A stretch of DNA of 64,000 bases. Origin: Hyphomicrobiales bacterium (GTDB lineage Bacteria; Pseudomonadota; Alphaproteobacteria; Rhizobiales; Beijerinckiaceae). The DNA is taken from positions 1-64,000 of the forward strand of contig UBNE01000027.1 of assembly GCA_900466745.1 (NCBI GenBank). The letters are read 5' to 3'. Position 1 is the stretch's first letter; every line of letters starts with the position of its first letter. The position numbers and the translations under genes were made by a program. This document shows, piece by piece, positions 1-64,000 of the stretch. The notes under the pieces are model-generated. The model was not told where the DNA came from, did no database searches, and was given only the letters and a program-made list of their open reading frames with translations.

Positions 1-33
1 GGGCAGGGTGGGGCACCGGTTGCCATCCGCCCG

Positions 34-318
34 TCATCGCCGCGCCGCCAGATCGGCCGCACCGCCGCATATCGCGGTGCCGTCCCGGGCGATGCGGGCC
101 TCGCCGATGCCCTGTTCGCGGCCGGTCACGGGGTCGCGGTAGATCCTGTGGCGGCAGGCCGCGGCACTGTCCTCCGGCCCCGCAAGGACAAAGCGCGCCA
201 GGGCCAGGACAGCCCACAGGATCGCGATGCCCCAGCAGACCGCCCCGCGCAGGCGCGACGGCGCGGCAGGCCCGGCAAGCTCCGAAAGCGGCGGCGGCGG
301 GAGAACGGGTTTCGGCAT
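34..318 (-). CDS. Small hypothetical single-pass membrane protein (94 aa)
   Basis: I do not recognise the family. The chosen ATG is preceded by GGAG about 6 nt upstream; the frame stays open further upstream, but that part has no coding character. Residues 1-22 are rich in proline and alanine, residues about 25-47 form one hydrophobic helix (WGIAILWAVLAL), and a short Cys- and Arg-containing tail follows. The tail repeats phrases such as GREQGIGEARIARDGTAICGG, which suggests a small extracytoplasmic domain. It lies on the same strand as the downstream-coordinate hydratase gene but 330 nt away, so it is probably a separate unit. Confidence 0.5.
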   Translation of the reverse strand: MPKPVLPPPPLSELAGPAAPSRLRGAVCWGIAILWAVLALARFVLAGPEDSAAACRHRIYRDPVTGREQGIGEARIARDGTAICGGAADLAARR

Positions 319-648
319 GGGGCTCCGGCGACTTTGCTGCCAGCCAGATAAACCCTGCCTGTTTCCGCCATACCGGGCGCTTGTTTCCGGACTGTTTCGA
401 TTGGTGTCCCGACATGTCCGCGCGGCGCCCCGCCCCGGGAGAATCGCGCCAGCGTCATCGGCGGGCAGCGGTGCCGAGGCCATGCCGCCGGCCCGGATTG
501 CCGCTTCGGCGAAGCGTCGCGGCTCCCGGCCGATCACGCGGCCAGCGACGCCAGCCTTCGGATGAAGTCGCCTTGCGAGCGGCGGCCCGTCTTGGCCAGC
601 GGCTCCGCCGTGGCCGGCCTCCGCCGCGGCGGGGCGGGCAAGCGCCCG
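319..648. other. 330-nt gene-free stretch
   Basis: GC-rich sequence between two minus-strand genes. The open frames here are short or antisense and have no ribosome-binding site or family resemblance. I see no convincing terminator, repeat or RNA. Confidence 0.4.
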
Positions 649-1449
649 TCAGGCGCCGTCCGCCGGTTCTGCCAGGACCGCGAGCTCGACCGCCCCGATG
701 CCGTCCAGCGCGAAACGATAGGTTTCGCTGCGGGCCGGGAAACGGGTGGTGACCAGGCTACCCGTCATGACGATCTCGCCGGCGTGCAGGCCGCGGCCCT
801 TCGCGCCGAGCGCGTTCGCCAGCCAGGCGAGCGGCGCGAAGGGGTGGCCGAGCACGTCCCGCCCCTGGCCGCGGTCGATCTCGACGCCGTCGCGGCTCAC
901 CACGCCGGCGACCGCATCGAGCGCCGGCCAGTCGCTGCGGAACGCGGACAGCACCACGCCGCCGTTCCAGGAATTGTCGGCGACCAGCGAGAGCACGTCG
1001 AGCTCGGCATAGTCGGCGGCGCGGTCGTCGACGATCTCGATGGCGGCGCAGACGCCCGCGACATGGCCCGCGATGCTCTCGGCCGTGAAGGCGGGGCCGC
1101 CGGGCGGGATGTCGCGGCCGATGCGCACCCCGATCTCGAATTCGAGGCCGATCCGCCCGTAATCGGCGATGGCGACGCGCGCGCCGGAGCGGTGCAGCCG
1201 GTCGGCCAGGACGACGCCGGCGATCGGCTGGTCGATGCCGCACATCGCCTGCATGCGCTGCGAGGTCAGGCCGATCTTGTAGCCGACGGGCGCGCCGCGG
1301 CGCGGCTTCAGCAGCGACACATAGCGGTCCTGCACGGCATAGGCGTCGTCGAGCGAGGCGATGCCGGCCGCCGCCGCGAAGGGGCGGAACCTCGCCTTGC
1401 CGTCATGCTCGCCGACCAGCCTCGCGGCCACCTGGTTCACGTCCACCAT
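649..1449 (-). CDS. 2-keto-4-pentenoate hydratase / fumarylacetoacetate hydrolase-family protein
   Basis: 266 aa. The order of motifs fits the MhpD/HpcG hydratase branch of the FAH superfamily: YKIGLTS near residue 55, the acidic metal-site segment LEFEIGVRIGRD, an AIEIVDDR segment, and a C-terminal MTGSLV motif. The family hydrates 2-oxopent-4-enoates or decarboxylates related 2-oxo acids in meta-cleavage pathways, using Mg2+ or Mn2+. The start was chosen at MVDVNQ because GGAGGAGGA lies 5-6 nt upstream; a start 30 nt further upstream is possible. It lies 61 nt downstream of the MocR-type regulator on the same strand, so co-transcription is likely. No other aromatic meta-cleavage gene is nearby, so the substrate is unknown. 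Confidence 0.8.
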   Translation of the reverse strand: MVDVNQVAARLVGEHDGKARFRPFAAAAGIASLDDAYAVQDRYVSLLKPRRGAPVGYKIGLTSQRMQAMCGIDQPIAGVVLADRLHRSGARVAIADYGRIGLEFEIGVRIGRDIPPGGPAFTAESIAGHVAGVCAAIEIVDDRAADYAELDVLSLVADNSWNGGVVLSAFRSDWPALDAVAGVVSRDGVEIDRGQGRDVLGHPFAPLAWLANALGAKGRGLHAGEIVMTGSLVTTRFPARSETYRFALDGIGAVELAVLAEPADGA

Positions 1450-1510
1450 GCTGTCCTCCTCCACGGCCTGCGCGGCCACCTCGATGAATCGATCGTTTCC
1501 CCAACCGCTG

Positions 1511-2992
1511 CTAGGCGGCGGCCATGACCTCGGCGAAGCGCCTCACGGCGGGGCCGATGCGCTCGGGCACCGTATTGCCGAAGCCGAAGACGAAGCCCGT
1601 CGCGGCCCCGTCCTGCAGCCGGTAGCGGGACAGGGCCGGCGCATCGATGCCGCGCTGCCGGGCCGCGTCGGTGATCGCGGCGTCGTCCAGCGGGGCGCGC
1701 GCATGCGCGGTCAGGTGCAGGCCCGCGGTGACGTCCGGGATCAGCAGGCGGTCGCCGAGCGAGCGCCGCAGGGCGTCGACCAGGATCGTGGCGCGCTCGC
1801 GATAGAGCCGGCGCATGCGCCGGACATGCCGCGCCAGCACCCCGCGCCCCATGATGTCGGCCACCATCTGCTGGAGCGGCGGCGGCAGGTAGCAGGAAAA
1901 GACGAGCTTGGCCCGATAGAACAGCTCGACGAGGTCCGGCGGCAGCACCAGATAGGTCAGGCCGAGGGACGGCGAGAAGATCCGGTTGATATTGCCGATG
2001 AAGATCACGCGCTGGTCGGTATCGAGCGAGAGCAGCGAGGCGAGCGGCTGGCGGTTGATGCCGATCGGGCTGCTGTAGTCGTACTCGATCACCCAGGCGT
2101 TGCGGGCCTGGGCCCAGGCCAGCAGGGCCAGCCGGCGTTCCATCGACATGGTCGAGCCATAGGGAAACTGGTTCGTCGGCGAGGCGATCACCATGCGCGC
2201 GCCGTCCGCCTCCGGGCCGAAGCTGTCGACGCGGAGCCCCTCGAGATCGACCCGATGCGGCAGGACGCGCGCGCCGTTCGCCACCATCGCCGCAACCCGC
2301 GTCGGATAGCCGGGATCCTCCACGACGACGCCATCGCCGGGGTCGAGGAGCAGTTGCGCGAGCAGGATGAAGGCCTGCGTCGTGCTGGCGACGACGGCGA
2401 TCTGCTCGGCCCGGCAGGGCACCCCCTCATATTCCCCCAGATATTTCGCGATCTGCTGGCGCAGCGCCGGCAGGCCCAGCCGCTCGCTGAAGCTGAACTG
2501 GGGCCAGGGCTCCGAGCCCCAGTATTCGGCGGTGCTGCGCCGGATGTCGGCGAAGGGCAGTTCGTCCAGCGCCGGCAGCAGGGGGCTGAGATCGTAGCCC
2601 AGCTCGCGCTCGCTCGGCAGGGACTGGTCCATCAGGGCCCTCCCCCGCGCCGCCGGCGCGCGCGGCTGGCGCCGGGGCGACGGCGGGGCCGGCGCATCGA
2701 TCCGGCGGTGCAGATCCTCGGGCAAGTCCTTCTCGATATAGGTGCCCGCGCCGGTGCGCCCATGCGCATAGCCTTCGTTCTTCAGCCGGTTATAGGCGAG
2801 CACGATCGTCGAGCGGGAGACGCCGAGCTCGTCCGAGAGCTTGCGCGAGGGCGGCAGGCGCACGCCGCGGGGAATCGCGCCCGCCACGACCAGCAGGCGC
2901 AACTGTCCGGCGATCTGGTCGTAGAGCGGCTCCGGGCCGTTCGGCTCCACCGCGATCGTGTTCCAGAAGGGGTAGTTGAAGCTCGCGGTCAT
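1511..2992 (-). CDS. MocR/PdxR-type regulator: GntR winged helix plus aminotransferase-like domain
   Basis: 493 aa. Residues about 20-90 are a GntR-type winged helix (PLYDQIAGQL ... LGVSRSTIVLAYNRL). Residues about 130-493 are a fold-type I aminotransferase-like domain. In this family the domain usually binds PLP through the Lys of a GTFSK-like motif and senses a ligand. Here the equivalent stretch reads GNINRIFSP (residues 333-341), so Arg337 replaces the Schiff-base Lys, and the usual DYDSEFR reads DYSSPIG. PLP binding is therefore doubtful. The gene diverges from the ABC transporter that starts at 3204, and two ATTGGTA direct repeats lie between them, so it probably controls that operon and itself. 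Confidence 0.88.
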   Translation of the reverse strand: MTASFNYPFWNTIAVEPNGPEPLYDQIAGQLRLLVVAGAIPRGVRLPPSRKLSDELGVSRSTIVLAYNRLKNEGYAHGRTGAGTYIEKDLPEDLHRRIDAPAPPSPRRQPRAPAARGRALMDQSLPSERELGYDLSPLLPALDELPFADIRRSTAEYWGSEPWPQFSFSERLGLPALRQQIAKYLGEYEGVPCRAEQIAVVASTTQAFILLAQLLLDPGDGVVVEDPGYPTRVAAMVANGARVLPHRVDLEGLRVDSFGPEADGARMVIASPTNQFPYGSTMSMERRLALLAWAQARNAWVIEYDYSSPIGINRQPLASLLSLDTDQRVIFIGNINRIFSPSLGLTYLVLPPDLVELFYRAKLVFSCYLPPPLQQMVADIMGRGVLARHVRRMRRLYRERATILVDALRRSLGDRLLIPDVTAGLHLTAHARAPLDDAAITDAARQRGIDAPALSRYRLQDGAATGFVFGFGNTVPERIGPAVRRFAEVMAAA

Positions 2993-3087
2993 GTCCCGTC
3001 GCAGGAAGGGTCGGGCCGCTCGTCGCCCGGGCGGAGGGAGCCGTGGATTGAGCGGCCGGGCGGGCGCCCGGTCAAGCTCGCGGGCAT

Positions 3088-3117
3088 ATTGGTATGCCCG
3101 ATTCGCCAGAATTGGTA
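3088..3117. promoter_or_regulatory. Candidate MocR operator: two ATTGGTA direct repeats
   Basis: ATTGGTA occurs at 3088-3094 and again at 3111-3117, 23 bp apart (about two helical turns), in the intergenic region between the divergent regulator and transporter genes. The reverse complement contains ATACCA/GTACCA, close to the ATACCA direct repeats known for GabR, another MocR-type protein. Assigning these repeats to this regulator is inference. Confidence 0.45.
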
Positions 3118-3203
3118 CTTGAGGCGGTTTTTAGCGGCCGATACCGTCCCTGCCAATCGCGGTCGGGACAAAGCCGATCATCCAACGCAAGCGGAGGAAG
3201 AAC

Positions 3204-3980
3204 GTGTCTCGACCCGAGGCGAAGACCGTCCTCACGGCGGACGGCATCCACAAGAGCTATGGCGACTTCGCCGTGCTCAAGGGGGTCAGCCTGGCGGCCC
3301 GGGAGCGGGACGTCATCTGCATGATCGGCGCCAGCGGCTCGGGCAAGAGCACCTTCCTGCGCTGCATCAACCTGCTCGAGACGCCGGAAGCCGGCTCGAT
3401 CGCCTTCGAGGGCGAGCAGCTCAACCTGGATCGCCGCGGCGACGGCGCCGCGCGCCTGGACGCGCGGCAGATCAGCCGGATCCGCAGCCGCATGGGCATG
3501 GTGTTCCAGAGCTTCAACCTGTGGAGCCACCTGACCGTCCTCGACAATGTGACGATCGCGCCGATCAAGGTGCTCGGCGTGCCCAAGGCGGAGGCGAAGG
3601 AGCGGGCCGAGGGCCTGCTCGCCAAGGTCGGCCTGTTCGACAAGCGCTTCCATTACCCGGCGCATATCTCGGGCGGGCAGCAGCAGCGCTGCGCCATCGC
3701 GCGGGCGCTGGCGATGGACCCGAAGCTCCTGCTCTTCGACGAGCCGACCTCGGCGCTCGACCCCGAGCTGGTCGGCGAGGTGCTGCGCGTGATGCGCCTG
3801 CTCGCGGAAGAGGGGCGCACCATGATCGTCGTCACGCACGAGATGGCCTTCGCCCGCGAGGTCTCGAGCGAAGTGCTCTTCCTGCACGAGGGGAAGATCG
3901 AAGAGCGGAACACGCCGGAGCAGATCTTCGGCAATCCGACGTCGGAACGGTGCAGGCGCTTCCTGCAGCGCGTCCTGTGA
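3204..3980 (+). CDS. Polar amino acid-type ABC transporter ATP-binding protein (HisP/GlnQ family)
   Basis: 258 aa. Energises uptake together with the binding protein and two permeases that follow. Walker A is GASGSGKST near residue 45, the signature is HISGGQQQR, and Walker B with the adjacent D-loop reads [12 protein letters not shown]. The length and sequence are typical of the HisP/GlnQ/OccP family, which serves basic or polar amino acids and opines. The upstream AAGCGGAGGAAGAAC supplies a strong ribosome-binding site. Only 11 nt separate it from the binding-protein gene. The candidate MocR operator lies upstream, so control by the divergent regulator is plausible. Confidence 0.92.
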
Positions 3981-3991
3981 GGAGAGGAACC

Positions 3992-4789
3992 ATGAGACAC
4001 ACGGCCCTGGCCCTTCTGTCCGGCGCGGCCTTGCTGCTGGCCGGCTCCGCCTTCGCCCGCGAGGTGAAGGTCGGCACCGAATGCACCAACCCGCCCTTCA
4101 ACTACCGCACCGCCGGCGGCGCCCTGACCGGCTTCGACGTCGACATCGCCCGCGAGATCGGCAAGCGGGCCGGCTTCGAGCTGCAATTCGTCTGCCAGGC
4201 GTTCGACGGCCTGATCCCGGCGCTGACGGCGCGCAAGTTCGACCTCGTCCTCGCCAGCCTCTCGATCACCGAGGCGCGCCAGAAGAACATCGACTTCAGC
4301 ATCCCCTATCGCGGTTCGACCGGGCGCTTCGTCGGTCCCAAGACCTCCAAGCTGGAGCCCCTGACGGCGGACGGACAGCCCAACCCCAAGGCGCTCGACG
4401 GCAAGGTCGTGGGCATGATCCGCGCCAGCACCTATGACCGCTATTTCACCGAGCTGTTCCCCGGCGTGCAGATCGCGCGCTACGAGAACTACGAGACCCT
4501 GCTGCTCGACCTCGGCTCCGGCCGGGTCGACCTGATCATGGCCGGCCCGATCAAGATGGCGGATTTCCTCACCGAGGAGCGCGGCAAGGACTTCGCCTTC
4601 ATCGGCCCCGAGCTGGAGAGCATCAAGTATTTCGGGCCGGGCGTGGGCGTCGGGCTGCGCAAGAACGAGCCCGAGCTGGCGGACAAGGTCAACGACGCGC
4701 TCAAGGGCATGTTCGCCGACGGCACCTTCAAGGCGATCAACCAGAAATACTGGAAGTTCACGGTGCTGCCGAGCGTCTGGATGGACTGA
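3992..4789 (+). CDS. Periplasmic amino acid-type substrate-binding protein (SBP_bac_3 family)
   Basis: 265 aa. A Sec signal peptide (MRHTALALLSGAALLLAGSAFA) is followed by the typical start of mature HisJ/ArgT-like proteins, VGTECTNPPFNY. Further family features are GFDVDIAREIGKRAG, the two Cys (TECT and FVCQ) that could form a disulfide, and the closing MFADGTFKAINQKYW. It captures the ligand in the periplasm for the permeases downstream. Ligand class cannot be read from sequence: the usual Arg of the amino-acid carboxylate site is not obvious to me. The start follows GGAGAGGAACC. Confidence 0.9.
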   Translation: MRHTALALLSGAALLLAGSAFAREVKVGTECTNPPFNYRTAGGALTGFDVDIAREIGKRAGFELQFVCQAFDGLIPALTARKFDLVLASLSITEARQKNIDFSIPYRGSTGRFVGPKTSKLEPLTADGQPNPKALDGKVVGMIRASTYDRYFTELFPGVQIARYENYETLLLDLGSGRVDLIMAGPIKMADFLTEERGKDFAFIGPELESIKYFGPGVGVGLRKNEPELADKVNDALKGMFADGTFKAINQKYWKFTVLPSVWMD

Positions 4790-4876
4790 GCCGCCGGCCC
4801 TCGCTCTCCTCCCTGCCCGCAGCCCGGGCCGAACGCGCGGCCCCGGCCCCCGCTCCGCCCGACACCGGAAAGACGC

Positions 4877-5575
4877 ATGACGGCAGACCTGTTTCAGGGC
4901 TGGGGCACCCAGCTCTTCTGGGGCACGATGGTCACGCTCAAGGTCGCGTTCCTGTCGCTGCTGGCGGGGCTGGCGATCGGGCTCGCCGTCGCCCTCGCGA
5001 AGCTCTCCTCCTCGCGCCTGCTGCGGGTCGCGGGCGACGTCTACACCACCTGCATCCGCGGCACGCCGGAGCTGCTGATCATCCTGCTGGTCTATTTCGG
5101 CAGCACGGTCGCGCTGTCGGCGGCGCTGCGCCGGATCGGCGGACCCGACACCCATTTCGAGATGCCGGCGCTGGGCGCGGGCGTGCTGGCGCTCAGCCTC
5201 GTCTTCGGCGGCTATGCGGCCGAGATCTTCCGCGGCGCCTTCCTCGCCATCCCGGCCGGGCAGATCGAGGCGGCCAGGGCCTTCGGCATGCGGCCGGCGA
5301 CCTTGTTCATCCATATCCGCCTGCCCCTGATGTGGCGCTACGCCCTGCCCGCGCTCGGCAACATCTGGATCTCGCTGATCAAGAACACCTCGCTCATCTC
5401 GATCGTCGGGCTGGAGGAGCTGATGCGCGTCAGCTACGTCGCGACCTCGGTGACGCGCAGCCCGTTTCATTTCTACGTGCTCGCCGCCGTGATCTACCTC
5501 ACGCTGACCATCGCCAACTCCCTGATCATCGACATGCTCGAGACCCGCGCGAACCGCGGCGTGCGGAGGGTCTGA
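4877..5575 (+). CDS. Amino acid-type ABC transporter permease (HisQ-like)
   Basis: 232 aa inner-membrane protein with about five hydrophobic segments. It carries the EAA loop EAARAFGMRPATLF, which contacts the ATPase, and the family phrase RGTPELLIILLVYFG. An 87-nt gap precedes it, and the next permease starts 2 nt after its stop, so the two are translationally coupled. It should pair with the HisM-like partner to form the heterodimeric pore. Confidence 0.9.
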   Translation: MTADLFQGWGTQLFWGTMVTLKVAFLSLLAGLAIGLAVALAKLSSSRLLRVAGDVYTTCIRGTPELLIILLVYFGSTVALSAALRRIGGPDTHFEMPALGAGVLALSLVFGGYAAEIFRGAFLAIPAGQIEAARAFGMRPATLFIHIRLPLMWRYALPALGNIWISLIKNTSLISIVGLEELMRVSYVATSVTRSPFHFYVLAAVIYLTLTIANSLIIDMLETRANRGVRRV

Positions 5576-5577
5576 CC

Positions 5578-6306
5578 GTGGACGTCTCGCTCATGATCGA
5601 CAGCGTCCCCCGCCTGCTGGAAGGGGCCGTCGTCACGCTGAAGCTGCTGCTGCTGACCGAGATCATCGGCTTCGTCTTCGCGCTGCCGCTCGGCATCCTC
5701 TACGCGAACGGCAGCCGCGCGGTGCGCGCGCCGATCTATGGCTTCGTCTATTTCTTCCGCGGCACGCCGCTCCTGGTGCAGATCTTCATCGTCTATTACG
5801 GGCTCGCCCAGTTCGAGGCCGTGCGCCACAGCTTGCTCTGGCCCTGGCTGCGCCAGCCCTTCGTCTGCGCGCTGATCGCCTGCGCGCTGCATTCGGCGGC
5901 CTATACGACCAACATCCTGCGCGGCGCGATCCAGGCCGTGCCGGCCGGCGAGGTCGAGGCGGCGCGCGCCTGCGGCATGTCCGCCTTCCAGGTCCAGCGC
6001 CTGATCGTGCTGCCGGTCGCGCTGCGGCTGATGCTGCCCGCCTACAGCAACCAGGCGATCGGCATGCTGAAGGGCACCTCGCTCGCCAGCACGATCACCC
6101 TGATGGAGCTGACCGGGGTGGCCAACACCATCGTCGCCAGCACCTTCTCGCCCTACGAGATCTTCATCATGGCGGCGCTGATCTATCTGGCGATCACGCT
6201 GGTCATCACGCGCTGCTTCAAATTCGCCGAATACGCCCTCAGCAAGCACCAGCGGCCGCTCGCGAGCGCCGCCGCGACGCCCGAACAGGTCCGCCATGCC
6301 GACTAG
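5578..6306 (+). CDS. Amino acid-type ABC transporter permease (HisM-like)
   Basis: 242 aa from a GTG start that follows GGAGGG; an ATG 15 nt downstream is an alternative. The family phrase FRGTPLLVQIFIVYYGL and the EAA loop EVEAARACGMSAFQ are both present, with about five membrane segments. It is the second half of the permease pair. Its last 11 nt overlap the following IMPase gene, which places that enzyme in the same operon. Confidence 0.9.
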   Translation: MDVSLMIDSVPRLLEGAVVTLKLLLLTEIIGFVFALPLGILYANGSRAVRAPIYGFVYFFRGTPLLVQIFIVYYGLAQFEAVRHSLLWPWLRQPFVCALIACALHSAAYTTNILRGAIQAVPAGEVEAARACGMSAFQVQRLIVLPVALRLMLPAYSNQAIGMLKGTSLASTITLMELTGVANTIVASTFSPYEIFIMAALIYLAITLVITRCFKFAEYALSKHQRPLASAAATPEQVRHAD

Positions 6307-7102
6307 CGACATCAGGAACTTCATCGCCTTCGCCCAGGAGATGGCCGAGGCGAGCGGCGCGATCATCCGCGAGGCGGCCGGCCGCATCAACGCCTTCGAC
6401 TCCAAGGGCGACGACAGCCCGGTGACCGAGATCGACCGGCGCGTCGAGACGGAGCTGCGCCGGCGCATCGGTGAGGCCTTCCCGGAGCACGGCATCCAGG
6501 GCGAGGAATTCGGCGCCCAGGCGACCGGGGCCGACTATGTCTGGGTGCTCGATCCGATCGACGGCACGAAGGCCTTCGTCGCCGGCATCCCGGTCTTCGG
6601 CACGCTGATCGCCCTCGCCCATCGCGGCGTCCCGGTTCTCGGCGTCATCGACCAGCCGATGACCCGCGAGCGCTGGATCGGCGCGGACGGCTTCCCGACC
6701 ACCCTGAACGGCAGGCGCGTCGCGACCTCCGGCCGGACCGTCCTGTCCGAGGCGGTGCTGTCGACGAGCAATATCGAGCTCTACGATCCCGCGAGCCTGC
6801 CGGTCTTCGAGGCGCTGCGCTCCTCGGTGCATTGGTGCGTCTATGGCGGCAGTTGCTATGCCTATGGCCGGCTCGCCTCGGGCGGGATCGACGTCGCCAT
6901 CGACCGCTTCACCACCCCGCACGACGTGCTCGCCCATGTCCCGGTCATCGCCAATGCCGGCGGCGTCATCACCGACTGGGAGGGCGCCCCGCTGACGCTG
7001 CATTCGAGCGGGCGCTGCCTGGCGGCGGCCAATCCCGCGCTGCATCGGGCCGCCCTCGACCGGATCGCCCGCCGGCGGCCCGCAGGCACGCCGGCCGCGT
7101 AG
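6296..7102 (+). CDS. Inositol monophosphatase family protein, histidinol-phosphatase (HisN)-like
   Basis: 268 aa. The Mg2+-dependent phosphatase motifs are present: SPVTEIDRR, GEEFG and DPIDGTKAF. The last metal-ligand motif reads TTPHDVLAHVPVIANAGG, which matches the HisN-type form (…YDIAALIPVVEGAGG) better than classical inositol monophosphatase (WDxAAG). Likely reaction: hydrolysis of a phosphomonoester in the cytoplasm. The start overlaps the HisM-like gene by 11 nt. Its position at the end of a transport operon suggests that it acts on an imported or derived phosphate ester rather than on histidine biosynthesis; that is inference. Confidence 0.85.
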   Translation: MPTSDIRNFIAFAQEMAEASGAIIREAAGRINAFDSKGDDSPVTEIDRRVETELRRRIGEAFPEHGIQGEEFGAQATGADYVWVLDPIDGTKAFVAGIPVFGTLIALAHRGVPVLGVIDQPMTRERWIGADGFPTTLNGRRVATSGRTVLSEAVLSTSNIELYDPASLPVFEALRSSVHWCVYGGSCYAYGRLASGGIDVAIDRFTTPHDVLAHVPVIANAGGVITDWEGAPLTLHSSGRCLAAANPALHRAALDRIARRRPAGTPAA

Positions 7103-7145
7103 GCCCGCCGCGCAGCATCCCGACTCCCAGCCAGGTCGCCCCGTC

Positions 7146-7955
7146 ATGCCCAGCACGCCCCGGACCCGCCGCGCCATCGTCGACGCCATGAAGGAGGCCG
7201 CCCGGATCGGCGGCGCCTCGCTCGCCGGCCATTTCGCCCAGCTTTCCGCCCTGTCGATCCTCGAGAAGGGTCCATCCGATTTCGTCTCCGCCGCCGATAT
7301 CGAATCCGAGCGGCTGATCGTCGCCTTCCTGAACGAGGCCCTGCCCGGTATCGCGGTGCTGGGCGAGGAGGGCGGCGCCTCGCCCGATGCCGGCGACGGG
7401 CCCAGGATCGTCATCGACCCGCTGGACGGCACCAACAACTTCCTGCACGGCATCCCGCAATTCTCGGTGTCGCTCGCCCTGATGGAGGGCGAGGAGGTCA
7501 CGGCCGGGGTCACCTACAACCCGCTGAGCGGCGAGCTGTTCTGGGCCGCCGCCGGCGAAGGCGCCTATCTCGGCGACAGGCGGCTGAGCGGGTCGAGCCG
7601 CGCCTCGCTGGCCCATGCCGTCGTCGGGACCTGCTTCCCCTATAACGGCAAGGGCGACACCGAGAAGGCCGCCCGCGAGATGGCCGCGATCATGCCCCGG
7701 GTTTCGGGGATCAGGAGCCCGGGCTCGGCGGCGCTGGAGATCGCCTATGTCGCGGAGGGCCGCTTCGACGGCTTCTGGGCCTCGGGCGCCAAGCTCGACC
7801 TGTGGGACCTGGCCGCCGGCGTCATCATCGCGCGCGAGGCCGGCTGCCTCGCGACCGAGATCGACGGCGCGGGCGACCCGCTCGACTGCCGGAGCCTCGT
7901 CGTCGCGCCGCGCCAGTTCCACGGCCTCTTCGTCGACATCTTCCGCTCGGCCTGA
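7146..7955 (+). CDS. Inositol-1-monophosphatase family protein
   Basis: 269 aa. Motifs in order: SDFVSAADIESE, LGEEGG, DPLDGTNNFLHG (metal ligands) and LWDLAAGVIIAREAG (the C-terminal WDxAAG motif). These match SuhB-type phosphatases, which hydrolyse inositol phosphates or related sugar phosphates with Mg2+. It lies 43 nt after the HisN-like gene, so both probably belong to the transporter operon. Two paralogous phosphatases of different subtypes in one transport operon is unusual. Confidence 0.87.
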   Translation: MPSTPRTRRAIVDAMKEAARIGGASLAGHFAQLSALSILEKGPSDFVSAADIESERLIVAFLNEALPGIAVLGEEGGASPDAGDGPRIVIDPLDGTNNFLHGIPQFSVSLALMEGEEVTAGVTYNPLSGELFWAAAGEGAYLGDRRLSGSSRASLAHAVVGTCFPYNGKGDTEKAAREMAAIMPRVSGIRSPGSAALEIAYVAEGRFDGFWASGAKLDLWDLAAGVIIAREAGCLATEIDGAGDPLDCRSLVVAPRQFHGLFVDIFRSA

Positions 7956-7975
7956 GCCGCGCCAGGACGAAGCCG

Positions 7976-9442
7976 TCATGGCGGCATGGCGGGCGGAGGA
8001 GGCATCGCGGCAGAATCGCCGGCGCGGGCCAGTGCTGCCGCGATGTCGGCCGCGAGCTCGCGCCGCAGCCGCGCCTGCTCGCCCGGATCCGGCGTCCGCA
8101 GGATATAGGAAGGGTGCCAGGAGACCAGGACCGGCCCGCCATGCAGGCCGGCCTCGAACGCGCCGCGCCGGCGCGAAAGCGGCCGCTCGTCGCCGGTCAG
8201 GGCGAAGGCGGCGGACGCACCGAGCGCCAGCACGATCCGGGGCCGGATGAAGGCCAGCTCCAGCCCCAGCCACCAGCGGCAATGGTCGATCTCGCGGCGG
8301 TCCGGGTTCTGGTGCAGGCGCCGCTTCCCGCGCGGCACGAACTTGAAATGCTTGACGGCATTGGTCAGCCAGGCGGAGCCGGGGTCGAGACCCTGCGCGG
8401 CCATGATCTCGCGCAGCAGCCGGCCGGCGGGGCCGACGAAGGGCCGGCCGGCGAGATCTTCCCGGTCGCCCGGCTGCTCGCCGACGACCATGACCGGCGC
8501 CTGTGGGTCCCCCTCGCCCCAGACGGTCTGCGTCGCGGCTTCGCACAGCCCGCAGCGGCGGCACTGCATGGCGGCCTGCCGGGCCTGGCCGAGATCGTCC
8601 GGCCATTCGGCCGGCGCGGGCAGCCCCGCGCGATAGCGCGCCGAGACCGCCGCCGCCCCGGCACGCGGCGGGCTGGCGCTTGCCGCGCGCATGCGCTCGA
8701 CCCGCCGCCCGGCATCGGCGAGCATGGCGGGGATGAGGCGGGTCTCGGGCAGGTTGCGCCAGTATTTCTTCGGCATCTCCGACCGCATCGCGGCGAGCTT
8801 CACCCGCGCCGGATTGAAGATGCTGGTGAAATAGGTGGCCCAGAGCGCCTCGGAAGCGTCGTCCGGCCAGTCGGGCCGGACCCCGCCGGCCGCGAAGGAA
8901 AGCCGGCCGTTCTCGAAGCGCGCGGTCAGCCGCGGCGTGGCGATGAGCCAGTCCATATCGGCGAAGCGCCCGACGAAGAAGGGCACGGCCGGCTCCAGCG
9001 TGTCGTGCTCCGGCTCGAACCAGGCGCCGAAGGCGCGCCGCTCCCCGCCGGAGGGAAACTCGCGGAAGCGCAGGAAGGCGTGCAGCTTGTGGATGTCGCG
9101 CCCGACGGATTTCGCCATCAGGCCGAGCCTGCGGCCGAGCGGATCGGCCTGCGACAGCGGCGCCCCATCCTGCCGGTCGAGCCGCCACAGCGCCTCGTAA
9201 AGCAGCGCGAAACGCTCGGGCGAGGCATGCCAGACGACCGCGTCGGCCAGGCGCAGAAAATCGCGGCTCACCCGCAGCCGATGCCCGCCGGGCTGCTCCG
9301 GCAGCGGCCCGCCCGCGAACAGCCCACCTCCGCCGTTCCAGTCGATCCGCTCGGGCGCGATGCGATGGCTGATCGCCAGCCGGGCCGCGGCCCGCCAGGC
9401 CGCGGCGACGCCCTGGCGCGGCAGCGTGACGACGACGTTCAC
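7976..9442 (-). CDS. DNA metabolism protein fused to UdgX-type uracil-DNA glycosylase
   Basis: 488 aa. Residues about 1-260 match the DUF4130/TIGR03915-type domain usually found beside the SplB-like radical SAM protein. Residues about 285-488 are a family 4/UdgX uracil-DNA glycosylase with iron-sulfur Cys (CRRCGLC), GEQPGDREDLAGRPFVGPAG and SWHPSYILR. The loop GKRRLHQNP (residues 372-380) matches the UdgX KRRIH loop, whose His (here H377) forms a covalent bond with the abasic sugar in the characterised mycobacterial enzyme. The start is a GTG inside a 4-nt GTGA overlap with the radical SAM gene, so the two are translationally coupled. Confidence 0.85.
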   Translation of the reverse strand: MNVVVTLPRQGVAAAWRAAARLAISHRIAPERIDWNGGGGLFAGGPLPEQPGGHRLRVSRDFLRLADAVVWHASPERFALLYEALWRLDRQDGAPLSQADPLGRRLGLMAKSVGRDIHKLHAFLRFREFPSGGERRAFGAWFEPEHDTLEPAVPFFVGRFADMDWLIATPRLTARFENGRLSFAAGGVRPDWPDDASEALWATYFTSIFNPARVKLAAMRSEMPKKYWRNLPETRLIPAMLADAGRRVERMRAASASPPRAGAAAVSARYRAGLPAPAEWPDDLGQARQAAMQCRRCGLCEAATQTVWGEGDPQAPVMVVGEQPGDREDLAGRPFVGPAGRLLREIMAAQGLDPGSAWLTNAVKHFKFVPRGKRRLHQNPDRREIDHCRWWLGLELAFIRPRIVLALGASAAFALTGDERPLSRRRGAFEAGLHGGPVLVSWHPSYILRTPDPGEQARLRRELAADIAAALARAGDSAAMPPPPAMPP

Positions 9443-10668
9443 AGCAGCGCCAACTGCTCCGGCGCCGGCGCGAAGCGGGCCCGCAGCGCGGCGCTGTCGG
9501 TCAGGCCGCGCGGCGACCAGCCCGGCAGGCTGACGAAGGGCTGCGCCTTCCTCATCGCCGCGCCGATGCGGACGAGATCGTCGAAGCGCAGCGCGCCGTG
9601 CCGGCGGGCGGCGATGATGCGGTCCACGGTGCGAACGCCGAAGCCCGGCACGCGCAGCAGAAGCTCGCGCGGAGCCCGGTTCACATCCAGCGGGAACCGG
9701 GCCCGGTGCTGCAACGCCCAGGCCAGCTTCGGGTCGATGTCGAGGTCGAGATGGCCCTTGCGCGCGCCCGTGGCGATCTCCTCGGCCGAAAAGCCGTAGA
9801 AGCGCATCAGCCAGTCGGCCTGGTAGAGCCGGTGCTCGCGCATCAGCGGCGGCTTGACCAGGGGAAGCGCCGCGGAGGCTTCCGGGATCGGGCTGAACGC
9901 CGAATAATAGACCCGCCGCAGGCGATAGCCGCCATAGAGCCGGGTCGCCGCGCTCAGGATGGCGACGTCGTCCGCCCCATCGGCGCCGACGATCATCTGG
10001 GTGCTCTGGCCGGCCGGCGCGAAACGCGGCGCGGCGCGGCCGGTGAAACTCCTCTCCTTCGCCGCCTCGCGCTCCAGCCGCATCTGGGCCATCGCCGCGC
10101 GGATGGTCTCCGGCCGCTTCTCGGGCGCGAAGCGGCGCAGGCTCGCATCCCGCGGCAGCTCGACATTGACCGAGAGCCGGTCGGCCCAGAGCCCCGCCTC
10201 GCGCACCAGCTCCGGCGACGCATCGGGAATCGTCTTGAGGTGGATATAGCCTTTGAAGCCGTGCCGCTCGCGCAGGGTGCGGGCGATGCGGACCATGTCG
10301 GCCATGGTCTGGTCCGGCGAGCGGATGATGCCCGAGGACAGGAAGAGCCCCTCGATATAGTTGCGCCGATAGAATTCGAGGGTGAGCGTGACCACCTCGT
10401 CGACCGAGAAGCGCGCGCGCTCGACATTGCTCGAGACGCGGTTGATGCAATAGGCGCAGTCGAAGATGCAGAAATTGGTCATCAGGATCTTCAGCAGCGA
10501 GATGCAGCGGCCGTCCGGCGTGTAGGCATGGCAGATGCCGCTGCCGCCGGAGGAGCCGATGCCGCCCTTGCGCGAATCGCGCTTCTCGCCCCCGCTCGAG
10601 GCACAGGAGGCGTCGTATTTCGCCGCATCCGAAAGGATCGCCAGCCGCTCTTTCAGTGAACGCTTCAT
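9439..10668 (-). CDS. Putative DNA modification/repair radical SAM protein (SplB-like, TIGR03916 type)
   Basis: 409 aa. The radical SAM cluster motif CIFDCAYC (CxxxCxxC) lies near residue 70. The C-terminal part has a helix-hairpin-helix-like DNA-binding stretch (LDVNRAPRELLLRVPGFGVRT). The family is distantly related to spore photoproduct lyase, and its reaction is not established. The start at MKRSLKERLAIL fits the family N-terminus; a TTG 36 nt upstream is less likely. A LexA box lies 6 nt upstream of the ATG, and the gene overlaps the UdgX-type gene, so the pair looks like an SOS-controlled repair operon. Confidence 0.85.
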   Translation of the reverse strand: MKRSLKERLAILSDAAKYDASCASSGGEKRDSRKGGIGSSGGSGICHAYTPDGRCISLLKILMTNFCIFDCAYCINRVSSNVERARFSVDEVVTLTLEFYRRNYIEGLFLSSGIIRSPDQTMADMVRIARTLRERHGFKGYIHLKTIPDASPELVREAGLWADRLSVNVELPRDASLRRFAPEKRPETIRAAMAQMRLEREAAKERSFTGRAAPRFAPAGQSTQMIVGADGADDVAILSAATRLYGGYRLRRVYYSAFSPIPEASAALPLVKPPLMREHRLYQADWLMRFYGFSAEEIATGARKGHLDLDIDPKLAWALQHRARFPLDVNRAPRELLLRVPGFGVRTVDRIIAARRHGALRFDDLVRIGAAMRKAQPFVSLPGWSPRGLTDSAALRARFAPAPEQLALL

Positions 10669-10673
10669 GTAAT

Positions 10674-10688
10674 GTTCACTATATGTTC
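10674..10688 (-). promoter_or_regulatory. LexA (SOS) box upstream of the radical SAM/UdgX operon
   Basis: The sequence GTTCACTATATGTTC is a perfect match to the alphaproteobacterial LexA site GTTC-N7-GTTC. It sits 6-20 nt before the radical SAM start codon, where LexA would block transcription or early elongation. Damage induction is inferred from the motif and the repair function of the genes. Confidence 0.75.
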
Positions 10689-10772
10689 TAATCGGCTTTT
10701 GCAACTCCGGCGAGGATCGCGCGGGATGTGGCAGGGCGGCCGCAGAAGCCGCCCCGGCCGGCGCGGACCGCG

Positions 10773-12527
<1,755 letters not shown>

Positions 12528-12550
12528 ATCCGTCTCCGCGGCGACCGCGC

Positions 12551-13420
12551 TCAGGCTGGGAGCGCGATCGGGCGCTGTGTCTGGGGGTGGGCGATCACGC
12601 TCATCGCCACGCCGTAGATGCGGGCGAGCTGCTGCGAGGTCATGATCTCGTCCGGCGCGCCGCGTGCGATCATCCTGCCGGAATGCAGCGCGACGATCTC
12701 GTCGCAGAACCGGGCCGCCATGTTGACGTCGTGCAGGACGACGACGACGCCGAGCCCCCGCTCGGCGGACAGGCGGCGCACCAGCGAGAGCACCTCGATC
12801 TGGTGGGCGATGTCGAGCGCCGAGGTCGGCTCGTCGAGCAGCAGGCATTCGGCGTCCTGCGCCACCAGCATCGCCAGCCAGGCGCGCTGGCGCTCGCCGC
12901 CCGAGAGCGTGTCGACCAGCCGCTCGGCGAACGGCTCGACATCGGTGAGCGCCATCGCCTCGGCGACCTTCTCGCGATCCTTCGCGCCGAAGCGGCCGAG
13001 CGCGCCGTGCCAGGGGTAGCGGCCGAGCGCGACCAGCTCCTTGACCAGCAGCCCCGACGAGGCCGGCGTCTGCTGCGGCAGATAGGCGACCTTGCGCGCG
13101 AAGGCCCGGCCGTTCCAGGCCTCGAGCGCCTTGCCTTCGAAGCGGACCGTGCCGCCGGTGGCCGCCTGCTGGCGGGCGAGCAGCTTGAGCAGCGTCGACT
13201 TGCCCGAACCGTTGTGCCCGATCAGCCCGACCACCCGCCGCGCCGGCAGGGTAAGGCTCAGCGGCTCCAGCAGCGTGCGGCCGGGCACGGCGAAGGTGAC
13301 GCCGTCGAGATCGAACAGATCGCCTTCGCCGGCTGCGAAAGCGGCGCCTCCGGCCAGCGAAAGGGCCTTCGCCGCCAGGCTGCCCTGAGCGGGCGGAAAC
13401 GCGGAAGCCTTCATCTCCAT
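12551..13420 (-). CDS. Iron-siderophore-type ABC transporter ATP-binding protein (FecE/FhuC family)
   Basis: 289 aa. Walker A GHNGSGKST, signature TLSGGERQR, Walker [13 protein letters not shown], and the family phrase VVLHDVNMAARFCDEIVAL identify the FecCD-type ATPase group (Fe-siderophore, heme, cobalamin). The start was set at MEMKASA; MKASA 6 nt downstream or a longer N-terminus are possible. No FecCD-type permease, binding protein or TonB receptor is adjacent, so this ATPase must work with partners encoded elsewhere. I see no clear Fur or Irr site upstream. Confidence 0.87.
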   Translation of the reverse strand: MEMKASAFPPAQGSLAAKALSLAGGAAFAAGEGDLFDLDGVTFAVPGRTLLEPLSLTLPARRVVGLIGHNGSGKSTLLKLLARQQAATGGTVRFEGKALEAWNGRAFARKVAYLPQQTPASSGLLVKELVALGRYPWHGALGRFGAKDREKVAEAMALTDVEPFAERLVDTLSGGERQRAWLAMLVAQDAECLLLDEPTSALDIAHQIEVLSLVRRLSAERGLGVVVVLHDVNMAARFCDEIVALHSGRMIARGAPDEIMTSQQLARIYGVAMSVIAHPQTQRPIALPA

Positions 13421-13757
13421 GATCGAACTCGCTTTCGGGGATCGCCGGTCTGGGCCGCTGCGGCTTCGACCTACACCGCCACGGCCCCGGGTGAAAGTAG
13501 GGTGTTCCGCCCCGGAAGCCACTTCGCGGAGCCTCGCGCCGGCGCGGGCGCCCGCGTTGCGCCTGCCGCGCTCGCGGCGGAAGCCGGCATGGCCGGCAGC
13601 CTGCGACAGACCGCCTCACCTGCCGGACGGCCGTCCGGCGCCGGGCCCGCTCTTGTCTCCGCGCCGGTTTTGCCGTCAAGCTCCGCCCCGCGAAGAGCCG
13701 GCAGCCGCACATCCTTGCGCCGGCTCAGGATAGATCTCTGGAACGGCCGGGTCGCGA
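13421..13757. other. 337-nt divergent intergenic region
   Basis: Lies between the minus-strand siderophore-type ATPase and the plus-strand Ugp-type operon, so it must hold both promoters. It is very GC-rich with several short inverted repeats, for example GCCGGCATGGCCGGC. On the minus strand it vaguely recalls a cobalamin riboswitch leader, but the conserved core is missing. No operator could be defined. Confidence 0.35.
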
Positions 13758-14795
13758 ATGGTTTCGGTAGAGCTCAAGGACGTGTCGAAGAGCTGGGGCG
13801 GTGCGGCCGCCGTCGACGGCATCGGCTTCACGGTGGAGGGAGGGCGGCTCGTCGCCCTGCTCGGCCCTTCCGGCTGCGGCAAGTCCACCACGCTCCGGCT
13901 GATCGCCGGGCTGGAGGACACCAGCGCCGGCACGATCGCCATCGGCGGGCGCGACGTCACCCGTGCCCCGCCCTCCAAGCGCGGCATCGCCATGGTCTTC
14001 CAGAACTACGCGCTGTTTCCGCATCTGAGCGTCGCCGAGAACATCCTGTTCGGGCTGAAGGTGCGGAAAGTGTCGCGCGCCGAGCGCGACGCCCGCCTCG
14101 CCCGCGCCGCCTCGATCCTCGGGCTGGCCAAATTGCTCGACCGCAAGCCCTCGCAGCTTTCCGGCGGGCAGCAGCAGCGCGTCGCGCTCGGCCGCGCCAT
14201 CGTCGCCGAGGCGCCGGTCTGCCTGATGGACGAACCGCTCTCCAATCTCGACGCCCAGTTGCGCGTCGAGATGCGGCGCGAGATCCGCGAATTGCAGCAG
14301 CGTCTCGGCATGACCATGGTCTATGTCACGCATGACCAGGTCGAGGCGATGACGATGGCCGACCAGGTCGTGCTGATGCGCAACGGCAAGATCGAGCAGG
14401 ACGCCGCGCCGGACGCCCTCTACGAGAACCCGGAGACGATCTTCGCCGCCCGCTTCGTCGGCACGCCGCCGATGAACGTGCTGCCGCTCGCTTCCGTGCA
14501 GGCGCGCGGCGGCACGCTCGCCGCGCCGCCGGGGCTCGATCCGGCCGGGCTCGCTGTCGGCATCCGCCCCGAAATGACGGAAATCGGCGAGAATGGCATC
14601 GCGGCCGAGGTGGTGACCGCCGAATATCTTGGCGCCGACACTTTGATCGAGACGCGCGTCGACGGCCATTCCTTCATCGTCAAGCGCCCCGGCAAGATCC
14701 GTGCGACGGCGGGCGAGACGGTCTACATCAGATTGTCACAGGCGGCGCTGCATTGGTTCGACCAGGCGTCGGAACGGAAGGTGGTTCGCAACTGA
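13758..14795 (+). CDS. ABC transporter ATP-binding protein (UgpC/MalK family)
   Basis: 345 aa. Walker A GPSGCGKST, signature LSGGQQQRVALGRA, and Walker B CLMDEPLSNLD are followed by a short C-terminal TOBE-type regulatory domain (residues about 240-345). This family energises uptake of sugars, glycerol-3-phosphate and related solutes. It is the first gene of a six-gene operon, with binding protein, two permeases and two phosphoesterases downstream. The gap to the binding-protein gene is 54 nt. Confidence 0.9.
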   Translation: MVSVELKDVSKSWGGAAAVDGIGFTVEGGRLVALLGPSGCGKSTTLRLIAGLEDTSAGTIAIGGRDVTRAPPSKRGIAMVFQNYALFPHLSVAENILFGLKVRKVSRAERDARLARAASILGLAKLLDRKPSQLSGGQQQRVALGRAIVAEAPVCLMDEPLSNLDAQLRVEMRREIRELQQRLGMTMVYVTHDQVEAMTMADQVVLMRNGKIEQDAAPDALYENPETIFAARFVGTPPMNVLPLASVQARGGTLAAPPGLDPAGLAVGIRPEMTEIGENGIAAEVVTAEYLGADTLIETRVDGHSFIVKRPGKIRATAGETVYIRLSQAALHWFDQASERKVVRN

Positions 14796-14849
14796 ACCGG
14801 CCGCGAGAGTCGGACGCTCGAACCATCCCAGCAAGGGAGAGAGGACATC

Positions 14850-16139
14850 ATGGACAGACGTGAATTCTTGGGCGGCGCGGCGGCGCTCGCAGGCGCCACG
14901 GCGCTGCCGGGCATCGCCCGCGCGCAGGGCGCCGAGCTTTCCTTCTTCTATCCGGTCGCGGTCGGCGGCCCGATCACCAAGCTGATCGACGCCTATGCCA
15001 CCGGCTTCGAGAAGGACAATGCCGGCGTCAAGGTGAAGCCGATCTATGCCGGCACCTATCAGGAGACGATCGTCAAGGCGCTGACGGCGCATAAGAGCGG
15101 CACGCCGCCAGTGCTCTCGGTGCTGCTCTCGACCGACATGTTCACGCTGATCGACGAAGAGGCGATCGTGCCCTTCGACGACTTCATCAAGACCGACGAG
15201 GACAGGAAGTGGCTCGCCGGCTTCTATCCCGGCTTCATGGAGAACAGCCAGACCGGCGGCAAGACCTGGGGCATCCCGTTCCAGCGCTCCACGGTCGTGC
15301 TCTACTGGAACAAGGAGCTGTTCAAGGAGGCCGGGCTCGACCCCGAGAAGCCGCCGAAGGACTGGGCCGAGCAGGTCGAGTTCGCGCAGAAGCTGACCAA
15401 GCGCGACGCCTCCGGCAACGTCACGCAATGGGGTATCCAGATCCCCTCCTCCGGCTTCCCCTACTGGCTGTTCCAGGGGCTGACGACGCAGGCCGGCGCG
15501 ATCCTCGCCAACAGCGCCGGCGACAAGACCGACTACGCCAATCCGGCCGTGATCGAGGCGCTGCAGTACTGGGTCGACCTCTCCCAGAAATACAAGGTCC
15601 ATCCGCCCGGCATCGTCGAATGGGGCACCACGCCGCGCGACTTCTTCGAGAAGAAGGTCGCGATGATGTGGACCACCACCGGCAACCTCACCAATGTCCG
15701 CGCCAACGCCAAGTTCCCCTTCGGCGTCGGCGTTCTGCCGGCCGGCAAGAAGCCGGGCAGCCCGACCGGAGGCGGCAATTTCTATCTGTCGAAGAAGGCG
15801 ACCAGGGCCGAGCAGGAAGCCGCCTTCAAGTTCGTGCGCTGGATCACCACGCCCGAGCGCGCCGCCCAGTGGAGCATCGACACCGGCTATGTCGGCGTGA
15901 CGCCGGCCTCCTACGAGACCGAGGCGATGAAGACATATGTCGCCGGTTTCCCGCAGGCGATCGTCGCGCGCGACCAGCTCTCCAGCGCCGTGGCCGAGCT
16001 CTCGACCCATGAGAACCAGCGCGTCACCAAGGCGCTGAACGACGGGTTGCAGGCGGCCCTGACCGGCACCAAGACGCCGCAGAAGGCGATGGAGGAGGCG
16101 CAGGCCGAGGCCGAGCGCATCCTGAAGCCCTATCGCTGA
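14850..16139 (+). CDS. Periplasmic solute-binding protein (UgpB-like, SBP_bac_1)
   Basis: 429 aa. The N-terminus MDRREFLGGAAALAG is a Tat-type signal with an RR motif, cleaved near ARAQG, so it may be exported folded. The mature protein has the cluster B binding-protein pattern also seen in glycerol-3-phosphate and glycerophosphodiester binding proteins: FPYWLFQGLTTQAGA, an internal GIPFQRSTVVLYWNK, and the C-terminal VRWITTPERAAQWSIDTGYVGV. Start after AAGGGAGAGAGGAC. Ligand is probably a polyol- or sugar-phosphate-like compound, judged from family and from the phosphoesterases downstream. Confidence 0.88.
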   Translation: MDRREFLGGAAALAGATALPGIARAQGAELSFFYPVAVGGPITKLIDAYATGFEKDNAGVKVKPIYAGTYQETIVKALTAHKSGTPPVLSVLLSTDMFTLIDEEAIVPFDDFIKTDEDRKWLAGFYPGFMENSQTGGKTWGIPFQRSTVVLYWNKELFKEAGLDPEKPPKDWAEQVEFAQKLTKRDASGNVTQWGIQIPSSGFPYWLFQGLTTQAGAILANSAGDKTDYANPAVIEALQYWVDLSQKYKVHPPGIVEWGTTPRDFFEKKVAMMWTTTGNLTNVRANAKFPFGVGVLPAGKKPGSPTGGGNFYLSKKATRAEQEAAFKFVRWITTPERAAQWSIDTGYVGVTPASYETEAMKTYVAGFPQAIVARDQLSSAVAELSTHENQRVTKALNDGLQAALTGTKTPQKAMEEAQAEAERILKPYR

Positions 16140-16153
16140 GCGCAGCACGCCCG

Positions 16154-17032
16154 ATGACGAACCGCGCGACCGCGACGATCCATGGCTGGCTGCTGCTGCT
16201 GCCGGCCATGGCGTGCCTGGCCCTGTTCACGCACTGGCCCGCGCTCGCGAGCTTCATCGAGAGCTTCTACTCGACACCGAAGGCGCGCCGCCCGGCGCGC
16301 TTCATCGGCCTCGACAATTACGAGCAGATGCTGGCCGACCCGATCTTCTGGAAGGCGCTGAGCAACAATCTCTGGTTCGCGCTCGGCACGATCCCGACCT
16401 CGATCGCGCTGGCGCTGCTGATGGCGGTCTGGGTCAACGACCGGATCGCCGGGCGCACGCTCGTGCGCATGGCCTATTTCACGCCGACGATCCTGCCGAT
16501 GATCGCCGTCGCCAATATCTGGCTGTTCTTCTACACGCCGCAATACGGGCTGCTGGAGCAGATCACCGGCCTGTTCGGCGCGCGCTCGACCAACTGGCTG
16601 GGCTCGCAGGACACCGCGCTCTATGCCATCACCATCGTCGCGATCTGGAAGGAAGCCGGCTTCTTCATGATCTTCTACCTCGCGGCGCTGCAGGCGATCC
16701 CGCCCAGCCTCGGCGAGGCGGCGGCGATCGAGGGCGCCTCGCGCTGGACCTTCTTCCGCCGCATCCAGTTCCCGCTGCTGATGCCGACGACCCTGTTCGT
16801 GCTGATCAACGCCGTCATCAACGCCTTCCGCATGGTCGACCATATCGTGGTGATGACGCGCGGCGGGCCGGACAATGCCACGACGCTGCTGCTCTACTAC
16901 ATCTACCAGGTCGGCTTCGGCTTCTGGGACACGGCCTATGCGGCGACGCTGACCTGCGTGCTGCTGGTGCTGCTGGCGCTGGTCGCCTTCGTCCAGTATG
17001 GCTGGCTCGAACGCAGGACGCACTACCAATGA
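16154..17032 (+). CDS. ABC transporter permease (UgpA/MalF type)
   Basis: 292 aa with six predicted membrane helices, starting with a hydrophobic segment (WLLLLPAMACLALFTHWP). It carries the EAA loop GEAAAIEGASRWTFF and the family phrase VMTRGGPDNATTLLLYYIY. Forms the pore with the next gene product. Its stop codon overlaps the start of the next gene in an ATGA arrangement. Confidence 0.9.
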   Translation: MTNRATATIHGWLLLLPAMACLALFTHWPALASFIESFYSTPKARRPARFIGLDNYEQMLADPIFWKALSNNLWFALGTIPTSIALALLMAVWVNDRIAGRTLVRMAYFTPTILPMIAVANIWLFFYTPQYGLLEQITGLFGARSTNWLGSQDTALYAITIVAIWKEAGFFMIFYLAALQAIPPSLGEAAAIEGASRWTFFRRIQFPLLMPTTLFVLINAVINAFRMVDHIVVMTRGGPDNATTLLLYYIYQVGFGFWDTAYAATLTCVLLVLLALVAFVQYGWLERRTHYQ

Positions 17033-17892
17033 GCGCCCCGACGCCCCCCGCCCCGACCGCGACGCGCGCCGATCCTTACGCCCCGAAAGGCCTCGCGCTC
17101 ACGCTGGAATCGACCGGCGCGATCCTGCTCGCGCTCCTATGGGTGCTGCCGCTCGCCTATGCCGTCTGGGCCGCGGTCCATCCGGCCGAGTACACCACGC
17201 GCTTCGTGCTGACCGCGCCGCTGACGCTGGACAATTTCACGCGCGCCTGGGCGGCCGCCCCCTTCGCGCGCTATTTCCTCAACACCTTCATCCTCGTCAC
17301 CATGATCCTCGTCTTCCAGATCGTGCTGGGGACGCTCGCGGCCTATGCGCTGGCGCGGCAGGATTTCTGGGGCCGCGACATCGCCTTCGTGCTGATCCTG
17401 GCGCAGCTCATGATCATGCCGGACGCGCTGATCGTCGAGAACTACCGCACCCTCGCCAAGGTCAACCTGATCGACACCATCCCCGCCATCGCCCTGCCCT
17501 ATATCGCCTCGGCCTTCGGCATCTTCCTGCTCCGCCAGACCTTCAAGACCGTGCCGAAGGAGCTCGACGACGCCGCCCGCGTCGAGGGGGCGAGCCCGCT
17601 GCAGGTGCTGATGCGGGTCTATGTGCCGCTGGCGAAGCCGACCTACATCGCCTACGGCCTCGTCTCGGTCAGCTATCACTGGAACAACTTCCTCTGGCCG
17701 CTGCTGGTCACCAACTCGGTCGAATCGCGTCCGCTGACGGTCGGCCTGCAGGTCTTCTCCTCGGCCGACCAGGGCATCGACTGGGCGGTGATCTGCGCCG
17801 CGACCCTGATGACCTCGGCGCCGCTGCTCGTCGGCTTCCTGCTGTTCCAGCGCCAGTTCGTGCAGAGCTTCATGCGCGCAGGCATCAAGTAG
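17029..17892 (+). CDS. ABC transporter permease (UgpE/MalG type)
   Basis: 287 aa, six predicted membrane helices. The EAA loop reads ELDDAARVEGASPLQV, and the C-terminal WNNFLWPLLV phrase is typical of MalG-type permeases. The start overlaps the preceding gene by 4 nt (ATGA), so translation is coupled. It completes the transporter with the ATPase at 13758 and the binding protein at 14850. Confidence 0.9.
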   Translation: MSAPTPPAPTATRADPYAPKGLALTLESTGAILLALLWVLPLAYAVWAAVHPAEYTTRFVLTAPLTLDNFTRAWAAAPFARYFLNTFILVTMILVFQIVLGTLAAYALARQDFWGRDIAFVLILAQLMIMPDALIVENYRTLAKVNLIDTIPAIALPYIASAFGIFLLRQTFKTVPKELDDAARVEGASPLQVLMRVYVPLAKPTYIAYGLVSVSYHWNNFLWPLLVTNSVESRPLTVGLQVFSSADQGIDWAVICAATLMTSAPLLVGFLLFQRQFVQSFMRAGIK

Positions 17893-17902
17893 CGGCATTC
17901 CG

Positions 17903-18745
17903 ATGAAGCTGATCACCTGGAACATCCAATGGGCTCGCGGCACCGACGAGCGTGTCGATCCGCATCGCATCATCCGCCACGCCCGGCAGATGGCGGATTT
18001 CGACGTGCTCTGCCTGCAGGAGGTCGCGGCCAATTTCCCCGATCTGGACGGCAACGACCGCACCGACCAGTTTGCCCTGTTCGGCGAACTCCTGCCCGGC
18101 TTCACCGCCATCGAGGCGATCGGCGTCGACATTCCGGATGGCGAAGGCGGCCGCAAGCGCTTCGGCAACCTGATCCTGACCCGGTTGCCGGTGGCGCAGG
18201 CGCTGCGCCATGTCCTGCCCTGGGAGGCGGCGGCGACGCGCAACATGCCGCGCGTGCTCGTCGAGGCGATGGTCGAGACGCCGTTCGGCCCGATCCGGCT
18301 GATGACGACCCATCTGGAATACTCCTCGCCCGCGCTGCGTGCGGCCCAGATCGAGGGCATCCGGCACCTGCATCGCATGGCCGCCGCGCGGCAGGCGACG
18401 CCGCGTGCGCCCGGCCCGCACACCTATGCGCCGACGCCGAACACGGCGAGCGCGATTCTGACCGGCGACTTCAACATGCGGCCCGACGATGCCGGGCTGG
18501 CGCAATTGCTCGCGCCCTTCCCGGACGGCGTGCCGCCGCTGGTCGATCTCTGGCCGGTGCTGAAGGGCACCGAGCCGCATCCGCCCTCGGCCTTCATCTG
18601 CGACCAGACCTACGGGCCGCCGGGCTGCCTCGACTATGTGCTGGCGACCCTGGACCTCGCCGCGCGGGCGCGCTCGATCACCTACGATATCGAGACGCGG
18701 GCCTCGGACCATCAGCCGATCCTCGTCGAATTCGATCTCGGATGA
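17903..18745 (+). CDS. Endonuclease/exonuclease/phosphatase (EEP) family hydrolase
   Basis: 280 aa without signal peptide. EEP-fold metal and catalytic motifs occur in order: ITWNIQWARG, DVLCLQEV, FGNLILTRLP, MTTHLEYSS, LTGDFNMRP and a C-terminal SDHQPILVEF. The fold covers phosphodiesterases, sphingomyelinase-like enzymes and inositol polyphosphate phosphatases. Being cytoplasmic and 10 nt behind an Ugp-type permease, it probably cleaves a phosphodiester or polyphosphate substrate after import. It overlaps the next phosphatase gene by 4 nt (ATGA). Confidence 0.82.
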   Translation: MKLITWNIQWARGTDERVDPHRIIRHARQMADFDVLCLQEVAANFPDLDGNDRTDQFALFGELLPGFTAIEAIGVDIPDGEGGRKRFGNLILTRLPVAQALRHVLPWEAAATRNMPRVLVEAMVETPFGPIRLMTTHLEYSSPALRAAQIEGIRHLHRMAAARQATPRAPGPHTYAPTPNTASAILTGDFNMRPDDAGLAQLLAPFPDGVPPLVDLWPVLKGTEPHPPSAFICDQTYGPPGCLDYVLATLDLAARARSITYDIETRASDHQPILVEFDLG

Positions 18746-19566
18746 TCTTCACCCGGCAAGACCATGAGCGGCTCGACGCCATCCTGCGCGAGGCCGCCCG
18801 CCGCGAGGTGATGCCGCGTTTCCGGCGCCTGGCGGCCGGCGATATCCGCGCCAAGCAGAACCCGGTCGATGTCGTCACCGAGGCCGACGAGGCGGCCGAG
18901 CGCTTCATCTGCGCCGCGCTGGCGAAAGCCTTTCCGGGTGCCGCGCTGATCGGCGAGGAAGCCGTCACCAGGGACCCCTCCCGGCTCGGCGCGCTCGCGC
19001 AGGCCGATCTCGCCTTCGTCATCGACCCGATCGACGGCACGCTGAACTATGCCAGCGACCTCCCGCTCTTTGCGGTGATGGCGGCCGTCATCGTCAGGGG
19101 CGAGACCGTCGCGGCCGTGATCCACGATCCCGTCGCCGCGGACAGCGCGATGGCGCTGCGCGGCGAAGGCGCCGGGCTGCGCCAGGCCGACGGTTCGGAG
19201 CGGGATCTGCGCGTGGCGCCCGCCGTCGCGCCGCATCTCATGAACGGCATGGCGGGCTGGCAGTATTTCCCCGAGCCGCTGCGCAGCTCCATCCCCGGCC
19301 GCTTCCCGGCTTTCCTCGAAGTCGGCTCGCTGCGCTGCTGCGGGCAGGAATACCGGCTGGCGGCGGCGGGCCGCCTGCAATTCCTGCTCTACGGCGTGCT
19401 CAATCCCTGGGACCATGCGCCGGGCGTGCTGCTCCACCGCGAGGCCGGCGGCCATGCGCGGCTGCTCGACGGCCGGCCCTACACGCCTGCCGAACGCCCG
19501 GCCGGGCTGCTCTGCGCGCCCGATGCGGAGAGCTGGCGGGAGATCCGCGCTCTCCTGCCCGACTGA
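18742..19566 (+). CDS. Inositol monophosphatase family protein (transport operon phosphatase)
   Basis: 274 aa. Motifs: NPVDVVTEADEAAE, IGEEAV, DPIDGTLNYASD and NPWDHAPGVLLHREAGG, all expected metal ligands of the IMPase superfamily. Start is coupled to the EEP gene by ATGA. Together the two enzymes could remove first a diester and then a monoester phosphate from an imported compound; that pathway is inference. It is the third IMPase-family gene in the first 20 kb. Confidence 0.85.
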   Translation: MIFTRQDHERLDAILREAARREVMPRFRRLAAGDIRAKQNPVDVVTEADEAAERFICAALAKAFPGAALIGEEAVTRDPSRLGALAQADLAFVIDPIDGTLNYASDLPLFAVMAAVIVRGETVAAVIHDPVAADSAMALRGEGAGLRQADGSERDLRVAPAVAPHLMNGMAGWQYFPEPLRSSIPGRFPAFLEVGSLRCCGQEYRLAAAGRLQFLLYGVLNPWDHAPGVLLHREAGGHARLLDGRPYTPAERPAGLLCAPDAESWREIRALLPD

Positions 19567-19699
19567 GCCGCGGCCCCGGCGATGCCGGTTCCGGGACCGG
19601 AACACCCGGTCCAGAGCCTGCTGCATCTTCGTGGCGCCGCGGGTCACCGCGGGCTTGACCCGGGATGACCTCCTTGTTTCCGCGCAAGATCAGCGGGTT

Positions 19700-20056
19700 C
19701 TAGGGAAGGTGCTGGTTCTCGAAAAAGCCGTCGAGCGGAATCTGGGTCGTCTTCTCGAAATCGTCCATCGCATCCAGCAGGCGCCGCCGGTAGTTCAGCA
19801 GCGCGAGCAGAAGCTGCGCCGCATCGCGCGACAGCCCGTAGCGGGCCCAGCTCTCGGCGGTTCGCCGCTCGATGCCGATCTGATCGCCGAAGGCCTCGAC
19901 CGTCTGGAAGCCGAGGCCGCGCACGACCTCGAGCAGCTCCTCGGCCGACATGCGCGGCTTGACCACATGGGAATGCACCCGCTCCAGCATGAGGCGGATA
20001 TCGGACGGGCGAAACTGGAGGGAGTTGCGCGCGAATTGCTCGAAATTATTGGCCAT
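19700..20056 (-). CDS. Small helix-turn-helix protein of unknown role
   Basis: 118 aa. I do not recognise a named family. The central part (FQTVEAFGDQIGIERRTAESWARYGLSRDAAQLLL) reads as a helix-turn-helix with an adjoining helix, similar to small DNA-binding regulators. The ATG is preceded by GGGA at 5 nt. It lies 16 nt downstream of the SorC regulator gene and on the same strand, so both are probably co-transcribed. Confidence 0.6.
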   Translation of the reverse strand: MANNFEQFARNSLQFRPSDIRLMLERVHSHVVKPRMSAEELLEVVRGLGFQTVEAFGDQIGIERRTAESWARYGLSRDAAQLLLALLNYRRRLLDAMDDFEKTTQIPLDGFFENQHLP

Positions 20057-20072
20057 GTCGTTCCCGGCTCCG

Positions 20073-21080
20073 TTATGCGCGCAGCCGCTCTTCCGAACGG
20101 CGTTCCGAAAGGCCGCCATTGAGCAGGGCCTCGGCTGCGCTTTCATCCGTGATCAGGACCTTGGCGTCGCTCGCGCGCAAGGCCGCGCGGATCGCCAGCT
20201 CCTTGTCGGCACCTCCGGCGGCGATGGCGACCAGCCGGATATCCTTCAGATCCGCGGGGCTGACCGCCATGACGCGCCGGTTGACCGGATGGTCCACCAG
20301 CTCCCCCGCGGCGTCGATGAAATGGCAGACCAGGTCGCCGACGGCCCCCGCCTTCTTCAGCGAGGCCAGGTCCGACTGCGGCAGCAGCCCTTCGCGGAAC
20401 AAGGTCGAGCCCGCCACGACGTCGCCCACACTCACCAGGGCGATATCCGCATTCCGCGCGCGCTGGCGCAGCTCCCGCAAGGCCGGCTCGCGCCAGAGCG
20501 CGTCCCTAAGTTCGCCATTCGACACGAATACCGGCGCCGTGAGCTGGAAACAGTCGGCCCCGAAGAGGTCCGCGACGCGACGCGCCACCGCGGAAGGATT
20601 GATGCTGCGCGAATGGGTCAGCCCGCCGAGCAGGGAGACCACCGACATCGATTCGATCTGGCGCGGCGGAATGCCCCGGAGCGCCTGGCTCAGCGTCTGG
20701 CCCCAGCCGACGGCGAGCGAGACGCCGTCGCTCATCTTGTCCGAGAGCCAGAGCCCGGCGGCATAGCCGACCAGGGACGACACGCTCGCCGCATCGCGCG
20801 CCGCCGGAACCACCACGGCCTCCTCGAGGCCGAAGCGCGTGACCAGCCCGCGCTCGAGCCCGGCCTGCCGCGCCGAGCGCGCATCGATCCTGATCTTGAC
20901 CAGCCCCTCGCTGCGCGCGGCCGCCAGCATCCTGACCACCTTCACGCGGCTGAGGCCCAGGGCTTCGGCGATCTGCTCCTGCGTCAGCCCCTCGACGTAA
21001 TAGAGCCACGCGGCCCGGACCTTCGCGTCCGCGACCGGCACCTCGCCCGGGGCCGATGATGCGTCGAATGCCTCTTCCAC
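20073..21080 (-). CDS. SorC-family transcriptional regulator
   Basis: About 335 aa. N-terminal helix-turn-helix (AWLYYVEGLTQEQIAEALGLSRVKVVRML) is followed by a SorC sugar-binding domain with SVGWGQTL-type and VGDVVAGSTLF phrases. Family members sense phosphorylated sugars or polyols. The start is uncertain: a GTG at 21080 gives the usual length, while the frame is open to ATG codons at 21128 and 21179. It diverges from the DRL/2-oxoacid dehydrogenase operon, and repeated ACATATGTTC-like elements lie between, so it most likely controls that operon. Confidence 0.85.
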   Translation of the reverse strand: MEEAFDASSAPGEVPVADAKVRAAWLYYVEGLTQEQIAEALGLSRVKVVRMLAAARSEGLVKIRIDARSARQAGLERGLVTRFGLEEAVVVPAARDAASVSSLVGYAAGLWLSDKMSDGVSLAVGWGQTLSQALRGIPPRQIESMSVVSLLGGLTHSRSINPSAVARRVADLFGADCFQLTAPVFVSNGELRDALWREPALRELRQRARNADIALVSVGDVVAGSTLFREGLLPQSDLASLKKAGAVGDLVCHFIDAAGELVDHPVNRRVMAVSPADLKDIRLVAIAAGGADKELAIRAALRASDAKVLITDESAAEALLNGGLSERRSEERLRA

Positions 21081-21152
21081 CGTCGATCCGTCACCCTGTC
21101 TGCGACCGCTGCCGCAGCATCGCAGCATCGCCCCGGGAAAAGCAACACCCTC

Positions 21153-21217
21153 GAACAAATGTGCCCTTGACAGCATCAATGTACTGTTCTTTTGTGCCTA
21201 TCAAATAACATATGTTC
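21153..21217. promoter_or_regulatory. Candidate SorC operators with TTGACA promoter element
   Basis: GAACAAATGT (21153-21162) and ACATATGTTC (21208-21217) form an inverted pair with one mismatch; a weaker related site, TGTACTGTTC, lies at 21180-21189. A TTGACA hexamer at 21167-21172 lies between the outer sites on the plus strand, but no good -10 hexamer is obvious. The layout fits binding of the divergent SorC regulator, which is inference. Confidence 0.45.
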
Positions 21218-21235
21218 TAGGGAGTTCCTGCGATC

Positions 21236-22597
21236 ATGGTCGCCACCCTGACCCAGCCGCTCATTGGCGCGCCGGCAGCCGGACTGTCCCTGGCGGAGGC
21301 GCTGGACCTGCGTGGGAAAGCCGGCAAGCCGGTCCGCGTCGGCCTGATCGGCGCCGGCCAGATGGGCACCGACATCGTCGTGCAGATCTCCCAGATGCAC
21401 GGAATCGAGATCGCGGCCGTCGCCGACATCGCGCCGGACCGCGTGAGCGAGGCCGCCGCCCTCGCCGGCCGCAAAGGCGAGGTCGATTCGGTGTCGGACG
21501 AGGCGGGGCTCGACGCCGCGCGTCGCAAGGGCCGCATCGCCGCGACGGCCTCGCTCGACCTGATCTGCCGCTCGCCCTCGGTCGACGTCATCATCGACGC
21601 GACCGGCAATCCCGAGGCCGGCTCGCGCGTCGCGCTGACGGCGATCGCGGCGCGCAAGCATATCGTGATGATGAATGTCGAGGCCGACATCACCATCGGC
21701 TCCTATCTCGCGGTCGAAGCGGCCAAGGCCGGCGTGGTCTATACGCTCGGCGCCGGCGACGAGCCCGCCGCCGCGATGGAGCTGATCAACTTCATCCGGG
21801 CCATGGGCTATCCCGTCGTCGCGGCCGGCAAGGGCAAGAACAACCCGTTCCGGATCGACGCCGTGCCCGCCGACTATATGGAGGAAGCCAGGCGACGGAA
21901 CATGAACCCGCGCATGCTGGTCGAGTTCGTCGACGGCTCCAAGACGATGGTCGAGATGGTCGCCATCGCCAATGCCTGCGGCTTCATTCCCGACATCCCC
22001 GGCATGCACGGCCCGGCCGCGCCGAAGGACGAATTGCAGAACTATTTCTGCCCGAAGGAGGAAGGCGGCCTGCTCTCGCATAAGGGCGTGGTCGATTTCT
22101 CGGTGGCGAAGGGCGTGGCGCCCGGCGTCTTCGCCGTCGCCGAGATGCGCCATCCCCGCGTCCGCGAGCGGATGAGCGACCTGCATCTCGGCCCCGGCCC
22201 GTACTACTCCTTCTTCCGGCCCTATCACCTGACCAGCCTGGAAGTGCCGCTCTCGGCCGCCGCCGCCGTGATCTTCAACCAGAGCCATATGCGCCCGCTG
22301 CCGGTGCCGACCTCCGAGGTCGGCTGCATCGCCAAGCGCGACCTCGCGGTGGGCGAGACGCTCGATGCCATCGGCGAATACGGCTATCGCGGCTTCGCCC
22401 TCTCGCGGGCCGATGCCCAGGCGCGCCAGGCGCTGCCGATCGGCCTCGCCCAGGGCGCGAAAGTGACCCGCCCCGTCGCCAAGGGCGAGCTGATCACGCT
22501 GGCCGACGCCTCCCCCGACGAAAAGCTGAAGATCGTCGCGGTGCGCCGCGCCCAGGACGCGATGATCGCCGCGCTGACCTCCGGAGCCGCCGCATGA
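21236..22597 (+). CDS. DXR-like (DRL) family NAD(P)-dependent oxidoreductase with C-terminal SAF domain
   Basis: 453 aa. The Rossmann start [16 protein letters not shown] (residues about 32-48) and [13 protein letters not shown] segment match homoserine-dehydrogenase-like proteins, and the C-terminal region ([20 protein letters not shown] … [13 protein letters not shown]) looks like a SAF domain. The overall pattern resembles the Brucella DRL protein, which can replace DXP reductoisomerase in the MEP pathway; many homologues have unknown substrates. It is the first gene of an operon with E1-alpha, E1-beta and E2 of a 2-oxoacid dehydrogenase and overlaps E1-alpha by 4 nt. The true substrate here is unknown. 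Confidence 0.75.
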
Positions 22598-23595
22598 GCG
22601 CCCATCAGAAGCCGAACCAGCGGCCGGAACTCGCCGCGCTCGACGACGCGACGGTGGCGCGTGCGCTGACCAGGATGCACCTGATCCGCAAGTTCGAGGA
22701 GGCGGCCGAGGCGAGCTATATGCGCGGCCTGATCCACGGCACGATGCATCTCTCGATCGGGCAGGAGGCGAGCGCGGTCGGCACGACGCTGCCGCTCGAG
22801 GCGCACGACTACATCCTCTCGACCCATCGCGGCCATGGCCACTGCATCGCGCGCGGGGCCGAGCCGAAGCTGATGTTCGCCGAGTTCTTCGGCAAGGAGA
22901 CCGGCTATTGCAAGGGCCGCGGCGGCTCGATGCACATCGCCGATGTCGAGGGCGGCAATCTCGGGGCCAACGGCATCGTCGGCGGCGGCCTGCCGATCGC
23001 GGTCGGCGTCGGCATGAGCATCAAGGCGCAGAAGAACGGCCGCGTCTGCATGGTCTTCTTCGGCGACGGCGCCTCGAACGAGGGCGCCTTCCACGAGGCG
23101 CTGAACATGGCCTCGATCTGGAAGCTGCCGGTCGTCTTCGTCTGCGAGAACAACAAATACGGCATGTCGATGGATATCGGCCGTGCCATGGCGGTGCCGA
23201 ACGTCGCCGACCGCGCCAGCGCCTACGGCATGCCCGGCCATTGCCTCGACGGCAACGATCTCGCCGGCGTCGCGGCGGTGGCGAAGCAGGCCATCGCGCG
23301 GGCCCGCTCCGGCGAGGGCCCCTCGCTGATCGAGTGCAAGACCTATCGCTGGCGCGGCCATTCCAAGAGCGACCGCAATCTCTACCGTTCCAAGGAGGAG
23401 ATCGAGGAATGGCGCAACCAGGACCCGATCCGGCGGCTGGAAGACGAGCTCAAGGCGCATGACCGCTTCGACGCCGCCGCACTGATGAAGCTCGAAGAGG
23501 ATGCGCAGCGCGAGATCGACGCCGCCGTCGAGTTCGCCCGCACCTGCCCGGACCCCGATCCGAAAGACCTGACCCGTGACGTCTATGCCCTCTGA
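22594..23595 (+). CDS. Thiamine diphosphate-dependent dehydrogenase E1 component, alpha subunit (AcoA/PdhA-like)
   Basis: 333 aa. The ThDP motif [17 protein letters not shown]…NN is present, as are YSTHRGHGH-like ([14 protein letters not shown]) and the phosphorylation-loop-like segment [10 protein letters not shown]. Acts as heterotetramer with E1-beta, decarboxylating a 2-oxo acid or cleaving acetoin and passing the acyl group to E2. Start coupled to the DRL gene by ATGA. Acetoin versus pyruvate-type specificity cannot be settled from sequence. Confidence 0.88.
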
Positions 23596-24607
23596 CACGC
23601 TCGAAGCCGTGAGCGAGATCCGCGAGCTTTCCTATGCCGAAGCCGTGCGCGAGGCGCTCGGACAGGCGATGGAGGCGGACGAGCGCGTCTTCCTCTTCGG
23701 CGAGGATGTCGGCGTCTATGGCGGCGCCTTCGGCGTCTCCGGCGATCTCGTCCACCGCTTCGGCAAGGAGCGCGTGATCGACACGCCGATCAGCGAGCTC
23801 GGCATCGCCGGGGCGGCGGTGGGCGCCGCGATCACCGGCATGCGCCCGGTGCTGGAGATCCAGTTCTCGGATTTCGTCACGCTCGCCATGGAGCAGCTCG
23901 TCAACCAGGCGGCAAAAATCCGCTTCATGTTCGGCGGCAAGGCGAGCGTGCCGATGGTGGTGCGCCTGCCCGGCGGCTCCGGCACGGGTGCGGCCGCCCA
24001 GCACAGCCAGAGCCTGGAAGCCTGGTTCGCCCATGTGCCGGGCTTGAAGGTTCTCCAGCCGAGCACGCCGCACGACGCCAAGGGCATGCTGCTCGCAGCC
24101 ATCGACGACCCCAACCCGGTGCTGATCTTCGAGCACAAGCTGCTCTACAAGACCAAGGGCCACGTTCCCGCCGAGGCCTATCGCGTGCCGATCGGCCAGG
24201 CCGCGATCCGCCGCGAGGGCAGCGACATCACCATCGTCGGCTCCTCGATCATGGCCCGCAAGGCCGAGGCCGCCGCCGAACGGCTGGCCACGGACGGCAT
24301 CTCGGCCGAGGTGATCGATTTGCGCTCGATCCGCCCGATCGACTTCACCACCATCGCCGAGAGCGTGCGCAAGACGCATCGCCTGCTGGTCGTCTATGAG
24401 GGCGTGAAGACCATGGGCATCGGCGCCGAGATCTCGGCGATGATCGCCGAGAGCGAGGTCTTCGACTTCCTCGACGCGCCGATCGTCCGGCTCGGCGGCG
24501 CCGATGCGCCGATCCCCTATAATCCGGTGCTGGAGAAGGCGGCCGTGCCGCAGGAGGACGACATCGTCGCCGCCGCAACCAATCTCGTCCGCCGCGGGGA
24601 AGCCTGA
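23585..24607 (+). CDS. Thiamine diphosphate-dependent dehydrogenase E1 component, beta subunit (AcoB/PdhB-like)
   Basis: 340 aa. Family phrases: [36 protein letters not shown]-like [10 protein letters not shown] and the C-terminal [13 protein letters not shown]. The ATG at 23585 overlaps the E1-alpha gene by 11 nt; a GTG at 23576 is the alternative. It ends in a TGATG overlap with E2. Together with E1-alpha it forms the ThDP enzyme of the complex. Confidence 0.88.
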
Positions 24608-25812
24608 TGCCGGTCGAGGTCATCCTTCCCAAGGTCGACATGGACATGGAGACCGGCACGATCGAGACTTGGCACGTCAAGGAGGGCGACCAGGTCCGCC
24701 AGGGCGACACGATCTTCGAGATCGGCACCAACAAGGCGGTGATGGAGGTCGAGGCTCCCGCCAGCGGCGCGATCCGCAACATCAAGGCGGAAACCGGCGT
24801 GCCGATCGCGGTCGGAACCCCCGTCGCCTGGATCTATCGCGACGGCGAAGCCGCCTCCGAGCCGGCGGCCGCCGCATCGCTCCCGCCGGCCGAGGCGCCG
24901 CTGTCTCCGGCGATCGCTGGCCCCTCCGCGGCATCAGGCCTGCGCGCGACCCCGCTCGCCCGCCGCATCGCCCGCCAGAACGGCCTCGACCTCAAGGCCG
25001 TGACGGGCACCGGTCCGCGCGGACGCATCGGCGAAGCGGATGTGAAACGCCATCTGGAGCAGCCGCCCCGCTGCATTCCGGCGCAGGAGGCGCGTCCGGC
25101 GCCCGCCCCCGCCGCGAGCCCTTCCGAAGGCCGCCTGCAGCCCTTCTCGGCCATCCGCCGCATCGTCGCCAGCCGGCTCTCCGAGAGCATGCGCACGGCG
25201 CCGCATTTCTACCTCACCGCCGAGATCGAGATGAGCGCCGCGCGCGAGCTGCTGCGCCGCCTCGCCAGACGTCATGAGCGCATCGGCGCGCCGAAGCCCA
25301 GCCTCACCGTGCTGATCGCCCGCGTCGCCGCCCGCATCCTGCGCGACCATCCGGTCATCAACGCCTCCGCCGAGGGCGAGGCGACCCGCTTCCACGAGCG
25401 CATCGACATCGGCATCGCCATGGAGCGCGACGGCGACCTCGTGGTGCCTGTGCTGCGCGATGCCGCATCCATGGACATGCCAGCCATGTCGCGTGAATTC
25501 GCCAGATTGCGCGACGGCATGGCGAAGCGCACGCTGACCCCGGCCGAGCTCGGCGGCGGCACCTTCACCATCTCCAATCTCGGCATGTACGGCGTCGACT
25601 CGTTCACCGCGATCATCAATCCGCCGCAGGGCGCGATCCTCGCGGTCGGCCGCACGCTCGACAAGCCGGTCGGCCGGGACGGACAGATCGTGCTCAGGCC
25701 GATGGCGAACTTCACGCTGTCCTCGGACCACCGAATCGTCGACGGCGTCGCCGCGGCGCGCTTCATGGCCGAGCTGCGCGAGGCGCTGGAGAACCCCGAG
25801 GTTCTCCTGTGA
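24607..25812 (+). CDS. 2-oxoacid dehydrogenase E2 component (lipoyl acyltransferase)
   Basis: 401 aa. Domains: a lipoyl domain (residues about 1-78; the lipoylated Lys is in GTNKAVMEVEAP), an Ala/Pro linker, an E3-binding peripheral domain (TPLARRIARQNGLDLKAVTGTGPRGRI) and a catalytic acyltransferase core ending with DHRIVDG, which contains the active-site His. It transfers an acyl group to CoA. No dihydrolipoyl dehydrogenase (E3) gene follows, so E3 must come from elsewhere. The start overlaps the E1-beta stop by one base. Confidence 0.9.
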   Translation: MPVEVILPKVDMDMETGTIETWHVKEGDQVRQGDTIFEIGTNKAVMEVEAPASGAIRNIKAETGVPIAVGTPVAWIYRDGEAASEPAAAASLPPAEAPLSPAIAGPSAASGLRATPLARRIARQNGLDLKAVTGTGPRGRIGEADVKRHLEQPPRCIPAQEARPAPAPAASPSEGRLQPFSAIRRIVASRLSESMRTAPHFYLTAEIEMSAARELLRRLARRHERIGAPKPSLTVLIARVAARILRDHPVINASAEGEATRFHERIDIGIAMERDGDLVVPVLRDAASMDMPAMSREFARLRDGMAKRTLTPAELGGGTFTISNLGMYGVDSFTAIINPPQGAILAVGRTLDKPVGRDGQIVLRPMANFTLSSDHRIVDGVAAARFMAELREALENPEVLL

Positions 25813-25929
25813 TGGAAAGGTCTTCGCCGCCGAACAAAACCGTTTACTGCCGGCCATAGACCATCGGAAAAGCAAGATCGGCCCGCCGCAACCGGCATAA
25901 GGCCGACGGCGATCATGGGAGGAAACACG

Positions 25930-26928
25930 ATGACGACGCAGACGAGACGCAACGTTCTGGCAGCCGCCGCCCTGGGCGCGCTGCTCGCGACCGCCCCGGC
26001 ATTGGCGCAGGCGCCCTCGGGCAAGCTCGTGCTCTACACCTCGCAGCCGGAGAAGGACGCGGCCCAGACCACCGCCGCCTTCAAGAAGGCCTATCCCAAT
26101 GTCGAGGTCGAGATCTTCCGCTCCGGCACGACCGAGGTGATGGGCAAGCTCGCCGCGGAGATCTCGGCCGGCCAGCCCGGCGCCGACGTGCTGCTGATCG
26201 CGGATGCCGCGAGCATGGAGATCCTCAAGGGCCAGAACCAGCTCCTCGCCTATCCCGGCGCGAAGACGGAAGGCCTGCAGGAAGGCTCCTTCGACAAGGA
26301 CAAGACCTATTTCGGCTCGAAGCTGATCACCACCGGCATCGCCTACAACACCGCCGCCAAGGAGAAGCCGACCTCCTGGACCGATCTCGACAAGCCCGCC
26401 TACAAGGGCCAGATCTCGATGCCGAGCCCGCTCTATTCGGGCGCGGCCGCGATCATGCTCTCGACCATGACGGCGCGCTCCGACCTGGGCTGGAAGCTGT
26501 TCGAGGGGCTGAAGGCCAACGAGGCCGTCGCGGTGCGCGGCAACGGCGCCGTGCTGCGCGCCGTCGCCACCGGCGAGAAGGCCTATGGCGTGCTGGTCGA
26601 CTTCATGGCCTACAACGCCAAGAAGCAGGGCTCGCCGATCGACTTCGTCTTCCCGAAGGAGGGCGCGCCGGCCGTGACCGAGCCCGTCGCCATCGTCAGG
26701 ACGACCCGCAACGAGGCCGCCGCCAAGGCCTTCGTCGACTTCATCCTCTCCGACGAGGGCCAGAAGCTTGCCCTGTCGATGGGCTACATCCCGGCGAAGC
26801 CCGGTGTCGGCTCGCCGTCCTGGCTGCCGGAAGGCACCAGGATCAACGTCATGCCCTCCGACATCGCGGCCGTGGTCAAGGCGACGGAGGCCGACAAGGC
26901 CCGCTTCGCCACCCTGTTCGGCAACTGA
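25930..26928 (+). CDS. Periplasmic binding protein of the Fe(III)/phosphonate-type ABC family
   Basis: 332 aa from the ATG preceded by GGAGGAAAC. The N-terminus (MTTQTRRNVLAAAALGALLA) is a signal peptide with an RR pair. The mature part (LVLYTSQPEKDAAQTTAAFKKAYPNVEVEIFRSGTTEVMGKL) has the form of FutA/FbpA, thiamine and 2-aminoethylphosphonate binding proteins. The Tyr pair that ligates iron in FbpA is not evident, so an organic or phosphate-containing ligand is possible. It heads a five-gene operon. Confidence 0.85.
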   Translation: MTTQTRRNVLAAAALGALLATAPALAQAPSGKLVLYTSQPEKDAAQTTAAFKKAYPNVEVEIFRSGTTEVMGKLAAEISAGQPGADVLLIADAASMEILKGQNQLLAYPGAKTEGLQEGSFDKDKTYFGSKLITTGIAYNTAAKEKPTSWTDLDKPAYKGQISMPSPLYSGAAAIMLSTMTARSDLGWKLFEGLKANEAVAVRGNGAVLRAVATGEKAYGVLVDFMAYNAKKQGSPIDFVFPKEGAPAVTEPVAIVRTTRNEAAAKAFVDFILSDEGQKLALSMGYIPAKPGVGSPSWLPEGTRINVMPSDIAAVVKATEADKARFATLFGN

Positions 26929-26942
26929 GACGCCGGGTGCGC

Positions 26943-28655
26943 ATGTCCCTCGCCGATACCGCGACGCTGCGCACGCGCGTCGAGGAGACGGGCCTCCTCT
27001 GGGGGCTCGTCGGCCTCGTCGCGCTGCTCTCGCTCCTGCCGATCGGGCGCCTCGTGGTCGAGGGCTTGGCGCCGGGCGGCCAGCTCTCCGCGACCGCGCT
27101 CGGCAAGGTGCTGGCCAGCCCGACGACCTGGACCGCGACCTGGAACAGCCTCGTCACGGCGGTCTCCGGCACCGTGCTCGCGGTGCTGGTCGGCGGGTCC
27201 GTCGCGCTGCTCGCGACCCTGACCGACATCCGCGCCCGCAACGCCTTCACCTTCTGCTTCGTCCTGCCCCTGATGATCGCGCCGCAGGTCACCGCGCTGG
27301 CCTGGCTCCAGCTCTTCGGGCCGTCGAGCACGCTGCTCAAGCTGATCGGCCTGGCGCCGCCGCTCGGCAGCCGCAACCCGCTCTATTCGCGCGAGGGCAT
27401 CGTCCTGCTGCTCGGGCTGCAATATGCCCCGCTGATCTTCCTGACGCTACGCGCCGGCCTGCGGGCGCTGCCCAAGGAGCTGATCGAGGCCGGACTCGCC
27501 GCCGGCGCCCATCCGCTGACGGTGCTGCGGACGGTGGTCCTGCCCCTGATGACGCCGCCGCTCGTCGCCGGCATCGCGCTCTGCTTCGTCTCCTGCCTCG
27601 GCAATTTCGGCATCCCCGCCTTCCTCGGCATTCCCGGCAACTTCATCGTGCTGCCGACGCTGATCTATCAGCGCCTCGCCGGGCTCGGGCCGGGCGTGCT
27701 CTCCGAGGTCGCCATCCTGTCGCTGCTGATCGGCATCATCGCGATGGCCGGAATCCTGCTTCAGGACGTGATGATGCGCCGCCGCGACTTCCGCATCACC
27801 ACGACCTCCAGCGCTGCCCGGCCCTTCGAGCTCGGCCGCTGGCGGCGGCCGGTCGAGATCCTGCTCTGGAGCTTCGCCATCCTCGTCCTCGCCCTGCCCT
27901 TCCTCGGGCTGCTGACGACCTCGCTGATCCCGGCCTTCGGCGTGCCGCTCAACGCCGCGACGGCGACGCTCGGCAACTATGCCTATGTGCTGATCGAGCA
28001 CGCCGCCTCGCGCCGCGCCTTCGTCAACAGCTTCCTGATGTCGGCGGGCGCCGCGCTCCTGATCGTGCTGATCTGCGTGCCGCTCGGCTATTTCATCGTC
28101 TGGAAGAGGTCGCGGGCGCTGCGCCTGCTCAACCTCGCCGCGGAGCTGCCCTACGCCATGCCCGGCGTGGTGCTGGCCATCGCCGCGATCCTGCTCTTCC
28201 TCAAGCCGCTGCCGGTGCTGAACGTCTCGCTCTACAACACGGTCTGGATCATCGTCTTCGCCTATCTCGCGCGCTTCCTCGTGCTGGGCTTGCGGCCGGT
28301 CGTCAGCGGCTATCTCCAGATCGACCGCACGCTGGAGGAAGCCGCCCAGGTCGCGGGAGCGGGCCTGCCGCGCCGGCTCGTCACCATCATCTTCCCGCTG
28401 GTCGCGCCGGCGGCGGTGGCGGGCGCGCTCCTGATCTTCCTCACCGCCTTCAACGAGCTGACGGTCTCGGCGCTGCTCTGGTCCTCGGGCGCGGAAACGC
28501 TCGGCGTCGTCGTCTTCTCCTTCGAGCAGGGCGGCGATTCGACCTATGCCTCGGCGCTGGCGACGATCACCGTGCTCGTCACCGTCGGCCTCATGCTCTC
28601 GACCACCCTCTTCGCCCAGAGATTGCCCCAGGGAGTCCTGCCGTGGCGCGACTGA
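26943..28655 (+). CDS. ABC transporter permease, fused two-domain (FbpB/ThiP type)
   Basis: 570 aa from the ATG; a GTG 6 nt upstream is possible. It is a tandem fusion of two six-helix permease domains. Each half carries an EAA-like loop (LIEAGLAAGAHPLTVLRTVV and LEEAAQVAGAGLPRRLVTII). This architecture is typical of Fe(III), thiamine and phosphonate transporters. The ATPase gene starts inside its last 13 nt. Confidence 0.88.
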   Translation: MSLADTATLRTRVEETGLLWGLVGLVALLSLLPIGRLVVEGLAPGGQLSATALGKVLASPTTWTATWNSLVTAVSGTVLAVLVGGSVALLATLTDIRARNAFTFCFVLPLMIAPQVTALAWLQLFGPSSTLLKLIGLAPPLGSRNPLYSREGIVLLLGLQYAPLIFLTLRAGLRALPKELIEAGLAAGAHPLTVLRTVVLPLMTPPLVAGIALCFVSCLGNFGIPAFLGIPGNFIVLPTLIYQRLAGLGPGVLSEVAILSLLIGIIAMAGILLQDVMMRRRDFRITTTSSAARPFELGRWRRPVEILLWSFAILVLALPFLGLLTTSLIPAFGVPLNAATATLGNYAYVLIEHAASRRAFVNSFLMSAGAALLIVLICVPLGYFIVWKRSRALRLLNLAAELPYAMPGVVLAIAAILLFLKPLPVLNVSLYNTVWIIVFAYLARFLVLGLRPVVSGYLQIDRTLEEAAQVAGAGLPRRLVTIIFPLVAPAAVAGALLIFLTAFNELTVSALLWSSGAETLGVVVFSFEQGGDSTYASALATITVLVTVGLMLSTTLFAQRLPQGVLPWRD

Positions 28656-29734
28656 CCATCGACCGGGCGCAGAAGCGCTTCGGCTCCTATCTCGCCCTCG
28701 ACCATGTCTCGATCGACGTCGAGGACGGGGAATTCCTGGCCGTGCTCGGCCCCTCCGGCTGCGGCAAGACCACGCTGCTGCGCCAGATCGCCGGCTTCGA
28801 CAAGCTCGACGGCGGCGCGATCCGCATCGGCGAGCGCCTGGTCTCCTCGGCCGAAACCCATATCCCGCCCGAGCACCGCAAGCTCGGCATCGTCTTCCAG
28901 TCCTATGCGCTCTGGCCGCATATGACCGTGGCGGAGAACGTCGCCTATGGGCTCACCGTGGCCGGCGTGCGCGATCCCGAGCGGGCCCGGCGCGTCGCGG
29001 CCGCGCTCGACCTCGTCGGGCTGAACGGCTTCGCCGAGCGCCGGCCCGGCCTGCTGTCGGGCGGCCAGCGCCAGCGCGTGGCGCTGGCCCGCTGCCTCGT
29101 CACCGAGCCCTCGCTCGTGCTGCTCGACGAGCCGCTCGCCAATCTCGACGTGCATCTGCGCGCCGCGATGGAGGACGAATTCGCCCGCTTCCACGAGCGC
29201 ACCGGCACCACCATGGTCTACATCACCCATGACCAGGCCGAGGCGATGGCGCTGGCCGACCGCATCGCGGTGATGGATCGCGGCCGGCTGCTCCAGCTCG
29301 CCACGCCCTCCCTGCTCTACCGCGAGCCGGCCAACGCCACCGTCGCCGGCTTCATCGGCGAGGGCATGGTGCTGCCCGCCACCGTCTTGTCCGCGCCGCA
29401 GGCCGGACGCTGCCGGGTCAAGGTGCTCGGCTTGGAGGCCGTGGTGCGCTGCCGGCCGGACCAGCCGGTCACCGACGGGGCGAAGCTGTGCCTGCGCGCC
29501 CGCGACATCGGCCTCGCCGCGACCGGGCAGGACGGGCTCGCGGCGGCGGTGGAGCGGCTCTCCTACCAGGGCGGGCATTTCCGGCTCGAGGCGCGCCCCG
29601 CCTGCGCCGGGGATACCCTGCTCCATCTCGACGCCAACGAACCGGCTCCGGCCGCCCCGGGCGACACCGTCCGCATCGCCATCCATGACGGCTGGGTCAT
29701 CCCCGATGCCGGGGCCCTGCGCGAAGTCGCGTGA
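28643..29734 (+). CDS. ABC transporter ATP-binding protein (FbpC/PotA-like)
   Basis: 363 aa from a GTG start preceded by GGGAG. Walker A GPSGCGKTT, signature LLSGGQRQRVALARC, Walker B LVLLDEPLANLD, and a C-terminal TOBE region (residues about 280-363). It overlaps the permease gene by 13 nt and lies 10 nt before the metallo-hydrolase gene. It energises the transporter described in the two preceding entries. Confidence 0.9.
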   Translation: MARLTIDRAQKRFGSYLALDHVSIDVEDGEFLAVLGPSGCGKTTLLRQIAGFDKLDGGAIRIGERLVSSAETHIPPEHRKLGIVFQSYALWPHMTVAENVAYGLTVAGVRDPERARRVAAALDLVGLNGFAERRPGLLSGGQRQRVALARCLVTEPSLVLLDEPLANLDVHLRAAMEDEFARFHERTGTTMVYITHDQAEAMALADRIAVMDRGRLLQLATPSLLYREPANATVAGFIGEGMVLPATVLSAPQAGRCRVKVLGLEAVVRCRPDQPVTDGAKLCLRARDIGLAATGQDGLAAAVERLSYQGGHFRLEARPACAGDTLLHLDANEPAPAAPGDTVRIAIHDGWVIPDAGALREVA

Positions 29735-29744
29735 GAACCAGCCT

Positions 29745-30893
29745 ATGCAAGTGACGATTCACGGCGGCGTCGGCGAGAAGGGCCGCACCTGCATCGGCGT
29801 CGCCCAGGCGGGCACGCGCATCCTGCTCGATGTCGGCGTCGACACCAGCAGCCCGCGCGGTCTGGGCTATTATCCCGCGATCGGCCGCGACGAGCTGCGC
29901 CGGCTCGACGCGATCATCGTGACCCATGCGCATGAGGACCATGTCGCGGCGCTGGGCTGGTGCCTCGCCAACGGCTTCGCCGGCCGCGTCCTGATGACCG
30001 CCGAGAGCGCCGCGGAGATGGGCGCGACGCTCGCCGCCTATGCGACGCCGGAGGAATGCGCCCTCGCCGCGCGGATCGCGCCCGAGATCATCGCGGCCGG
30101 CCAGGATTTCGGCATCGGCCCGCTCGCGATCCGCACGGGCCGCAGCGGCCATGTCGTCGGCGGCGTCTGGTGCCATCTCGGCGCGGAGGGCCGCAGCCTC
30201 GGCTATTGCGGCGACGTGGTTCCGGCGAGCCCGGTCTTCGCCATGGACCCGCTGCCGCCCTGCGACCTGCTGCTGGTCGACGCCTCCTATGGCGCCGACC
30301 GCGTCCCGGCCGCCGAGCGCGGCGGCGCCATCCGCCGCTGGCTCGCCGCGCATCCGCAGGGCGCCGTGCTGCCGACGCCGCTCTCCGGCCGCTCGGTCGA
30401 GCTGATCGGCCTGATCGAGGGCCCGATCGCCATCCACCCGTCGATGCGCGCGGCCCTGAGCGAGCAGATCGCGGCCGAAGCCTGGCTGAAGCCCGGGATC
30501 GCGGCGCTGCTGGCGGCACGCCTCGCCGCGGCGCAGCTCTGGGAGGAAGGCCGGCCGCTGCCGCCGGCGCCGCTGCTCTGCGACGACGGCATGGGGCTCG
30601 CCGGCCCCTCCAGGGCGGCGCTGGCGGAGGCGCGTCGCGTCGGGCATCCGGTGCTGCTGACCGGCCATATTCCCAAGGCCAGCCCGGCCGACGCGATGCG
30701 CACCGCCGGACTGGCGGACTGGCTGCGCTTCCCCACCCATCCGACCCTGCCGGAGAACGCCGCCCTCGCCGCGGCGAGCGGCGCCGCGCGGGTGCTCGCG
30801 CATTCCTGCGACGCGCAGACGGCCCGCCTGCTCGCCCCCGACATTCCGAACCTCGTCGCCGATCTCAAGCCCGGCGACAGCATCGAGATCTGA
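29745..30893 (+). CDS. Metallo-beta-lactamase-fold hydrolase, RNase J/beta-CASP-like
   Basis: 382 aa. The metal-binding motif THAHEDHVAALG, GHVVGG with a further His, and CGDVVP with a metal Asp define the MBL fold. The C-terminal half (LLTGHIPKASPA and VLAHSCDAQ) recalls the beta-CASP region of RNase J-like proteins but is shorter than RNase J (about 550 aa). Possible substrates are nucleic acids or small phosphodiesters. The position between an ABC transporter and surE, with 10- and 2-nt gaps, supports a small phosphate-ester role; this is inference. Confidence 0.75.
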   Translation: MQVTIHGGVGEKGRTCIGVAQAGTRILLDVGVDTSSPRGLGYYPAIGRDELRRLDAIIVTHAHEDHVAALGWCLANGFAGRVLMTAESAAEMGATLAAYATPEECALAARIAPEIIAAGQDFGIGPLAIRTGRSGHVVGGVWCHLGAEGRSLGYCGDVVPASPVFAMDPLPPCDLLLVDASYGADRVPAAERGGAIRRWLAAHPQGAVLPTPLSGRSVELIGLIEGPIAIHPSMRAALSEQIAAEAWLKPGIAALLAARLAAAQLWEEGRPLPPAPLLCDDGMGLAGPSRAALAEARRVGHPVLLTGHIPKASPADAMRTAGLADWLRFPTHPTLPENAALAAASGAARVLAHSCDAQTARLLAPDIPNLVADLKPGDSIEI

Positions 30894-30895
30894 TC

Positions 30896-31657
30896 ATGCG
30901 CATCCTGATCGCCAACGACGACGGCATCGACGCTCCGGGCATCGCCCTGCTGCGGCGCGCCGCCGCCCGCCTGACCTCCGACATCTGGGTCGTGGCGCCG
31001 GAGCGGAAATGGACCGCCGCCAGCCATCACCTCTCCTTCGACCGCGACCTGACGCTGACCCGCCGCGCGGAACAGGTCTACGCTCTCGACGGCACGCCGG
31101 CCGACTGCGTCGTCGCCGCGATGACGGTGCTGTTCCGGGACGGCGGGCGCCCGGACCTCGTGCTGTCGGGCGTCAATGACGGGCGCAACGCCGCTGAGGA
31201 CGCCGCCTATTCCGGCACGCTGTCGATCGCGCGCGAGGCAAGCTTCTGGCACATTCCGGCCGTCGGCTTCTCCCGCAGCAAGGGCGGAAGCGCGGGCGAG
31301 CAGGACGTCGCCGCGCTCGCCGCCCTGATCGACGCGCTCTGGCAGCGGGGCGCGGCCTGGCAGCGCGAGGGGACCTTTCTCAGCGTCAACCTGCCGAAGG
31401 AGCTGCCGGCGCAGATCGGCCTGGCCAGGATCGGCCGAGACAAGATCGCCGGCGCGGCCGATATCGGCGCGGATGACGGCGGCAGGATCGTCTGGCGCAT
31501 CCGCCGCGGCCGGCCGCATACGAGCCGCCCCGGCGACGAGAACAGCTTCATCGATGCGGGCCGGATCGCCATCGTCCGCCATTGCTGGAGCGACGGCGCG
31601 CCGCTGGACGGCGGCCTGGCGGCGGAGCTGAACGCGGCGCTCGCGCCCGGCGGCTAG
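30896..31657 (+). CDS. surE: 5'/3'-nucleotidase SurE
   Basis: 253 aa. The N-terminal ILIANDDGIDAPGI with the metal Asp pair, the SGVNDGRNAAEDAAYSGT motif and VVAPERKWTAASH are diagnostic of SurE, a metal-dependent phosphatase of nucleoside monophosphates and short polyphosphates. Start is 2 nt after the metallo-hydrolase stop, so it is the last gene of the transport operon. SurE normally sits with pcm and nlpD; its location in a transporter operon suggests a paralogue with a dedicated substrate. Confidence 0.88.
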   Translation: MRILIANDDGIDAPGIALLRRAAARLTSDIWVVAPERKWTAASHHLSFDRDLTLTRRAEQVYALDGTPADCVVAAMTVLFRDGGRPDLVLSGVNDGRNAAEDAAYSGTLSIAREASFWHIPAVGFSRSKGGSAGEQDVAALAALIDALWQRGAAWQREGTFLSVNLPKELPAQIGLARIGRDKIAGAADIGADDGGRIVWRIRRGRPHTSRPGDENSFIDAGRIAIVRHCWSDGAPLDGGLAAELNAALAPGG

Positions 31658-31680
31658 GCCCGGACGGGCCCCGCCCGGCG

Positions 31681-32154
31681 TCAGGCTCCCCCGGCCTGCC
31701 GGCGCTTCCAGGCGGCATAGAGATTGGCTCCCTCCTCCGCAGGGACCGGCAGATGGCGGATCCGCATCGTCTGTTCGGCGAAAGGCCGGGCCAGATCGGC
31801 GTAGATCGCGGCGGTGGAGAGGCCGTAGGGCGCGCCGTCCTCGTTCGAATAGGCGAAGCAGACCTCCTCCACGCCGGCGAGCCGCATCGCCGCCATGCAC
31901 ATCGGGCAGGGATGGCCGCTGGCATAGACGATGCAACCGGAGAGATCGGGCGTGCCGAGCGCCCGGCCCGCGGCGCGCAACGCCATCAACTCGGCATGGG
32001 CCGTGGGATCGTTGGTGCGCGCGATCGCGTTGACGCCGGTCGCGACGACCGCGCCGTCCCTGACGACCACCGCGCCGAAGGGCCGGCCTCCGGCCTCGAT
32101 ATTGGCCTGCGCGAGCGCGACCGCCTCGCACAGAAAGCGCCGGGCATCGTCCAT
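31681..32154 (-). CDS. Nucleoside/guanine deaminase-like zinc hydrolase (CDA family)
   Basis: 157 aa. Zinc-site motifs HAE (TAHAELMAL) and PCPMC (SGHPCPMCMAA) define the cytidine/guanine deaminase superfamily. The closing region (EQTMRIRHLPVPAEEGANLYAAWKRRQ) resembles guanine deaminase GuaD and related proteins more than tRNA adenosine deaminase. It is convergent with surE, 23 nt apart. Start after AAGGAGACGACC. Confidence 0.82.
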   Translation of the reverse strand: MDDARRFLCEAVALAQANIEAGGRPFGAVVVRDGAVVATGVNAIARTNDPTAHAELMALRAAGRALGTPDLSGCIVYASGHPCPMCMAAMRLAGVEEVCFAYSNEDGAPYGLSTAAIYADLARPFAEQTMRIRHLPVPAEEGANLYAAWKRRQAGGA

Positions 32155-32580
32155 GGTCGTCTCCTTGTGGCTGCGTCGCGGCGGGTTTCGTTCCTCGGCG
32201 GCGGCGGCCCGCCCTCCCGGCTCACTCGGGATCGGCGACGGCCCGCTGCTGCGGGAACCCGACCGGCAGATCCGCCGCGAGCGCTTCCTGCTCGGTGCGG
32301 ATGAAGCGGAAATAGGACAGCACCGCCATGGCGGACATCACCGCGAGCACCGCCGCGAAGCTGAACAGGATGCGGCGGCGTATCCTCAGGCTATCATGAC
32401 ACGATCCATCGAGAAGCGCCCATCCCCCGGCTCGATCATGGTCGACGACCGGTTTCCCGACCGTTAGGTTTCCGCTCCGACGGGAACGCCGGCGACCCGA
32501 CCGGCTTTCCGCCTTATTGACGCGGTAGCCGCAATCGGGGATTGAACGCAGGATTCGCCCGCCTGCAAGAAGGACATTCC
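32155..32580. other. 426-nt region between the deaminase and RND efflux genes
   Basis: Divergent upstream region that must hold the RND operon promoter. It contains the possible small membrane ORF described separately (32222-32392). I saw no TetR/MarR regulator gene, operator palindrome or clear promoter. Confidence 0.35.
32222..32392 (-). CDS. Possible small membrane protein lacking a canonical start
   Basis: The minus-strand frame ending at 32222 reads SLRIRRRILFSFAAVLAVMS..., a basic stretch followed by one hydrophobic helix, then SYFRFIRTEQEALAADLP and an acidic end. This looks like a genuine small single-pass protein. However, no ATG, GTG or TTG precedes the helix in this frame. The ATG at 32397 would fit only with a one-base shift (it now reads M-I-A-stop). 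It may be a decayed gene, use a non-standard start, or contain a sequencing error. Confidence 0.25.
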   Translation of the reverse strand, partial: SLRIRRRILFSFAAVLAVMSAMAVLSYFRFIRTEQEALAADLPVGFPQQRAVADPE

Positions 32581-33804
32581 ATGTCGGCCGCGCGCGCCCA
32601 GCTCTCCCCGCGTCTTGCCCTGCCCGGCCTTCTGCTGTGCGCGACGGCCCTGGCCGGCTGCAACGAGGAGAAGTCGGCGACGCCGCCGATGCAGCCGCAG
32701 GCGCAGGTCAGCATCGTCGTGCTCCATCCCCAGCCGGTCGCCATCACCGCCGAGCTGCCGGGGCGCGTCGCCGCCAACCTCGTCGCGGAAGTCCGGCCGC
32801 AGGTGAACGGCATCATCAAGTCGCGCCTCTATGAGGAAGGCGGCGACGTCAAGGCCGGCGACGTGCTCTACGAGATCGACCCGGCCCCCTATCAGGCCGC
32901 GCTCGACAGCGCGATCGCCGCGCAGCGCAAGGCGGAGGCCGCCGTCACCAACGCCCAGGTCCGGGCCAGCCGCTATCAGGAGCTGTTCCAGCGCAATGCC
33001 GGCAGCCGGCAGGACATGGACGACGCCAACGCCACGCTGGCCCAGGCCCAGGCCGACGTCGCCTCGGCCAAGGCGAGCGTCGAGACGGCGCGGATCAACC
33101 TCGCCTACACCAAGGTCACGGCCCCGATCGACGGGCGCATCGACAAATCGGCGCTGACGCCGGGCGCGCTGGTCACCGCGAACCAGGCGACCGCCCTGAC
33201 GACGATCCGCAAGCTCGACCCGATCAATGTCGACGTCACCCAGTCCAGCACCAACCTGCTGCGCCTGCGCGACGACATCGCCGCGGGCCGGCTGCGCTTC
33301 ACCGGGCTCGGCGTCGCGGTGAAGCTCAAGCTCGACACCGGGCAGCAATACGACAAGTCCGGCAAGCTCGAATTCGCCGAGGCCAATATCGACGAGACCA
33401 CCGGCACCTTCCGCGTCCGCGCCGAATTCCCCAACCCGGACAAGCTGCTGCTGCCGGGCATGTTCGTGCGCGCCCTGATCCAGGAGGGCATCGCCGAGAA
33501 CAGCTTCCTGCTGCCGCAGCGCGGCGTCGGCCGCAACACCAAGGGCGAGGCGACCGGCAAGTTCGTCGGCCCCGACGGCAAGGTCGAGGAGCGCGTCCTG
33601 ACCACGCGGCGCAGCGTCGGCAACAACTGGCTGGTCGATGGCGGCGTCAAGGACGGCGAGCGGCTGATCGTCGAGGGCGGCCAGCTCGTCCGGGCGGGAC
33701 AGGTCGTGACCGCGAACGAGGTCAGCGTCGACGAGGCGACGGGCGAGCTCAAATCCGCCAACCGGCGGGCCGAGCTCGACGCCGGCAACAGCGCGAAGAA
33801 CTGA
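32581..33804 (+). CDS. RND efflux periplasmic adaptor subunit (AcrA/MexA type)
   Basis: 407 aa. Lipoprotein signal with lipobox LAGC ([11 protein letters not shown]). The adaptor domains are in order: barrel-sandwich ([30 protein letters not shown]), a helical hairpin, and beta-barrel ([27 protein letters not shown]). It links the inner-membrane pump to an outer-membrane TolC-type channel, whose gene is not nearby. The ATG was chosen because AAGGA lies 7 nt upstream. The pump gene starts 4 nt after its stop. Confidence 0.92.
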
Positions 33805-33808
33805 TCCG

Positions 33809-36800
33809 ATGCTGTCGCGCTTCTTCATCGAGCGACCGATCTTCGCCTGGGTCGTCGCCATCGTCATCATGCTGGCGGGCCTGCTGGCGCTCCAGACGCT
33901 GCCGATCTCGCAATATCCGCAGATCGCGCCGACGACCGTGCAGATCAGCGCCAACTATCCCGGCGCCGACGCGCAGACGGTCGAGAATTCGGTGACCAAG
34001 GTCATCGAGCAGGGCATGACCGGCGTCGACAACCTGCAATACATGACCGCCACCTCGACGGCGACCGGCAACGCCCAGATCACGCTGACCTTCAACAGCC
34101 AGGCCGATCCGGACGTGGCGCAGATGCAGGTGCAGAACAAGCTGCAGCTCGTCACCCGCCAGTTGCCCACGGTGGTGCAGAGCACCGGCATCACGGTCGC
34201 CAAGGCCTCGACCGGCTTCCTGATGGTCGTCGCCTTCGTCTCGACCGACGGGCGCATGACCACCACCGACCTCGCCGACTATGTCGATTCCACGCTCAAC
34301 GACACGCTGAAGCGCGTCGAGGGCGTCGGCACGACGCAGCTCTTCGGCGCCGGCTACGCCATGCGGATCTGGCTCGACCCGGACAATCTGCGCAAATACG
34401 CGCTGATGCCGAGCGACGTCATCGCAGCGATCGAGGCCCAGAACACCCAGGTCTCGGCCGGCCAGCTCGGCGGCCTGCCCCAGGTCAAGGGCCAGCAGCT
34501 CAACGCCACGGTGACCGCCGCCTCGCGCCTGCAGACCCCGGCCCAGTTCGAGAACATCATCCTGAAGAGCGGCTCCTCGGGCTCGATCGTGCGGCTCAAC
34601 GACGTCGCCCGCGTCGAGCTCGGCGCCAAGAGCTACGACACCTCCTCGCGCTATAACGGGCACCCGACCACCGGCCTCGCCATCAGCCTCGCCACCGGCG
34701 CCAACGCCATCAACACCGCCAAGGCCGTGCAGGCGACGATCGAGCGCTTCAAGCAGACCCTGCCGGAAGGCGTCGAGGTCACCTATCCCTACGACACCAC
34801 CCCCTTCGTCACCCTCTCGATCGAGAAGGTGGTGCATACGCTGTTCGAGGCGATCCTGCTCGTCTTCGTGGTGATGTTCGTCTTCCTGCAGAACATCCGC
34901 GCCACCTTCATCCCGATGCTGGCGGTGCCGGTGGTGCTGCTCGGTACCTTCGGCGTGCTGGCGCTGGCGGGCTACTCGATTAACACGCTGACGATGTTCG
35001 CGATGGTGCTCGCCATCGGCCTGCTCGTCGACGACGCCATCGTCGTGGTCGAGAACGTCGAGCGCGTGATGCAGGAGGAGAAGCTCGGGCCGAAGGAGGC
35101 CACGATCAAGTCGATGGGCGAGATCACCGGCGCGCTGGTCGGCATCGCCACCGTGCTCTCGGCGGTGTTCGTGCCGATGGCCTTCTTCGGCGGCTCGGTC
35201 GGCGTGATCTACCGGCAGTTCTCGGTGACGATCGTGACCGCGATGATCCTCTCGGTCGTGGTCGCCATGGTGCTGACGCCGGCGCTGTGCGCCACCCTCC
35301 TGAAGCCGGTCGGCGAGCATGGCGAGCGCAAGGGCTTCTTCGGCTGGTTCAACCGCAATTTCGAGCGGACGACCAATGGCTACCGCTCCGGCGTCGCCGG
35401 CATGATCGCGCGGCCGCTGCGCTTCCTCCTCGTCTTCCTGCTGATCGGCGGCGGCATGGCCTGGCTGTTCGCGCGGCTGCCGAGCTCCTTCCTGCCCGAC
35501 GAGGACCAGGGCATCCTGCTGACCAGCGTGCAGTTGCCGGTGGGCGCGACCCAGGACCGGACGCTGCGCGTGCTCGACCAGGTGCAGAAGCATTATCTCG
35601 AGAACGAGAAGGACCTTGTCGAGGGCGTGCTGACCGTCGCCGGCTTCGGCTTCGGCGGCCAGGGCCAGAATGTCGGCCTCGCCTTCGTGCGGCTGAAGCC
35701 CTTCGCCACGCGCGTCGGCAAGCAGGCGACCGCCCAGGCCATCGCCGGGCGCGCCATGGGCGCCTTCCGCTCGATCAAGGACGGCACCGTCTATGCGCTG
35801 GCGCCGCCGGCGATCCAGGGCTTCGGCAACACCGCGGGCTTCGACTTCTACCTGCAGGACATCGCGGGGGCCGGGCATGAACGGCTGATGCAGGTCCGCA
35901 ACCAGCTCCTCGGCCTCGCCGCGCAGAGCAAGGTCCTGGCCGGCACCCGCCCGAACGGGCAGGAGGACACGCCGCAATACGCCGTCGAGATCGACCAGGA
36001 GAAGGCGAGCGCGCTGACGCTCTCGCTGGCCGACGTCAACACCACGCTCTCGACCGCCTGGGGTTCGGCCTATGTCAACGACTTCATCGACCGCGGCCGG
36101 GTGAAGTCGGTCTATGTCCAGGCGGATGCGGCCTCCCGCATGCAGCCGGAGGATGTCGGGCGCTGGTTCGTCCGCAACCAGGGCGGCGACATGGTGCCGT
36201 TCTCGGCCTTCTCCTCGGGCCGCTGGACCTATGGCTCGCCGCGCCTCGAGCGCTACAACGGCGCGGCGGCGGTCGAGATCCAGGGCGGGGCGGCGCCGGG
36301 CGTCAGCTCCGGCGCGGCGATGGACGAGGTCGACCGCCTGATGACGCAGCTCCCGACCGGCTTCAGCCACGAATGGACCGGGCTTTCCTTCCAGGAGAAG
36401 CTCTCGGGCAGCCAGGCGGTGGCGCTCTACGCCATCTCGATGCTGGTCGTGTTCCTCTGCCTGGCGGCGCTCTACGAGAGCTGGTCGATCCCCTTCGCGG
36501 TGATGCTGTGCGTGCCGATCGGCATCTTCGGCGCCCTGCTGGCGGCGACGCTGTTCGGCCAGACCAACGACGTCTACTTCAAGGTCGGCCTGCTGACGAC
36601 GATCGGACTCGCAGCCAAGAACGCGATCCTGATCGTCGAGTTCGCGATCGAGCAGGAGGCGCAGGGCAAGGGCCTCGTCGAGGCGACGCTGGAAGCGTCG
36701 CGCCAGCGCCTGCGGCCGATCCTGATGACCTCGCTCGCCTTCGTGCTCGGCGTGCTGCCGCTGGCGGTCGCCACCGGCGCGGGCTCCGGCAGCCAGAACT

Positions 36801-36940
36801 CGATCGGCATCGGCGTGATGGGCGGCATGATCGCCGCCACCGCCGTCGGCGTCTTCTTCGTGCCGCTGCTCTACGTCGCCGTCGTCCGCCTCGTCCGGCG
36901 CCTGCGCGGGACCGGCAAGGAAGCGAAGGCTGCGGCCTGA
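33809..36940 (+). CDS. RND multidrug efflux pump (AcrB/MexB type, HAE1 family)
   Basis: 1043 aa, the usual AcrB length. The N-terminus [21 protein letters not shown] is the first helix. Proton-relay residues are present: the DD pair in [18 protein letters not shown] and the Lys in [14 protein letters not shown]. Two large periplasmic loops are present with the QVQNKLQ-type funnel segment. It exports hydrophobic compounds as a trimer, with the adaptor encoded 4 nt upstream. No local regulator is seen. Confidence 0.95.
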
Positions 36941-37155
36941 TACCGCGCGCGCCCCGCGAACAGGGCCGCGCGCCGGATCGGGCGCCCTGCCCCGCGACCG
37001 GAGAAGGACGCAGGGCGCGCGCCCGGCCCCATCCCTGCGTGCCCGTCCGCCTGAACGGGCTCCCGCCGCCGGCCGTCCGGCAGGGCCCTGCAGCGGCGCG
37101 GGATGATTACGACAAAAGTCTAGGACGCGCTGGGAGAGCCTCTCCCTGGCCCGGC

Positions 37156-37184
37156 TTGACGCTTCCGGGCCAGAGTCTCATTAT
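37156..37184 (+). promoter_or_regulatory. Sigma70-like promoter for the formate dehydrogenase operon
   Basis: TTGACG at 37156-37161, a 17-nt spacer, and CATTAT at 37179-37184, about 43 nt before the fdnG start. Just upstream (37131-37145) lies GGGAGAGCCTCTCCC, a 7-bp palindrome around one base, that could be an operator or a hairpin. The 286-nt gap after the RND operon otherwise shows only GC-rich short inverted repeats. Confidence 0.5.
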
Positions 37185-37226
37185 TCCAAATTGAACGATG
37201 TGTGATTGTTCGCCTGGGAGGTTGAG

Positions 37227-40200
37227 ATGCTGCAAGAGCTCTCGCGCCGCCAGTTCATGAAAGCCGCAGGAGCGGGGCTTGGCGGATCTGCCGTCGCCGC
37301 GCTCGGATTCGGCGGGGCTGAGGAAGCCCTCGCCCAGGCCGTGCGGCCCTTCAAGCTGACCGGCACGACGGAAACCCGAAACACCTGCCCGTACTGCTCC
37401 GTCGCCTGCGGCGTGATCATGTACAGCCTGGGCGACAAGTCGAAGAACGCCCATCAGGCGATCGTCCATATCGAAGGCGACCCGGACCATCCGACCAATC
37501 GCGGCACGCTCTGCCCGAAAGGGTCCGCCCTCCTCGACTTCATCCATTCCGAGACGCGCACCACGACGCCGCAATATCGCGGCCCCGGCGAGAAGGCGTT
37601 CCGGCCGATCGGTTGGAACGAGGCGCTCGACCGCATCGCGCGGCTGATGAAGGACGACCGCGACAAGAACTTCATCAGGACGAACCAGGACGGCGTCACG
37701 GTCAACCGCTGGCTGACGACGGGCTTCCTCGCCGCCTCGGCGACGACGAACGAGACGGCGTTCCTGACCTATAAAGTGGTCCGAAGTTCCGGGATTTTGG
37801 CGTTCGACAACCAGGCGCGCGTCTGACACGGACCGACGGTGGCCAGTCTGGCCCCAACATTCGGTCGCGGTGCGATGACCAACTCCTGGACGGACATCAA
37901 GAACACCGACCTCGTCATCATCATGGGCGGCAACGCCGCCGAGGCGCATCCCTGCGGCTTCAAATGGGTCACCGAGGCCAAGGCCCAGCGCGGCGCCAAG
38001 CTGATCGTCGTCGATCCGCGCTTCACGCGCTCGGCCTCGGTCGCGGATTATTACGCGCCTATCCGGCAGGGCACCGACATCGCCTTCCTGCTCGGCGCCA
38101 TCAAGTACTGCATCGACAACGACAAGATCCAGCACGACTATGTGCGCGCCTTCACCAACGCGCCCTATATCGTCAAGGAGGGCTTCGGCTATCAGGACGG
38201 CCTGTTCACGGGCTATGACGAGGCCAAGCGCGACTACGACCGCTCGAGCTGGGAATACGAGCTCGGGCCGGACGGCTATGTCCAGGTCGACGAGACGCTG
38301 CAGCATCCGCGCTGCGTCTACCAGCTCCTGAGGAAGCACGTCTCGGCCTATACGCCGGAGATGGTCGAGCGCATCTGCGGCACGCCCAAGGACAAGTACC
38401 TCACGGTCTGCAAGATGATCGCGGAGACCTCGGCGCGCGACAAGGTCATGACCTCGATGTACGCGCTCGGCTGGACGCAGCACTCCAAGGGCTCGCAGAA
38501 CATCCGCTCGATGGCGATGCTGCAGTTGCTGCTCGGCAATATCGGCCTGCGCGGCGGCGGCATGAACGCGCTGCGCGGACACTCCAACATCCAGGGGCTC
38601 ACCGATATCGGCCTGATGTCGAACCTGATCCCGGGCTATCTGACGCTGCCGACCGACAAGGAGGTCGACTTCCCGACCTATATGTCGACGCGCGGCTTCA
38701 AGCCGCTCCGGCCCAACCAGATGAGCTACTGGCAGAACTACAGGAAGTTCATGGTGAGCTTCCTGAAGTCGATGTGGGGGCCGGCCGCGACGGCGGAGAA
38801 CGACTTCGCCTATCAATGGCTGCCGAAGCTCGACGTGCCCGGCTACGACATGCTGCGCACCTTCGACATGATGCACCAGGGCAAGGTGAACGGCTATTTC
38901 TGCCAGGGCTTCAACCCGCTGCTCTCGCTGTCGAACCGCGGCAAGGTCTCGCAGGCGCTGTCGAAGCTGAAGTTCCTGGTGGTGATGGACCCGCTGCAGA
39001 CCGAGACCGCGCGGTTCTGGAAGGACGAGGGCGTCCATAACGACGTCAAGCCCGAGGACATCCAGACCGAGGTGTTCGAGCTGCCGACCACCTGCTTCGC
39101 CGAGGACGAGGGTTCGCTGGTCAATTCCGGCCGCTGGCTGCAATGGCACTGGCCGGGCGCCGAGCCTCCGGGAGAGGCGAAGACCGATACCTGGATCATG
39201 GCGCAGCTCTTCCAGCGCCTGCGCGCCCTCTACATCAAGGAAGGCGGCGCCTTCCCCGATCCGATCGTCAATCTGCACTGGCCCTACCGGGTCGCGGACG
39301 ACCCGCAGCCGGACGAGATGGCCAGGGAGATGAACGGCTATGTCGTCTCGACGGTCACCGACCCGGCCGATCCGACCAAGGTGCTGCTGGAGAAGGGCAA
39401 GCAGCTCGACACCTTCGGGCAGTTGCGCGACGACGGCTCGACCGCTTGCGGCTGCTGGATCTATTCCGGCTGTTGGACCGAGAAGGGCAACATGATGGCC
39501 CGGCGCGATACCAGCGACCCGGCCAATACCGGCGCCTATGCGAACTGGGCCTTCTCCTGGCCCGCCAACCGGCGCATCCTTTACAACCGCGCCTCGGCGG
39601 ATATCGACGGCAAGGCCTGGGACCCCCGGCGCAAGCTGATCGAATGGAACGGCACGGCCTGGACCGGCTACGACGTGCCGGACATCGCGCCGGCGGCCAA
39701 GCCGCGCGATGTCGGCCCGTTCATCATGAACCCGGAGGGAACGGCGCGGCTGTTCGTGCGCGGGATGATGAAGGATGGCCCCTTCCCGGCCCATTACGAG
39801 CCGTTCGAGAGCCCGGTCGCCAATGTGCTGGCGCCCAAGATCCGCGGCAATCCCGCAGCGCGCATCTTCAAGGACGACCTCGCCGCGCTCGGGACCTCGG
39901 ACAAGTTCCCCTATGCGGCGACCTCCTACCGCCTGACCGAGCATTTCCACTACTGGACCAAGCATGTCTGGGTGAATGCCGTGCTCCAGCCGGAGTTCTT
40001 CGTCGAGATCAGCGAGCAGCTCGCCCAGGAGAAGACCATCCAGAACGGCGGCTGGGTGAAGGTCTCGTCCAACCGCGGCACGGTCTATGCCAAGGCCGTG
40101 GTGACCAAGCGCATCAAGCCGCTGATCTGCGACGGCAAGACCGTCCATGTCGTCGGCATCCCGCTCCACTGGGGCTTCACCGGTGCGGCCAGGAAGGGCT

Positions 40201-40310
40201 TCGGCCCCAACAGCCTCACCCCGTTCGTCGGCGACGCCAACATCGAGACGCCCGAATTCAAGGCGTTCCTGGTGAATGTCGAGCCGTCCAACGGACCGGC
40301 GACGAGCTAG
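37227..40310 (+). CDS. fdnG: Formate dehydrogenase-N/O-type alpha subunit, selenoprotein (in-frame UGA = Sec200)
   Basis: 1027 residues if the TGA at 37824-37826 is read as selenocysteine. The Tat signal is [12 protein letters not shown]. The [4Fe-4S] motif [10 protein letters not shown] near residue 53 precedes the molybdopterin domains. The context before and after the UGA (DNQARV[22 protein letters not shown]) is the conserved catalytic Sec site of FdnG/FdoG, and the frame continues without shift. A SECIS-like hairpin follows the UGA. The enzyme oxidises formate on the periplasmic side, passing electrons to FdnH and FdnI. Start follows GGGAGG; selA, selB and selC lie downstream. Confidence 0.93.
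37824..37866 (+). promoter_or_regulatory. SECIS-like hairpin directing Sec insertion in fdnG
   Basis: Starting at the UGA, GACCGA (37831-37836) can pair with TCGGTC (37861-37866). An apical helix GGCC (37841-37844) pairs with GGCC (37850-37853) around the loop AGTCT. The E. coli fdhF/fdnG element has a similar AGGTCT loop that SelB binds. Pairing is by eye and not calculated. Confidence 0.7.
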
Positions 40311-40320
40311 GGAGGGTCCG

Positions 40321-41241
40321 ATGGCAGGATTGCAGAGTCAGGACTTCGCCCGCATCTCGGCGACCAATTTCCGGCCGCCGGACGTCCGCCACGATTTCGA
40401 GGTGGCCAAGCTCATCGACGTCTCGAAATGCATCGGCTGCAAGGCCTGCCAGGCGGCCTGCCTGGAATGGAACAATCTGCGCGAGGAGGTCGGCTTCAAT
40501 ACCGGCTCCTACGACAACCCGCACGACCTGACGCCGAACACCTGGACGCTGATGCGGTTCACCGAATGGGAGAACCCGCAGAGCGGCAATCTCGAATGGC
40601 TGATCCGCAAGGATGGCTGCATGCACTGCGCCGATCCGGGCTGCCTCAAGGCCTGCCCCTCCCCCGGCGCGATCGTGCAGTACAACAACGGCATCGTCGA
40701 TTTCGTCTCGGAGAACTGCATCGGCTGCGGCTATTGCGTGAAGGGCTGTCCGTTCAACATCCCGCGCATCAGCCAGGCCGACCACAAGGCCTATAAATGC
40801 ACGCTCTGCTCGGACCGGGTCTCGGTCGGCCAGGCGCCGGCCTGCGCCAAGGCCTGCCCGACCGGCGCCATCGTGTTCGGCACCAAGCAGGCGATGCTGA
40901 CCTATGCGCAGACGCGCATCACCGACCTGAAGTCGCGCGGCTTCGAGAATGCCGGGATCTACGATCCGCCCGGCGTCGGCGGCACCCATGTGATGTATGT
41001 GCTGCATCATGCCGACCAGCCGCAGCTCTATGCCGGGCTGCCGCAGAACCCGCGGATCAGCCAGGTCGTCGAATTGTGGAAGGGGCTGACCAAATATGCC
41101 GGCATGGCTGCGGTCGGCTTCGCCGCCGCCTTCGCCTTCGTCCACGGCATCGTCGCGCGGCGCAACGACGTCAGCCGCGCCGAGGACCGCGAAGCCGAGC
41201 ACCTGATCGACGAGGAGGCTGCCCGTGGCCGTCAGACGTGA
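40321..41241 (+). CDS. fdnH: Formate dehydrogenase iron-sulfur (beta) subunit
   Basis: 306 aa. Four ferredoxin-type Cys clusters are seen: [35 protein letters not shown] and CTLCSDR…CAKAC, which carry four [4Fe-4S] centres. A single C-terminal helix ([21 protein letters not shown]) anchors it to the membrane. It relays electrons from the alpha subunit to cytochrome b. The ATG follows GGGAGGG and lies 10 nt after fdnG. Confidence 0.93.
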
Positions 41242-41920
41242 GGAGGAGCGCACCACCGTCGACCGCTATCCCGGCCGCGTGCGCGTCAACCACTGGATCA
41301 CCGCGATCTCGCTGATCCTGCTCGCCCTCAGCGGTGCCGCGCTGTTCCATCCGGCCCTGTTCTTCCTGTCGAGCCTGTTCGGCGGCGGCGCCAACACCCG
41401 CGCCCTTCACCCCTGGCTCGGCGTCGTGCTGCTGGCGAGCTTCGCCGTCCTCTTCGTCCAGATGGTGCGCCATAATTTCTGGAGGAAGGTCGACACGCAG
41501 TGGATGCGCCATATCGGCGACGTGATGTCCGGCCATGAGGAGAACCTGCCCGAGATCGGCAAGTACAACGGCGCCCAGAAGATCGTCTTCTGGCTGATGA
41601 CGCTGCTGATCCTCGTCCTGTTCGCGACGGGAATCATGATCTGGTACGAGTATTTCGGCGACAGCTTCACCATCGAGCAGCAGCGCTTCGGCCATATCAT
41701 CCACGCGCTGGCGGCCGTCGCCATGCTGCTGGTGGTCATCGTCCATATCTATGCCGGCTTCTATGTGCGCGGCACCATGGCGGCGATGACCGAGGGCAAG
41801 GTGACGGGCGGCTGGGCCTTCCGCCACCATCGGCTCTGGCTGCGCCACGAGGCGCGCGAAGGCGTGATCGACGAGCGCCAGGCGCCGCCGCGCCGCCCCA
41901 ATATCGGCCCGGCCGAGTAG
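41225..41920 (+). CDS. fdnI: Formate dehydrogenase cytochrome b556 (gamma) subunit
   Basis: 231 aa from a GTG that overlaps fdnH by 17 nt. Four membrane helices are present, with the expected heme-ligand His in RVNHWITA, the second helix (HPWLG and MVRHNF) and IVHIYAGFY. It passes electrons from the Fe-S subunit to the quinone pool. The length fits FdoI/FdnI (about 210-220 aa). Confidence 0.92.
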
Positions 41921-41988
41921 CACAATGCCCTGATGCGGGGCCGCCGCCGCCCCGCCTCCCGTGACCCGTGCGGTTCGAGAGGATCGGA

Positions 41989-42909
41989 ATGACTGAGCTT
42001 CCCGGGCTCGAAGCCCCCGACGAGGTCGGCATCGCGGAACGCGACAAGCCGCCCTTCATCCGCCTGCCCGCGCCGGAAACGCTGTTCGGCCTGCGGGCGA
42101 TGCGCTTCGCGGCCCTGGCCCCCGGCCACCAGCTCGAACCCTATCTCGGCTTTCTCGCAGCGCTTTCGGCAGCGCAGGACGAGGTCGTGCGCGCCGCTCC
42201 GCCCCCCACCCTGCCCGCTCCCGGCGCGCTCAGGACGCGCGCGGCGAACGCCATGCCGCTGATGCCGCGCGAGGAGCTGGCGACGGAACCCGCCGCCGCG
42301 GCAGCCCTCTCCGGGCTGGCGGCCCGGCTTGAGGCCATCGCCATGCCCGATCTCGCCCGCGGCGCGCTGGAACGCGTGACGGCGGCGGGCGAGGAGGCGC
42401 TTCACGCCCTGTTCGACGCCGTTCTGGCCGATGCGATCCCGGTCGAGGCGGTGGCCGAGCACATCTTCGCGGCGGCGGCGTTGCAGGTCGTGGCGGCGCG
42501 GCGCAGCGCGCAGCTCGACCCGCTGCTGCCGCAGCCGGTCGCGGACGGCGTCTGCCCCTGCTGCGGCGCCCCGCCGGTGACCAGCGCCGTCGTCGCCGAC
42601 GTCAATGTCGAGGGGGTGCGCTACGTCCAGTGCTCGCTCTGCGCGGCGCAGTGGAACCATGTCCGGGTGAAATGCGTCTCCTGCGGGTCGACCAAGGGCA
42701 TTTCCTATCAGGCGATCGAGGGCATCGCCGACACGATCAAGGCCGAGACCTGCGGCGAATGCCGGACCTATGTGAAGATCCTGAACCGGCGCAAGGATAC
42801 GGAGCTGGAAGCCGTGGCCGACGATGTCGCCAGCCTCGGCCTCGATTTGCTGGTGACCGAAGCCGGCTGGCGGCGCGCGGGAGTGAACCCATTCCTGCTC
42901 GGCTATTGA
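41989..42909 (+). CDS. fdhE: Formate dehydrogenase accessory protein FdhE
   Basis: 306 aa. Paired Cys motifs typical of FdhE are present: CPCCGAPP, CSLC, CVSCG and CGEC. FdhE is a rubredoxin-like cytoplasmic protein needed for assembly or Tat-related maturation of respiratory formate dehydrogenases. The ATG lies after GAGAGGA, 68 nt past fdnI. The partner fdhD is not in the window. Confidence 0.9.
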   Translation: MTELPGLEAPDEVGIAERDKPPFIRLPAPETLFGLRAMRFAALAPGHQLEPYLGFLAALSAAQDEVVRAAPPPTLPAPGALRTRAANAMPLMPREELATEPAAAAALSGLAARLEAIAMPDLARGALERVTAAGEEALHALFDAVLADAIPVEAVAEHIFAAAALQVVAARRSAQLDPLLPQPVADGVCPCCGAPPVTSAVVADVNVEGVRYVQCSLCAAQWNHVRVKCVSCGSTKGISYQAIEGIADTIKAETCGECRTYVKILNRRKDTELEAVADDVASLGLDLLVTEAGWRRAGVNPFLLGY

Positions 42910-42937
42910 CGATCATGCGTCTCCCGGAGGGAGCCTG

Positions 42938-44344
42938 ATGAACCGGCCCGAACGCTTCCGCCCGCCCTCGGTCGACGAGATCCTGCGCAGCGGCGAGGGC
43001 GCGCTCGCCATCGCCCGCCACGGCCGCGCCGAGACGACCCGGGTCGTGCGGCAGGTTCTGGAACGGATGCGGCAGGGCGAGGCCCCCCGCCTCGGCGCGG
43101 CCGACGCGATCGCCCGCGGCGCCCTCGAAGCGCTGGAGCGGCGCGGGCAGCCGTCGCAGCGTCCCGTCATCAACCTCACCGGAACGGTGCTGCACACCAA
43201 TCTCGGCCGGGCTCTGCTGGCCGAGGAGGCGATCGAGGCGGTGGTCGCGGCGATGCGCGCGCCGACCAATCTCGAATACGAGGTCGAGGCCGGGCAGCGC
43301 GGCGAGCGCGATGCCCATGTGCGCGGGCTGATCCGCGAGCTGACCGGCGCGGAGGACGCCGTTCTGGTGAACAACAACGCCTCGGCGGTCCTGCTCGTGC
43401 TCAACACGCTCGCCAGGGATCGCGAGGCCGTCGTCTCGCGCGGCGAGCTGATCGAGATCGGCGGCGCCTTCCGCATGCCGGACATCATGGGCCGCGCCGG
43501 CGCGATCCTGCGCGAGGTCGGCACCACCAACCGCACGCATCTCAAGGATTATGCCGAGGCCATCGGCCCCGATACCGGGCTGCTGCTCAAGGTGCACACC
43601 TCCAACTATGTCGTGCAGGGCTTCACGGCGGAGGTCGCGCCGGCGGAGCTGGCGAAGCTCGCCCGCGCCCACGGCCTGCCCTTCGTCGACGATCTCGGCT
43701 CCGGCACGCTGATCGACCTCGCCCGCTGGGGGCTGCGCCATGAAAAGACGGTGCAGGATGCGCTGCAGGGCGGCGCCGACCTCGTCACCTTCTCCGGCGA
43801 CAAGCTGCTCGGCGGACCGCAGGCCGGCATCGTCGCCGGGCGCAAGGAGCTGATCGCCAGGCTCGCCAGGAATCCGCTGAAACGAGCGCTGCGGCTCGAC
43901 AAGTTGCGGCTGGCGGCGCTGGAGGCAACGCTCAGGCTCTATCGCGACCCCGACCGGCTGGCGGAGCGCCTGCCGACGCTGCGGCTGTTCACGCGCAAGG
44001 CGGAGGAACTGCATGCGCTGGCGGAGCGGCTGCGGCCGCGCCTGGCGGCAGCGCTCGGCCCGGGCTGGGCCGTCGAGACCATCGCCTGCGCCAGCCAGAT
44101 CGGTTCCGGCGCCCTGCCGTTGGAAACCCTGCCGAGCGCGGGGCTGGCGATCAGGCCGTCGGGCAAGGCCTCCGGCGCGGCGGTCGAGGCGCTGGCGGCC
44201 GCCTTCCGGGCCGTGCCGCTGCCGGTGATCGGGCGGATCGCGCAGGGTGCGCTGGTCTTCGACCTGCGCTGCCTTTCGGACGAAAGCAGCTTCGCCGCAC
44301 AGCTCGCCGCACTGAAGCCCGGAGGCGGCGATGGGCTGGCTTGA
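42938..44344 (+). CDS. selA: L-seryl-tRNA(Sec) selenium transferase
   Basis: 468 aa, standard length. PLP-dependent enzyme that converts Ser-tRNA(Sec) to Sec-tRNA(Sec) with selenophosphate. The active-site motif TFSGDKLLGGPQAGI contains the PLP Lys (K289). NLTGTVLHTNLGRALL and VHTSNYVVQGFT are also diagnostic. It follows fdhE by 28 nt and overlaps the SEL1-repeat gene by 14 nt. Confidence 0.95.
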   Translation: MNRPERFRPPSVDEILRSGEGALAIARHGRAETTRVVRQVLERMRQGEAPRLGAADAIARGALEALERRGQPSQRPVINLTGTVLHTNLGRALLAEEAIEAVVAAMRAPTNLEYEVEAGQRGERDAHVRGLIRELTGAEDAVLVNNNASAVLLVLNTLARDREAVVSRGELIEIGGAFRMPDIMGRAGAILREVGTTNRTHLKDYAEAIGPDTGLLLKVHTSNYVVQGFTAEVAPAELAKLARAHGLPFVDDLGSGTLIDLARWGLRHEKTVQDALQGGADLVTFSGDKLLGGPQAGIVAGRKELIARLARNPLKRALRLDKLRLAALEATLRLYRDPDRLAERLPTLRLFTRKAEELHALAERLRPRLAAALGPGWAVETIACASQIGSGALPLETLPSAGLAIRPSGKASGAAVEALAAAFRAVPLPVIGRIAQGALVFDLRCLSDESSFAAQLAALKPGGGDGLA

Positions 44345-45074
44345 CCGGCTGCGCGGCAGGAACGGCGCCGGCGCGGCGGATATCGGCGCCGTCATGGCAC
44401 GCGCGGCCGAAGCGGCCGAACGCGGCGACCATCGCACGGCGCTGGCGCTCTGGGGGCCGCTCGCCCAGGCCGGCGTCGGACGGGCGCAGAACAATATCGG
44501 CGCCTGCTTCGCCGAAGGGCTCGGCGTCGCGCGCGATTTCGCGCTCGCGCTGCGCTGGCTCTCGCTTGCGGCGGAGAACGGCGACCCTGTCGGGCAGCGC
44601 AATCTGGCGGCCTTGCATTTCAGGGGCGACGGCGTCGCGCAGAGCGACACGGAAGCGATGCGCCTCTACCGGCTGGCGGCCGAGCAGGGCGACGCGCCCG
44701 CGCAGGACATGCTGTCCTGGATGCTGCTCGAGGGCGGCGCGCCCGGCGACCGGCCGGAAGCGCTGCACTGGGCGCAGGCCGCCGCGCAGGCCGGCGTCGC
44801 GACCAGCATGACGCGGCTCGGCATGATGTTCCACGATGCGCTCGGGGTGGAGCGCGACCCGGCTGTCGCCGCCGATTGGTGGCGGCGCGGCATGGCGGCC
44901 GGCGATCCCGACGCCGAAGCCATGCTCGGCGCCGCGACCTTGCTCGGCCAGGGCCTCGCGCCCGATGCGCGGCACGCGCTCGACCTGCTGCTGGCCGCCG
45001 AGAGCAAGGGCAGCCGGCTCGCCGCGCCCTTCATCAAGGCCGCGCGGGCCGCTGTCTCCCCGGCGGAGGCCTGA
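44331..45074 (+). CDS. SEL1-like tetratricopeptide repeat protein in the selenocysteine operon
   Basis: 247 aa with about five SEL1-type repeats (for example [34 protein letters not shown], and a later [32 protein letters not shown]). No signal peptide. The repeats form an all-helical scaffold for protein contacts. It overlaps selA by 14 nt and ends 3 nt before selB, so it is translated with the Sec machinery. A scaffold or chaperone role in Sec incorporation is suggested only by this position. Confidence 0.8.
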
Positions 45075-45077
45075 GCC

Positions 45078-47123
45078 ATGATCATCGGCACGGCGGGCCA
45101 TATCGACCACGGCAAGACCTCGCTGGTGGGGCGGCTGACCGGCGTCGACACCGACCGGCTGAAGGAGGAGAAGGCGCGCGGCATCTCGATCGCGCTCGGC
45201 TTCGCCTATTGGCCGCAAGACGACGGTTCCGCGATCGGCTTCATCGACGTGCCCGGCCATGAGAAGCTGGTCCATACGATGCTGGCCGGCGCCTCCGGCA
45301 TCGACCTGCTCCTGCTGGCGGTCGCGGCGGATGACGGGGTGATGCCGCAGACGCGCGAGCATGTCGCCATCGCCCGGCTGCTCGGCATCCGCGACGCGGT
45401 GATCGCCCTGACCAAGACGGACCTCGTCGATGCGGAGCGGATCGCCGCCGTCGGCGTCGAGGTCGCGGCGCTGCTCGCCGGCACGCCCTTCGCCGGGTCG
45501 CCGATGCTGCCGGTCTCGACCATGACCGGCGAAGGGCTGGCGCAGCTCGGCCTCCTGCTCGCGGAGAAGGCGCGGCAAGGCCGCAACCGGCCGGCCGGCG
45601 GAGCCTTCCGCCTTGCGGTCGACCGCTGCTTCACCTTGCAGGGCGCCGGCACCGTCGTGACCGGCACGGTGCTCTCCGGGACCGTCTCGACCGGCGACAG
45701 CGTCGTCGTCTCCCCCTCCGGCCTGCCGGCGCGCATCCGCTCGATCCACGCCCAGAATCTCCCCGCCGGAGCCGGCCGCGCCGGGGACCGCTGCGCGCTC
45801 AACCTCGCCGGACCGGGCGTCACGAAGGAAGCGATCCGGCACGGCGACATGGTGGTGACTCCGGCCCTGCACGCCCCGGCGAGCCGGATCGACGCCGAAG
45901 TCACGCTGCTCGCCTCGGAAGCGAAGCCGCTCGCCATGTGGCAGCCGGTGCGTCTGCATCATGCGGCGGCGGAGGTCGGCGCACGCATCGTCCTGCTCGG
46001 AAAGGAGATCGCGCCGGGCGCAACGGCCCCGGTCCAGCTCGTGCTCGACAGCCCGCTCGCCGCCGCGGCGCTCGACCGTTTCGTGCTGCGCGACGTCTCG
46101 GCCTCGCGCACCCTCGGCGGCGGCCGCTTCCTCGATCTGCGCGCGCCCGAGCGCAGGCGCCGCAGCCCTGAACGGCTGGCGCAGCTTGCGGCCCTCGGCC
46201 TGGCAGATCCGGCCGAAGCCTTGCGCGCCCTGCTTTCGGTGCCTCCCCATCATGCCGTGCTCGACAGCTTCGTCCGCGATCGCGCCCTCGCCCCCGAAGC
46301 GGCCGGCGAACTGGCCGCAGGCCTCGGCCTCGTCAGGATCGGCGCGCTCGCCATGCTCCCCCAGCACTGGCAGGCGCTGGCGCGGTCGGTGGCGGCGACG
46401 CTCGACGCCTATCACGCCGACCACCCCGATCTGCCCGGCATGGGGCTGGAGCGCCTGCGGCTCGCGGTCGCCCCGCGCCAGCCGACGCCGCTCTTCCGCC
46501 AGGTCCTGGCGCGGCTGACGGAGGACGGGCTGGTCGCCGCCTCCGGCTCCTGGATCAGGCGGCCGGACCACGAGGTCCGGCTTTCCCCCGAGGACGAGGC
46601 GCTCTGGACGCTGGTCGCGCCGCTGATCGGCGGCGGGGAGCGCTTCCGCCCGCCGCGCGTGCGCGATATCGGCCAGATGCTCGGCCGGCGCGAGGAGGAT
46701 ATCCGCCGGCTGTTCCGGCTCGTGGGGCGGCGCGGCGACGTGCACGAGGTCGCGCTCGATCATTTCTTCCTGCGCCCCACCGTCGCCGAGATGGTCGGCG
46801 TCGCATCGGGGCTCGCATCGAAGGCGGCGGCGGGCTTCAACGCCGCGCAATTCCGCGACAGGCTCGACAACGGGCGAAAGGTCGCTATCCAGATCCTCGA
46901 ATTCCTCGACCGTCACGGCGTCACCATCCGCCGCGGCGATCTGAGGCGCGTCAACCGGCAGCGGCTCGACCTGTTCGGCCCGCTGCCGGCCACGCCCGAT
47001 GGAGGAGAAACGTCCCCGGTGGGGCGTCCGGACTTCAAATCCGGGAGGGGCCGTCAGACGGTCTCTGGTGGGTTCGACTCCCATTCTCTTCCGCCATCCC
47101 TATTGAAATCATTGCGTATTTAG
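45078..47123 (+). CDS. selB: Selenocysteine-specific elongation factor SelB
   Basis: 681 aa. GTPase motifs: [28 protein letters not shown] and TKTD. EF-Tu-like domains 2-3 follow, then four winged helices ending in [18 protein letters not shown], which bind the SECIS. SelB normally ends about there (residue about 640). Here the frame continues about 45 codons, through the whole selC gene (47001-47096) and 9 codons into the integrated element. Whether the extra tail is made depends on tRNA processing. Before integration the tail would have ended PPVSTASH. Confidence 0.9.
47001..47096 (+). tRNA. selC: tRNA-Sec (anticodon TCA)
   Basis: 96 nt. An 8-bp acceptor stem pairs GGAGGAGA with TCTCTTCC (one G-T). 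The anticodon loop CTTCAAA has TCA at 47035-47037 between CCGGA and TCCGG. A long variable arm (GAGGGGCCGTCAGACGGTCTCT) follows, then the T-arm GTTCGACTC and an encoded CCA. All are bacterial tRNA-Sec features. Its last 15 nt form the left attachment repeat of the integrated element, and integration leaves the tRNA intact. It overlaps the selB frame. Confidence 0.95.
47082..47096 (+). repeat. attL: 15-bp direct repeat in the 3' end of selC
   Basis: CATTCTCTTCCGCCA covers part of the T-arm, the acceptor 3' strand and CCA of tRNA-Sec. The identical 15-mer recurs at 63391-63405 next to the integrase, defining the ends of the element. Confidence 0.9.
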
Positions 47124-47236
47124 CACAAGATCGACCGAAATCATAACACCGCACCTAACGGCCAATGACGCTATTTCGGCCAAAGAAAACCCGCCACCTT
47201 GCGATGACGGGCTTTGGCCGTGACTAGTTCGAAGAG

Positions 47237-47692
47237 TTAGGAGGCGCGCGCCTCGATCAGCGCCTTCACCTTGCGCAGCCTTTCGTAGGCCTTGCGGCGG
47301 TTTCTAGCGCAGCGTGCAGGCGTCAATTCGCGATCAAACAGGTACTGGCGGATGACGTTCTGCAAATCGCCGGTCTTCTTGTTCACGCAGGTCCAGACTC
47401 GGACATCGAACGGCTTGAAGTGCAGGTCTGTGCTGAAGTTCGGGCTGAGCACGCCGGTCGCGCGACGAAGCCCAGCGAAAGCGCGCTGACCTGCCTCCAT
47501 GCGCTCGTCGCTCTGATGCTCAAGGCAGTAGTTCAGCCAATAGGGCCGACCTTCATACGGGCCGCTCACGACCTGAGCCTTGCACTTCAGCACCATACCC
47601 AGCCCGTCGCAGGTGGGCACATACTCCGACTCGACGATCTCAAGGGTGTAGGTCTCAGAAGGCAGTAGGTTGTTAACTGCGTTGGCGGTCAT
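47237..47692 (-). CDS. DUF669-like phage protein
   Basis: 151 aa. The beginning (NLLPSETYTLEIVESEY … GLGMVLKCKAQVVSGPYEGRPYWLNYCLEHQSDE) fits the DUF669 family, found in phage recombination and replication modules and probably with an OB-like single-strand DNA-binding character. The tail is basic. The ATG follows AAGGAG. It stands alone at the left end, facing away from the XRE-type regulator, with four operator-like repeats between them. No recombinase lies beside it. Confidence 0.65.
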   Translation of the reverse strand: MTANAVNNLLPSETYTLEIVESEYVPTCDGLGMVLKCKAQVVSGPYEGRPYWLNYCLEHQSDERMEAGQRAFAGLRRATGVLSPNFSTDLHFKPFDVRVWTCVNKKTGDLQNVIRQYLFDRELTPARCARNRRKAYERLRKVKALIEARAS

Positions 47693-47720
47693 GGGCTGGC
47701 TCCTTATTGCGTCCCAGCGG

Positions 47721-47800
47721 CGAAATCGCTACTGTGTCAACAATACGAAGCATAATCGTCACGTCAAGTCGAAATCGCCACGGAGTATCGAAATTGTCAC
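47721..47800. promoter_or_regulatory. Four-copy operator-like repeat CGAAATCGYCAC
   Basis: Degenerate 12-mers lie at 47721-47732 (cgaaatcgctac), 47751-47762 (cataatcgtcac), 47770-47781 (cgaaatcgccac) and 47789-47800 (cgaaattgtcac), all in one orientation, with the last three 19 bp apart. They fill the gap between the divergent DUF669-like and XRE genes, and the last covers the proposed XRE start codon. Binding by the XRE protein is the simplest explanation. Confidence 0.55.
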
Positions 47801-48021
47801 CTGCCCAATGTAGGATGGCCCGTGCCGCGCTTCAGATCGGCGTGCGCGAACTAGCCGAGTCCGCCATGGTTTCAACCAATACGATCACACGATTTGAGAA
47901 AGGCGAGGATCTAAAAGATCGCACCGTCAACGCTATCCGCGCCGCCCTCGAATCCGCAGGCGTTCAGTTCCTAGACAACGGCACGGTCAGCACCGGGCCT
48001 GGTGTGGCGTTGAAACCATGA
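47794..48021 (+). CDS. XRE-family helix-turn-helix repressor-like protein
   Basis: 75 aa from a TTG start preceded by GGAG; it begins LSPAQCRMARAALQIGVRELAESAMVSTNTI, the usual start of small Xre regulators, and ends IRAALESAGVQFLDNG. The frame is open up to 47707, but that part overlaps the operator-like repeats and is probably not coding. An ATG at 47815 would cut into the first helix. It overlaps the next HTH gene by 4 nt (ATGA). It is a candidate master repressor of the element. Confidence 0.75.
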   Translation: MSPAQCRMARAALQIGVRELAESAMVSTNTITRFEKGEDLKDRTVNAIRAALESAGVQFLDNGTVSTGPGVALKP

Positions 48022-48299
48022 CCGCCGACGCAGTCCAGCCGGTGTTCGTCGATCGCAAGACGGCGGCAGCCATGCTGATGATCAGTGTGGACACGTTCAA
48101 CATGTGGCTGCAGCAGGGTTTCATCCCGCCTGCCCATATCAACCGCGGCCAGATCATCCGGTGGCATTGGCCAAGCGTCGAAAAGAAACTGGCGGGGACC
48201 GATAATCCTACGCAGATCGAGCCGGTGCGTAGGATTATGCCAGAAGGCCCATACGTCCGACCCAAGCGCCAATACAAGCGGCGGCAGCCCACCCCTTGA
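48018..48299 (+). CDS. Small HTH protein (excisionase/MerR-like)
   Basis: 93 aa. FVDRKTAAAMLMISVDTFNMWLQQGFIPPAHINRGQIIRWHWPSVEKKL reads as an excisionase-like helix-turn-helix with a wing. The C-terminal tail is basic (RPKRQYKRRQP). Coupled to the Xre gene by ATGA. It could be an excisionase or a second regulator. A perfect 12-bp inverted repeat lies in its coding sequence at 48202-48238. Confidence 0.65.
   Translation: MTADAVQPVFVDRKTAAAMLMISVDTFNMWLQQGFIPPAHINRGQIIRWHWPSVEKKLAGTDNPTQIEPVRRIMPEGPYVRPKRQYKRRQPTP
48202..48238. repeat. Perfect 12-bp inverted repeat inside the HTH gene
   Basis: ATAATCCTACGC (48202-48213) and GCGTAGGATTAT (48227-48238) are exact reverse complements with a 13-nt loop. 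No T-tract follows, so it is not a simple terminator. It could be an operator, an RNA hairpin or a recombination site. Confidence 0.6.
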
Positions 48300-48347
48300 C
48301 CGCACCCGGCCCGGCAGGTGACGCTGGCGCAAATGGGAGGGATGGGG

Positions 48348-48542
48348 ATGGCAGAAGAATCCAAAGAAGGCGAAAAGCCCAAGCGGAAACGCAGAAGATC
48401 GAAGGGTTCGAAAAAGCCGAAAGCCGAAGCCGTTATGATCTCGGACGAACAAGCAGTCGAGATAATCAACAAGTTCGTCCGTGGGATCCGCAAGGGCATC
48501 CGGGATGCGGTGAAGGGCAAAAAGCATCTGAGCCTGAAATAA
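48348..48542 (+). CDS. Small lysine-rich hypothetical protein
   Basis: 64 aa from the ATG that follows GGGAGG; a GTG 30 nt upstream is possible. The N-terminal half is highly basic (KPKRKRRRSKGSKKPK) and the C-terminal half looks helical (SDEQAVEIINKFVRGIRKGI). I do not recognise the family. The basic half suggests nucleic-acid binding. A terminator hairpin begins at its stop codon. Confidence 0.5.
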   Translation: MAEESKEGEKPKRKRRRSKGSKKPKAEAVMISDEQAVEIINKFVRGIRKGIRDAVKGKKHLSLK

Positions 48543-48579
48543 CCGGCCCGCCCTGTACATCCGAGGTACGGGCCGGTTT
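48541..48579. terminator. Bidirectional terminator between convergent genes
   Basis: AACCGGCCCG (48541-48550) pairs with CGGGCCGGTT (48569-48578) as a 10-bp stem, with the inner GTAC…GTAC pair extending it. It sits between the stop of the lysine-rich gene and the stop of the tape measure gene, so it can end transcription from both sides. U-tracts are short. Confidence 0.6.
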
Positions 48580-48582
48580 GCG

Positions 48583-50499
48583 CTACCCGCGGAACCTGCG
48601 ATTGCTATTGATCGCCTGCGTCGCCGCCGACATAGGCCCGCGCCCGCGGATCATGTTGTCAGCGATTCGGCCCTCGACCGCGGCGATAATCACTGAGATA
48701 TCGCCGTTGCTGTCTTGCGACGTCTGAACCTGCGCGCCTGCGTTGTTGACGACGTTGACGTTGACGGCCGGCTTACCACCACCGCCACCCAGCCCCGCCG
48801 GCACGCTGGGCACGCCGACATAGCCGCCGCCCGCATAGCCCTTCGCAAGATTCTGCAGGTTGCCCAGCCCGAGCTTTTCGACCTGGGCCTTCGTGAAGAC
48901 GTACTCGCCTTTGTGGACCACGCCAGCCGGTGTATTCTTGCCGCCTGCGCCGGTGTAACCGCCGGAGTCGTACAATCCGCCAGAGCCAGCCGTTAGGCCC
49001 GTGCCGCCCTTGAACAGATTGCCGATCAACCCGAACACGCCGCCCGCACTGCCGTTCGTGCCGCTAGTGCCGAAGATGCCGGCAAGCGGCCCGGAGCCCA
49101 TGAGTGCGGCTTGCAGGGCAGCGCGGGCGAGTTGCTTCACAAGGTTTTTCATGACATCGGTGGCTTTCTCACCGTCGATAATCATGTCGGCTAGGCTATC
49201 TGTAATAGCTTCCCCGAAGAACTTAGCCGCTTCGTTCGCGTCTTTCTGGGCCTTTTTTACCTTCTCAATCGACTCGCGCAAGGCTTCATTGGCCTTGACG
49301 ATATCTTCGATCTTCTGCCGCTGGCCGTCATCTTCAACGGCACCAATTCGAGCCAGTTCGATCGCGGCAGCACGTTCGGCTTTGCTTTTGCCGAGTGTCG
49401 CCTGTTCGGCCTCGAGGACCCGGTTTACCTTTTCCAGGCTCTCAATATACCGCTGGACCTGATCGTAGCGGGTTTCTTCGTCGGACTTGCCGCCGCCACC
49501 GCTGCCAGAGGATTTCGACGGGATCTTGGTTGCGTCGCTGCCGAGATAGCCCCGCCCCGGGCGGCTCGGCGGATATGGCGCGGTAGTCGGCGTCCCGTCC
49601 GGGCGCGCTGGCGGCGTCGGGGCAGTGACGGGCTGACCGCCGGCTGCCATGGCCGCGATCTGACGTCCCAGCGCCCCGCCGGCCTCTCGCGCCGCAGTCA
49701 TGCGCTTCTGGAAATCGTCGGCCTGTTTAATCAGGTCGGCGAGCCCGGCTGCGGCATTGACGGTTGCCGCCTTCGCCGCGCTGGTGAAAGCATTCCAGCC
49801 GCCCGACCATGCATCATCAAACTGCTTCGCCTTGGCGATCACATCGTCACTAAGTGCCGCACCGGCATCGCGTGCGTTCTGGGCGAGCTTGTCGAGGGCG
49901 GCGCTGCCGCCTTCCAGCAGCGGCACGAAATCGGCAGGGATACCGAACTTGTCCGCGATCTGGAGCTTGTCGCTTTCGGTGCTGGCCTTGCTGATCAAGT
50001 CCGCCGCGACGCCGAGCGCCTCGTTGGTCGAGATGACCTGGCCGGTGCGATCGCGATATCGAACGTTGTTCGCGTCGAGCAATTTGGCGAGGTCGCCCTC
50101 GCCATCCTTAGCGTCGTTCAGCGCCTTGGCCAGCCCGGTCAGGCCGGAGTCGAAGGTCTTGCCGTCGATGCCCTTAGAACCGGCGGCATACCGAAGCTCT
50201 TGGAATTTCTGAAGCTCAATGCCGGCTTGCCGCGACGTCTGGGCAAAGGATGCAATCTCGCGGTTCGCCGACAGCACGCCCTTGGCGATCTTCTCCAGGC
50301 CGATGCCCGCTACCGCGGCGCCCAGCCCCTTCAGCGCGCCGGTGAGCGCGCTGGTGCTGATCGAAGGATTGACCTTGTTGAACCGGGACTCGATCTCGCT
50401 GGCAGCCTGCTCCGCGACCTTGCCGGCCTTTTTCATCGCGGCTTCAAAGTCTTTGACCTGCGCTCCGACCGCGAATGTCAGCGAGTTTGAATCAGCCAT
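48583..50499 (-). CDS. Phage tail tape measure protein
   Basis: 638 aa. The N-terminal half is helical (VKDFEAAMKKAGKVAEQAASEIE; Ala-rich stretches), followed by a Pro/Gly-rich linker near residue 300 and a glycine-rich C-terminal region with YAGGGYVG. It ends RIADNMIRGRGPMSAATQA, a common end of tape measure proteins. In siphophages it sets tail length and helps DNA ejection; 638 aa predicts a rather short tail. The start at MADSNSLTF overlaps the chaperone gene by 8 nt. No further tail gene follows; a terminator does. Confidence 0.82.
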   Translation of the reverse strand: MADSNSLTFAVGAQVKDFEAAMKKAGKVAEQAASEIESRFNKVNPSISTSALTGALKGLGAAVAGIGLEKIAKGVLSANREIASFAQTSRQAGIELQKFQELRYAAGSKGIDGKTFDSGLTGLAKALNDAKDGEGDLAKLLDANNVRYRDRTGQVISTNEALGVAADLISKASTESDKLQIADKFGIPADFVPLLEGGSAALDKLAQNARDAGAALSDDVIAKAKQFDDAWSGGWNAFTSAAKAATVNAAAGLADLIKQADDFQKRMTAAREAGGALGRQIAAMAAGGQPVTAPTPPARPDGTPTTAPYPPSRPGRGYLGSDATKIPSKSSGSGGGGKSDEETRYDQVQRYIESLEKVNRVLEAEQATLGKSKAERAAAIELARIGAVEDDGQRQKIEDIVKANEALRESIEKVKKAQKDANEAAKFFGEAITDSLADMIIDGEKATDVMKNLVKQLARAALQAALMGSGPLAGIFGTSGTNGSAGGVFGLIGNLFKGGTGLTAGSGGLYDSGGYTGAGGKNTPAGVVHKGEYVFTKAQVEKLGLGNLQNLAKGYAGGGYVGVPSVPAGLGGGGGKPAVNVNVVNNAGAQVQTSQDSNGDISVIIAAVEGRIADNMIRGRGPMSAATQAINSNRRFRG

Positions 50500-50848
50500 T
50501 CGCGGCGGTCTCCACCTCCGGCTCGGCAACCGGAGGGGCGCCCATGATCGCGCGCGTCAAAACCGTGACAGCCGTAGGCGTCGGCTCGCAGATCGGGCGC
50601 TGCACGACGTACTGCTGCGCCAACTCGTAAGCTTCTTTGGTCGACGCGCCGCCGCCAATCAGCCCGAGCCGGACGATCTCATACACCGCGAGCGGCGACC
50701 AAGTCCCCTGCTCGAACCGGCTCAGCGTGTGCATCGGCCCCTCGTCAAGCAGCTTTTCCAGCTGGAGGAGTTGATCGTAAGGCAGCGCGAAATCATGCGG
50801 GCCGTCACCAAAGAACAAGTTCACGGTCGAGGGGTGCTTGTCAGTCAT
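50492..50848 (-). CDS. Tail assembly chaperone (GTA-gp10 / Phage_TAC_11-like)
   Basis: 118 aa. NLFFGDGPHDFALPYDQLLQLEKLLDEGPMHTLSRFEQGTW and the following VYEIVRLGLIGGG match the gene transfer agent gp10-like tail chaperones, which normally sit between tail tube and tape measure genes and protect the tape measure during assembly. It precedes the tape measure gene with an 8-nt overlap, as expected. The tail tube gene that should lie upstream is missing. Confidence 0.75.
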   Translation of the reverse strand: MTDKHPSTVNLFFGDGPHDFALPYDQLLQLEKLLDEGPMHTLSRFEQGTWSPLAVYEIVRLGLIGGGASTKEAYELAQQYVVQRPICEPTPTAVTVLTRAIMGAPPVAEPEVETAANG

Positions 50849-50857
50849 GCGTAAATC

Positions 50858-51262
50858 CTAATCTGAAAGTCGTTTCGCCGCGGCGATTGCAGCGGCCTGA
50901 AGGTCTTTTTTTATCTGTGGCTTGCGGTGGTTGATGGTGGGCCAGAACCAGGCGCGGCCCATTTTGTCTTTGCGGCCATATTCTGTGAGATTGGCGATAT
51001 CGACGCTGTACGCGCCTTCGCGAACCGTCTTGGTTGTCGCCGAGCCGCCAGCCCGCACCAGGAAGTGATCCGGACTACGCGCCGACTCTAGGCGGACACT
51101 ACCGGCTAGTTTGCCCGTGTCCTTGGGCGCGGAGCCCTTCAGCGCGACGACGAGCGTGGCCGCAGAAAGCAGAGCCTGAGCCGCCGTGGCCGCTCTGACC
51201 TCGACGGGGATTTTCGCGAGCCGGCGTTTGAACCGGGCGACGCTGGCGGCAGACCTAGCCAT
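50858..51262 (-). CDS. HK97 gp10-like tail-completion protein
   Basis: 134 aa. ARFKRRLAKIPVEVRAATAAQALLSAATLVVALKGSAPKDTGKLAGSVR and YGRKDKMGRAWFWPTINHRKPQI match the HK97 gp10 family, where the protein sits at the head-tail interface or tail terminator region. ATG at 51262; a GTG one codon upstream is possible. It overlaps the DUF3168 gene by 8 nt. Confidence 0.75.
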   Translation of the reverse strand: MARSAASVARFKRRLAKIPVEVRAATAAQALLSAATLVVALKGSAPKDTGKLAGSVRLESARSPDHFLVRAGGSATTKTVREGAYSVDIANLTEYGRKDKMGRAWFWPTINHRKPQIKKDLQAAAIAAAKRLSD

Positions 51263-51638
51263 CACAGAGCGCCTGGAACCGAACCGACGCGAAGGACACG
51301 AGCCCTTGCTCCGTGCCGTAGTTCGTGTCCTGCCAGATGACTTCAGCGCCCGCCGGCTGGAGCCGGTTTAGGGCATCCGTGACGGCGTCCGCCATCTGCG
51401 CGACTTCCTTGCGTCCGGGCTTGTCGCTGTATGCCAGGATCATGAATTCAACGGTGGACGCATCCATGCAATCCGTGCCGTCATTGCGGGCAACCCAACT
51501 CGCCATGGCGACATACGGCTGCGGCTCATTGTCGGGGATGCGGTCATAGATCCGTCCGCCTACCAGAGCAGATAGCGGTGCGGATGCGCGCAGGGCGGCC
51601 ACGCAGGCCGCCTGCACGACTAGCGTGTTGTCAGGCAT
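51255..51638 (-). CDS. DUF3168 family protein (tail terminator-like)
   Basis: 127 aa from MPDNTLVVQAACVAALRA. GGRIYDRIPDNEPQPYVAM and MDASTVEFMILAYSDKPGRKEVAQMADAVTDAL are the DUF3168 pattern; this family includes lambda gpU-like tail terminators. It overlaps both neighbours by 8 nt. It lies downstream of terminase, whereas in most siphophages it follows the head-tail connectors. Confidence 0.75.
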   Translation of the reverse strand: MPDNTLVVQAACVAALRASAPLSALVGGRIYDRIPDNEPQPYVAMASWVARNDGTDCMDASTVEFMILAYSDKPGRKEVAQMADAVTDALNRLQPAGAEVIWQDTNYGTEQGLVSFASVRFQALCDG

Positions 51639-53226
51639 AAATGCTTTTCCAATCGTCTGAATCGTACAACGAGCCCGCGTATGCTTCGCCGCCAAGGCTG
51701 GCTCGATACGCCGCCATGCAACTGGCCACGGCGCCGTCGATGGACAGCCACTTCTTTGATTTCGTCAGGCGCACCTTGTGGCCGTGCGTGTTGGTCTCGA
51801 CCTCACAGTTGGCGACACAGAAGCGCAGAACGGGATTGCCGCCGTGCTTGACGCGCCCGCCGATGACTTGCCGTTCCAACTCTGCAATGGCCGGCATCAT
51901 AGACAGCGCGCCCTGACGGAATTCGATCGCCGGCAAGCCGTCCTCTTGAAGGTTGTTCAACAGGTTGCGAGCCAGCGCTGGGTCGCAGGCAATCTCGCGA
52001 ACATCGAAGCGGTCGCACAGATCGCGAATGTGCTGCTCGACAGCGCGGAAATCGATAACGTTGCCGGGCGTCGCCGTTACGTAACCCTTGGATACCCAGT
52101 CGCCATAGGGCGCGCCGGTTGCGTCCTGGCGCTGCCGAAGGTTGTCCTTCGGCACGAAGAACTGCGGGATCAATATCGTGTCGTCGCCGTCGCGGAAGGC
52201 AGCGACAACTACCGAAAGGTCGATGCTGCTCGAAAGGTCCACGCCTAGCCAGCAGGGCTCGCCTTCCAGTGCGTCCATGTCGATCGGGTCCGCGCCCGTG
52301 TCCCATGTCGCCATATCAACGAAGGGGCTGGCGCTATGATCCGGCCAGAAGTTCAAGTGATACTGCTTGAACGCATCCTGATCGGAAGGCCGGGACTCAG
52401 CCTCGCGCGCCATAGCCCGGAGTCCCTTCAGGTCCGGATACCCCAAAGACAGGCCGGGGTTGACGTCATCCCATACGGCTTCGTCACGCCAGTCTGCGCC
52501 AGGACTCGGTTCGAATAGCACCGGCAAAAACGAGGGATCGTCCACCTCGCCGGAAGCAACGCGCCGGGCATAGCTGACGAGATCGAAGGCTAGATTGTCC
52601 GCACCGCGGCCCGCTGTCGTGGTGATGACATGCAGCGACTCTGACGTCTTCGCCAGCGATGTTTTCAGCGCCTCCCACAGGTCGCGTTTCTTCCACGCAT
52701 GGATTTCGTCGGACAGAAGGAAGTTGACGGTGCGCCCATGCTGCGTCGCGCCGTCGGAGCTGATGGACTCATAGGTGGCGCCCTTCTTCGGATGGCGCAG
52801 CTTGTGGGTTCCGACGCGAATTTGCAGCTTCGCCGCGACCTCCGGCATGGCAGTCACGATGCCGAGTGCTTCGTCATAGGCGATTAATGCCTGCTTGGCG
52901 TCAGCCGCGGCGCTCACGACCTGGCCGTTACCAATGCGCTCCGGGCCGAAGGTATGAAGCAGGCAGAGCGCGGCTCCAATGCTCGTCTTTCGGTTGCCGC
53001 GCGGGATCATGGCGAACACGGTGCGCACCTGCCGCTGGCCGTCAGCATCGCGCGGGCCGTAGATGCGGCGGACCAGGCGCTCGACCCAAGGGTCTAACTG
53101 GAAGGCGCGCCCTGGTAGTTTGGATTTTGGGTGCTTAAGGTTGCGGAGGAACTGGACGGCCCGCTCGCCATGTCCGAGAGGGTCGTCAATAGGGCTGTCG
53201 TCAAACAGCCAAGCGGGCCGAGTCAT
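51631..53226 (-). CDS. Terminase large subunit
   Basis: 531 aa. The ATPase domain has Walker-A-like AMIPRGNRKTSIGAAL (near residue 75), a Walker-B-like NFLLSDEIHAW and coupling motif TTTAGRG. The nuclease domain carries the acidic residues WLGVDLSSSIDLS, EIACDPALARNLL and LSIDGAVASCMA. It packages DNA into the procapsid. It shares its last base with the start region of the small-subunit gene (1-nt overlap). It is full length. Confidence 0.88.
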   Translation of the reverse strand: MTRPAWLFDDSPIDDPLGHGERAVQFLRNLKHPKSKLPGRAFQLDPWVERLVRRIYGPRDADGQRQVRTVFAMIPRGNRKTSIGAALCLLHTFGPERIGNGQVVSAAADAKQALIAYDEALGIVTAMPEVAAKLQIRVGTHKLRHPKKGATYESISSDGATQHGRTVNFLLSDEIHAWKKRDLWEALKTSLAKTSESLHVITTTAGRGADNLAFDLVSYARRVASGEVDDPSFLPVLFEPSPGADWRDEAVWDDVNPGLSLGYPDLKGLRAMAREAESRPSDQDAFKQYHLNFWPDHSASPFVDMATWDTGADPIDMDALEGEPCWLGVDLSSSIDLSVVVAAFRDGDDTILIPQFFVPKDNLRQRQDATGAPYGDWVSKGYVTATPGNVIDFRAVEQHIRDLCDRFDVREIACDPALARNLLNNLQEDGLPAIEFRQGALSMMPAIAELERQVIGGRVKHGGNPVLRFCVANCEVETNTHGHKVRLTKSKKWLSIDGAVASCMAAYRASLGGEAYAGSLYDSDDWKSIYA

Positions 53227-53633
53227 TATAGATCCATTGGATTGTCGTCGTCGTCCTCATGCACGCCAGCCCGACTGCGGGCCGCGGGTGTTAGGCCAAG
53301 CTCCGCAGCCCAGCGCCGCGACTCTGCCGTTGCCTCGCGCAGCGTCGCGAACGCGGGGTGCCTCTTCAGTTCGTCGAGCCGGTTCGTGATGTACTCGCCG
53401 TCACGGGCGATGGCGGCACGGGCCGACACGATATCTGCCGCAGCCTCGCAGAAGCGCTCAGCAGCATGCAGGTCCGCCACGCTAAGAACGCGCCGCTCGA
53501 CCAGCACGGGCATTACCCTGCGCCATTCCTTCTTCGCGGCATCCGGCCAGTGTTTCGGCGCGGGCGGCACCTTGCGCACGGCGTCAGCGATGGGCTGCGG
53601 CTCGGCCTTCCGGCCTCTCGTATGATGACTCAC
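53226..53633 (-). CDS. Terminase small subunit (P27 family)
   Basis: 135 aa. PPAPKHWPDAAKKEWRRVMPVLVERRVLSVADLHAAERFCEAAADI is the P27/Terminase_4 pattern. It recognises the packaging site on DNA and recruits the large subunit. It ends directly at the large subunit start and overlaps the head closure gene by 4 nt. In cf-PICI-like islands a dedicated small terminase ensures that the satellite DNA is packaged; here the specificity is unknown. Confidence 0.82.
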   Translation of the reverse strand: MSHHTRGRKAEPQPIADAVRKVPPAPKHWPDAAKKEWRRVMPVLVERRVLSVADLHAAERFCEAAADIVSARAAIARDGEYITNRLDELKRHPAFATLREATAESRRWAAELGLTPAARSRAGVHEDDDDNPMDL

Positions 53634-53965
53634 GTTGCGACTCCGCTTTCAGCAAGGATCGTGAGCCAGGCGCGTTTGCCCGTCTCATCGGTAATCGCTC
53701 GGATGTTCCAAGGCTGGTCCTGGCGATCCAGAATGCGCCATGCCGTGTCGACGCGCCGGGAGATGTCGGAAGACCGCACGGTGATGATCGCAGGTTGCCG
53801 TCCAGCAAGCCGGCCCGCCATGACTTCCTCGCCGCCGCGGAGGAACTTGAAGGCGGCGAAGCAAGAGAACTTGGTTTCCCAATCGCCGATGACGTTCCCA
53901 AGCTCGTCTTCGATCTCGGCCCGCTCCTGAAACCGGATGTGGTACCGGAGGTCCCCGGCGTTCAT
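53630..53965 (-). CDS. Phage head closure protein (head-tail adaptor)
   Basis: 111 aa. GDLRYHIRFQERAEIEDELGNVIGDWETKFSCFAAFKFLRGGEEVMAGRLAGRQPAIITVR is the classic head closure (SPP1 gp16/HK97 head-tail adaptor) pattern, ending with a beta-rich IRAITDETG segment. It seals the capsid portal after DNA packaging and provides the tail docking surface. 4-nt overlaps on both sides. Confidence 0.85.
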   Translation of the reverse strand: MNAGDLRYHIRFQERAEIEDELGNVIGDWETKFSCFAAFKFLRGGEEVMAGRLAGRQPAIITVRSSDISRRVDTAWRILDRQDQPWNIRAITDETGKRAWLTILAESGVAT

Positions 53966-54249
53966 CGCCCGAAGCTCCAGCTACGATGGTTCACCAGGAT
54001 GTTGGCGGCATTGAGCGGGATGTCGTGGAGCCCTTCCGCGATGGCCGTTTCGCGTCGCTCCCACCAATGCGCGGCAATCAACAGCGTGGCTTGCTTGACG
54101 TCCGCGGGCGGGACGTAGTCTTCGTCTGGGGCGATCAGGGCAGTGACGTAAGCGTTGGCCGCGTCGACGATGGCCTGGGCGGAAGCGTCTTCGTCGGTAT
54201 CGGTGATACGGACGTGCGCCTGAAATTCACTTAGATCGATGATATCCAT
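53962..54249 (-). CDS. Phage head-tail connector protein
   Basis: 95 aa from MDIIDLSEFQAHVRIT; an ATG 6 nt upstream is possible. IDLSEFQAHVRITDTDEDASAQAIVDAANAYVTALI … VKQATLLIAAHWWERRE matches the HK97 gp6/SPP1 gp15-like connector family, which extends the portal channel. It overlaps the closure gene by 4 nt. Confidence 0.83.
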   Translation of the reverse strand: MDIIDLSEFQAHVRITDTDEDASAQAIVDAANAYVTALIAPDEDYVPPADVKQATLLIAAHWWERRETAIAEGLHDIPLNAANILVNHRSWSFGR

Positions 54250-54386
54250 AAACAAAACTTATGCTAAAGGCGCCATTCATAAGTTTAGGGAATGGCCCAA
54301 AATTGGAATATCGCGAGCGATGGGGGCGGCGTGGTCCCTAGCCCCCTAGCGGCGTCGCGACCCACCCCCCGGCCTTATGTTGCGTT

Positions 54387-54770
54387 TCACAACCGATTAA
54401 CGCAATAATATTGCGCGCGACGCGGATTGCCGAATCCGCCCTCGGATCGGGCAGCCTTGCGTGAGTTGCAGGCCACATTCATGGGTCGCCAGTTACTGCG
54501 ATCCCAGAACAGGCGCTGGTCGCCCTTATGTGCGACGTGATGGTCCACGACATTCGCGGGCCTGCCGCACCCACAGGCGCAGCGCTCGTTGCCAGGTAGG
54601 GCAAGGAATGCCTTGGCCGCCTTAGCCCACGATGAGGTGTAACCCCTAGCCTTCGAGCTAGGCCGAGCCGCCTCTGTTGCCGCGGCGCGTGCCTTAGCAC
54701 AAGGGCAAGGCTGACGCGCAGGAACGACGTGACGGCCGCACGTGCAATAGCGCGGTGACGCTGTGGGCAT
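54387..54770 (-). CDS. HNH endonuclease (packaging-associated)
   Basis: 127 aa from the ATG preceded by AGGA; the frame is open 60 nt further. Zinc-binding Cys pairs (CTCG … CPCA and CACGCG) frame the HNH core VVDHHVAHKGDQRLFWDRSN with a final CNSRK. Small HNH nucleases encoded near terminase and portal genes stimulate terminase cleavage at packaging sites in HK97-like phages and are part of the cf-PICI capsid module. It lies between capsid and connector genes. Confidence 0.82.
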   Translation of the reverse strand: MPTASPRYCTCGRHVVPARQPCPCAKARAAATEAARPSSKARGYTSSWAKAAKAFLALPGNERCACGCGRPANVVDHHVAHKGDQRLFWDRSNWRPMNVACNSRKAARSEGGFGNPRRAQYYCVNRL

Positions 54771-54956
54771 GGGATATCCTGTGGGTATCGGGGCCGGCAT
54801 CACTGCCAGCCCCGGCGAGGTTTCACGCATTAACCCGCCTATGACTATTGCCCGGCGGCGCGGGATGCGTGCTTGCTGCTCTCGGACTCTCGCTGCACCC
54901 TCTAGGAGGGCCGCCGAACAAACTTGTGCGGGGCGCCCGAAGACGCCCCTAGGGCC

Positions 54957-56045
54957 TTAGCTCTTAAGAGCGACCAGGGCCTCCGGCAGGACCAGCTTGC
55001 CGCCGACGCGCTTGCGCGCGCGGAACTTGACAATGCCGTTGTCGGCTCCGGTGTAGTCGTCTCGCATAATCTCAACGCCGACACGGTCAACGACCTGGTA
55101 GCCAGCATTGAAATCGCCGAACATCGCGACGACGCCGGTCGCGGCGGACGAGCCGTAGGTGTCGAGCGAGGCTTCATAGACAGGGGCGCCGAGCAGGCGA
55201 GCCGGAGTGCCTCCGCCGATGCCGTCCGACCAAATGGCGCCGCGACCGGAGGCGACGTCTGCAGCCTTGCGGATGGCACCCATCGTCTCGCGGGACATCA
55301 GCCACGAACCACGAGCCGCGTAGGCGGTCTTGAGGCTGTAGAACAGGTCCACGATGTCTTCGATGATGTCCGTACCGACACTGACGCCAGAGAAGGCGGC
55401 CGGGTTGTCGACAATGCCGGTCGGCTTGCCGGAACCGTCGCCGGTAAGGAATGCGTCCGCTTCCGCCTGCGCAAACTTCACCGCGATGCGGTCGGCGAGG
55501 AAGGCCGGCAGGTTGATGAAGGAATCCTCAAGAAGTACGCGCGAAACCGGAATCACGACTGCGTGTTCGTAGACGTCGATTTCGACCTGCCCGAAGGTCG
55601 GCTCGGAAGACGGACGGGACGCAACTTCGGTAACCCAGCCACCGGAGGCGTCGGATGCGAGGGTTGGAATGTAAACCTTGCCGGTGCCGATCGACATCAC
55701 GTTGGCGAGCTGGCGCATCGGATTGATTTCCGTGATTTTGGTAATCACGTTCGTGGCGTATTCCGGGGCGACGGTGTAGCCGCCAGCCGAAGCCGTGCCG
55801 GAAACCAGCGTCTTGGTCTCGTTGTCGACCGAGCCGGTGCGCAGCCACTGCGAGAGCGCCTTGCCCTCCAGATCGTCGTCATCCTTGGCCTCGCCGTCGA
55901 GTTCGGGCCGGTTGAGCTTGGCCTCCATGGCGTCGAGACGGGATTTGACGTCACTGGTGAGGCCGGCAAGGGCAGTCTTCACCTCGTCAACCGGATCGTT
56001 GTCAGATTTGGTCTCAAGATCGGCGGGAATAGAATCGTAGAGCAA
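54957..56045 (-). CDS. HK97-family major capsid protein
   Basis: 362 aa. The N-terminal 85 residues (helical and acidic, AALAGLTSDVKSRLDAMEAKLN) are the delta/scaffold-like domain removed by the protease. The mature fold starts near TLVSGTASAGGYTVAPEYATNVI, followed by E-loop and P-domain (VIPVSRVLLEDSFINL) and closing FRARKRVGGKLVLPEAL. Capsid protein of siphophage-like heads. It starts 4 nt after the protease gene stop. Confidence 0.9.
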   Translation of the reverse strand: MLYDSIPADLETKSDNDPVDEVKTALAGLTSDVKSRLDAMEAKLNRPELDGEAKDDDDLEGKALSQWLRTGSVDNETKTLVSGTASAGGYTVAPEYATNVITKITEINPMRQLANVMSIGTGKVYIPTLASDASGGWVTEVASRPSSEPTFGQVEIDVYEHAVVIPVSRVLLEDSFINLPAFLADRIAVKFAQAEADAFLTGDGSGKPTGIVDNPAAFSGVSVGTDIIEDIVDLFYSLKTAYAARGSWLMSRETMGAIRKAADVASGRGAIWSDGIGGGTPARLLGAPVYEASLDTYGSSAATGVVAMFGDFNAGYQVVDRVGVEIMRDDYTGADNGIVKFRARKRVGGKLVLPEALVALKS

Positions 56046-56049
56046 TATA

Positions 56050-56583
56050 TTAGCCTTTGAAATGAGCGCGGGCCGAGTTGATAGCCTCGACCAGGGCGCG
56101 GAAAGAATTGGTGTTGGATTTGACGCCGGTAATCGTGGCGTCTTCGTTCATCGGGAAGGTGACTAAACTCACTTCTCGAAGCTCGATTTCGTGAAGGCGG
56201 CGAACGCCCGATTTGCGGTCGACTTCGTCCTTGATGGTACGGAAGCCGATCGACAGGCCGTCCAGCGCACCCGCTTTCATGAGCGCGTGGGCCTCGCGAC
56301 CGCGGGCCGTCTCCAGTAGAAGTTGGCCTTCAGCTTTCAGCCCCTTGGAGTCTTCGACCAGCGAAGTCCAGACGCCAACGGGCTCGCTAGTATCGTGCTG
56401 CCAGAGCAGCTTGACGCGGGCCGCCGGGTACTTCTGAAGCGACTTGGTGAAGCTACCCGGCATCACGACGTCTCCGCCGCGATCAGTGTTTCCGAAGGTC
56501 GAGGCGTAGCCTGTAAACGAACCATCGGCGGCGACTGATTTGACGTCGAGGTCAATCGTGTCGCCGTGATTGTATTTATTCAT
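56050..56583 (-). CDS. HK97-family prohead protease
   Basis: 177 aa from MNKYNHGDTIDLDVKSV. The core phrases GSFTGYASTFGNTDRGGDVVMPGSF, KLLWQHDTSEPVG (with catalytic His) and LDGLSIGF (catalytic Ser) are diagnostic of the U35 family. It cleaves the capsid scaffold domain during maturation. Overlaps the portal gene by 8 nt. Confidence 0.9.
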   Translation of the reverse strand: MNKYNHGDTIDLDVKSVAADGSFTGYASTFGNTDRGGDVVMPGSFTKSLQKYPAARVKLLWQHDTSEPVGVWTSLVEDSKGLKAEGQLLLETARGREAHALMKAGALDGLSIGFRTIKDEVDRKSGVRRLHEIELREVSLVTFPMNEDATITGVKSNTNSFRALVEAINSARAHFKG

Positions 56584-57769
56584 GCGTCGTTTGCTGTCCC
56601 GTTGAAGTATAGGGGTTGTCCAAAGTATCTCCGCCAGGCAAGGCTTCCATGTTTTCGAGCCTCCTAACATCGTTCGCAGTCATTACGCCCATAGACCGGA
56701 ATTTGGCGTAGGCTTCTGCCCGGGTCGCGGTGTCCGCACGAAGCAAATCGTCGACTGTGAAATCGAAACTATATTCGCTGCGCTCATCTTTGCTGAGAAG
56801 CGTGCGGCGATATGCGTCCGTCCAGGCTTTTAGCCAGGGCAGCAAGCATAGCTGCAAGAACTGCAATGCCTGCTGTTCGGTATTTGCAAAAGTGCCGTGG
56901 CTAAGCTCTTGGAGCATCGTGACGGGCACACGGGTAAGACGCGAAATTTCCGCAATAGCGAAATTTCGCTGCTCGAGTTGCTGGCTATCGACGGAGTTGA
57001 ACGCCGCACTGGTGTAGCTGGCGTCATTATCGACGATCGCCACCGAACCGACATTGTCGCCGCCATTGGTCGCATTCCACATTTCCAGAATGTGTTTTGC
57101 GGCAGCCGGCTTCAACGAGCCCTTGACTGACAGCAGTCCGCCCGGTCGACTGTTGTTGCGGAACAGCCGCGCCGAGGTTCGCTCCAGAAGGATCGCGAGC
57201 CCGATGGCGTCGCGTCCACTGCGGAGCAGGCCGACGCCACACTTGCCGTCTAGGCTCGGCGCTTGAATGTGGATGATACTGTCGGACTTGTAGCGTCGCT
57301 TGCCGACCGTGTAACGAGGCTCGCCGGAGTCAAGATACTCGACCGTAACCTTGTGTCGCGGGAGGTAAAGGATCTCGACGGGCCGGCCCGAAACCTTGTT
57401 CACGAACGCATAGCCATCGCCATGCAGCAGTGCGTCCGTCGTGACTAGTTCGCGAACCTTTCCGGCGGACTGCCAGTCATTAGCCTCCTTATGGGCCAGG
57501 AAGGCCGCTGGGGCGTCAGGGGCGGGTTCTTTGCCCTTCGACGTAGTCCGGTACAATTTGCACGGCAGCGTGCCTACCGCGCCGGTTATGAGCGATACAG
57601 CGGCATTCACAGGAGCGCAGGCCATAGCGCTGTCGGCGGTGACGGCAACACCCGACGCGGAGGGCGCGAGGCCGGCGACCAGGGCAGCCCAAGAGTCGCT
57701 GTCGGGATCGGTGAGTTCGGCTTTCGTTTCCGACACGGTGACGGATTTCTTAAACGGCCACCAGCCCAT
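56576..57769 (-). CDS. HK97-family phage portal protein
   Basis: 397 aa. The middle (ILYLPRHKVTVEYLDSGEPRYTVG, GCGVG-like CGVGLLRSGRDAIGLAI) and later RNNSRPGGLLSVKG and NFAIAEISRLTRVP segments match the HK97 gp3 family. The dodecameric portal forms the DNA entry channel and binds terminase. It shares its start base with the stop of the preceding HTH gene. The gene is complete. Confidence 0.9.
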   Translation of the reverse strand: MGWWPFKKSVTVSETKAELTDPDSDSWAALVAGLAPSASGVAVTADSAMACAPVNAAVSLITGAVGTLPCKLYRTTSKGKEPAPDAPAAFLAHKEANDWQSAGKVRELVTTDALLHGDGYAFVNKVSGRPVEILYLPRHKVTVEYLDSGEPRYTVGKRRYKSDSIIHIQAPSLDGKCGVGLLRSGRDAIGLAILLERTSARLFRNNSRPGGLLSVKGSLKPAAAKHILEMWNATNGGDNVGSVAIVDNDASYTSAAFNSVDSQQLEQRNFAIAEISRLTRVPVTMLQELSHGTFANTEQQALQFLQLCLLPWLKAWTDAYRRTLLSKDERSEYSFDFTVDDLLRADTATRAEAYAKFRSMGVMTANDVRRLENMEALPGGDTLDNPYTSTGQQTTHE

Positions 57770-58185
57770 TACGCCGCATCCCTCCAGCGCTGTTCCATCG
57801 TCTCGACAACGGCGTCCAGATCAGCTTGCAAGGTCGCCGGGCCGATGTCGGTGACGTCCTCGGGGCGCTTGCCGTAGGGGATGCGGAGGATCTGGGCTTT
57901 CGGTCCGTCGACGACGAGCCAGGTGCGGGCCGTGGGGTGAAGCTGCCCACCGGCATCGCGGAAGAACAGTTCGGCATGTTTCATGGCGAGCCGCGGTGCG
58001 AGGCCACAGGCATGCAGCGCGACGGCGATCGACAGAAGGATGACCGCGTTCTTTTCGAACTGGTGCGGTACGCCAGGCTGCCCCAGCCGGGTCGGCTCGA
58101 TGACGCGCCGATCTATCCAACTAGCGAGTTCTTGATATGTCATGCCGGCAGCCGCAGCCGCCTCGGCGGTCGGCAAAGGTTTCAT
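57769..58185 (-). CDS. HTH protein heading the capsid operon
   Basis: 138 aa from MKPLPTAEAAAAAGMTYQELASWIDRRVIEPTRLGQPGVPHQFEKNAVILLSIA, a MerR/excisionase-like helix-turn-helix, with a helical C-terminus. I do not recognise the exact family. The ATG is preceded by AAGGAA. It is the first gene after two tandem terminators and directly precedes the portal gene, so it may be a late regulator or a small packaging component. Confidence 0.6.
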   Translation of the reverse strand: MKPLPTAEAAAAAGMTYQELASWIDRRVIEPTRLGQPGVPHQFEKNAVILLSIAVALHACGLAPRLAMKHAELFFRDAGGQLHPTARTWLVVDGPKAQILRIPYGKRPEDVTDIGPATLQADLDAVVETMEQRWRDAA

Positions 58186-58218
58186 GGTTGTTTCCTTGGC
58201 AGTGTGGAAAGTAGGTTT

Positions 58219-58269
58219 AAATAAAAAGGCGAGCGCGCCGGTGGATAACACCAAGACACCGGCGCGCTC
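58219..58269 (-). terminator. Rho-independent terminator, promoter-proximal to the capsid operon
   Basis: GAGCGCGCCGGTG (58231-58243) and CACCGGCGCGCTC (58257-58269) are a perfect 13-bp inverted repeat. On the minus strand it is followed by GCCTTTTTATTT. It would stop transcripts coming from the replication genes, 34 nt before the HTH start. Confidence 0.8.
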
Positions 58270-58316
58270 GAGCCCCACGCCGCCGCTGAAATCCAAGTCA
58301 ACGGCAGCGCATCTCG

Positions 58317-58362
58317 AATAAAAAACCGCCACCCGGCGGATCGTGCGGAACTCCGGGCGGCG
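58317..58362 (-). terminator. Second minus-strand Rho-independent terminator
   Basis: CCGCCACCCGG (58325-58335) pairs with CCGGGCGGCGG (58352-58362) with one mismatch; on the minus strand it is followed by TTTTTTATT. It stands in tandem with the terminator at 58219-58269. Confidence 0.7.
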
Positions 58363-58525
58363 GTAGTAAGGCAGCGAGAACGGAGAAGAACTACTGCCTA
58401 TTATCTATTATCCACATTCACCCCGAGGGGGTGGGGGGAGGGGTGGCCTGAAATAATCTGAGAAGGAGTCGCTTCGTTCTTGCGACCCCTTCACTATACT
58501 CTCCACAACTCGGCGTTTTCGGAAC

Positions 58526-59218
58526 TCACGCTGAATGTTTTTTTAGGGAGTGGGAAAGATTATCGTTCGCTGCCTCGAAGTTGAACAATATCTCCTGCCT
58601 GTCCGGCTCACCCTCTTCCATGCGAGCGAGGATGTCCCGCGCGTCCGCCAACTGGTTCAACGCCAGCAGCAACGCACCCCGGCCAGCAGCGGGCGCAGTG
58701 TCCTTGCCGCGGCTGCCCAGCGCCTCGCCAATCCGCCGCATGTCTAGCCGGTCGAAGACGGCCATGCAGACGATGCCCCAGGCAGAGCCGAGCCGGCTGG
58801 CCGTACGATCCAGCAGGCGTATCGCCCGCGCCTTCACCTCCAAGGGCAGCAGCGCGTAGATGTTGCGGCTCTTGTCGATCGCGTGAATCGGCTGCCCGGG
58901 TGCGTTCGGCGGGTTGTCCTGCGCCGCCGCCAATGCCGACGACGACGCGAGCGGGTGCGCAATGTCCGCCAGCCGCTCGATCCACTTCACCGCCGCCCAC
59001 AGTCTGTCGCCGCACTCATCGTCACCGAACCTTCCGGCTCTGAATTCCTCGCGCAGTGGCCAACGGTCTTGCCCTGGCCTTGCAGGCGCAATCGAGCCGT
59101 CTACGGGAGGCGCGCCGGCTGCGAGCATGTCCTGCGTCACACGAAGACGCCACGGCGGATCGTCGTCGTTCGCAGGCAGCTTGCTGAAGGCGGTGATGAC
59201 GGGAAGGGTGATGGTCAC
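58526..59218 (-). CDS. Hypothetical protein of the replication module
   Basis: 230 aa from a GTG in a 4-nt overlap (GTGA) with the RepA-like gene. I do not recognise it. Residues about 55-110 are acidic and helical, 110-175 helical (LLPLEVKARAIRLLDRTASRLGSAWGIVCMAVFDRLDMRRIGEAL), with no catalytic motif that I can name. Coupling to the ATPase suggests a replication accessory role. Ends 164 nt before the second terminator. Confidence 0.5.
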   Translation of the reverse strand: MTITLPVITAFSKLPANDDDPPWRLRVTQDMLAAGAPPVDGSIAPARPGQDRWPLREEFRAGRFGDDECGDRLWAAVKWIERLADIAHPLASSSALAAAQDNPPNAPGQPIHAIDKSRNIYALLPLEVKARAIRLLDRTASRLGSAWGIVCMAVFDRLDMRRIGEALGSRGKDTAPAAGRGALLLALNQLADARDILARMEEGEPDRQEILFNFEAANDNLSHSLKKHSA

Positions 59219-60870
59219 TTGGTTGCTCCGTTCTCTGAGATGATGGCCGCTGTGCGGCTCTTGGTTAGGAAGGCGAGTGGGGTGAATTCGGAGTCGTCGA
59301 GATCGGACCTATCAGGGCCGGAAGGTTCATCTTCCGGTGAGTGGTGGTTGGCTTCGACCACCACCATCTCGGCCTCGGCTACGCCAATATCGGGGGTCTT
59401 TTCTTGATCAAGGTTTTGACCATGATCTTTCTCTTCCCCCGGCACACGAGACGGCACATCGGCACACTCTAAAGAGTGTGTGCCGTTTTGTGCCGCCTCG
59501 TTGTTGATGCCCACTTCACTAACGGCACACGGCACATCAACGGCACATGTGCCGCTTGTGCCGTCTTCTGCCACGACGAACCCACCGTCCTTGATGAGAA
59601 CGGTGCCTGCTCCAAGCAGGGCCTCGCGGGCACGCAGGAACCGGGTCTTCAGGGTGTGCGGTTTCTCGCCAGGATACGCGGCGTAGAATTCCTTGCGCCA
59701 CTCGTCGATGACGACACGTCCGCCCCATCGCCGTAGGTCACGCAGGACAGATAGAGCCTTTCCGGTGTGACCTGAGGACATCGCGGCCGCGAACGCCTCT
59801 GCGGCTTCCTTGGCATCATCGGGCACGATGACCGGGGCCGTTGTTGGGTTGCCGTCCTCGTCCTCGCCGACCGTCACCGACTCCATGCGGAAGGTCGTGA
59901 CAACACCGTCCTCGGCGTCGTTCGCGCCGTCACACTCAAGGACGTAGGAACCGCCGCCTTTCTTCTTGACCATGAAGCTGGCGTCAACCGCGCCGTCTAG
60001 GTCGATGGCGCCTTTGCCGCGCTCGCCGGACCACGCGGTGTGATGGATCACGGTGACATGCGCGCCGGTCTCTTTGAGCATCAGGTCGCAGTTGGCGACG
60101 AAGCGCCCCATGTCCTTACTGGCGTTCTGGTCCCCCGGCCCGAAGACGCGGGTCAACGTGTCGATGATGATCCATATGCACTTCTGCCCGCATTCACGTT
60201 CAGCGGTTTGGATGGCCACAATCAGGGCTCGCGTGTCGACGTTGGTCGACGTCATGTCGATGAAGCCGCCGAGCACCAGCAGCGGTATATTGCCGGTGCC
60301 GTGACGCTTTCGGAATGCTGCCATGCGCCGCTCGGTGAGTTTCTTGCGCTCGGCGGCGACGTAGACGACGAAGCCCTGCTTCACCTTCCGGCCGTGCCAG
60401 TCCATGCCCGCGGCAACATGGCAAGCCATGTCGGTCATGATGGCGGACTTGCCAGAGCCGGGGAGGCCAGAGTTCATCGTGAACTCGTTCTCTCCCAGAA
60501 CGCCCTTGATAAAGGTCTTCTTGATCTGCGTCGTGTCGATATCAGCGAACCACGTCAGGTCAAAGCGGCCGGTCTGAGCGGGGCGGTTGTCATTGGCCGG
60601 GCGCTTCATCCAGGCGTCGCGCATGGCGCGGAACTCGGCCTGTCGCCTGTCCCGTTCTGCCTCACGTTCGGCGCGCCATAGTTCGGATGCAGCCCAGTCC
60701 CGCCGTCGGGTGTACTCGAGATGGTGCGCATGCTCGGCAGGCGATGGCTCGGGGTCGCTAGGCTCGAGGTCGGGCAATTCCGCCAGCGGACCTATGAAAT
60801 GGTATAGGCCGGTGTCTTCGTAATCGTCATCGTCGATGTCGACGGCCGCTTCAGGCTGCGCTGCGGTCAA
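59215..60870 (-). CDS. RepA-like AAA-type helicase/replication ATPase
   Basis: About 551 aa from a TTG start (GGGGCTAAAGCC upstream); the frame continues to 60978, and an ATG at 60624 is too short to be preferred. Walker A GLPGSGKSA (residues about 135-143), a Walker-B-like CIWIIIDTLTRVFG and a following HVTVIHHT match the RepA/AAA_25 DnaB-like hexameric helicases. The C-terminal part from about residue 400 has a winged-helix-like stretch and a variable acidic tail. It likely starts replication of the element. Its coding sequence contains ten CGGCACA repeats at 59440-59563. Confidence 0.8.
   Translation of the reverse strand: MTAAQPEAAVDIDDDDYEDTGLYHFIGPLAELPDLEPSDPEPSPAEHAHHLEYTRRRDWAASELWRAEREAERDRRQAEFRAMRDAWMKRPANDNRPAQTGRFDLTWFADIDTTQIKKTFIKGVLGENEFTMNSGLPGSGKSAIMTDMACHVAAGMDWHGRKVKQGFVVYVAAERKKLTERRMAAFRKRHGTGNIPLLVLGGFIDMTSTNVDTRALIVAIQTAERECGQKCIWIIIDTLTRVFGPGDQNASKDMGRFVANCDLMLKETGAHVTVIHHTAWSGERGKGAIDLDGAVDASFMVKKKGGGSYVLECDGANDAEDGVVTTFRMESVTVGEDEDGNPTTAPVIVPDDAKEAAEAFAAAMSSGHTGKALSVLRDLRRWGGRVVIDEWRKEFYAAYPGEKPHTLKTRFLRAREALLGAGTVLIKDGGFVVAEDGTSGTCAVDVPCAVSEVGINNEAAQNGTHSLECADVPSRVPGEEKDHGQNLDQEKTPDIGVAEAEMVVVEANHHSPEDEPSGPDRSDLDDSEFTPLAFLTKSRTAAIISENGATK
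59440..59563. repeat. Iteron-like cluster: ten copies of CGGCACA in 124 bp
   Basis: CGGCAC(A) in plus orientation at 59440, 59452, 59460, 59523, 59530 and 59541, and its reverse complement (T)GTGCCG at 59480, 59490, 59549 and 59558. Distances are not multiples of three, so these are not peptide repeats. CACACTCT and AGAGTGTG make an 8-bp palindrome around AA near 59463-59480. Position inside the replication gene recalls lambda ori in gene O. Origin function is inference. Confidence 0.7.
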
Positions 60871-61123
60871 AGGCTTTAGCCCCCATATCGGAATAAGCAA
60901 TTGCCGCCATGCGCGTGAGTTCGCGGGCGGTCGGAAGGTCGAAGGTTGCGGCGCGCTTACCGTGAGCGTTGGGTGCAATCACCCGCTTTTCACCATTAGG
61001 CAGCTCTCGGTAGGCAATATTGTAGATCCTGATGCCGCCCGTTACCTCCAAATCAAATAACGCTAATGTTTGTGAGCCGTTAGCCGTTCGATAGCCGTCC
61101 GGCCTTATATCAAGTATACGCAT
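60851..61123 (-). CDS. Hypothetical phage protein
   Basis: 90 aa: MRILDIRPDGYRTANGSQTLALFDLEVTGGIRIYNIAYRELPNGEKRVIAPNAHGKRAATF. This beta-rich beginning resembles small phage proteins that carry SpoVG-like or ssDNA-binding folds, but the match is weak. It overlaps the RepA-like gene start by 20 nt, so it is co-transcribed. A TGTTACGTAACG palindrome lies 29 nt before its start. Confidence 0.5.
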   Translation of the reverse strand: MRILDIRPDGYRTANGSQTLALFDLEVTGGIRIYNIAYRELPNGEKRVIAPNAHGKRAATFDLPTARELTRMAAIAYSDMGAKAFDRSAA

Positions 61124-61151
61124 TAATGCTCCGTGCTAATTATAGACCTAT

Positions 61152-61700
61152 TGTTACGTAACGCGTTTCTTGGTCTTGAATTTCGAAAGAGTTGGATCGG
61201 CGTGATATTCCGAGACAAGGCGCAGCGTTCCCAGCCCACCCTTGGCTCGGTCACATACGTCCTTGCCGTGCTCGGCAACTATTCTGGCGACCACGGCATT
61301 GTGCTCGTCTCGAAGCTCCCGCATTCGCTGCTCTTGGCTTTCCCTCTCCCGCGCCCAGCCCTCCCATGCGCTGCGCAACCCGAGCGCGGTTGCCAGTTCG
61401 ATAGGTGCCGACGCCCACTCGTGACAGTTCCATCCGAGGAACGTCGGAAGCCCTTCAGCCTCATCGGGAACCGGCAACAATGTTGAAGCCCCGACCAAGT
61501 CGCGTTGTCTGACTTGGTCGGGTGATAGGGTGAGCGTCGCGGTTCGGCTTTCCGTTACATAACGGGGCGTTGTAGCCGCCTGCGCCTCCGCAAGTTTTTG
61601 CTTCTGCCGTTCGCGCCAGCGTGCCTGGCGCTCTGCGTTCGTGAGTCCCATCGCCATCCCCGTTACGTAACGAGCGCGAGATATAGGCCGTTACGTAACG
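61152..61700. repeat. Four dispersed copies of a CGTTACGTAACG palindrome
   Basis: Copies: TGTTACGTAACG 61152-61163, CGTTACATAACG 61553-61564, CGTTACGTAACG 61661-61672 and CGTTACGTAACG 61689-61700. The last two are exact and 28 bp apart, between the alpA-like and next genes. They are good candidates for operator sites of an element regulator. Confidence 0.6.
61154..61651 (-). CDS. Hypothetical protein with basic N-terminus
   Basis: 165 aa from MGLTNAERQARWRERQKQKLAEAQ; an ATG 6 nt upstream is possible. The N-terminal phrase NAERQARWRERQK is common in small mobile-element proteins. The middle has LTLSPDQVRQRDLVG; the end is a helical basic stretch. Function unknown. Two of the four CGTTACGTAACG-type palindromes lie within this gene, at 61553 and across its stop codon. 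Confidence 0.5.
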   Translation of the reverse strand: MGLTNAERQARWRERQKQKLAEAQAATTPRYVTESRTATLTLSPDQVRQRDLVGASTLLPVPDEAEGLPTFLGWNCHEWASAPIELATALGLRSAWEGWARERESQEQRMRELRDEHNAVVARIVAEHGKDVCDRAKGGLGTLRLVSEYHADPTLSKFKTKKRVT

Positions 61701-61709
61701 AATGCAACA

Positions 61710-61925
61710 TCATGCAGCCCTCCCGGCGCGAGCGGCGATGCGGTCGTTAACCCAGGCAGCAACCTCGGCACGCACGTAGGCCTGCCGGCGCTCCCCAAGC
61801 TGGACCGGCAGTGGGAAGTGGCCCTCCCGCGACATCAGCGTGAGTAGCTGCCGTGACAGGCTCGTCTCTGCGGCGGCCTCCTTCGGGCTCATGAGCACGG
61901 GCCGGTTATCGTTCGCTGCAATCAT
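61710..61925 (-). CDS. AlpA-like transcriptional regulator/excisionase
   Basis: 71 aa. SPKEAAAETSLSRQLLTLMSREGHFPLPVQLGERRQAYVRAEVAAWVNDRIAAR is the AlpA fold: a winged HTH of the MerR superfamily. AlpA-type proteins activate excision or the main operon in P4-like elements and Gram-negative phage-inducible islands. The start at MIAANDNRP follows GGGAG. A promoter with TTGACT and TATAAC boxes lies about 95 nt upstream. Confidence 0.82.
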   Translation of the reverse strand: MIAANDNRPVLMSPKEAAAETSLSRQLLTLMSREGHFPLPVQLGERRQAYVRAEVAAWVNDRIAARAGRAA

Positions 61926-62019
61926 TTTTGGCTCCCCTCGAAAAAAGTTCTTGACAGATGTTTGGCATCGGTGACATAGTATGAGCATGTCCCGCCTTCC
62001 GTAACTAAAGGCGGCACAC

Positions 62020-62049
62020 GTTATAGCGAAAAATCGGGTGCCAAGTCAA
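62020..62049 (-). promoter_or_regulatory. Promoter upstream of the alpA-like gene
   Basis: On the minus strand, TTGACT (62049-62044) and TATAAC (62025-62020) are spaced by 18 nt. A CGGCACA copy, the same motif as in the iteron cluster, lies at 62012-62018 next to the -10 box, and a 7-bp inverted repeat CCGCCTT/AAGGCGG (61992-62014) follows. The expected start is near 62010. Confidence 0.55.
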
Positions 62050-62062
62050 GCGGTATTTGCCG

Positions 62063-63262
62063 CTATTGGCTAGATTCGCAATATTGTTGCCAGTCCTCCA
62101 TCAATTTTCGACGTTTCTGCAGCGCATCTGAGCGCCGATATGCTCGCTCGGTCTCATTTCCGACCGCGTGCGCCAGCGCCGATTCGATGATCTCCCGCGG
62201 ATGGTCCGTCTCATCCCCCGCCCAATCTCTGAACGTTGAGCGCCAGCCGTGCAGGGTCGCAGCCTTATCCGGCGAAGCGAGGCGAAGTGCCTTCGTCATC
62301 GCCGTGTCCGATATCGGCGCGCCCTCCTTGCCGCCCTCGAAGACCAGCGCCGACGTTGATTGCTGGCGTCGCACCTCGACGATGGCAAGCGCTCGATCCG
62401 TCAGCGGAACCACATGCTGGACTCCCGCCTTCATCCGATCGCCTGGGATGGTCCAAGTCTTTGCGGTCGTGTCGATCTCGTCGAAACGCGCGCCCCTCAC
62501 CTCCCCGGCACGTCCGACCGTCATCACAAGGAACTCAACGGCCCGGGCCGCGGTGCCTGACGACTGCCGAAGCTTCGCCACGGTGGCGGCAGCTTGCACG
62601 TGGCTGAGCGCCGCATGATGATCTTTCTCCCGCTTCTTGCGCGCCGGCATCACCTTGTCCAGCAGACCGCGCCACAGGGCCGGGTTGCCCGCCTTACGCC
62701 ATTCGTGCGCGATGCCGTAGTCGATCACGGCTCGGATGCGCATGCGCAAGCGGTCGGCCGTTTCGGGCCGCTCATGCCAGTGCGGCAGCAGCGCTTCCTT
62801 GACGTCGCCAAGCGCAATGTCGGCAATAGGCATGTCGTGAAGCGGCGCAGCGTAATCGCGGAGCGTCATTTCCCACTGCGCCTTGTGCTTCGGATTGCGC
62901 CATCCCTCGGCCTTGCTTTCCAGCAGCGCCTCCATGCAATCGGCAAATGTCTTGGGCTTCGCAGCCGGCTTGGACACAGGTTTGGGACCGCGCGGGTCTT
63001 CGCCATTAGCCAGCCTGTCGCGGATGGCCTGCGCCTTCTGGCGCGCCAGCGACAGCGATACAGGCGCCGTTCCCGATCCATAGCCGCCCAAGCCGATCTC
63101 CACGCGCTTATCGCCGCGTCGGTAGACGAACACCCAGTTCTTGGACGGCGGGCGGTCGCCGCGAGGCTTCTGGACACGCAGCCAAAGGCCGCCACCATCT
63201 CCCAGCATGCCGGGCTTGACGTGGCTCTTGCATCGGCTCTCAGATAGTTTGTTGAGCGCCAT
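62063..63262 (-). CDS. Tyrosine-type site-specific integrase (P4-like)
   Basis: 399 aa. Residues 1-90 are an arm-binding domain of the DUF4102 type (LNKLSESRCKSHVKPGMLGDGGGLWLRV … ARQKAQAIRDRLANGEDP). The core has catalytic Arg251 (RAGEVRG), His338 and Arg341 (HGWRSTFRDW), His365 and Tyr375 (ERAYRR). It inserts the element at the 3' end of tRNA genes; here the target is selC. Its start lies 129 nt from attR, transcribed away from it, as in P4-type islands. It appears full length. Confidence 0.92.
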   Translation of the reverse strand: MALNKLSESRCKSHVKPGMLGDGGGLWLRVQKPRGDRPPSKNWVFVYRRGDKRVEIGLGGYGSGTAPVSLSLARQKAQAIRDRLANGEDPRGPKPVSKPAAKPKTFADCMEALLESKAEGWRNPKHKAQWEMTLRDYAAPLHDMPIADIALGDVKEALLPHWHERPETADRLRMRIRAVIDYGIAHEWRKAGNPALWRGLLDKVMPARKKREKDHHAALSHVQAAATVAKLRQSSGTAARAVEFLVMTVGRAGEVRGARFDEIDTTAKTWTIPGDRMKAGVQHVVPLTDRALAIVEVRRQQSTSALVFEGGKEGAPISDTAMTKALRLASPDKAATLHGWRSTFRDWAGDETDHPREIIESALAHAVGNETERAYRRSDALQKRRKLMEDWQQYCESSQ

Positions 63263-63390
63263 GTCCTACCTTCCGACGAACCATTGTCGTCATAACCGTC
63301 GTACTAACGACAATACGGCAAACTTGGCCAACGGAGCAATCTTCAATGCCAATATCGCCAAATTTGCCCGATTTCGGCCAGGTTGGCGGT

Positions 63391-63405
63391 CATTCTCTTC
63401 CGCCA
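63391..63405 (+). repeat. attR: 15-bp direct repeat of the selC 3' end
   Basis: CATTCTCTTCCGCCA, identical to 47082-47096. Beyond it the chromosome resumes; the joined, element-free sequence would put GTTTCGACGGCG right after the tRNA CCA. Confidence 0.9.
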
Positions 63406-63524
63406 GTTTCGACGGCGTCGCATTGAATGGCGAATCCAGTGCGGCCTCGTCGGTTCCCCGCTGCTCGCATCGGCCTCCTCCGAAGCCCGGCTTCCGGTTG
63501 CCCGGCCGATGCCGGAGAGGCCAG

Positions 63525-64000
63525 ATGATCGACAGCGAATCCCCCGCCCCCGCCCTGATCGCCGGCTTCGTGCAGGCCGCCGAGACCGCCCGGCAGGCCG
63601 AGGACGCCTATCGCAAGGAAGCGGCGGCGCGGATCGCCACGCTCGCCGGCGCGCGCGCCACGGCCTTCCGGCGCCTCAACCTGGTGCGCAGCGTCGCGAC
63701 CGCCATCGCCGAGGCCGAGGAGCCGGAGAAAGCCGTCGCCCGGGCCCGCTTCGTCATCGCGCAGACGCTCGGCTGGGAGGAGCCCGGCCCCCGGCAGGCG
63801 CTCGTGCTCGACCGGCTGTCGCCCTTTCTCGAGGCGCTGTCGGCAAGCCTGGCGCCCGGCGCCGCCGCTGCCGACGGCAATGCCGCGGAATCAGGCGCGG
63901 CGGCAGCGTTGCGCCGCTTCGAGGACTGGTATCGCGCCGAGACCGGCAGCGAGTTCTATGCGCTGTTCGAGCGCTACATGCCCGAGACGCCGCGTGTCGA
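63525..64000 (+). CDS. Partial hypothetical protein (runs off the window)
   Basis: At least 158 residues, no stop inside the window. It begins MIDSESPAPALIAGFVQAAETA after GGAGAGG. It is mostly helical and Ala-rich, with AFRRLNLVRSVATAIAEAE and FRRFEDWY-like (LRRFEDWYRAETGSEFYALFERYMPE) parts that resemble short alphaproteobacterial proteins of unknown role. I do not recognise the family. Confidence 0.7.
   Translation, partial: MIDSESPAPALIAGFVQAAETARQAEDAYRKEAAARIATLAGARATAFRRLNLVRSVATAIAEAEEPEKAVARARFVIAQTLGWEEPGPRQALVLDRLSPFLEALSASLAPGAAAADGNAAESGAAAALRRFEDWYRAETGSEFYALFERYMPETPRV

Follow-up and report, generated by a model that had tools for sequence, protein, structure and literature searches.

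The window analysed here, a stretch of 64,000 nucleotides, contains an island of 16,324 bp (47082–63405) flanked by 15-bp direct repeats in a Bosea chromosome. It is probably an integrated capsid-forming phage satellite making chimeric virions, in which the tube and tip of a helper phage would be assembled on the satellite's own tape measure protein (TMP). This reading draws on the bounded island and its empty site, on a complete head set without tube, tip and lysis genes, on head and tail genes with different kin, on purifying selection, on a recurring plan, on the existence of circular elements, and on the precedent of the PLEs. From the sequence we infer that the island is active.

Boundaries and gene content of the island

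The 15-mer CATTCTCTTCCGCCA has exactly two copies in the 64-kb window (47082–47096 and 63391–63405), and GC content is 0.56–0.66 in the island versus 0.65–0.76 in the left flank from position 40000 (1-kb windows). Once joined, the flanks match one contiguous stretch of another genome of the genus (G022:C11:663743-664296; 83% identity, query 33-592), where tRNA-SeC is intact and the island absent: this stretch is an empty attB. Both flanks also match at most 45 bp apart in eight further genomes. The placement of the element in the tRNA-Sec gene, between 15-bp repeats, as proposed in the initial annotation, is thus borne out by the two exact copies, the tRNA-SeC gene at 47000–47096 and the empty site of a relative. 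ORFs of at least 60 aa were called with a custom script, and each of the 23 genes listed below was scanned in Pfam and/or PHROGs.

47000–47096, plus strand: tRNA-SeC gene, integration target on the attL side (ARAGORN)
47082–47096: 15-bp direct repeat, left copy, equal to the 3' end of tRNA-SeC
47237–47692, minus strand: DUF669/single-strand DNA-binding-type protein (phrog_2300, phrog_6015; Pfam DUF669 below cut-off; 85% in Bosea island G016:C2)
47707–48021, plus strand: HTH transcriptional regulator (phrog_2439)
48018–48299, plus strand: excisionase-like HTH protein (phrog_66, 6.6e-4)
48318–48542, plus strand: orf74 (no PHROG; 85% in L094)
48583–50529, minus strand: TMP, 638–648 aa (phrog_10574, 1.3e-50; PDB 8iyk chain H)
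50492–50848, minus strand: putative tail assembly chaperone (TAC), GTA-gp10 family (Pfam PF11836; AlphaFold fold)
50858–51265, minus strand: tail-completion/neck protein, HK97 gp10-like (phrog_5; Pfam HK97-gp10 at 19.3 bits, under the 21.4 cut-off)
51255–51695, minus strand: tail terminator/gp17-type (Pfam PF11367, Tail_completion_gp17; phrog_176)
51631–53226, minus strand: terminase large subunit, TerL (Pfam TerL_nuclease, TerL_ATPase)
53226–53633, minus strand: terminase small subunit, TerS (Pfam PF05119)
53630–53965, minus strand: head closure protein (Pfam PF05521)
53962–54255, minus strand: head-tail connector (Pfam PF05135)
54387–54830, minus strand: HNH endonuclease (phrog_2323)
54957–56045, minus strand: HK97-type major capsid protein, MCP (Pfam PF05065, 3.3e-68)
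56050–56670, minus strand: prohead protease S78 (Pfam PF04586; start probably near 56583)
56576–57769, minus strand: portal protein (Pfam PF04860, 1.2e-84)
57769–58332, minus strand: orf187 (no Pfam/PHROG family; regulator-like by eye; 88% in L094)
58526–59218, minus strand: orf230 (no family above cut-off; homologues adjoin RepA in L252 and L322)
59215–60978, minus strand: RepA-like helicase/primase protein (Pfam AAA_25; phrog_906, DNA polymerase/primase)
60851–61123, minus strand: orf90 (no Pfam/PHROG family; upstream of RepA in many islands)
61154–61657, minus strand: orf167 (no Pfam/PHROG family; 100% in L094)
61710–61988, minus strand: AlpA-type regulator (Pfam Phage_AlpA)
62063–63262, minus strand: tyrosine integrase, 399 aa (Pfam Phage_integrase, Arm-DNA-bind_3)
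63391–63405: 15-bp direct repeat, right copy (attR); the same 15-mer bounds the G057 island

Integrase, AlpA and a primase-type gene are PICI traits. These three genes had been named in the initial annotation, as had the portal, protease, HK97 capsid, connector, closure, HNH and both terminase genes, the TMP and the chaperone, and all of them find a match in Pfam or PHROGs. To that list we add two tail genes, the terminator (51255–51695) and the completion protein (50858–51265). The integrase is 87.6% identical over residues 1-395 to that of the G057 island, which uses the same tRNA. The largest ORF without a family, orf230, has homologues beside RepA, one of the islands concerned being devoid of capsid genes.

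As to the missing parts, none of the 23 listed genes was recognised as a tube, tip, fibre or lysis gene or as a remnant of one, and no unassigned ORF of the island matched a tube family. This agrees with the earlier statement that lysis, baseplate, fibre and tube genes are lacking (Pfam, PHROGs and the chaperone fold considered). Querying the PDB with the tube protein of a prophage brought nothing useful, and a search of the own genome for a G063-type tube, run without a positive control, found no match.

The product of 50492–50848 is labelled “Phage tail tube protein, GTA-gp10” by Pfam and “tail tube” by PHROGs. Its AlphaFold model (pLDDT 89.7) is mostly helical, with a beta hairpin and five helices; the structure search gave two hits with E under 1e-3, of which only one is named, as a tail assembly chaperone; among weaker hits both labels occur. 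The tube identity was rejected on the predicted fold and the structure matches, and we take this product to be a tail assembly chaperone. Its membership of the GTA-gp10 family, together with a second capsid match and a tip-hub match on C38 of the own genome (G000), presumed to be a gene transfer agent (GTA), might suggest that a host GTA supplies the tail. This is barely credible: the chaperone family is also found in siphoprophages, and at E 1e-3 the host genome yields no further match to the TMP of the island.

Related islands, selection and the prophage alternative

Relatives were collected through portal and TerS alignments because capsid scans performed poorly: a single-sequence scan of the genome contigs gave no matches, and all matches among phages were below 60% identity. 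The closest kin of the head genes are islands: compared with L173 and L096, TerL is 87–89% and the portal 77–78% identical, and TerL, portal and protease fall overall within 77–89%, for a TMP at merely 33–35%. The island plan recurs in G016:C2 (a Bosea MAG), in Ancylobacter aquaticus and in several IMG/VR contigs, and the related islands elsewhere carry other integrases. Among cultured strains, Ancylobacter aquaticus DSM 101 carries the TMP-bearing L251, Methylorubrum populi BJ001 has on pMPOP02 a relative with both tube and TMP, and the TMP-less L250 comes from Camelimonas fluminis KCTC 42282. Closed circular elements of the same type have a TMP but neither a tip nor a lysis gene in their annotation. 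The G050 and G057 islands have a TMP and no matched MCP, portal or TerL; conversely L097 and L250 are related and have no TMP, which indicates that the head module can do without it. The Camelimonas island L250 keeps an apparent TMP remnant.

All assigned genes of the island are uninterrupted frames. Against L094, dN/dS is 0.27 for the TMP, 0.41 for the TAC—the highest among the tail genes, 0.16 for the completion protein, 0.20 for the terminator, 0.08 for TerL and 0.11 for the portal; AlpA and Int are not part of this set, and where dS approaches or exceeds 1 it is partly saturated. The well-aligned island genes are thus under purifying selection; the HNH alignment with L094 contains one stop.

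These data bear on whether the island is a siphoprophage from which the genes for tube, tip and lysis were lost. Such an origin would explain why it carries tail genes making little sense alone; the G050 and G057 islands could be read as further decay, and the remnant in L250 points the same way. Nevertheless the same plan is found in other genomes with other integrases, the same parts are missing from the closed circular elements, TerL and portal have islands and not prophages as kin, and the terminases are placed last here but first in the prophages G063, G016:C53 and G042. As the plan recurs in other islands and selection is purifying, the island looks unlike a decayed prophage, and we hold this origin to be very improbable. 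The initial annotation had likewise favoured a capsid-forming satellite, and had associated decay with complete prophages as closest kin and a layout present nowhere else; the closest kin of the head genes are islands and the layout does recur.

Among the loci fetched, a TMP is present in 72 of the 90 evaluable elements, in a sample biased by its seeding with this island's portal and TerS. The 90 are those judged out of 106 merged elements (the proportion becomes 72/106 if all 16 omitted ones lacked a TMP), and the rule for evaluability, which accepts an element if a TMP is seen or if it extends 2.5 kb beyond TerL, is tilted towards the TMP. The scan of candidate ORFs following the TMP covered 90 of 95, the omitted ones (four of L251, one of L252) lying mostly beyond the element. 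The PHROG tally covers 25 of 69 families and the Pfam tally all 16 families; the HMMs for tube, tip and lysis were seeded from few proteins. One HMM, seeded with the tube protein of L145, matched 88 loci, which is attributed to an Ig-like domain of that protein, and was kept out of the counts. The suggestion that a TMP with its chaperone marks a rare intermediate is not supported by this count, nor by the cases of PLEs and of cf-PICIs with tmp genes described in PMC12987554.

The tail genes could also be recent passengers without a role, in a plain cf-PICI or a non-working element. On the TerL tree, TMP presence indeed takes no fewer than 10 changes, of which starred branches force 7, and there was a recent exchange of part of the TMP with the L094 lineage. 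Yet the TMP is kept in most evaluable elements, dN/dS is well below 1, and the TMP label is clustered on the tree (10 changes, compared with a mean of 16.7 after shuffling), so that we consider a passenger status quite unlikely.

The tape measure protein and the helper tail

The island TMP is 47–52% identical to TMPs of Bosea siphoprophages, and those prophages encode the missing tube and tip. Among the sequences compared, each of its four blocks has a Bosea prophage as best match outside L094, with a near tie between prophage and island L096 for the last block (53 vs 51%). Residues 468–601 align with residues 689–816 of PDB 8iyk_H, a “Tape measure protein”, and the block 481–560 is 73% identical to G042 over 79 columns by BLAST (84% by global alignment, aligned columns only). 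The TMP of the island combines several prophage types as a mosaic and therefore does not point to one cognate helper. The siphoprophage resident at C28 has a different TMP of 1130 aa. TMP length was tried as a signal of tail length and dropped: the 638–648 aa of the island compare with 589, 619, 649 and 853 in prophages, in no consistent direction.

In the TMP of the G016 island, the C-terminus has other kin than the rest. Its first 677 residues are 56% identical to the TMP of G029, another small element, and its last 64 residues are 72% identical to a prophage of the same genome (the Bosea MAG) and 66% to a second prophage, the tip proteins of the two prophages being 73–79% identical. Over these 64 residues identity to G042 is 34%, and G063, G005, G029 and the island of the window give no match at E 1e-3. 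A similar C-terminus is carried by G024:C41, a prophage tail region. The TMP C-terminus thus apparently goes with the type of phage tip.

For the chimeric-virion reading, we propose that a siphophage would induce the satellite, which would excise, replicate and package its own DNA into its own heads. The satellite TMP, held by the satellite chaperone, would dock by its C-terminus on the helper tip complex; the helper tube protein would polymerise on it, the satellite terminator would cap the tube, and the satellite neck would join this tail to a satellite head. Tube, tip, receptor binding and lysis would come from the helper and, by analogy with PLEs, having its own TMP might let the satellite divert tip and tube subunits of the helper to its own particles. 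Points against this reading are the lack of another TMP match in the own genome, the different TMP of the resident siphoprophage at C28, the mosaic make-up of the island TMP, the TAC ratio of 0.41 and the TMP-less L097 and L250.

An ordinary cf-PICI could instead use complete helper tails, its TMP and chaperone being decoys that block helper tail assembly. Tail assembly is indeed targeted by defences borne by PICIs and prophages (Tai, PMC11364771; Tab, which targets the TMP, PMC10884400), and TMPs also occur in islands without matched capsid genes. On the other hand, Tai and Tab are not described as TMPs in the accounts these papers give of them, the island's terminator and completion genes build tails, its full-length TMP, near prophage TMPs, looks like a working scaffold, and a satellite TMP sits in PLE virions (PMC12987554). 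Decoys therefore seem unlikely to us, though less so than the other alternatives.

Beyond this island, it is possible, although we would not favour it, that a large alphaproteobacterial class of “tail-templating” satellites exists, in which the TMP is an exchangeable helper-matched cassette whose C-terminus goes with the helper tip. The class would range from a TMP without capsid (G050, G057) through head and TMP (this island) to head, tube and TMP, all dependent on the helper for tip and lysis; our literature searches did not bring up such a class. If this were true, the choice of TMP and not the capsid would set which phage is exploited. This island and its relatives suggest to us that many capsid-forming satellites may step in earlier, when the tube assembles along the tape measure; in that case the TMP sequence would give a computable guess at the helper, which is normally unknown. 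What is new here is apparently a TMP-rich family in alphaproteobacteria, together with a TMP C-terminus tracking the phage tip type.

Comparison with prophages and known satellites

The Bosea siphoprophages G063, G005, G016:C53 and G042 have homologous terminator, completion, chaperone and TMP genes (30–52% where matched; in G042 the TMP is homologous in its C-terminal half only, 55%). By contrast they have tube and tip genes, of which none was recognised in the island, and head similarity is mostly weak (TerL 22–27%), apart from a protease at 51% in G016:C53; in the 40 kb around the G005 prophage no TerL, portal or capsid was matched.

Cf-PICIs are defined as capsid-forming PICIs (PMC10690885, PMC10803314) which, in the strict wording of PMC10690885, take the whole tail from the helper. 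As described there, they share with the island its own MCP, protease, portal, connectors, TerS, TerL and HNH and the lack of recognised tube, tip and lysis genes. Their size is similar, 14 kb on average, and integrase, AlpA and primase-type genes are PICI traits that the island has as well. Unlike them, the island encodes four tail-assembly genes, TMP, TAC, terminator and completion protein, so that its tail would not come whole from the helper; likened by gene content and description, it is filed as cf-PICI-like and not as a strict cf-PICI. The Streptomyces satellite MulchRoom also combines own capsid and packaging genes with a helper tail, but in the account of PMC10690885 no tail genes are reported for it, it has no primase, and its helper is virulent. 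For Rhizobiales satellites, nothing relevant appeared among the literature matches listed.

The PLEs of Vibrio cholerae build chimeric tails, in which a TMP and a TAC of their own are combined with the helper tube (Mathur et al. 2026, PMC12987554); according to this report the PLE TMP replaces that of the helper in virions, and deleting tmp in three PLEs lowered transduction by 96–99.9%. The island likewise has TMP and TAC and no recognised tube, a helper tube and chimeric tails being what we would predict for it. PLEs differ, as described there, in using helper capsid proteins where the island encodes a complete head set, and in having a contractile-tailed helper where the kin of the island TMP are siphophages. 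The legend of Extended Data Fig. 10b of the same report mentions putative tmp genes in some cf-PICIs, and these, matched by the description in that legend only, are probably the nearest published category. Chimeric tails are thus already shown for Vibrio PLEs (PMC12987554); with the island, the idea would be extended to another bacterial class and to head-making satellites.

Integration site and gene content of the island

The anatomy of the island and its integration site are established by the following features.

47000-47096: tRNA-SeC, the sole tRNA found by ARAGORN in the window
47082-63405: the island, 16,324 bp
54957-56045: capsid gene of the island
63391-63405: second copy of the 15 final bases of tRNA-SeC, which are repeated once in the window

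The initial annotation had placed here a 16.3-kb element between 15-bp repeats in the tRNA-Sec gene, which is borne out by the ARAGORN tRNA, by the repeat at both ends and by the empty site of a genome of the same genus (G022), where the island-less joined flanks align as a single piece (83%, query 33-592). Both flanks lie 45 bp apart or less in eight more genomes (G026, G037, G039, G051, G052, G056, G060 and G062), and the flank matches are about 15 kb apart in G057 and about 10 kb apart in G023; the site is thus empty in relatives and was reused. The GC content is 0.65-0.76 in the left flank versus 0.56-0.66 in the island. In G023 (L323, G023:C1:597001-609000), tRNA-SeC is separated from its usual downstream gene by about 10 kb of genes without island matches. 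The host, which we infer to be Bosea, has an assembly of 4.49 Mb (G000).

The genes listed from the sequence alone are recovered by Pfam and PHROGs: integrase, AlpA and an AAA_25 primase/RepA-like protein; portal, S78 protease, HK97 capsid, HNH, connector, head closure and the small and large terminase subunits (TerS, TerL); and, after TerL, a GTA-gp10-type chaperone and the tape measure protein (TMP), to which the two collections add a tail terminator and a tail-completion protein, the latter scoring weakly in Pfam and matching phrog_5 at 3.8e-9. The left end encodes small regulators and a protein of the DUF669/ssDNA-binding type. Neither collection recognises a tube, tip, fibre or lysis gene in the island, in agreement with the absence of lysis, fibre and tail tube genes noted at first. 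The text of both nevertheless labels the chaperone "tail tube"; this label was rejected, the predicted fold being a beta hairpin and five helices (AlphaFold, pLDDT 89.7). Foldseek returns two matches below E 1e-3, of which the one bearing a name is a tail assembly chaperone, and weaker matches show both labels; besides, a Bosea prophage (G063) has a true tube protein (Phage_tail_2) beside a chaperone of the same GTA-gp10 family.

Head genes and related elements

The plan of the island is repeated in G016:C2 (island L252), from a genome of the same genus group, with 85% identity for the DUF669 protein, 76% for the protease, 73% for RepA, 67% for the portal and 55% for TerL; this element has its own chaperone, completion protein and TMP, and a different integrase. 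At E 1e-25, 15 of the 200 genomes, its own counted, have a RepA match. The major capsid protein (MCP) is poorly conserved: the best match is 44% among the 200 related genomes, itself excluded, and 68% overall (IMG/VR contig L031). In the sister islands L094, L173 and L096 it reaches 26-39% versus 77-89% for portal, protease and TerL; the capsid gene, on these alignments, seems to have been swapped independently.

Portal and TerS alignments yielded IMG/VR contigs (80 kept of the 147 and of the 81 matching, respectively) and 27 loci in named genomes, among them those of Camelimonas fluminis and Ancylobacter aquaticus; by gene order, some carry head genes only, some head genes and TMP, and some further tail genes. 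From 125 loci ordered portal, TerS, TerL, merging TerL at 95% left 106, 90 of them judgeable because they either show a TMP or extend 2.5 kb or more beyond TerL; seeded with the portal and TerS of the island, this sample is not a census. TMP is present in 72/90, a count that the rule favours (72/106 at worst). A tube is recognised in 15 elements—divergent ones may be missed outside the window's own—and 57 have a TMP without recognised tube. Tip-type matches occur in three (L148, L205 and, weakly, L132), and lysis genes, by the seeds used, in none of the 90. The 90 ORFs scanned of the 95 downstream of TMP gave 11 second chaperones (Phage_TAC_18), two distal tail proteins and single fibre or tail matches, with no lysis family in their complete Pfam table. 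Directly 3' of TMP several islands encode a 213-227-aa protein family whose PHROG match is weak at most (L251 14510-15193, L173 12847-13506, L057 274-915).

Across 89 elements placed on a TerL tree, at least 10 changes are needed to explain where TMP occurs, seven of them forced by starred branches; shuffled labels give a mean of 16.7 changes, with 0/500 as low as 10. TMP is present in all four nearest elements, window included, and missing from L097 and L250, which come next by path. L250 (Camelimonas fluminis), otherwise head-only, has a 76-aa ORF near 13952-14182 resembling the TMP C-terminus (E ~2e-5), perhaps a TMP remnant.

The completeness of such elements finds support in closed circular records: Paracoccus marcusii NZ_CP157016 (17,494 bp, an 842-aa TMP spanning the record start), Methylorubrum populi pMPOP02 (L330; 23,392 bp, with annotated tube, further tail protein, TMP and a Tn3-type insertion) and Roseomonas mucosa pTT14-8 (16,883 bp, head genes only). 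None of the three has a tip or lysis gene annotated in the PLSDB tables, themselves incomplete. The plasmid records L330, L328 and L329 represent circular elements of head-plus-TMP or head-only type.

The G057 island (L322, G057:C1:5258501-5275500) uses the same tRNA-SeC and the same 15-mer, spans 15 kb and has an integrase 87.6% identical; it carries a head maturation protease, a fibre-type protein and an 808-aa TMP, with no match to the window's MCP, portal or TerL; neither capsid nor terminase genes were matched in it. Homologues of orf230, the largest ORF of our island without family, adjoin RepA there and in L252. G050 has RepA (47-49%), HNH, a 614-aa TMP and a DUF669-like ORF, and an integrase was read by eye; MCP, portal and TerL are unmatched in 32 kb. 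These two islands could be either satellites devoid of a capsid or decayed satellites.

Kinship of the tape measure protein

The TMP is matched at E 1e-8 in 18 of the 67 genomes of the genus, own included. The long TMPs that we opened (G063, G005, G016:C53) are part of siphophage tail modules that also encode a terminator, completion protein, tube, chaperone and tip proteins. The fullest prophage is G063, its lysis-type genes being read by eye; G005 (L300-L301, G005:C11:150001-190000) has a full tail module with tube, TMP, tip and a recognised amidase, and no match to TerL, portal or capsid in 40 kb around the TMP; G016:C53 stops at a contig end.

The kinship of head and tail genes is discordant. 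Against the prophages, identity is 47-52% for TMP, 42-45% for the completion protein, 36-39% for the chaperone and 30-33% for the terminator (46% to G042), and for head genes 22-27% (TerL) and 23-33% (portal), the protease excepted (51% to G016:C53). Islands L173 and L096 give the reverse pattern: TerL 87-89%, portal 77-78%, TMP only 33-35%. Apart from L094, the best match of each of four TMP blocks is, among the sequences compared, a prophage: G005 for 161-240 (71%), G063 for 321-400 (73%), and G042 for 481-560 (73%) and 561-648 (53%; island L096, 51%). As these blocks match different prophages best, the TMP is a mosaic whose pieces go with different helper-type phages. Its stretch 468-601 aligns to residues 689-816 of PDB 8iyk chain H, "Tape measure protein", which we take to be lambda gpH; the TMP end so matched presumably sits at the tail tip.

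Conservation and selection are established by comparison with L094 (IMG/VR, portal 85%): dN/dS is 0.08 for TerL, 0.11 for portal, 0.15 for TerS and for protease, and, among tail genes, 0.16 for the completion protein, 0.20 for the terminator, 0.27 for TMP and 0.41 for the chaperone; MCP (26%) and RepA (23%) align too poorly for such a reading. Over about 750 bp, tmp has the same nucleotide sequence as in L094, versus about 64-85% in stretches upstream, so this part has been exchanged recently.

The C-terminus of TMP seems to follow the tip type. In L252, residues 1-677 share 56% identity with their counterpart in another small element, from G029 (L067). Compared against nine fetched stretches, residues 678-741 are 72% identical to the G016:C53 prophage of the same genome, 66% to the prophage region G024:C41, whose tip resembles that of G016:C53 (hub 73%, next tip protein 79%), and 34% to G042, with no match at E 1e-3 in the window island, G063, G005, G026 or G029. 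Coming from one island, this link is suggestive.

The own genome houses a siphoprophage (G000:C28:30001-65000; L331, L332) with an apparently full tail module and a 1130-aa TMP unlike the island's; it is a possible but not obvious helper.

Comparison with known satellites

The most plausible reading of the island is a satellite that forms its own capsids and assembles chimeric tails around the tape measure that it encodes. It would be induced, its DNA would be packaged, and its TMP would dock on the tip of a helper whose identity we infer. Capsid-forming phage-inducible chromosomal islands (cf-PICIs), as summarised in PMC10690885, make capsids and packaging machinery and take tails from a helper; the outline in PMC10803314 gives an average of 14 kb, with gammaproteobacterial and Firmicutes groups. 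No alphaproteobacterial case appears in the titles and abstract openings of the literature searched. The Vibrio cholerae satellites PLEs, in the account of Mathur et al. 2026 (PMC12987554), encode TMP and tail assembly chaperone; the PLE11 TMP is found in virions along with helper tail parts, and tmp deletion in three PLEs loses 96-99.9% of transfer. The same account indicates putative tmp genes in a sampling of cf-PICIs. The island of the window would work like a cf-PICI but falls outside the strict wording, in which the whole tail comes from the helper; its own TMP-based tail assembly would be a PLE-type addition to a cf-PICI-like plan.
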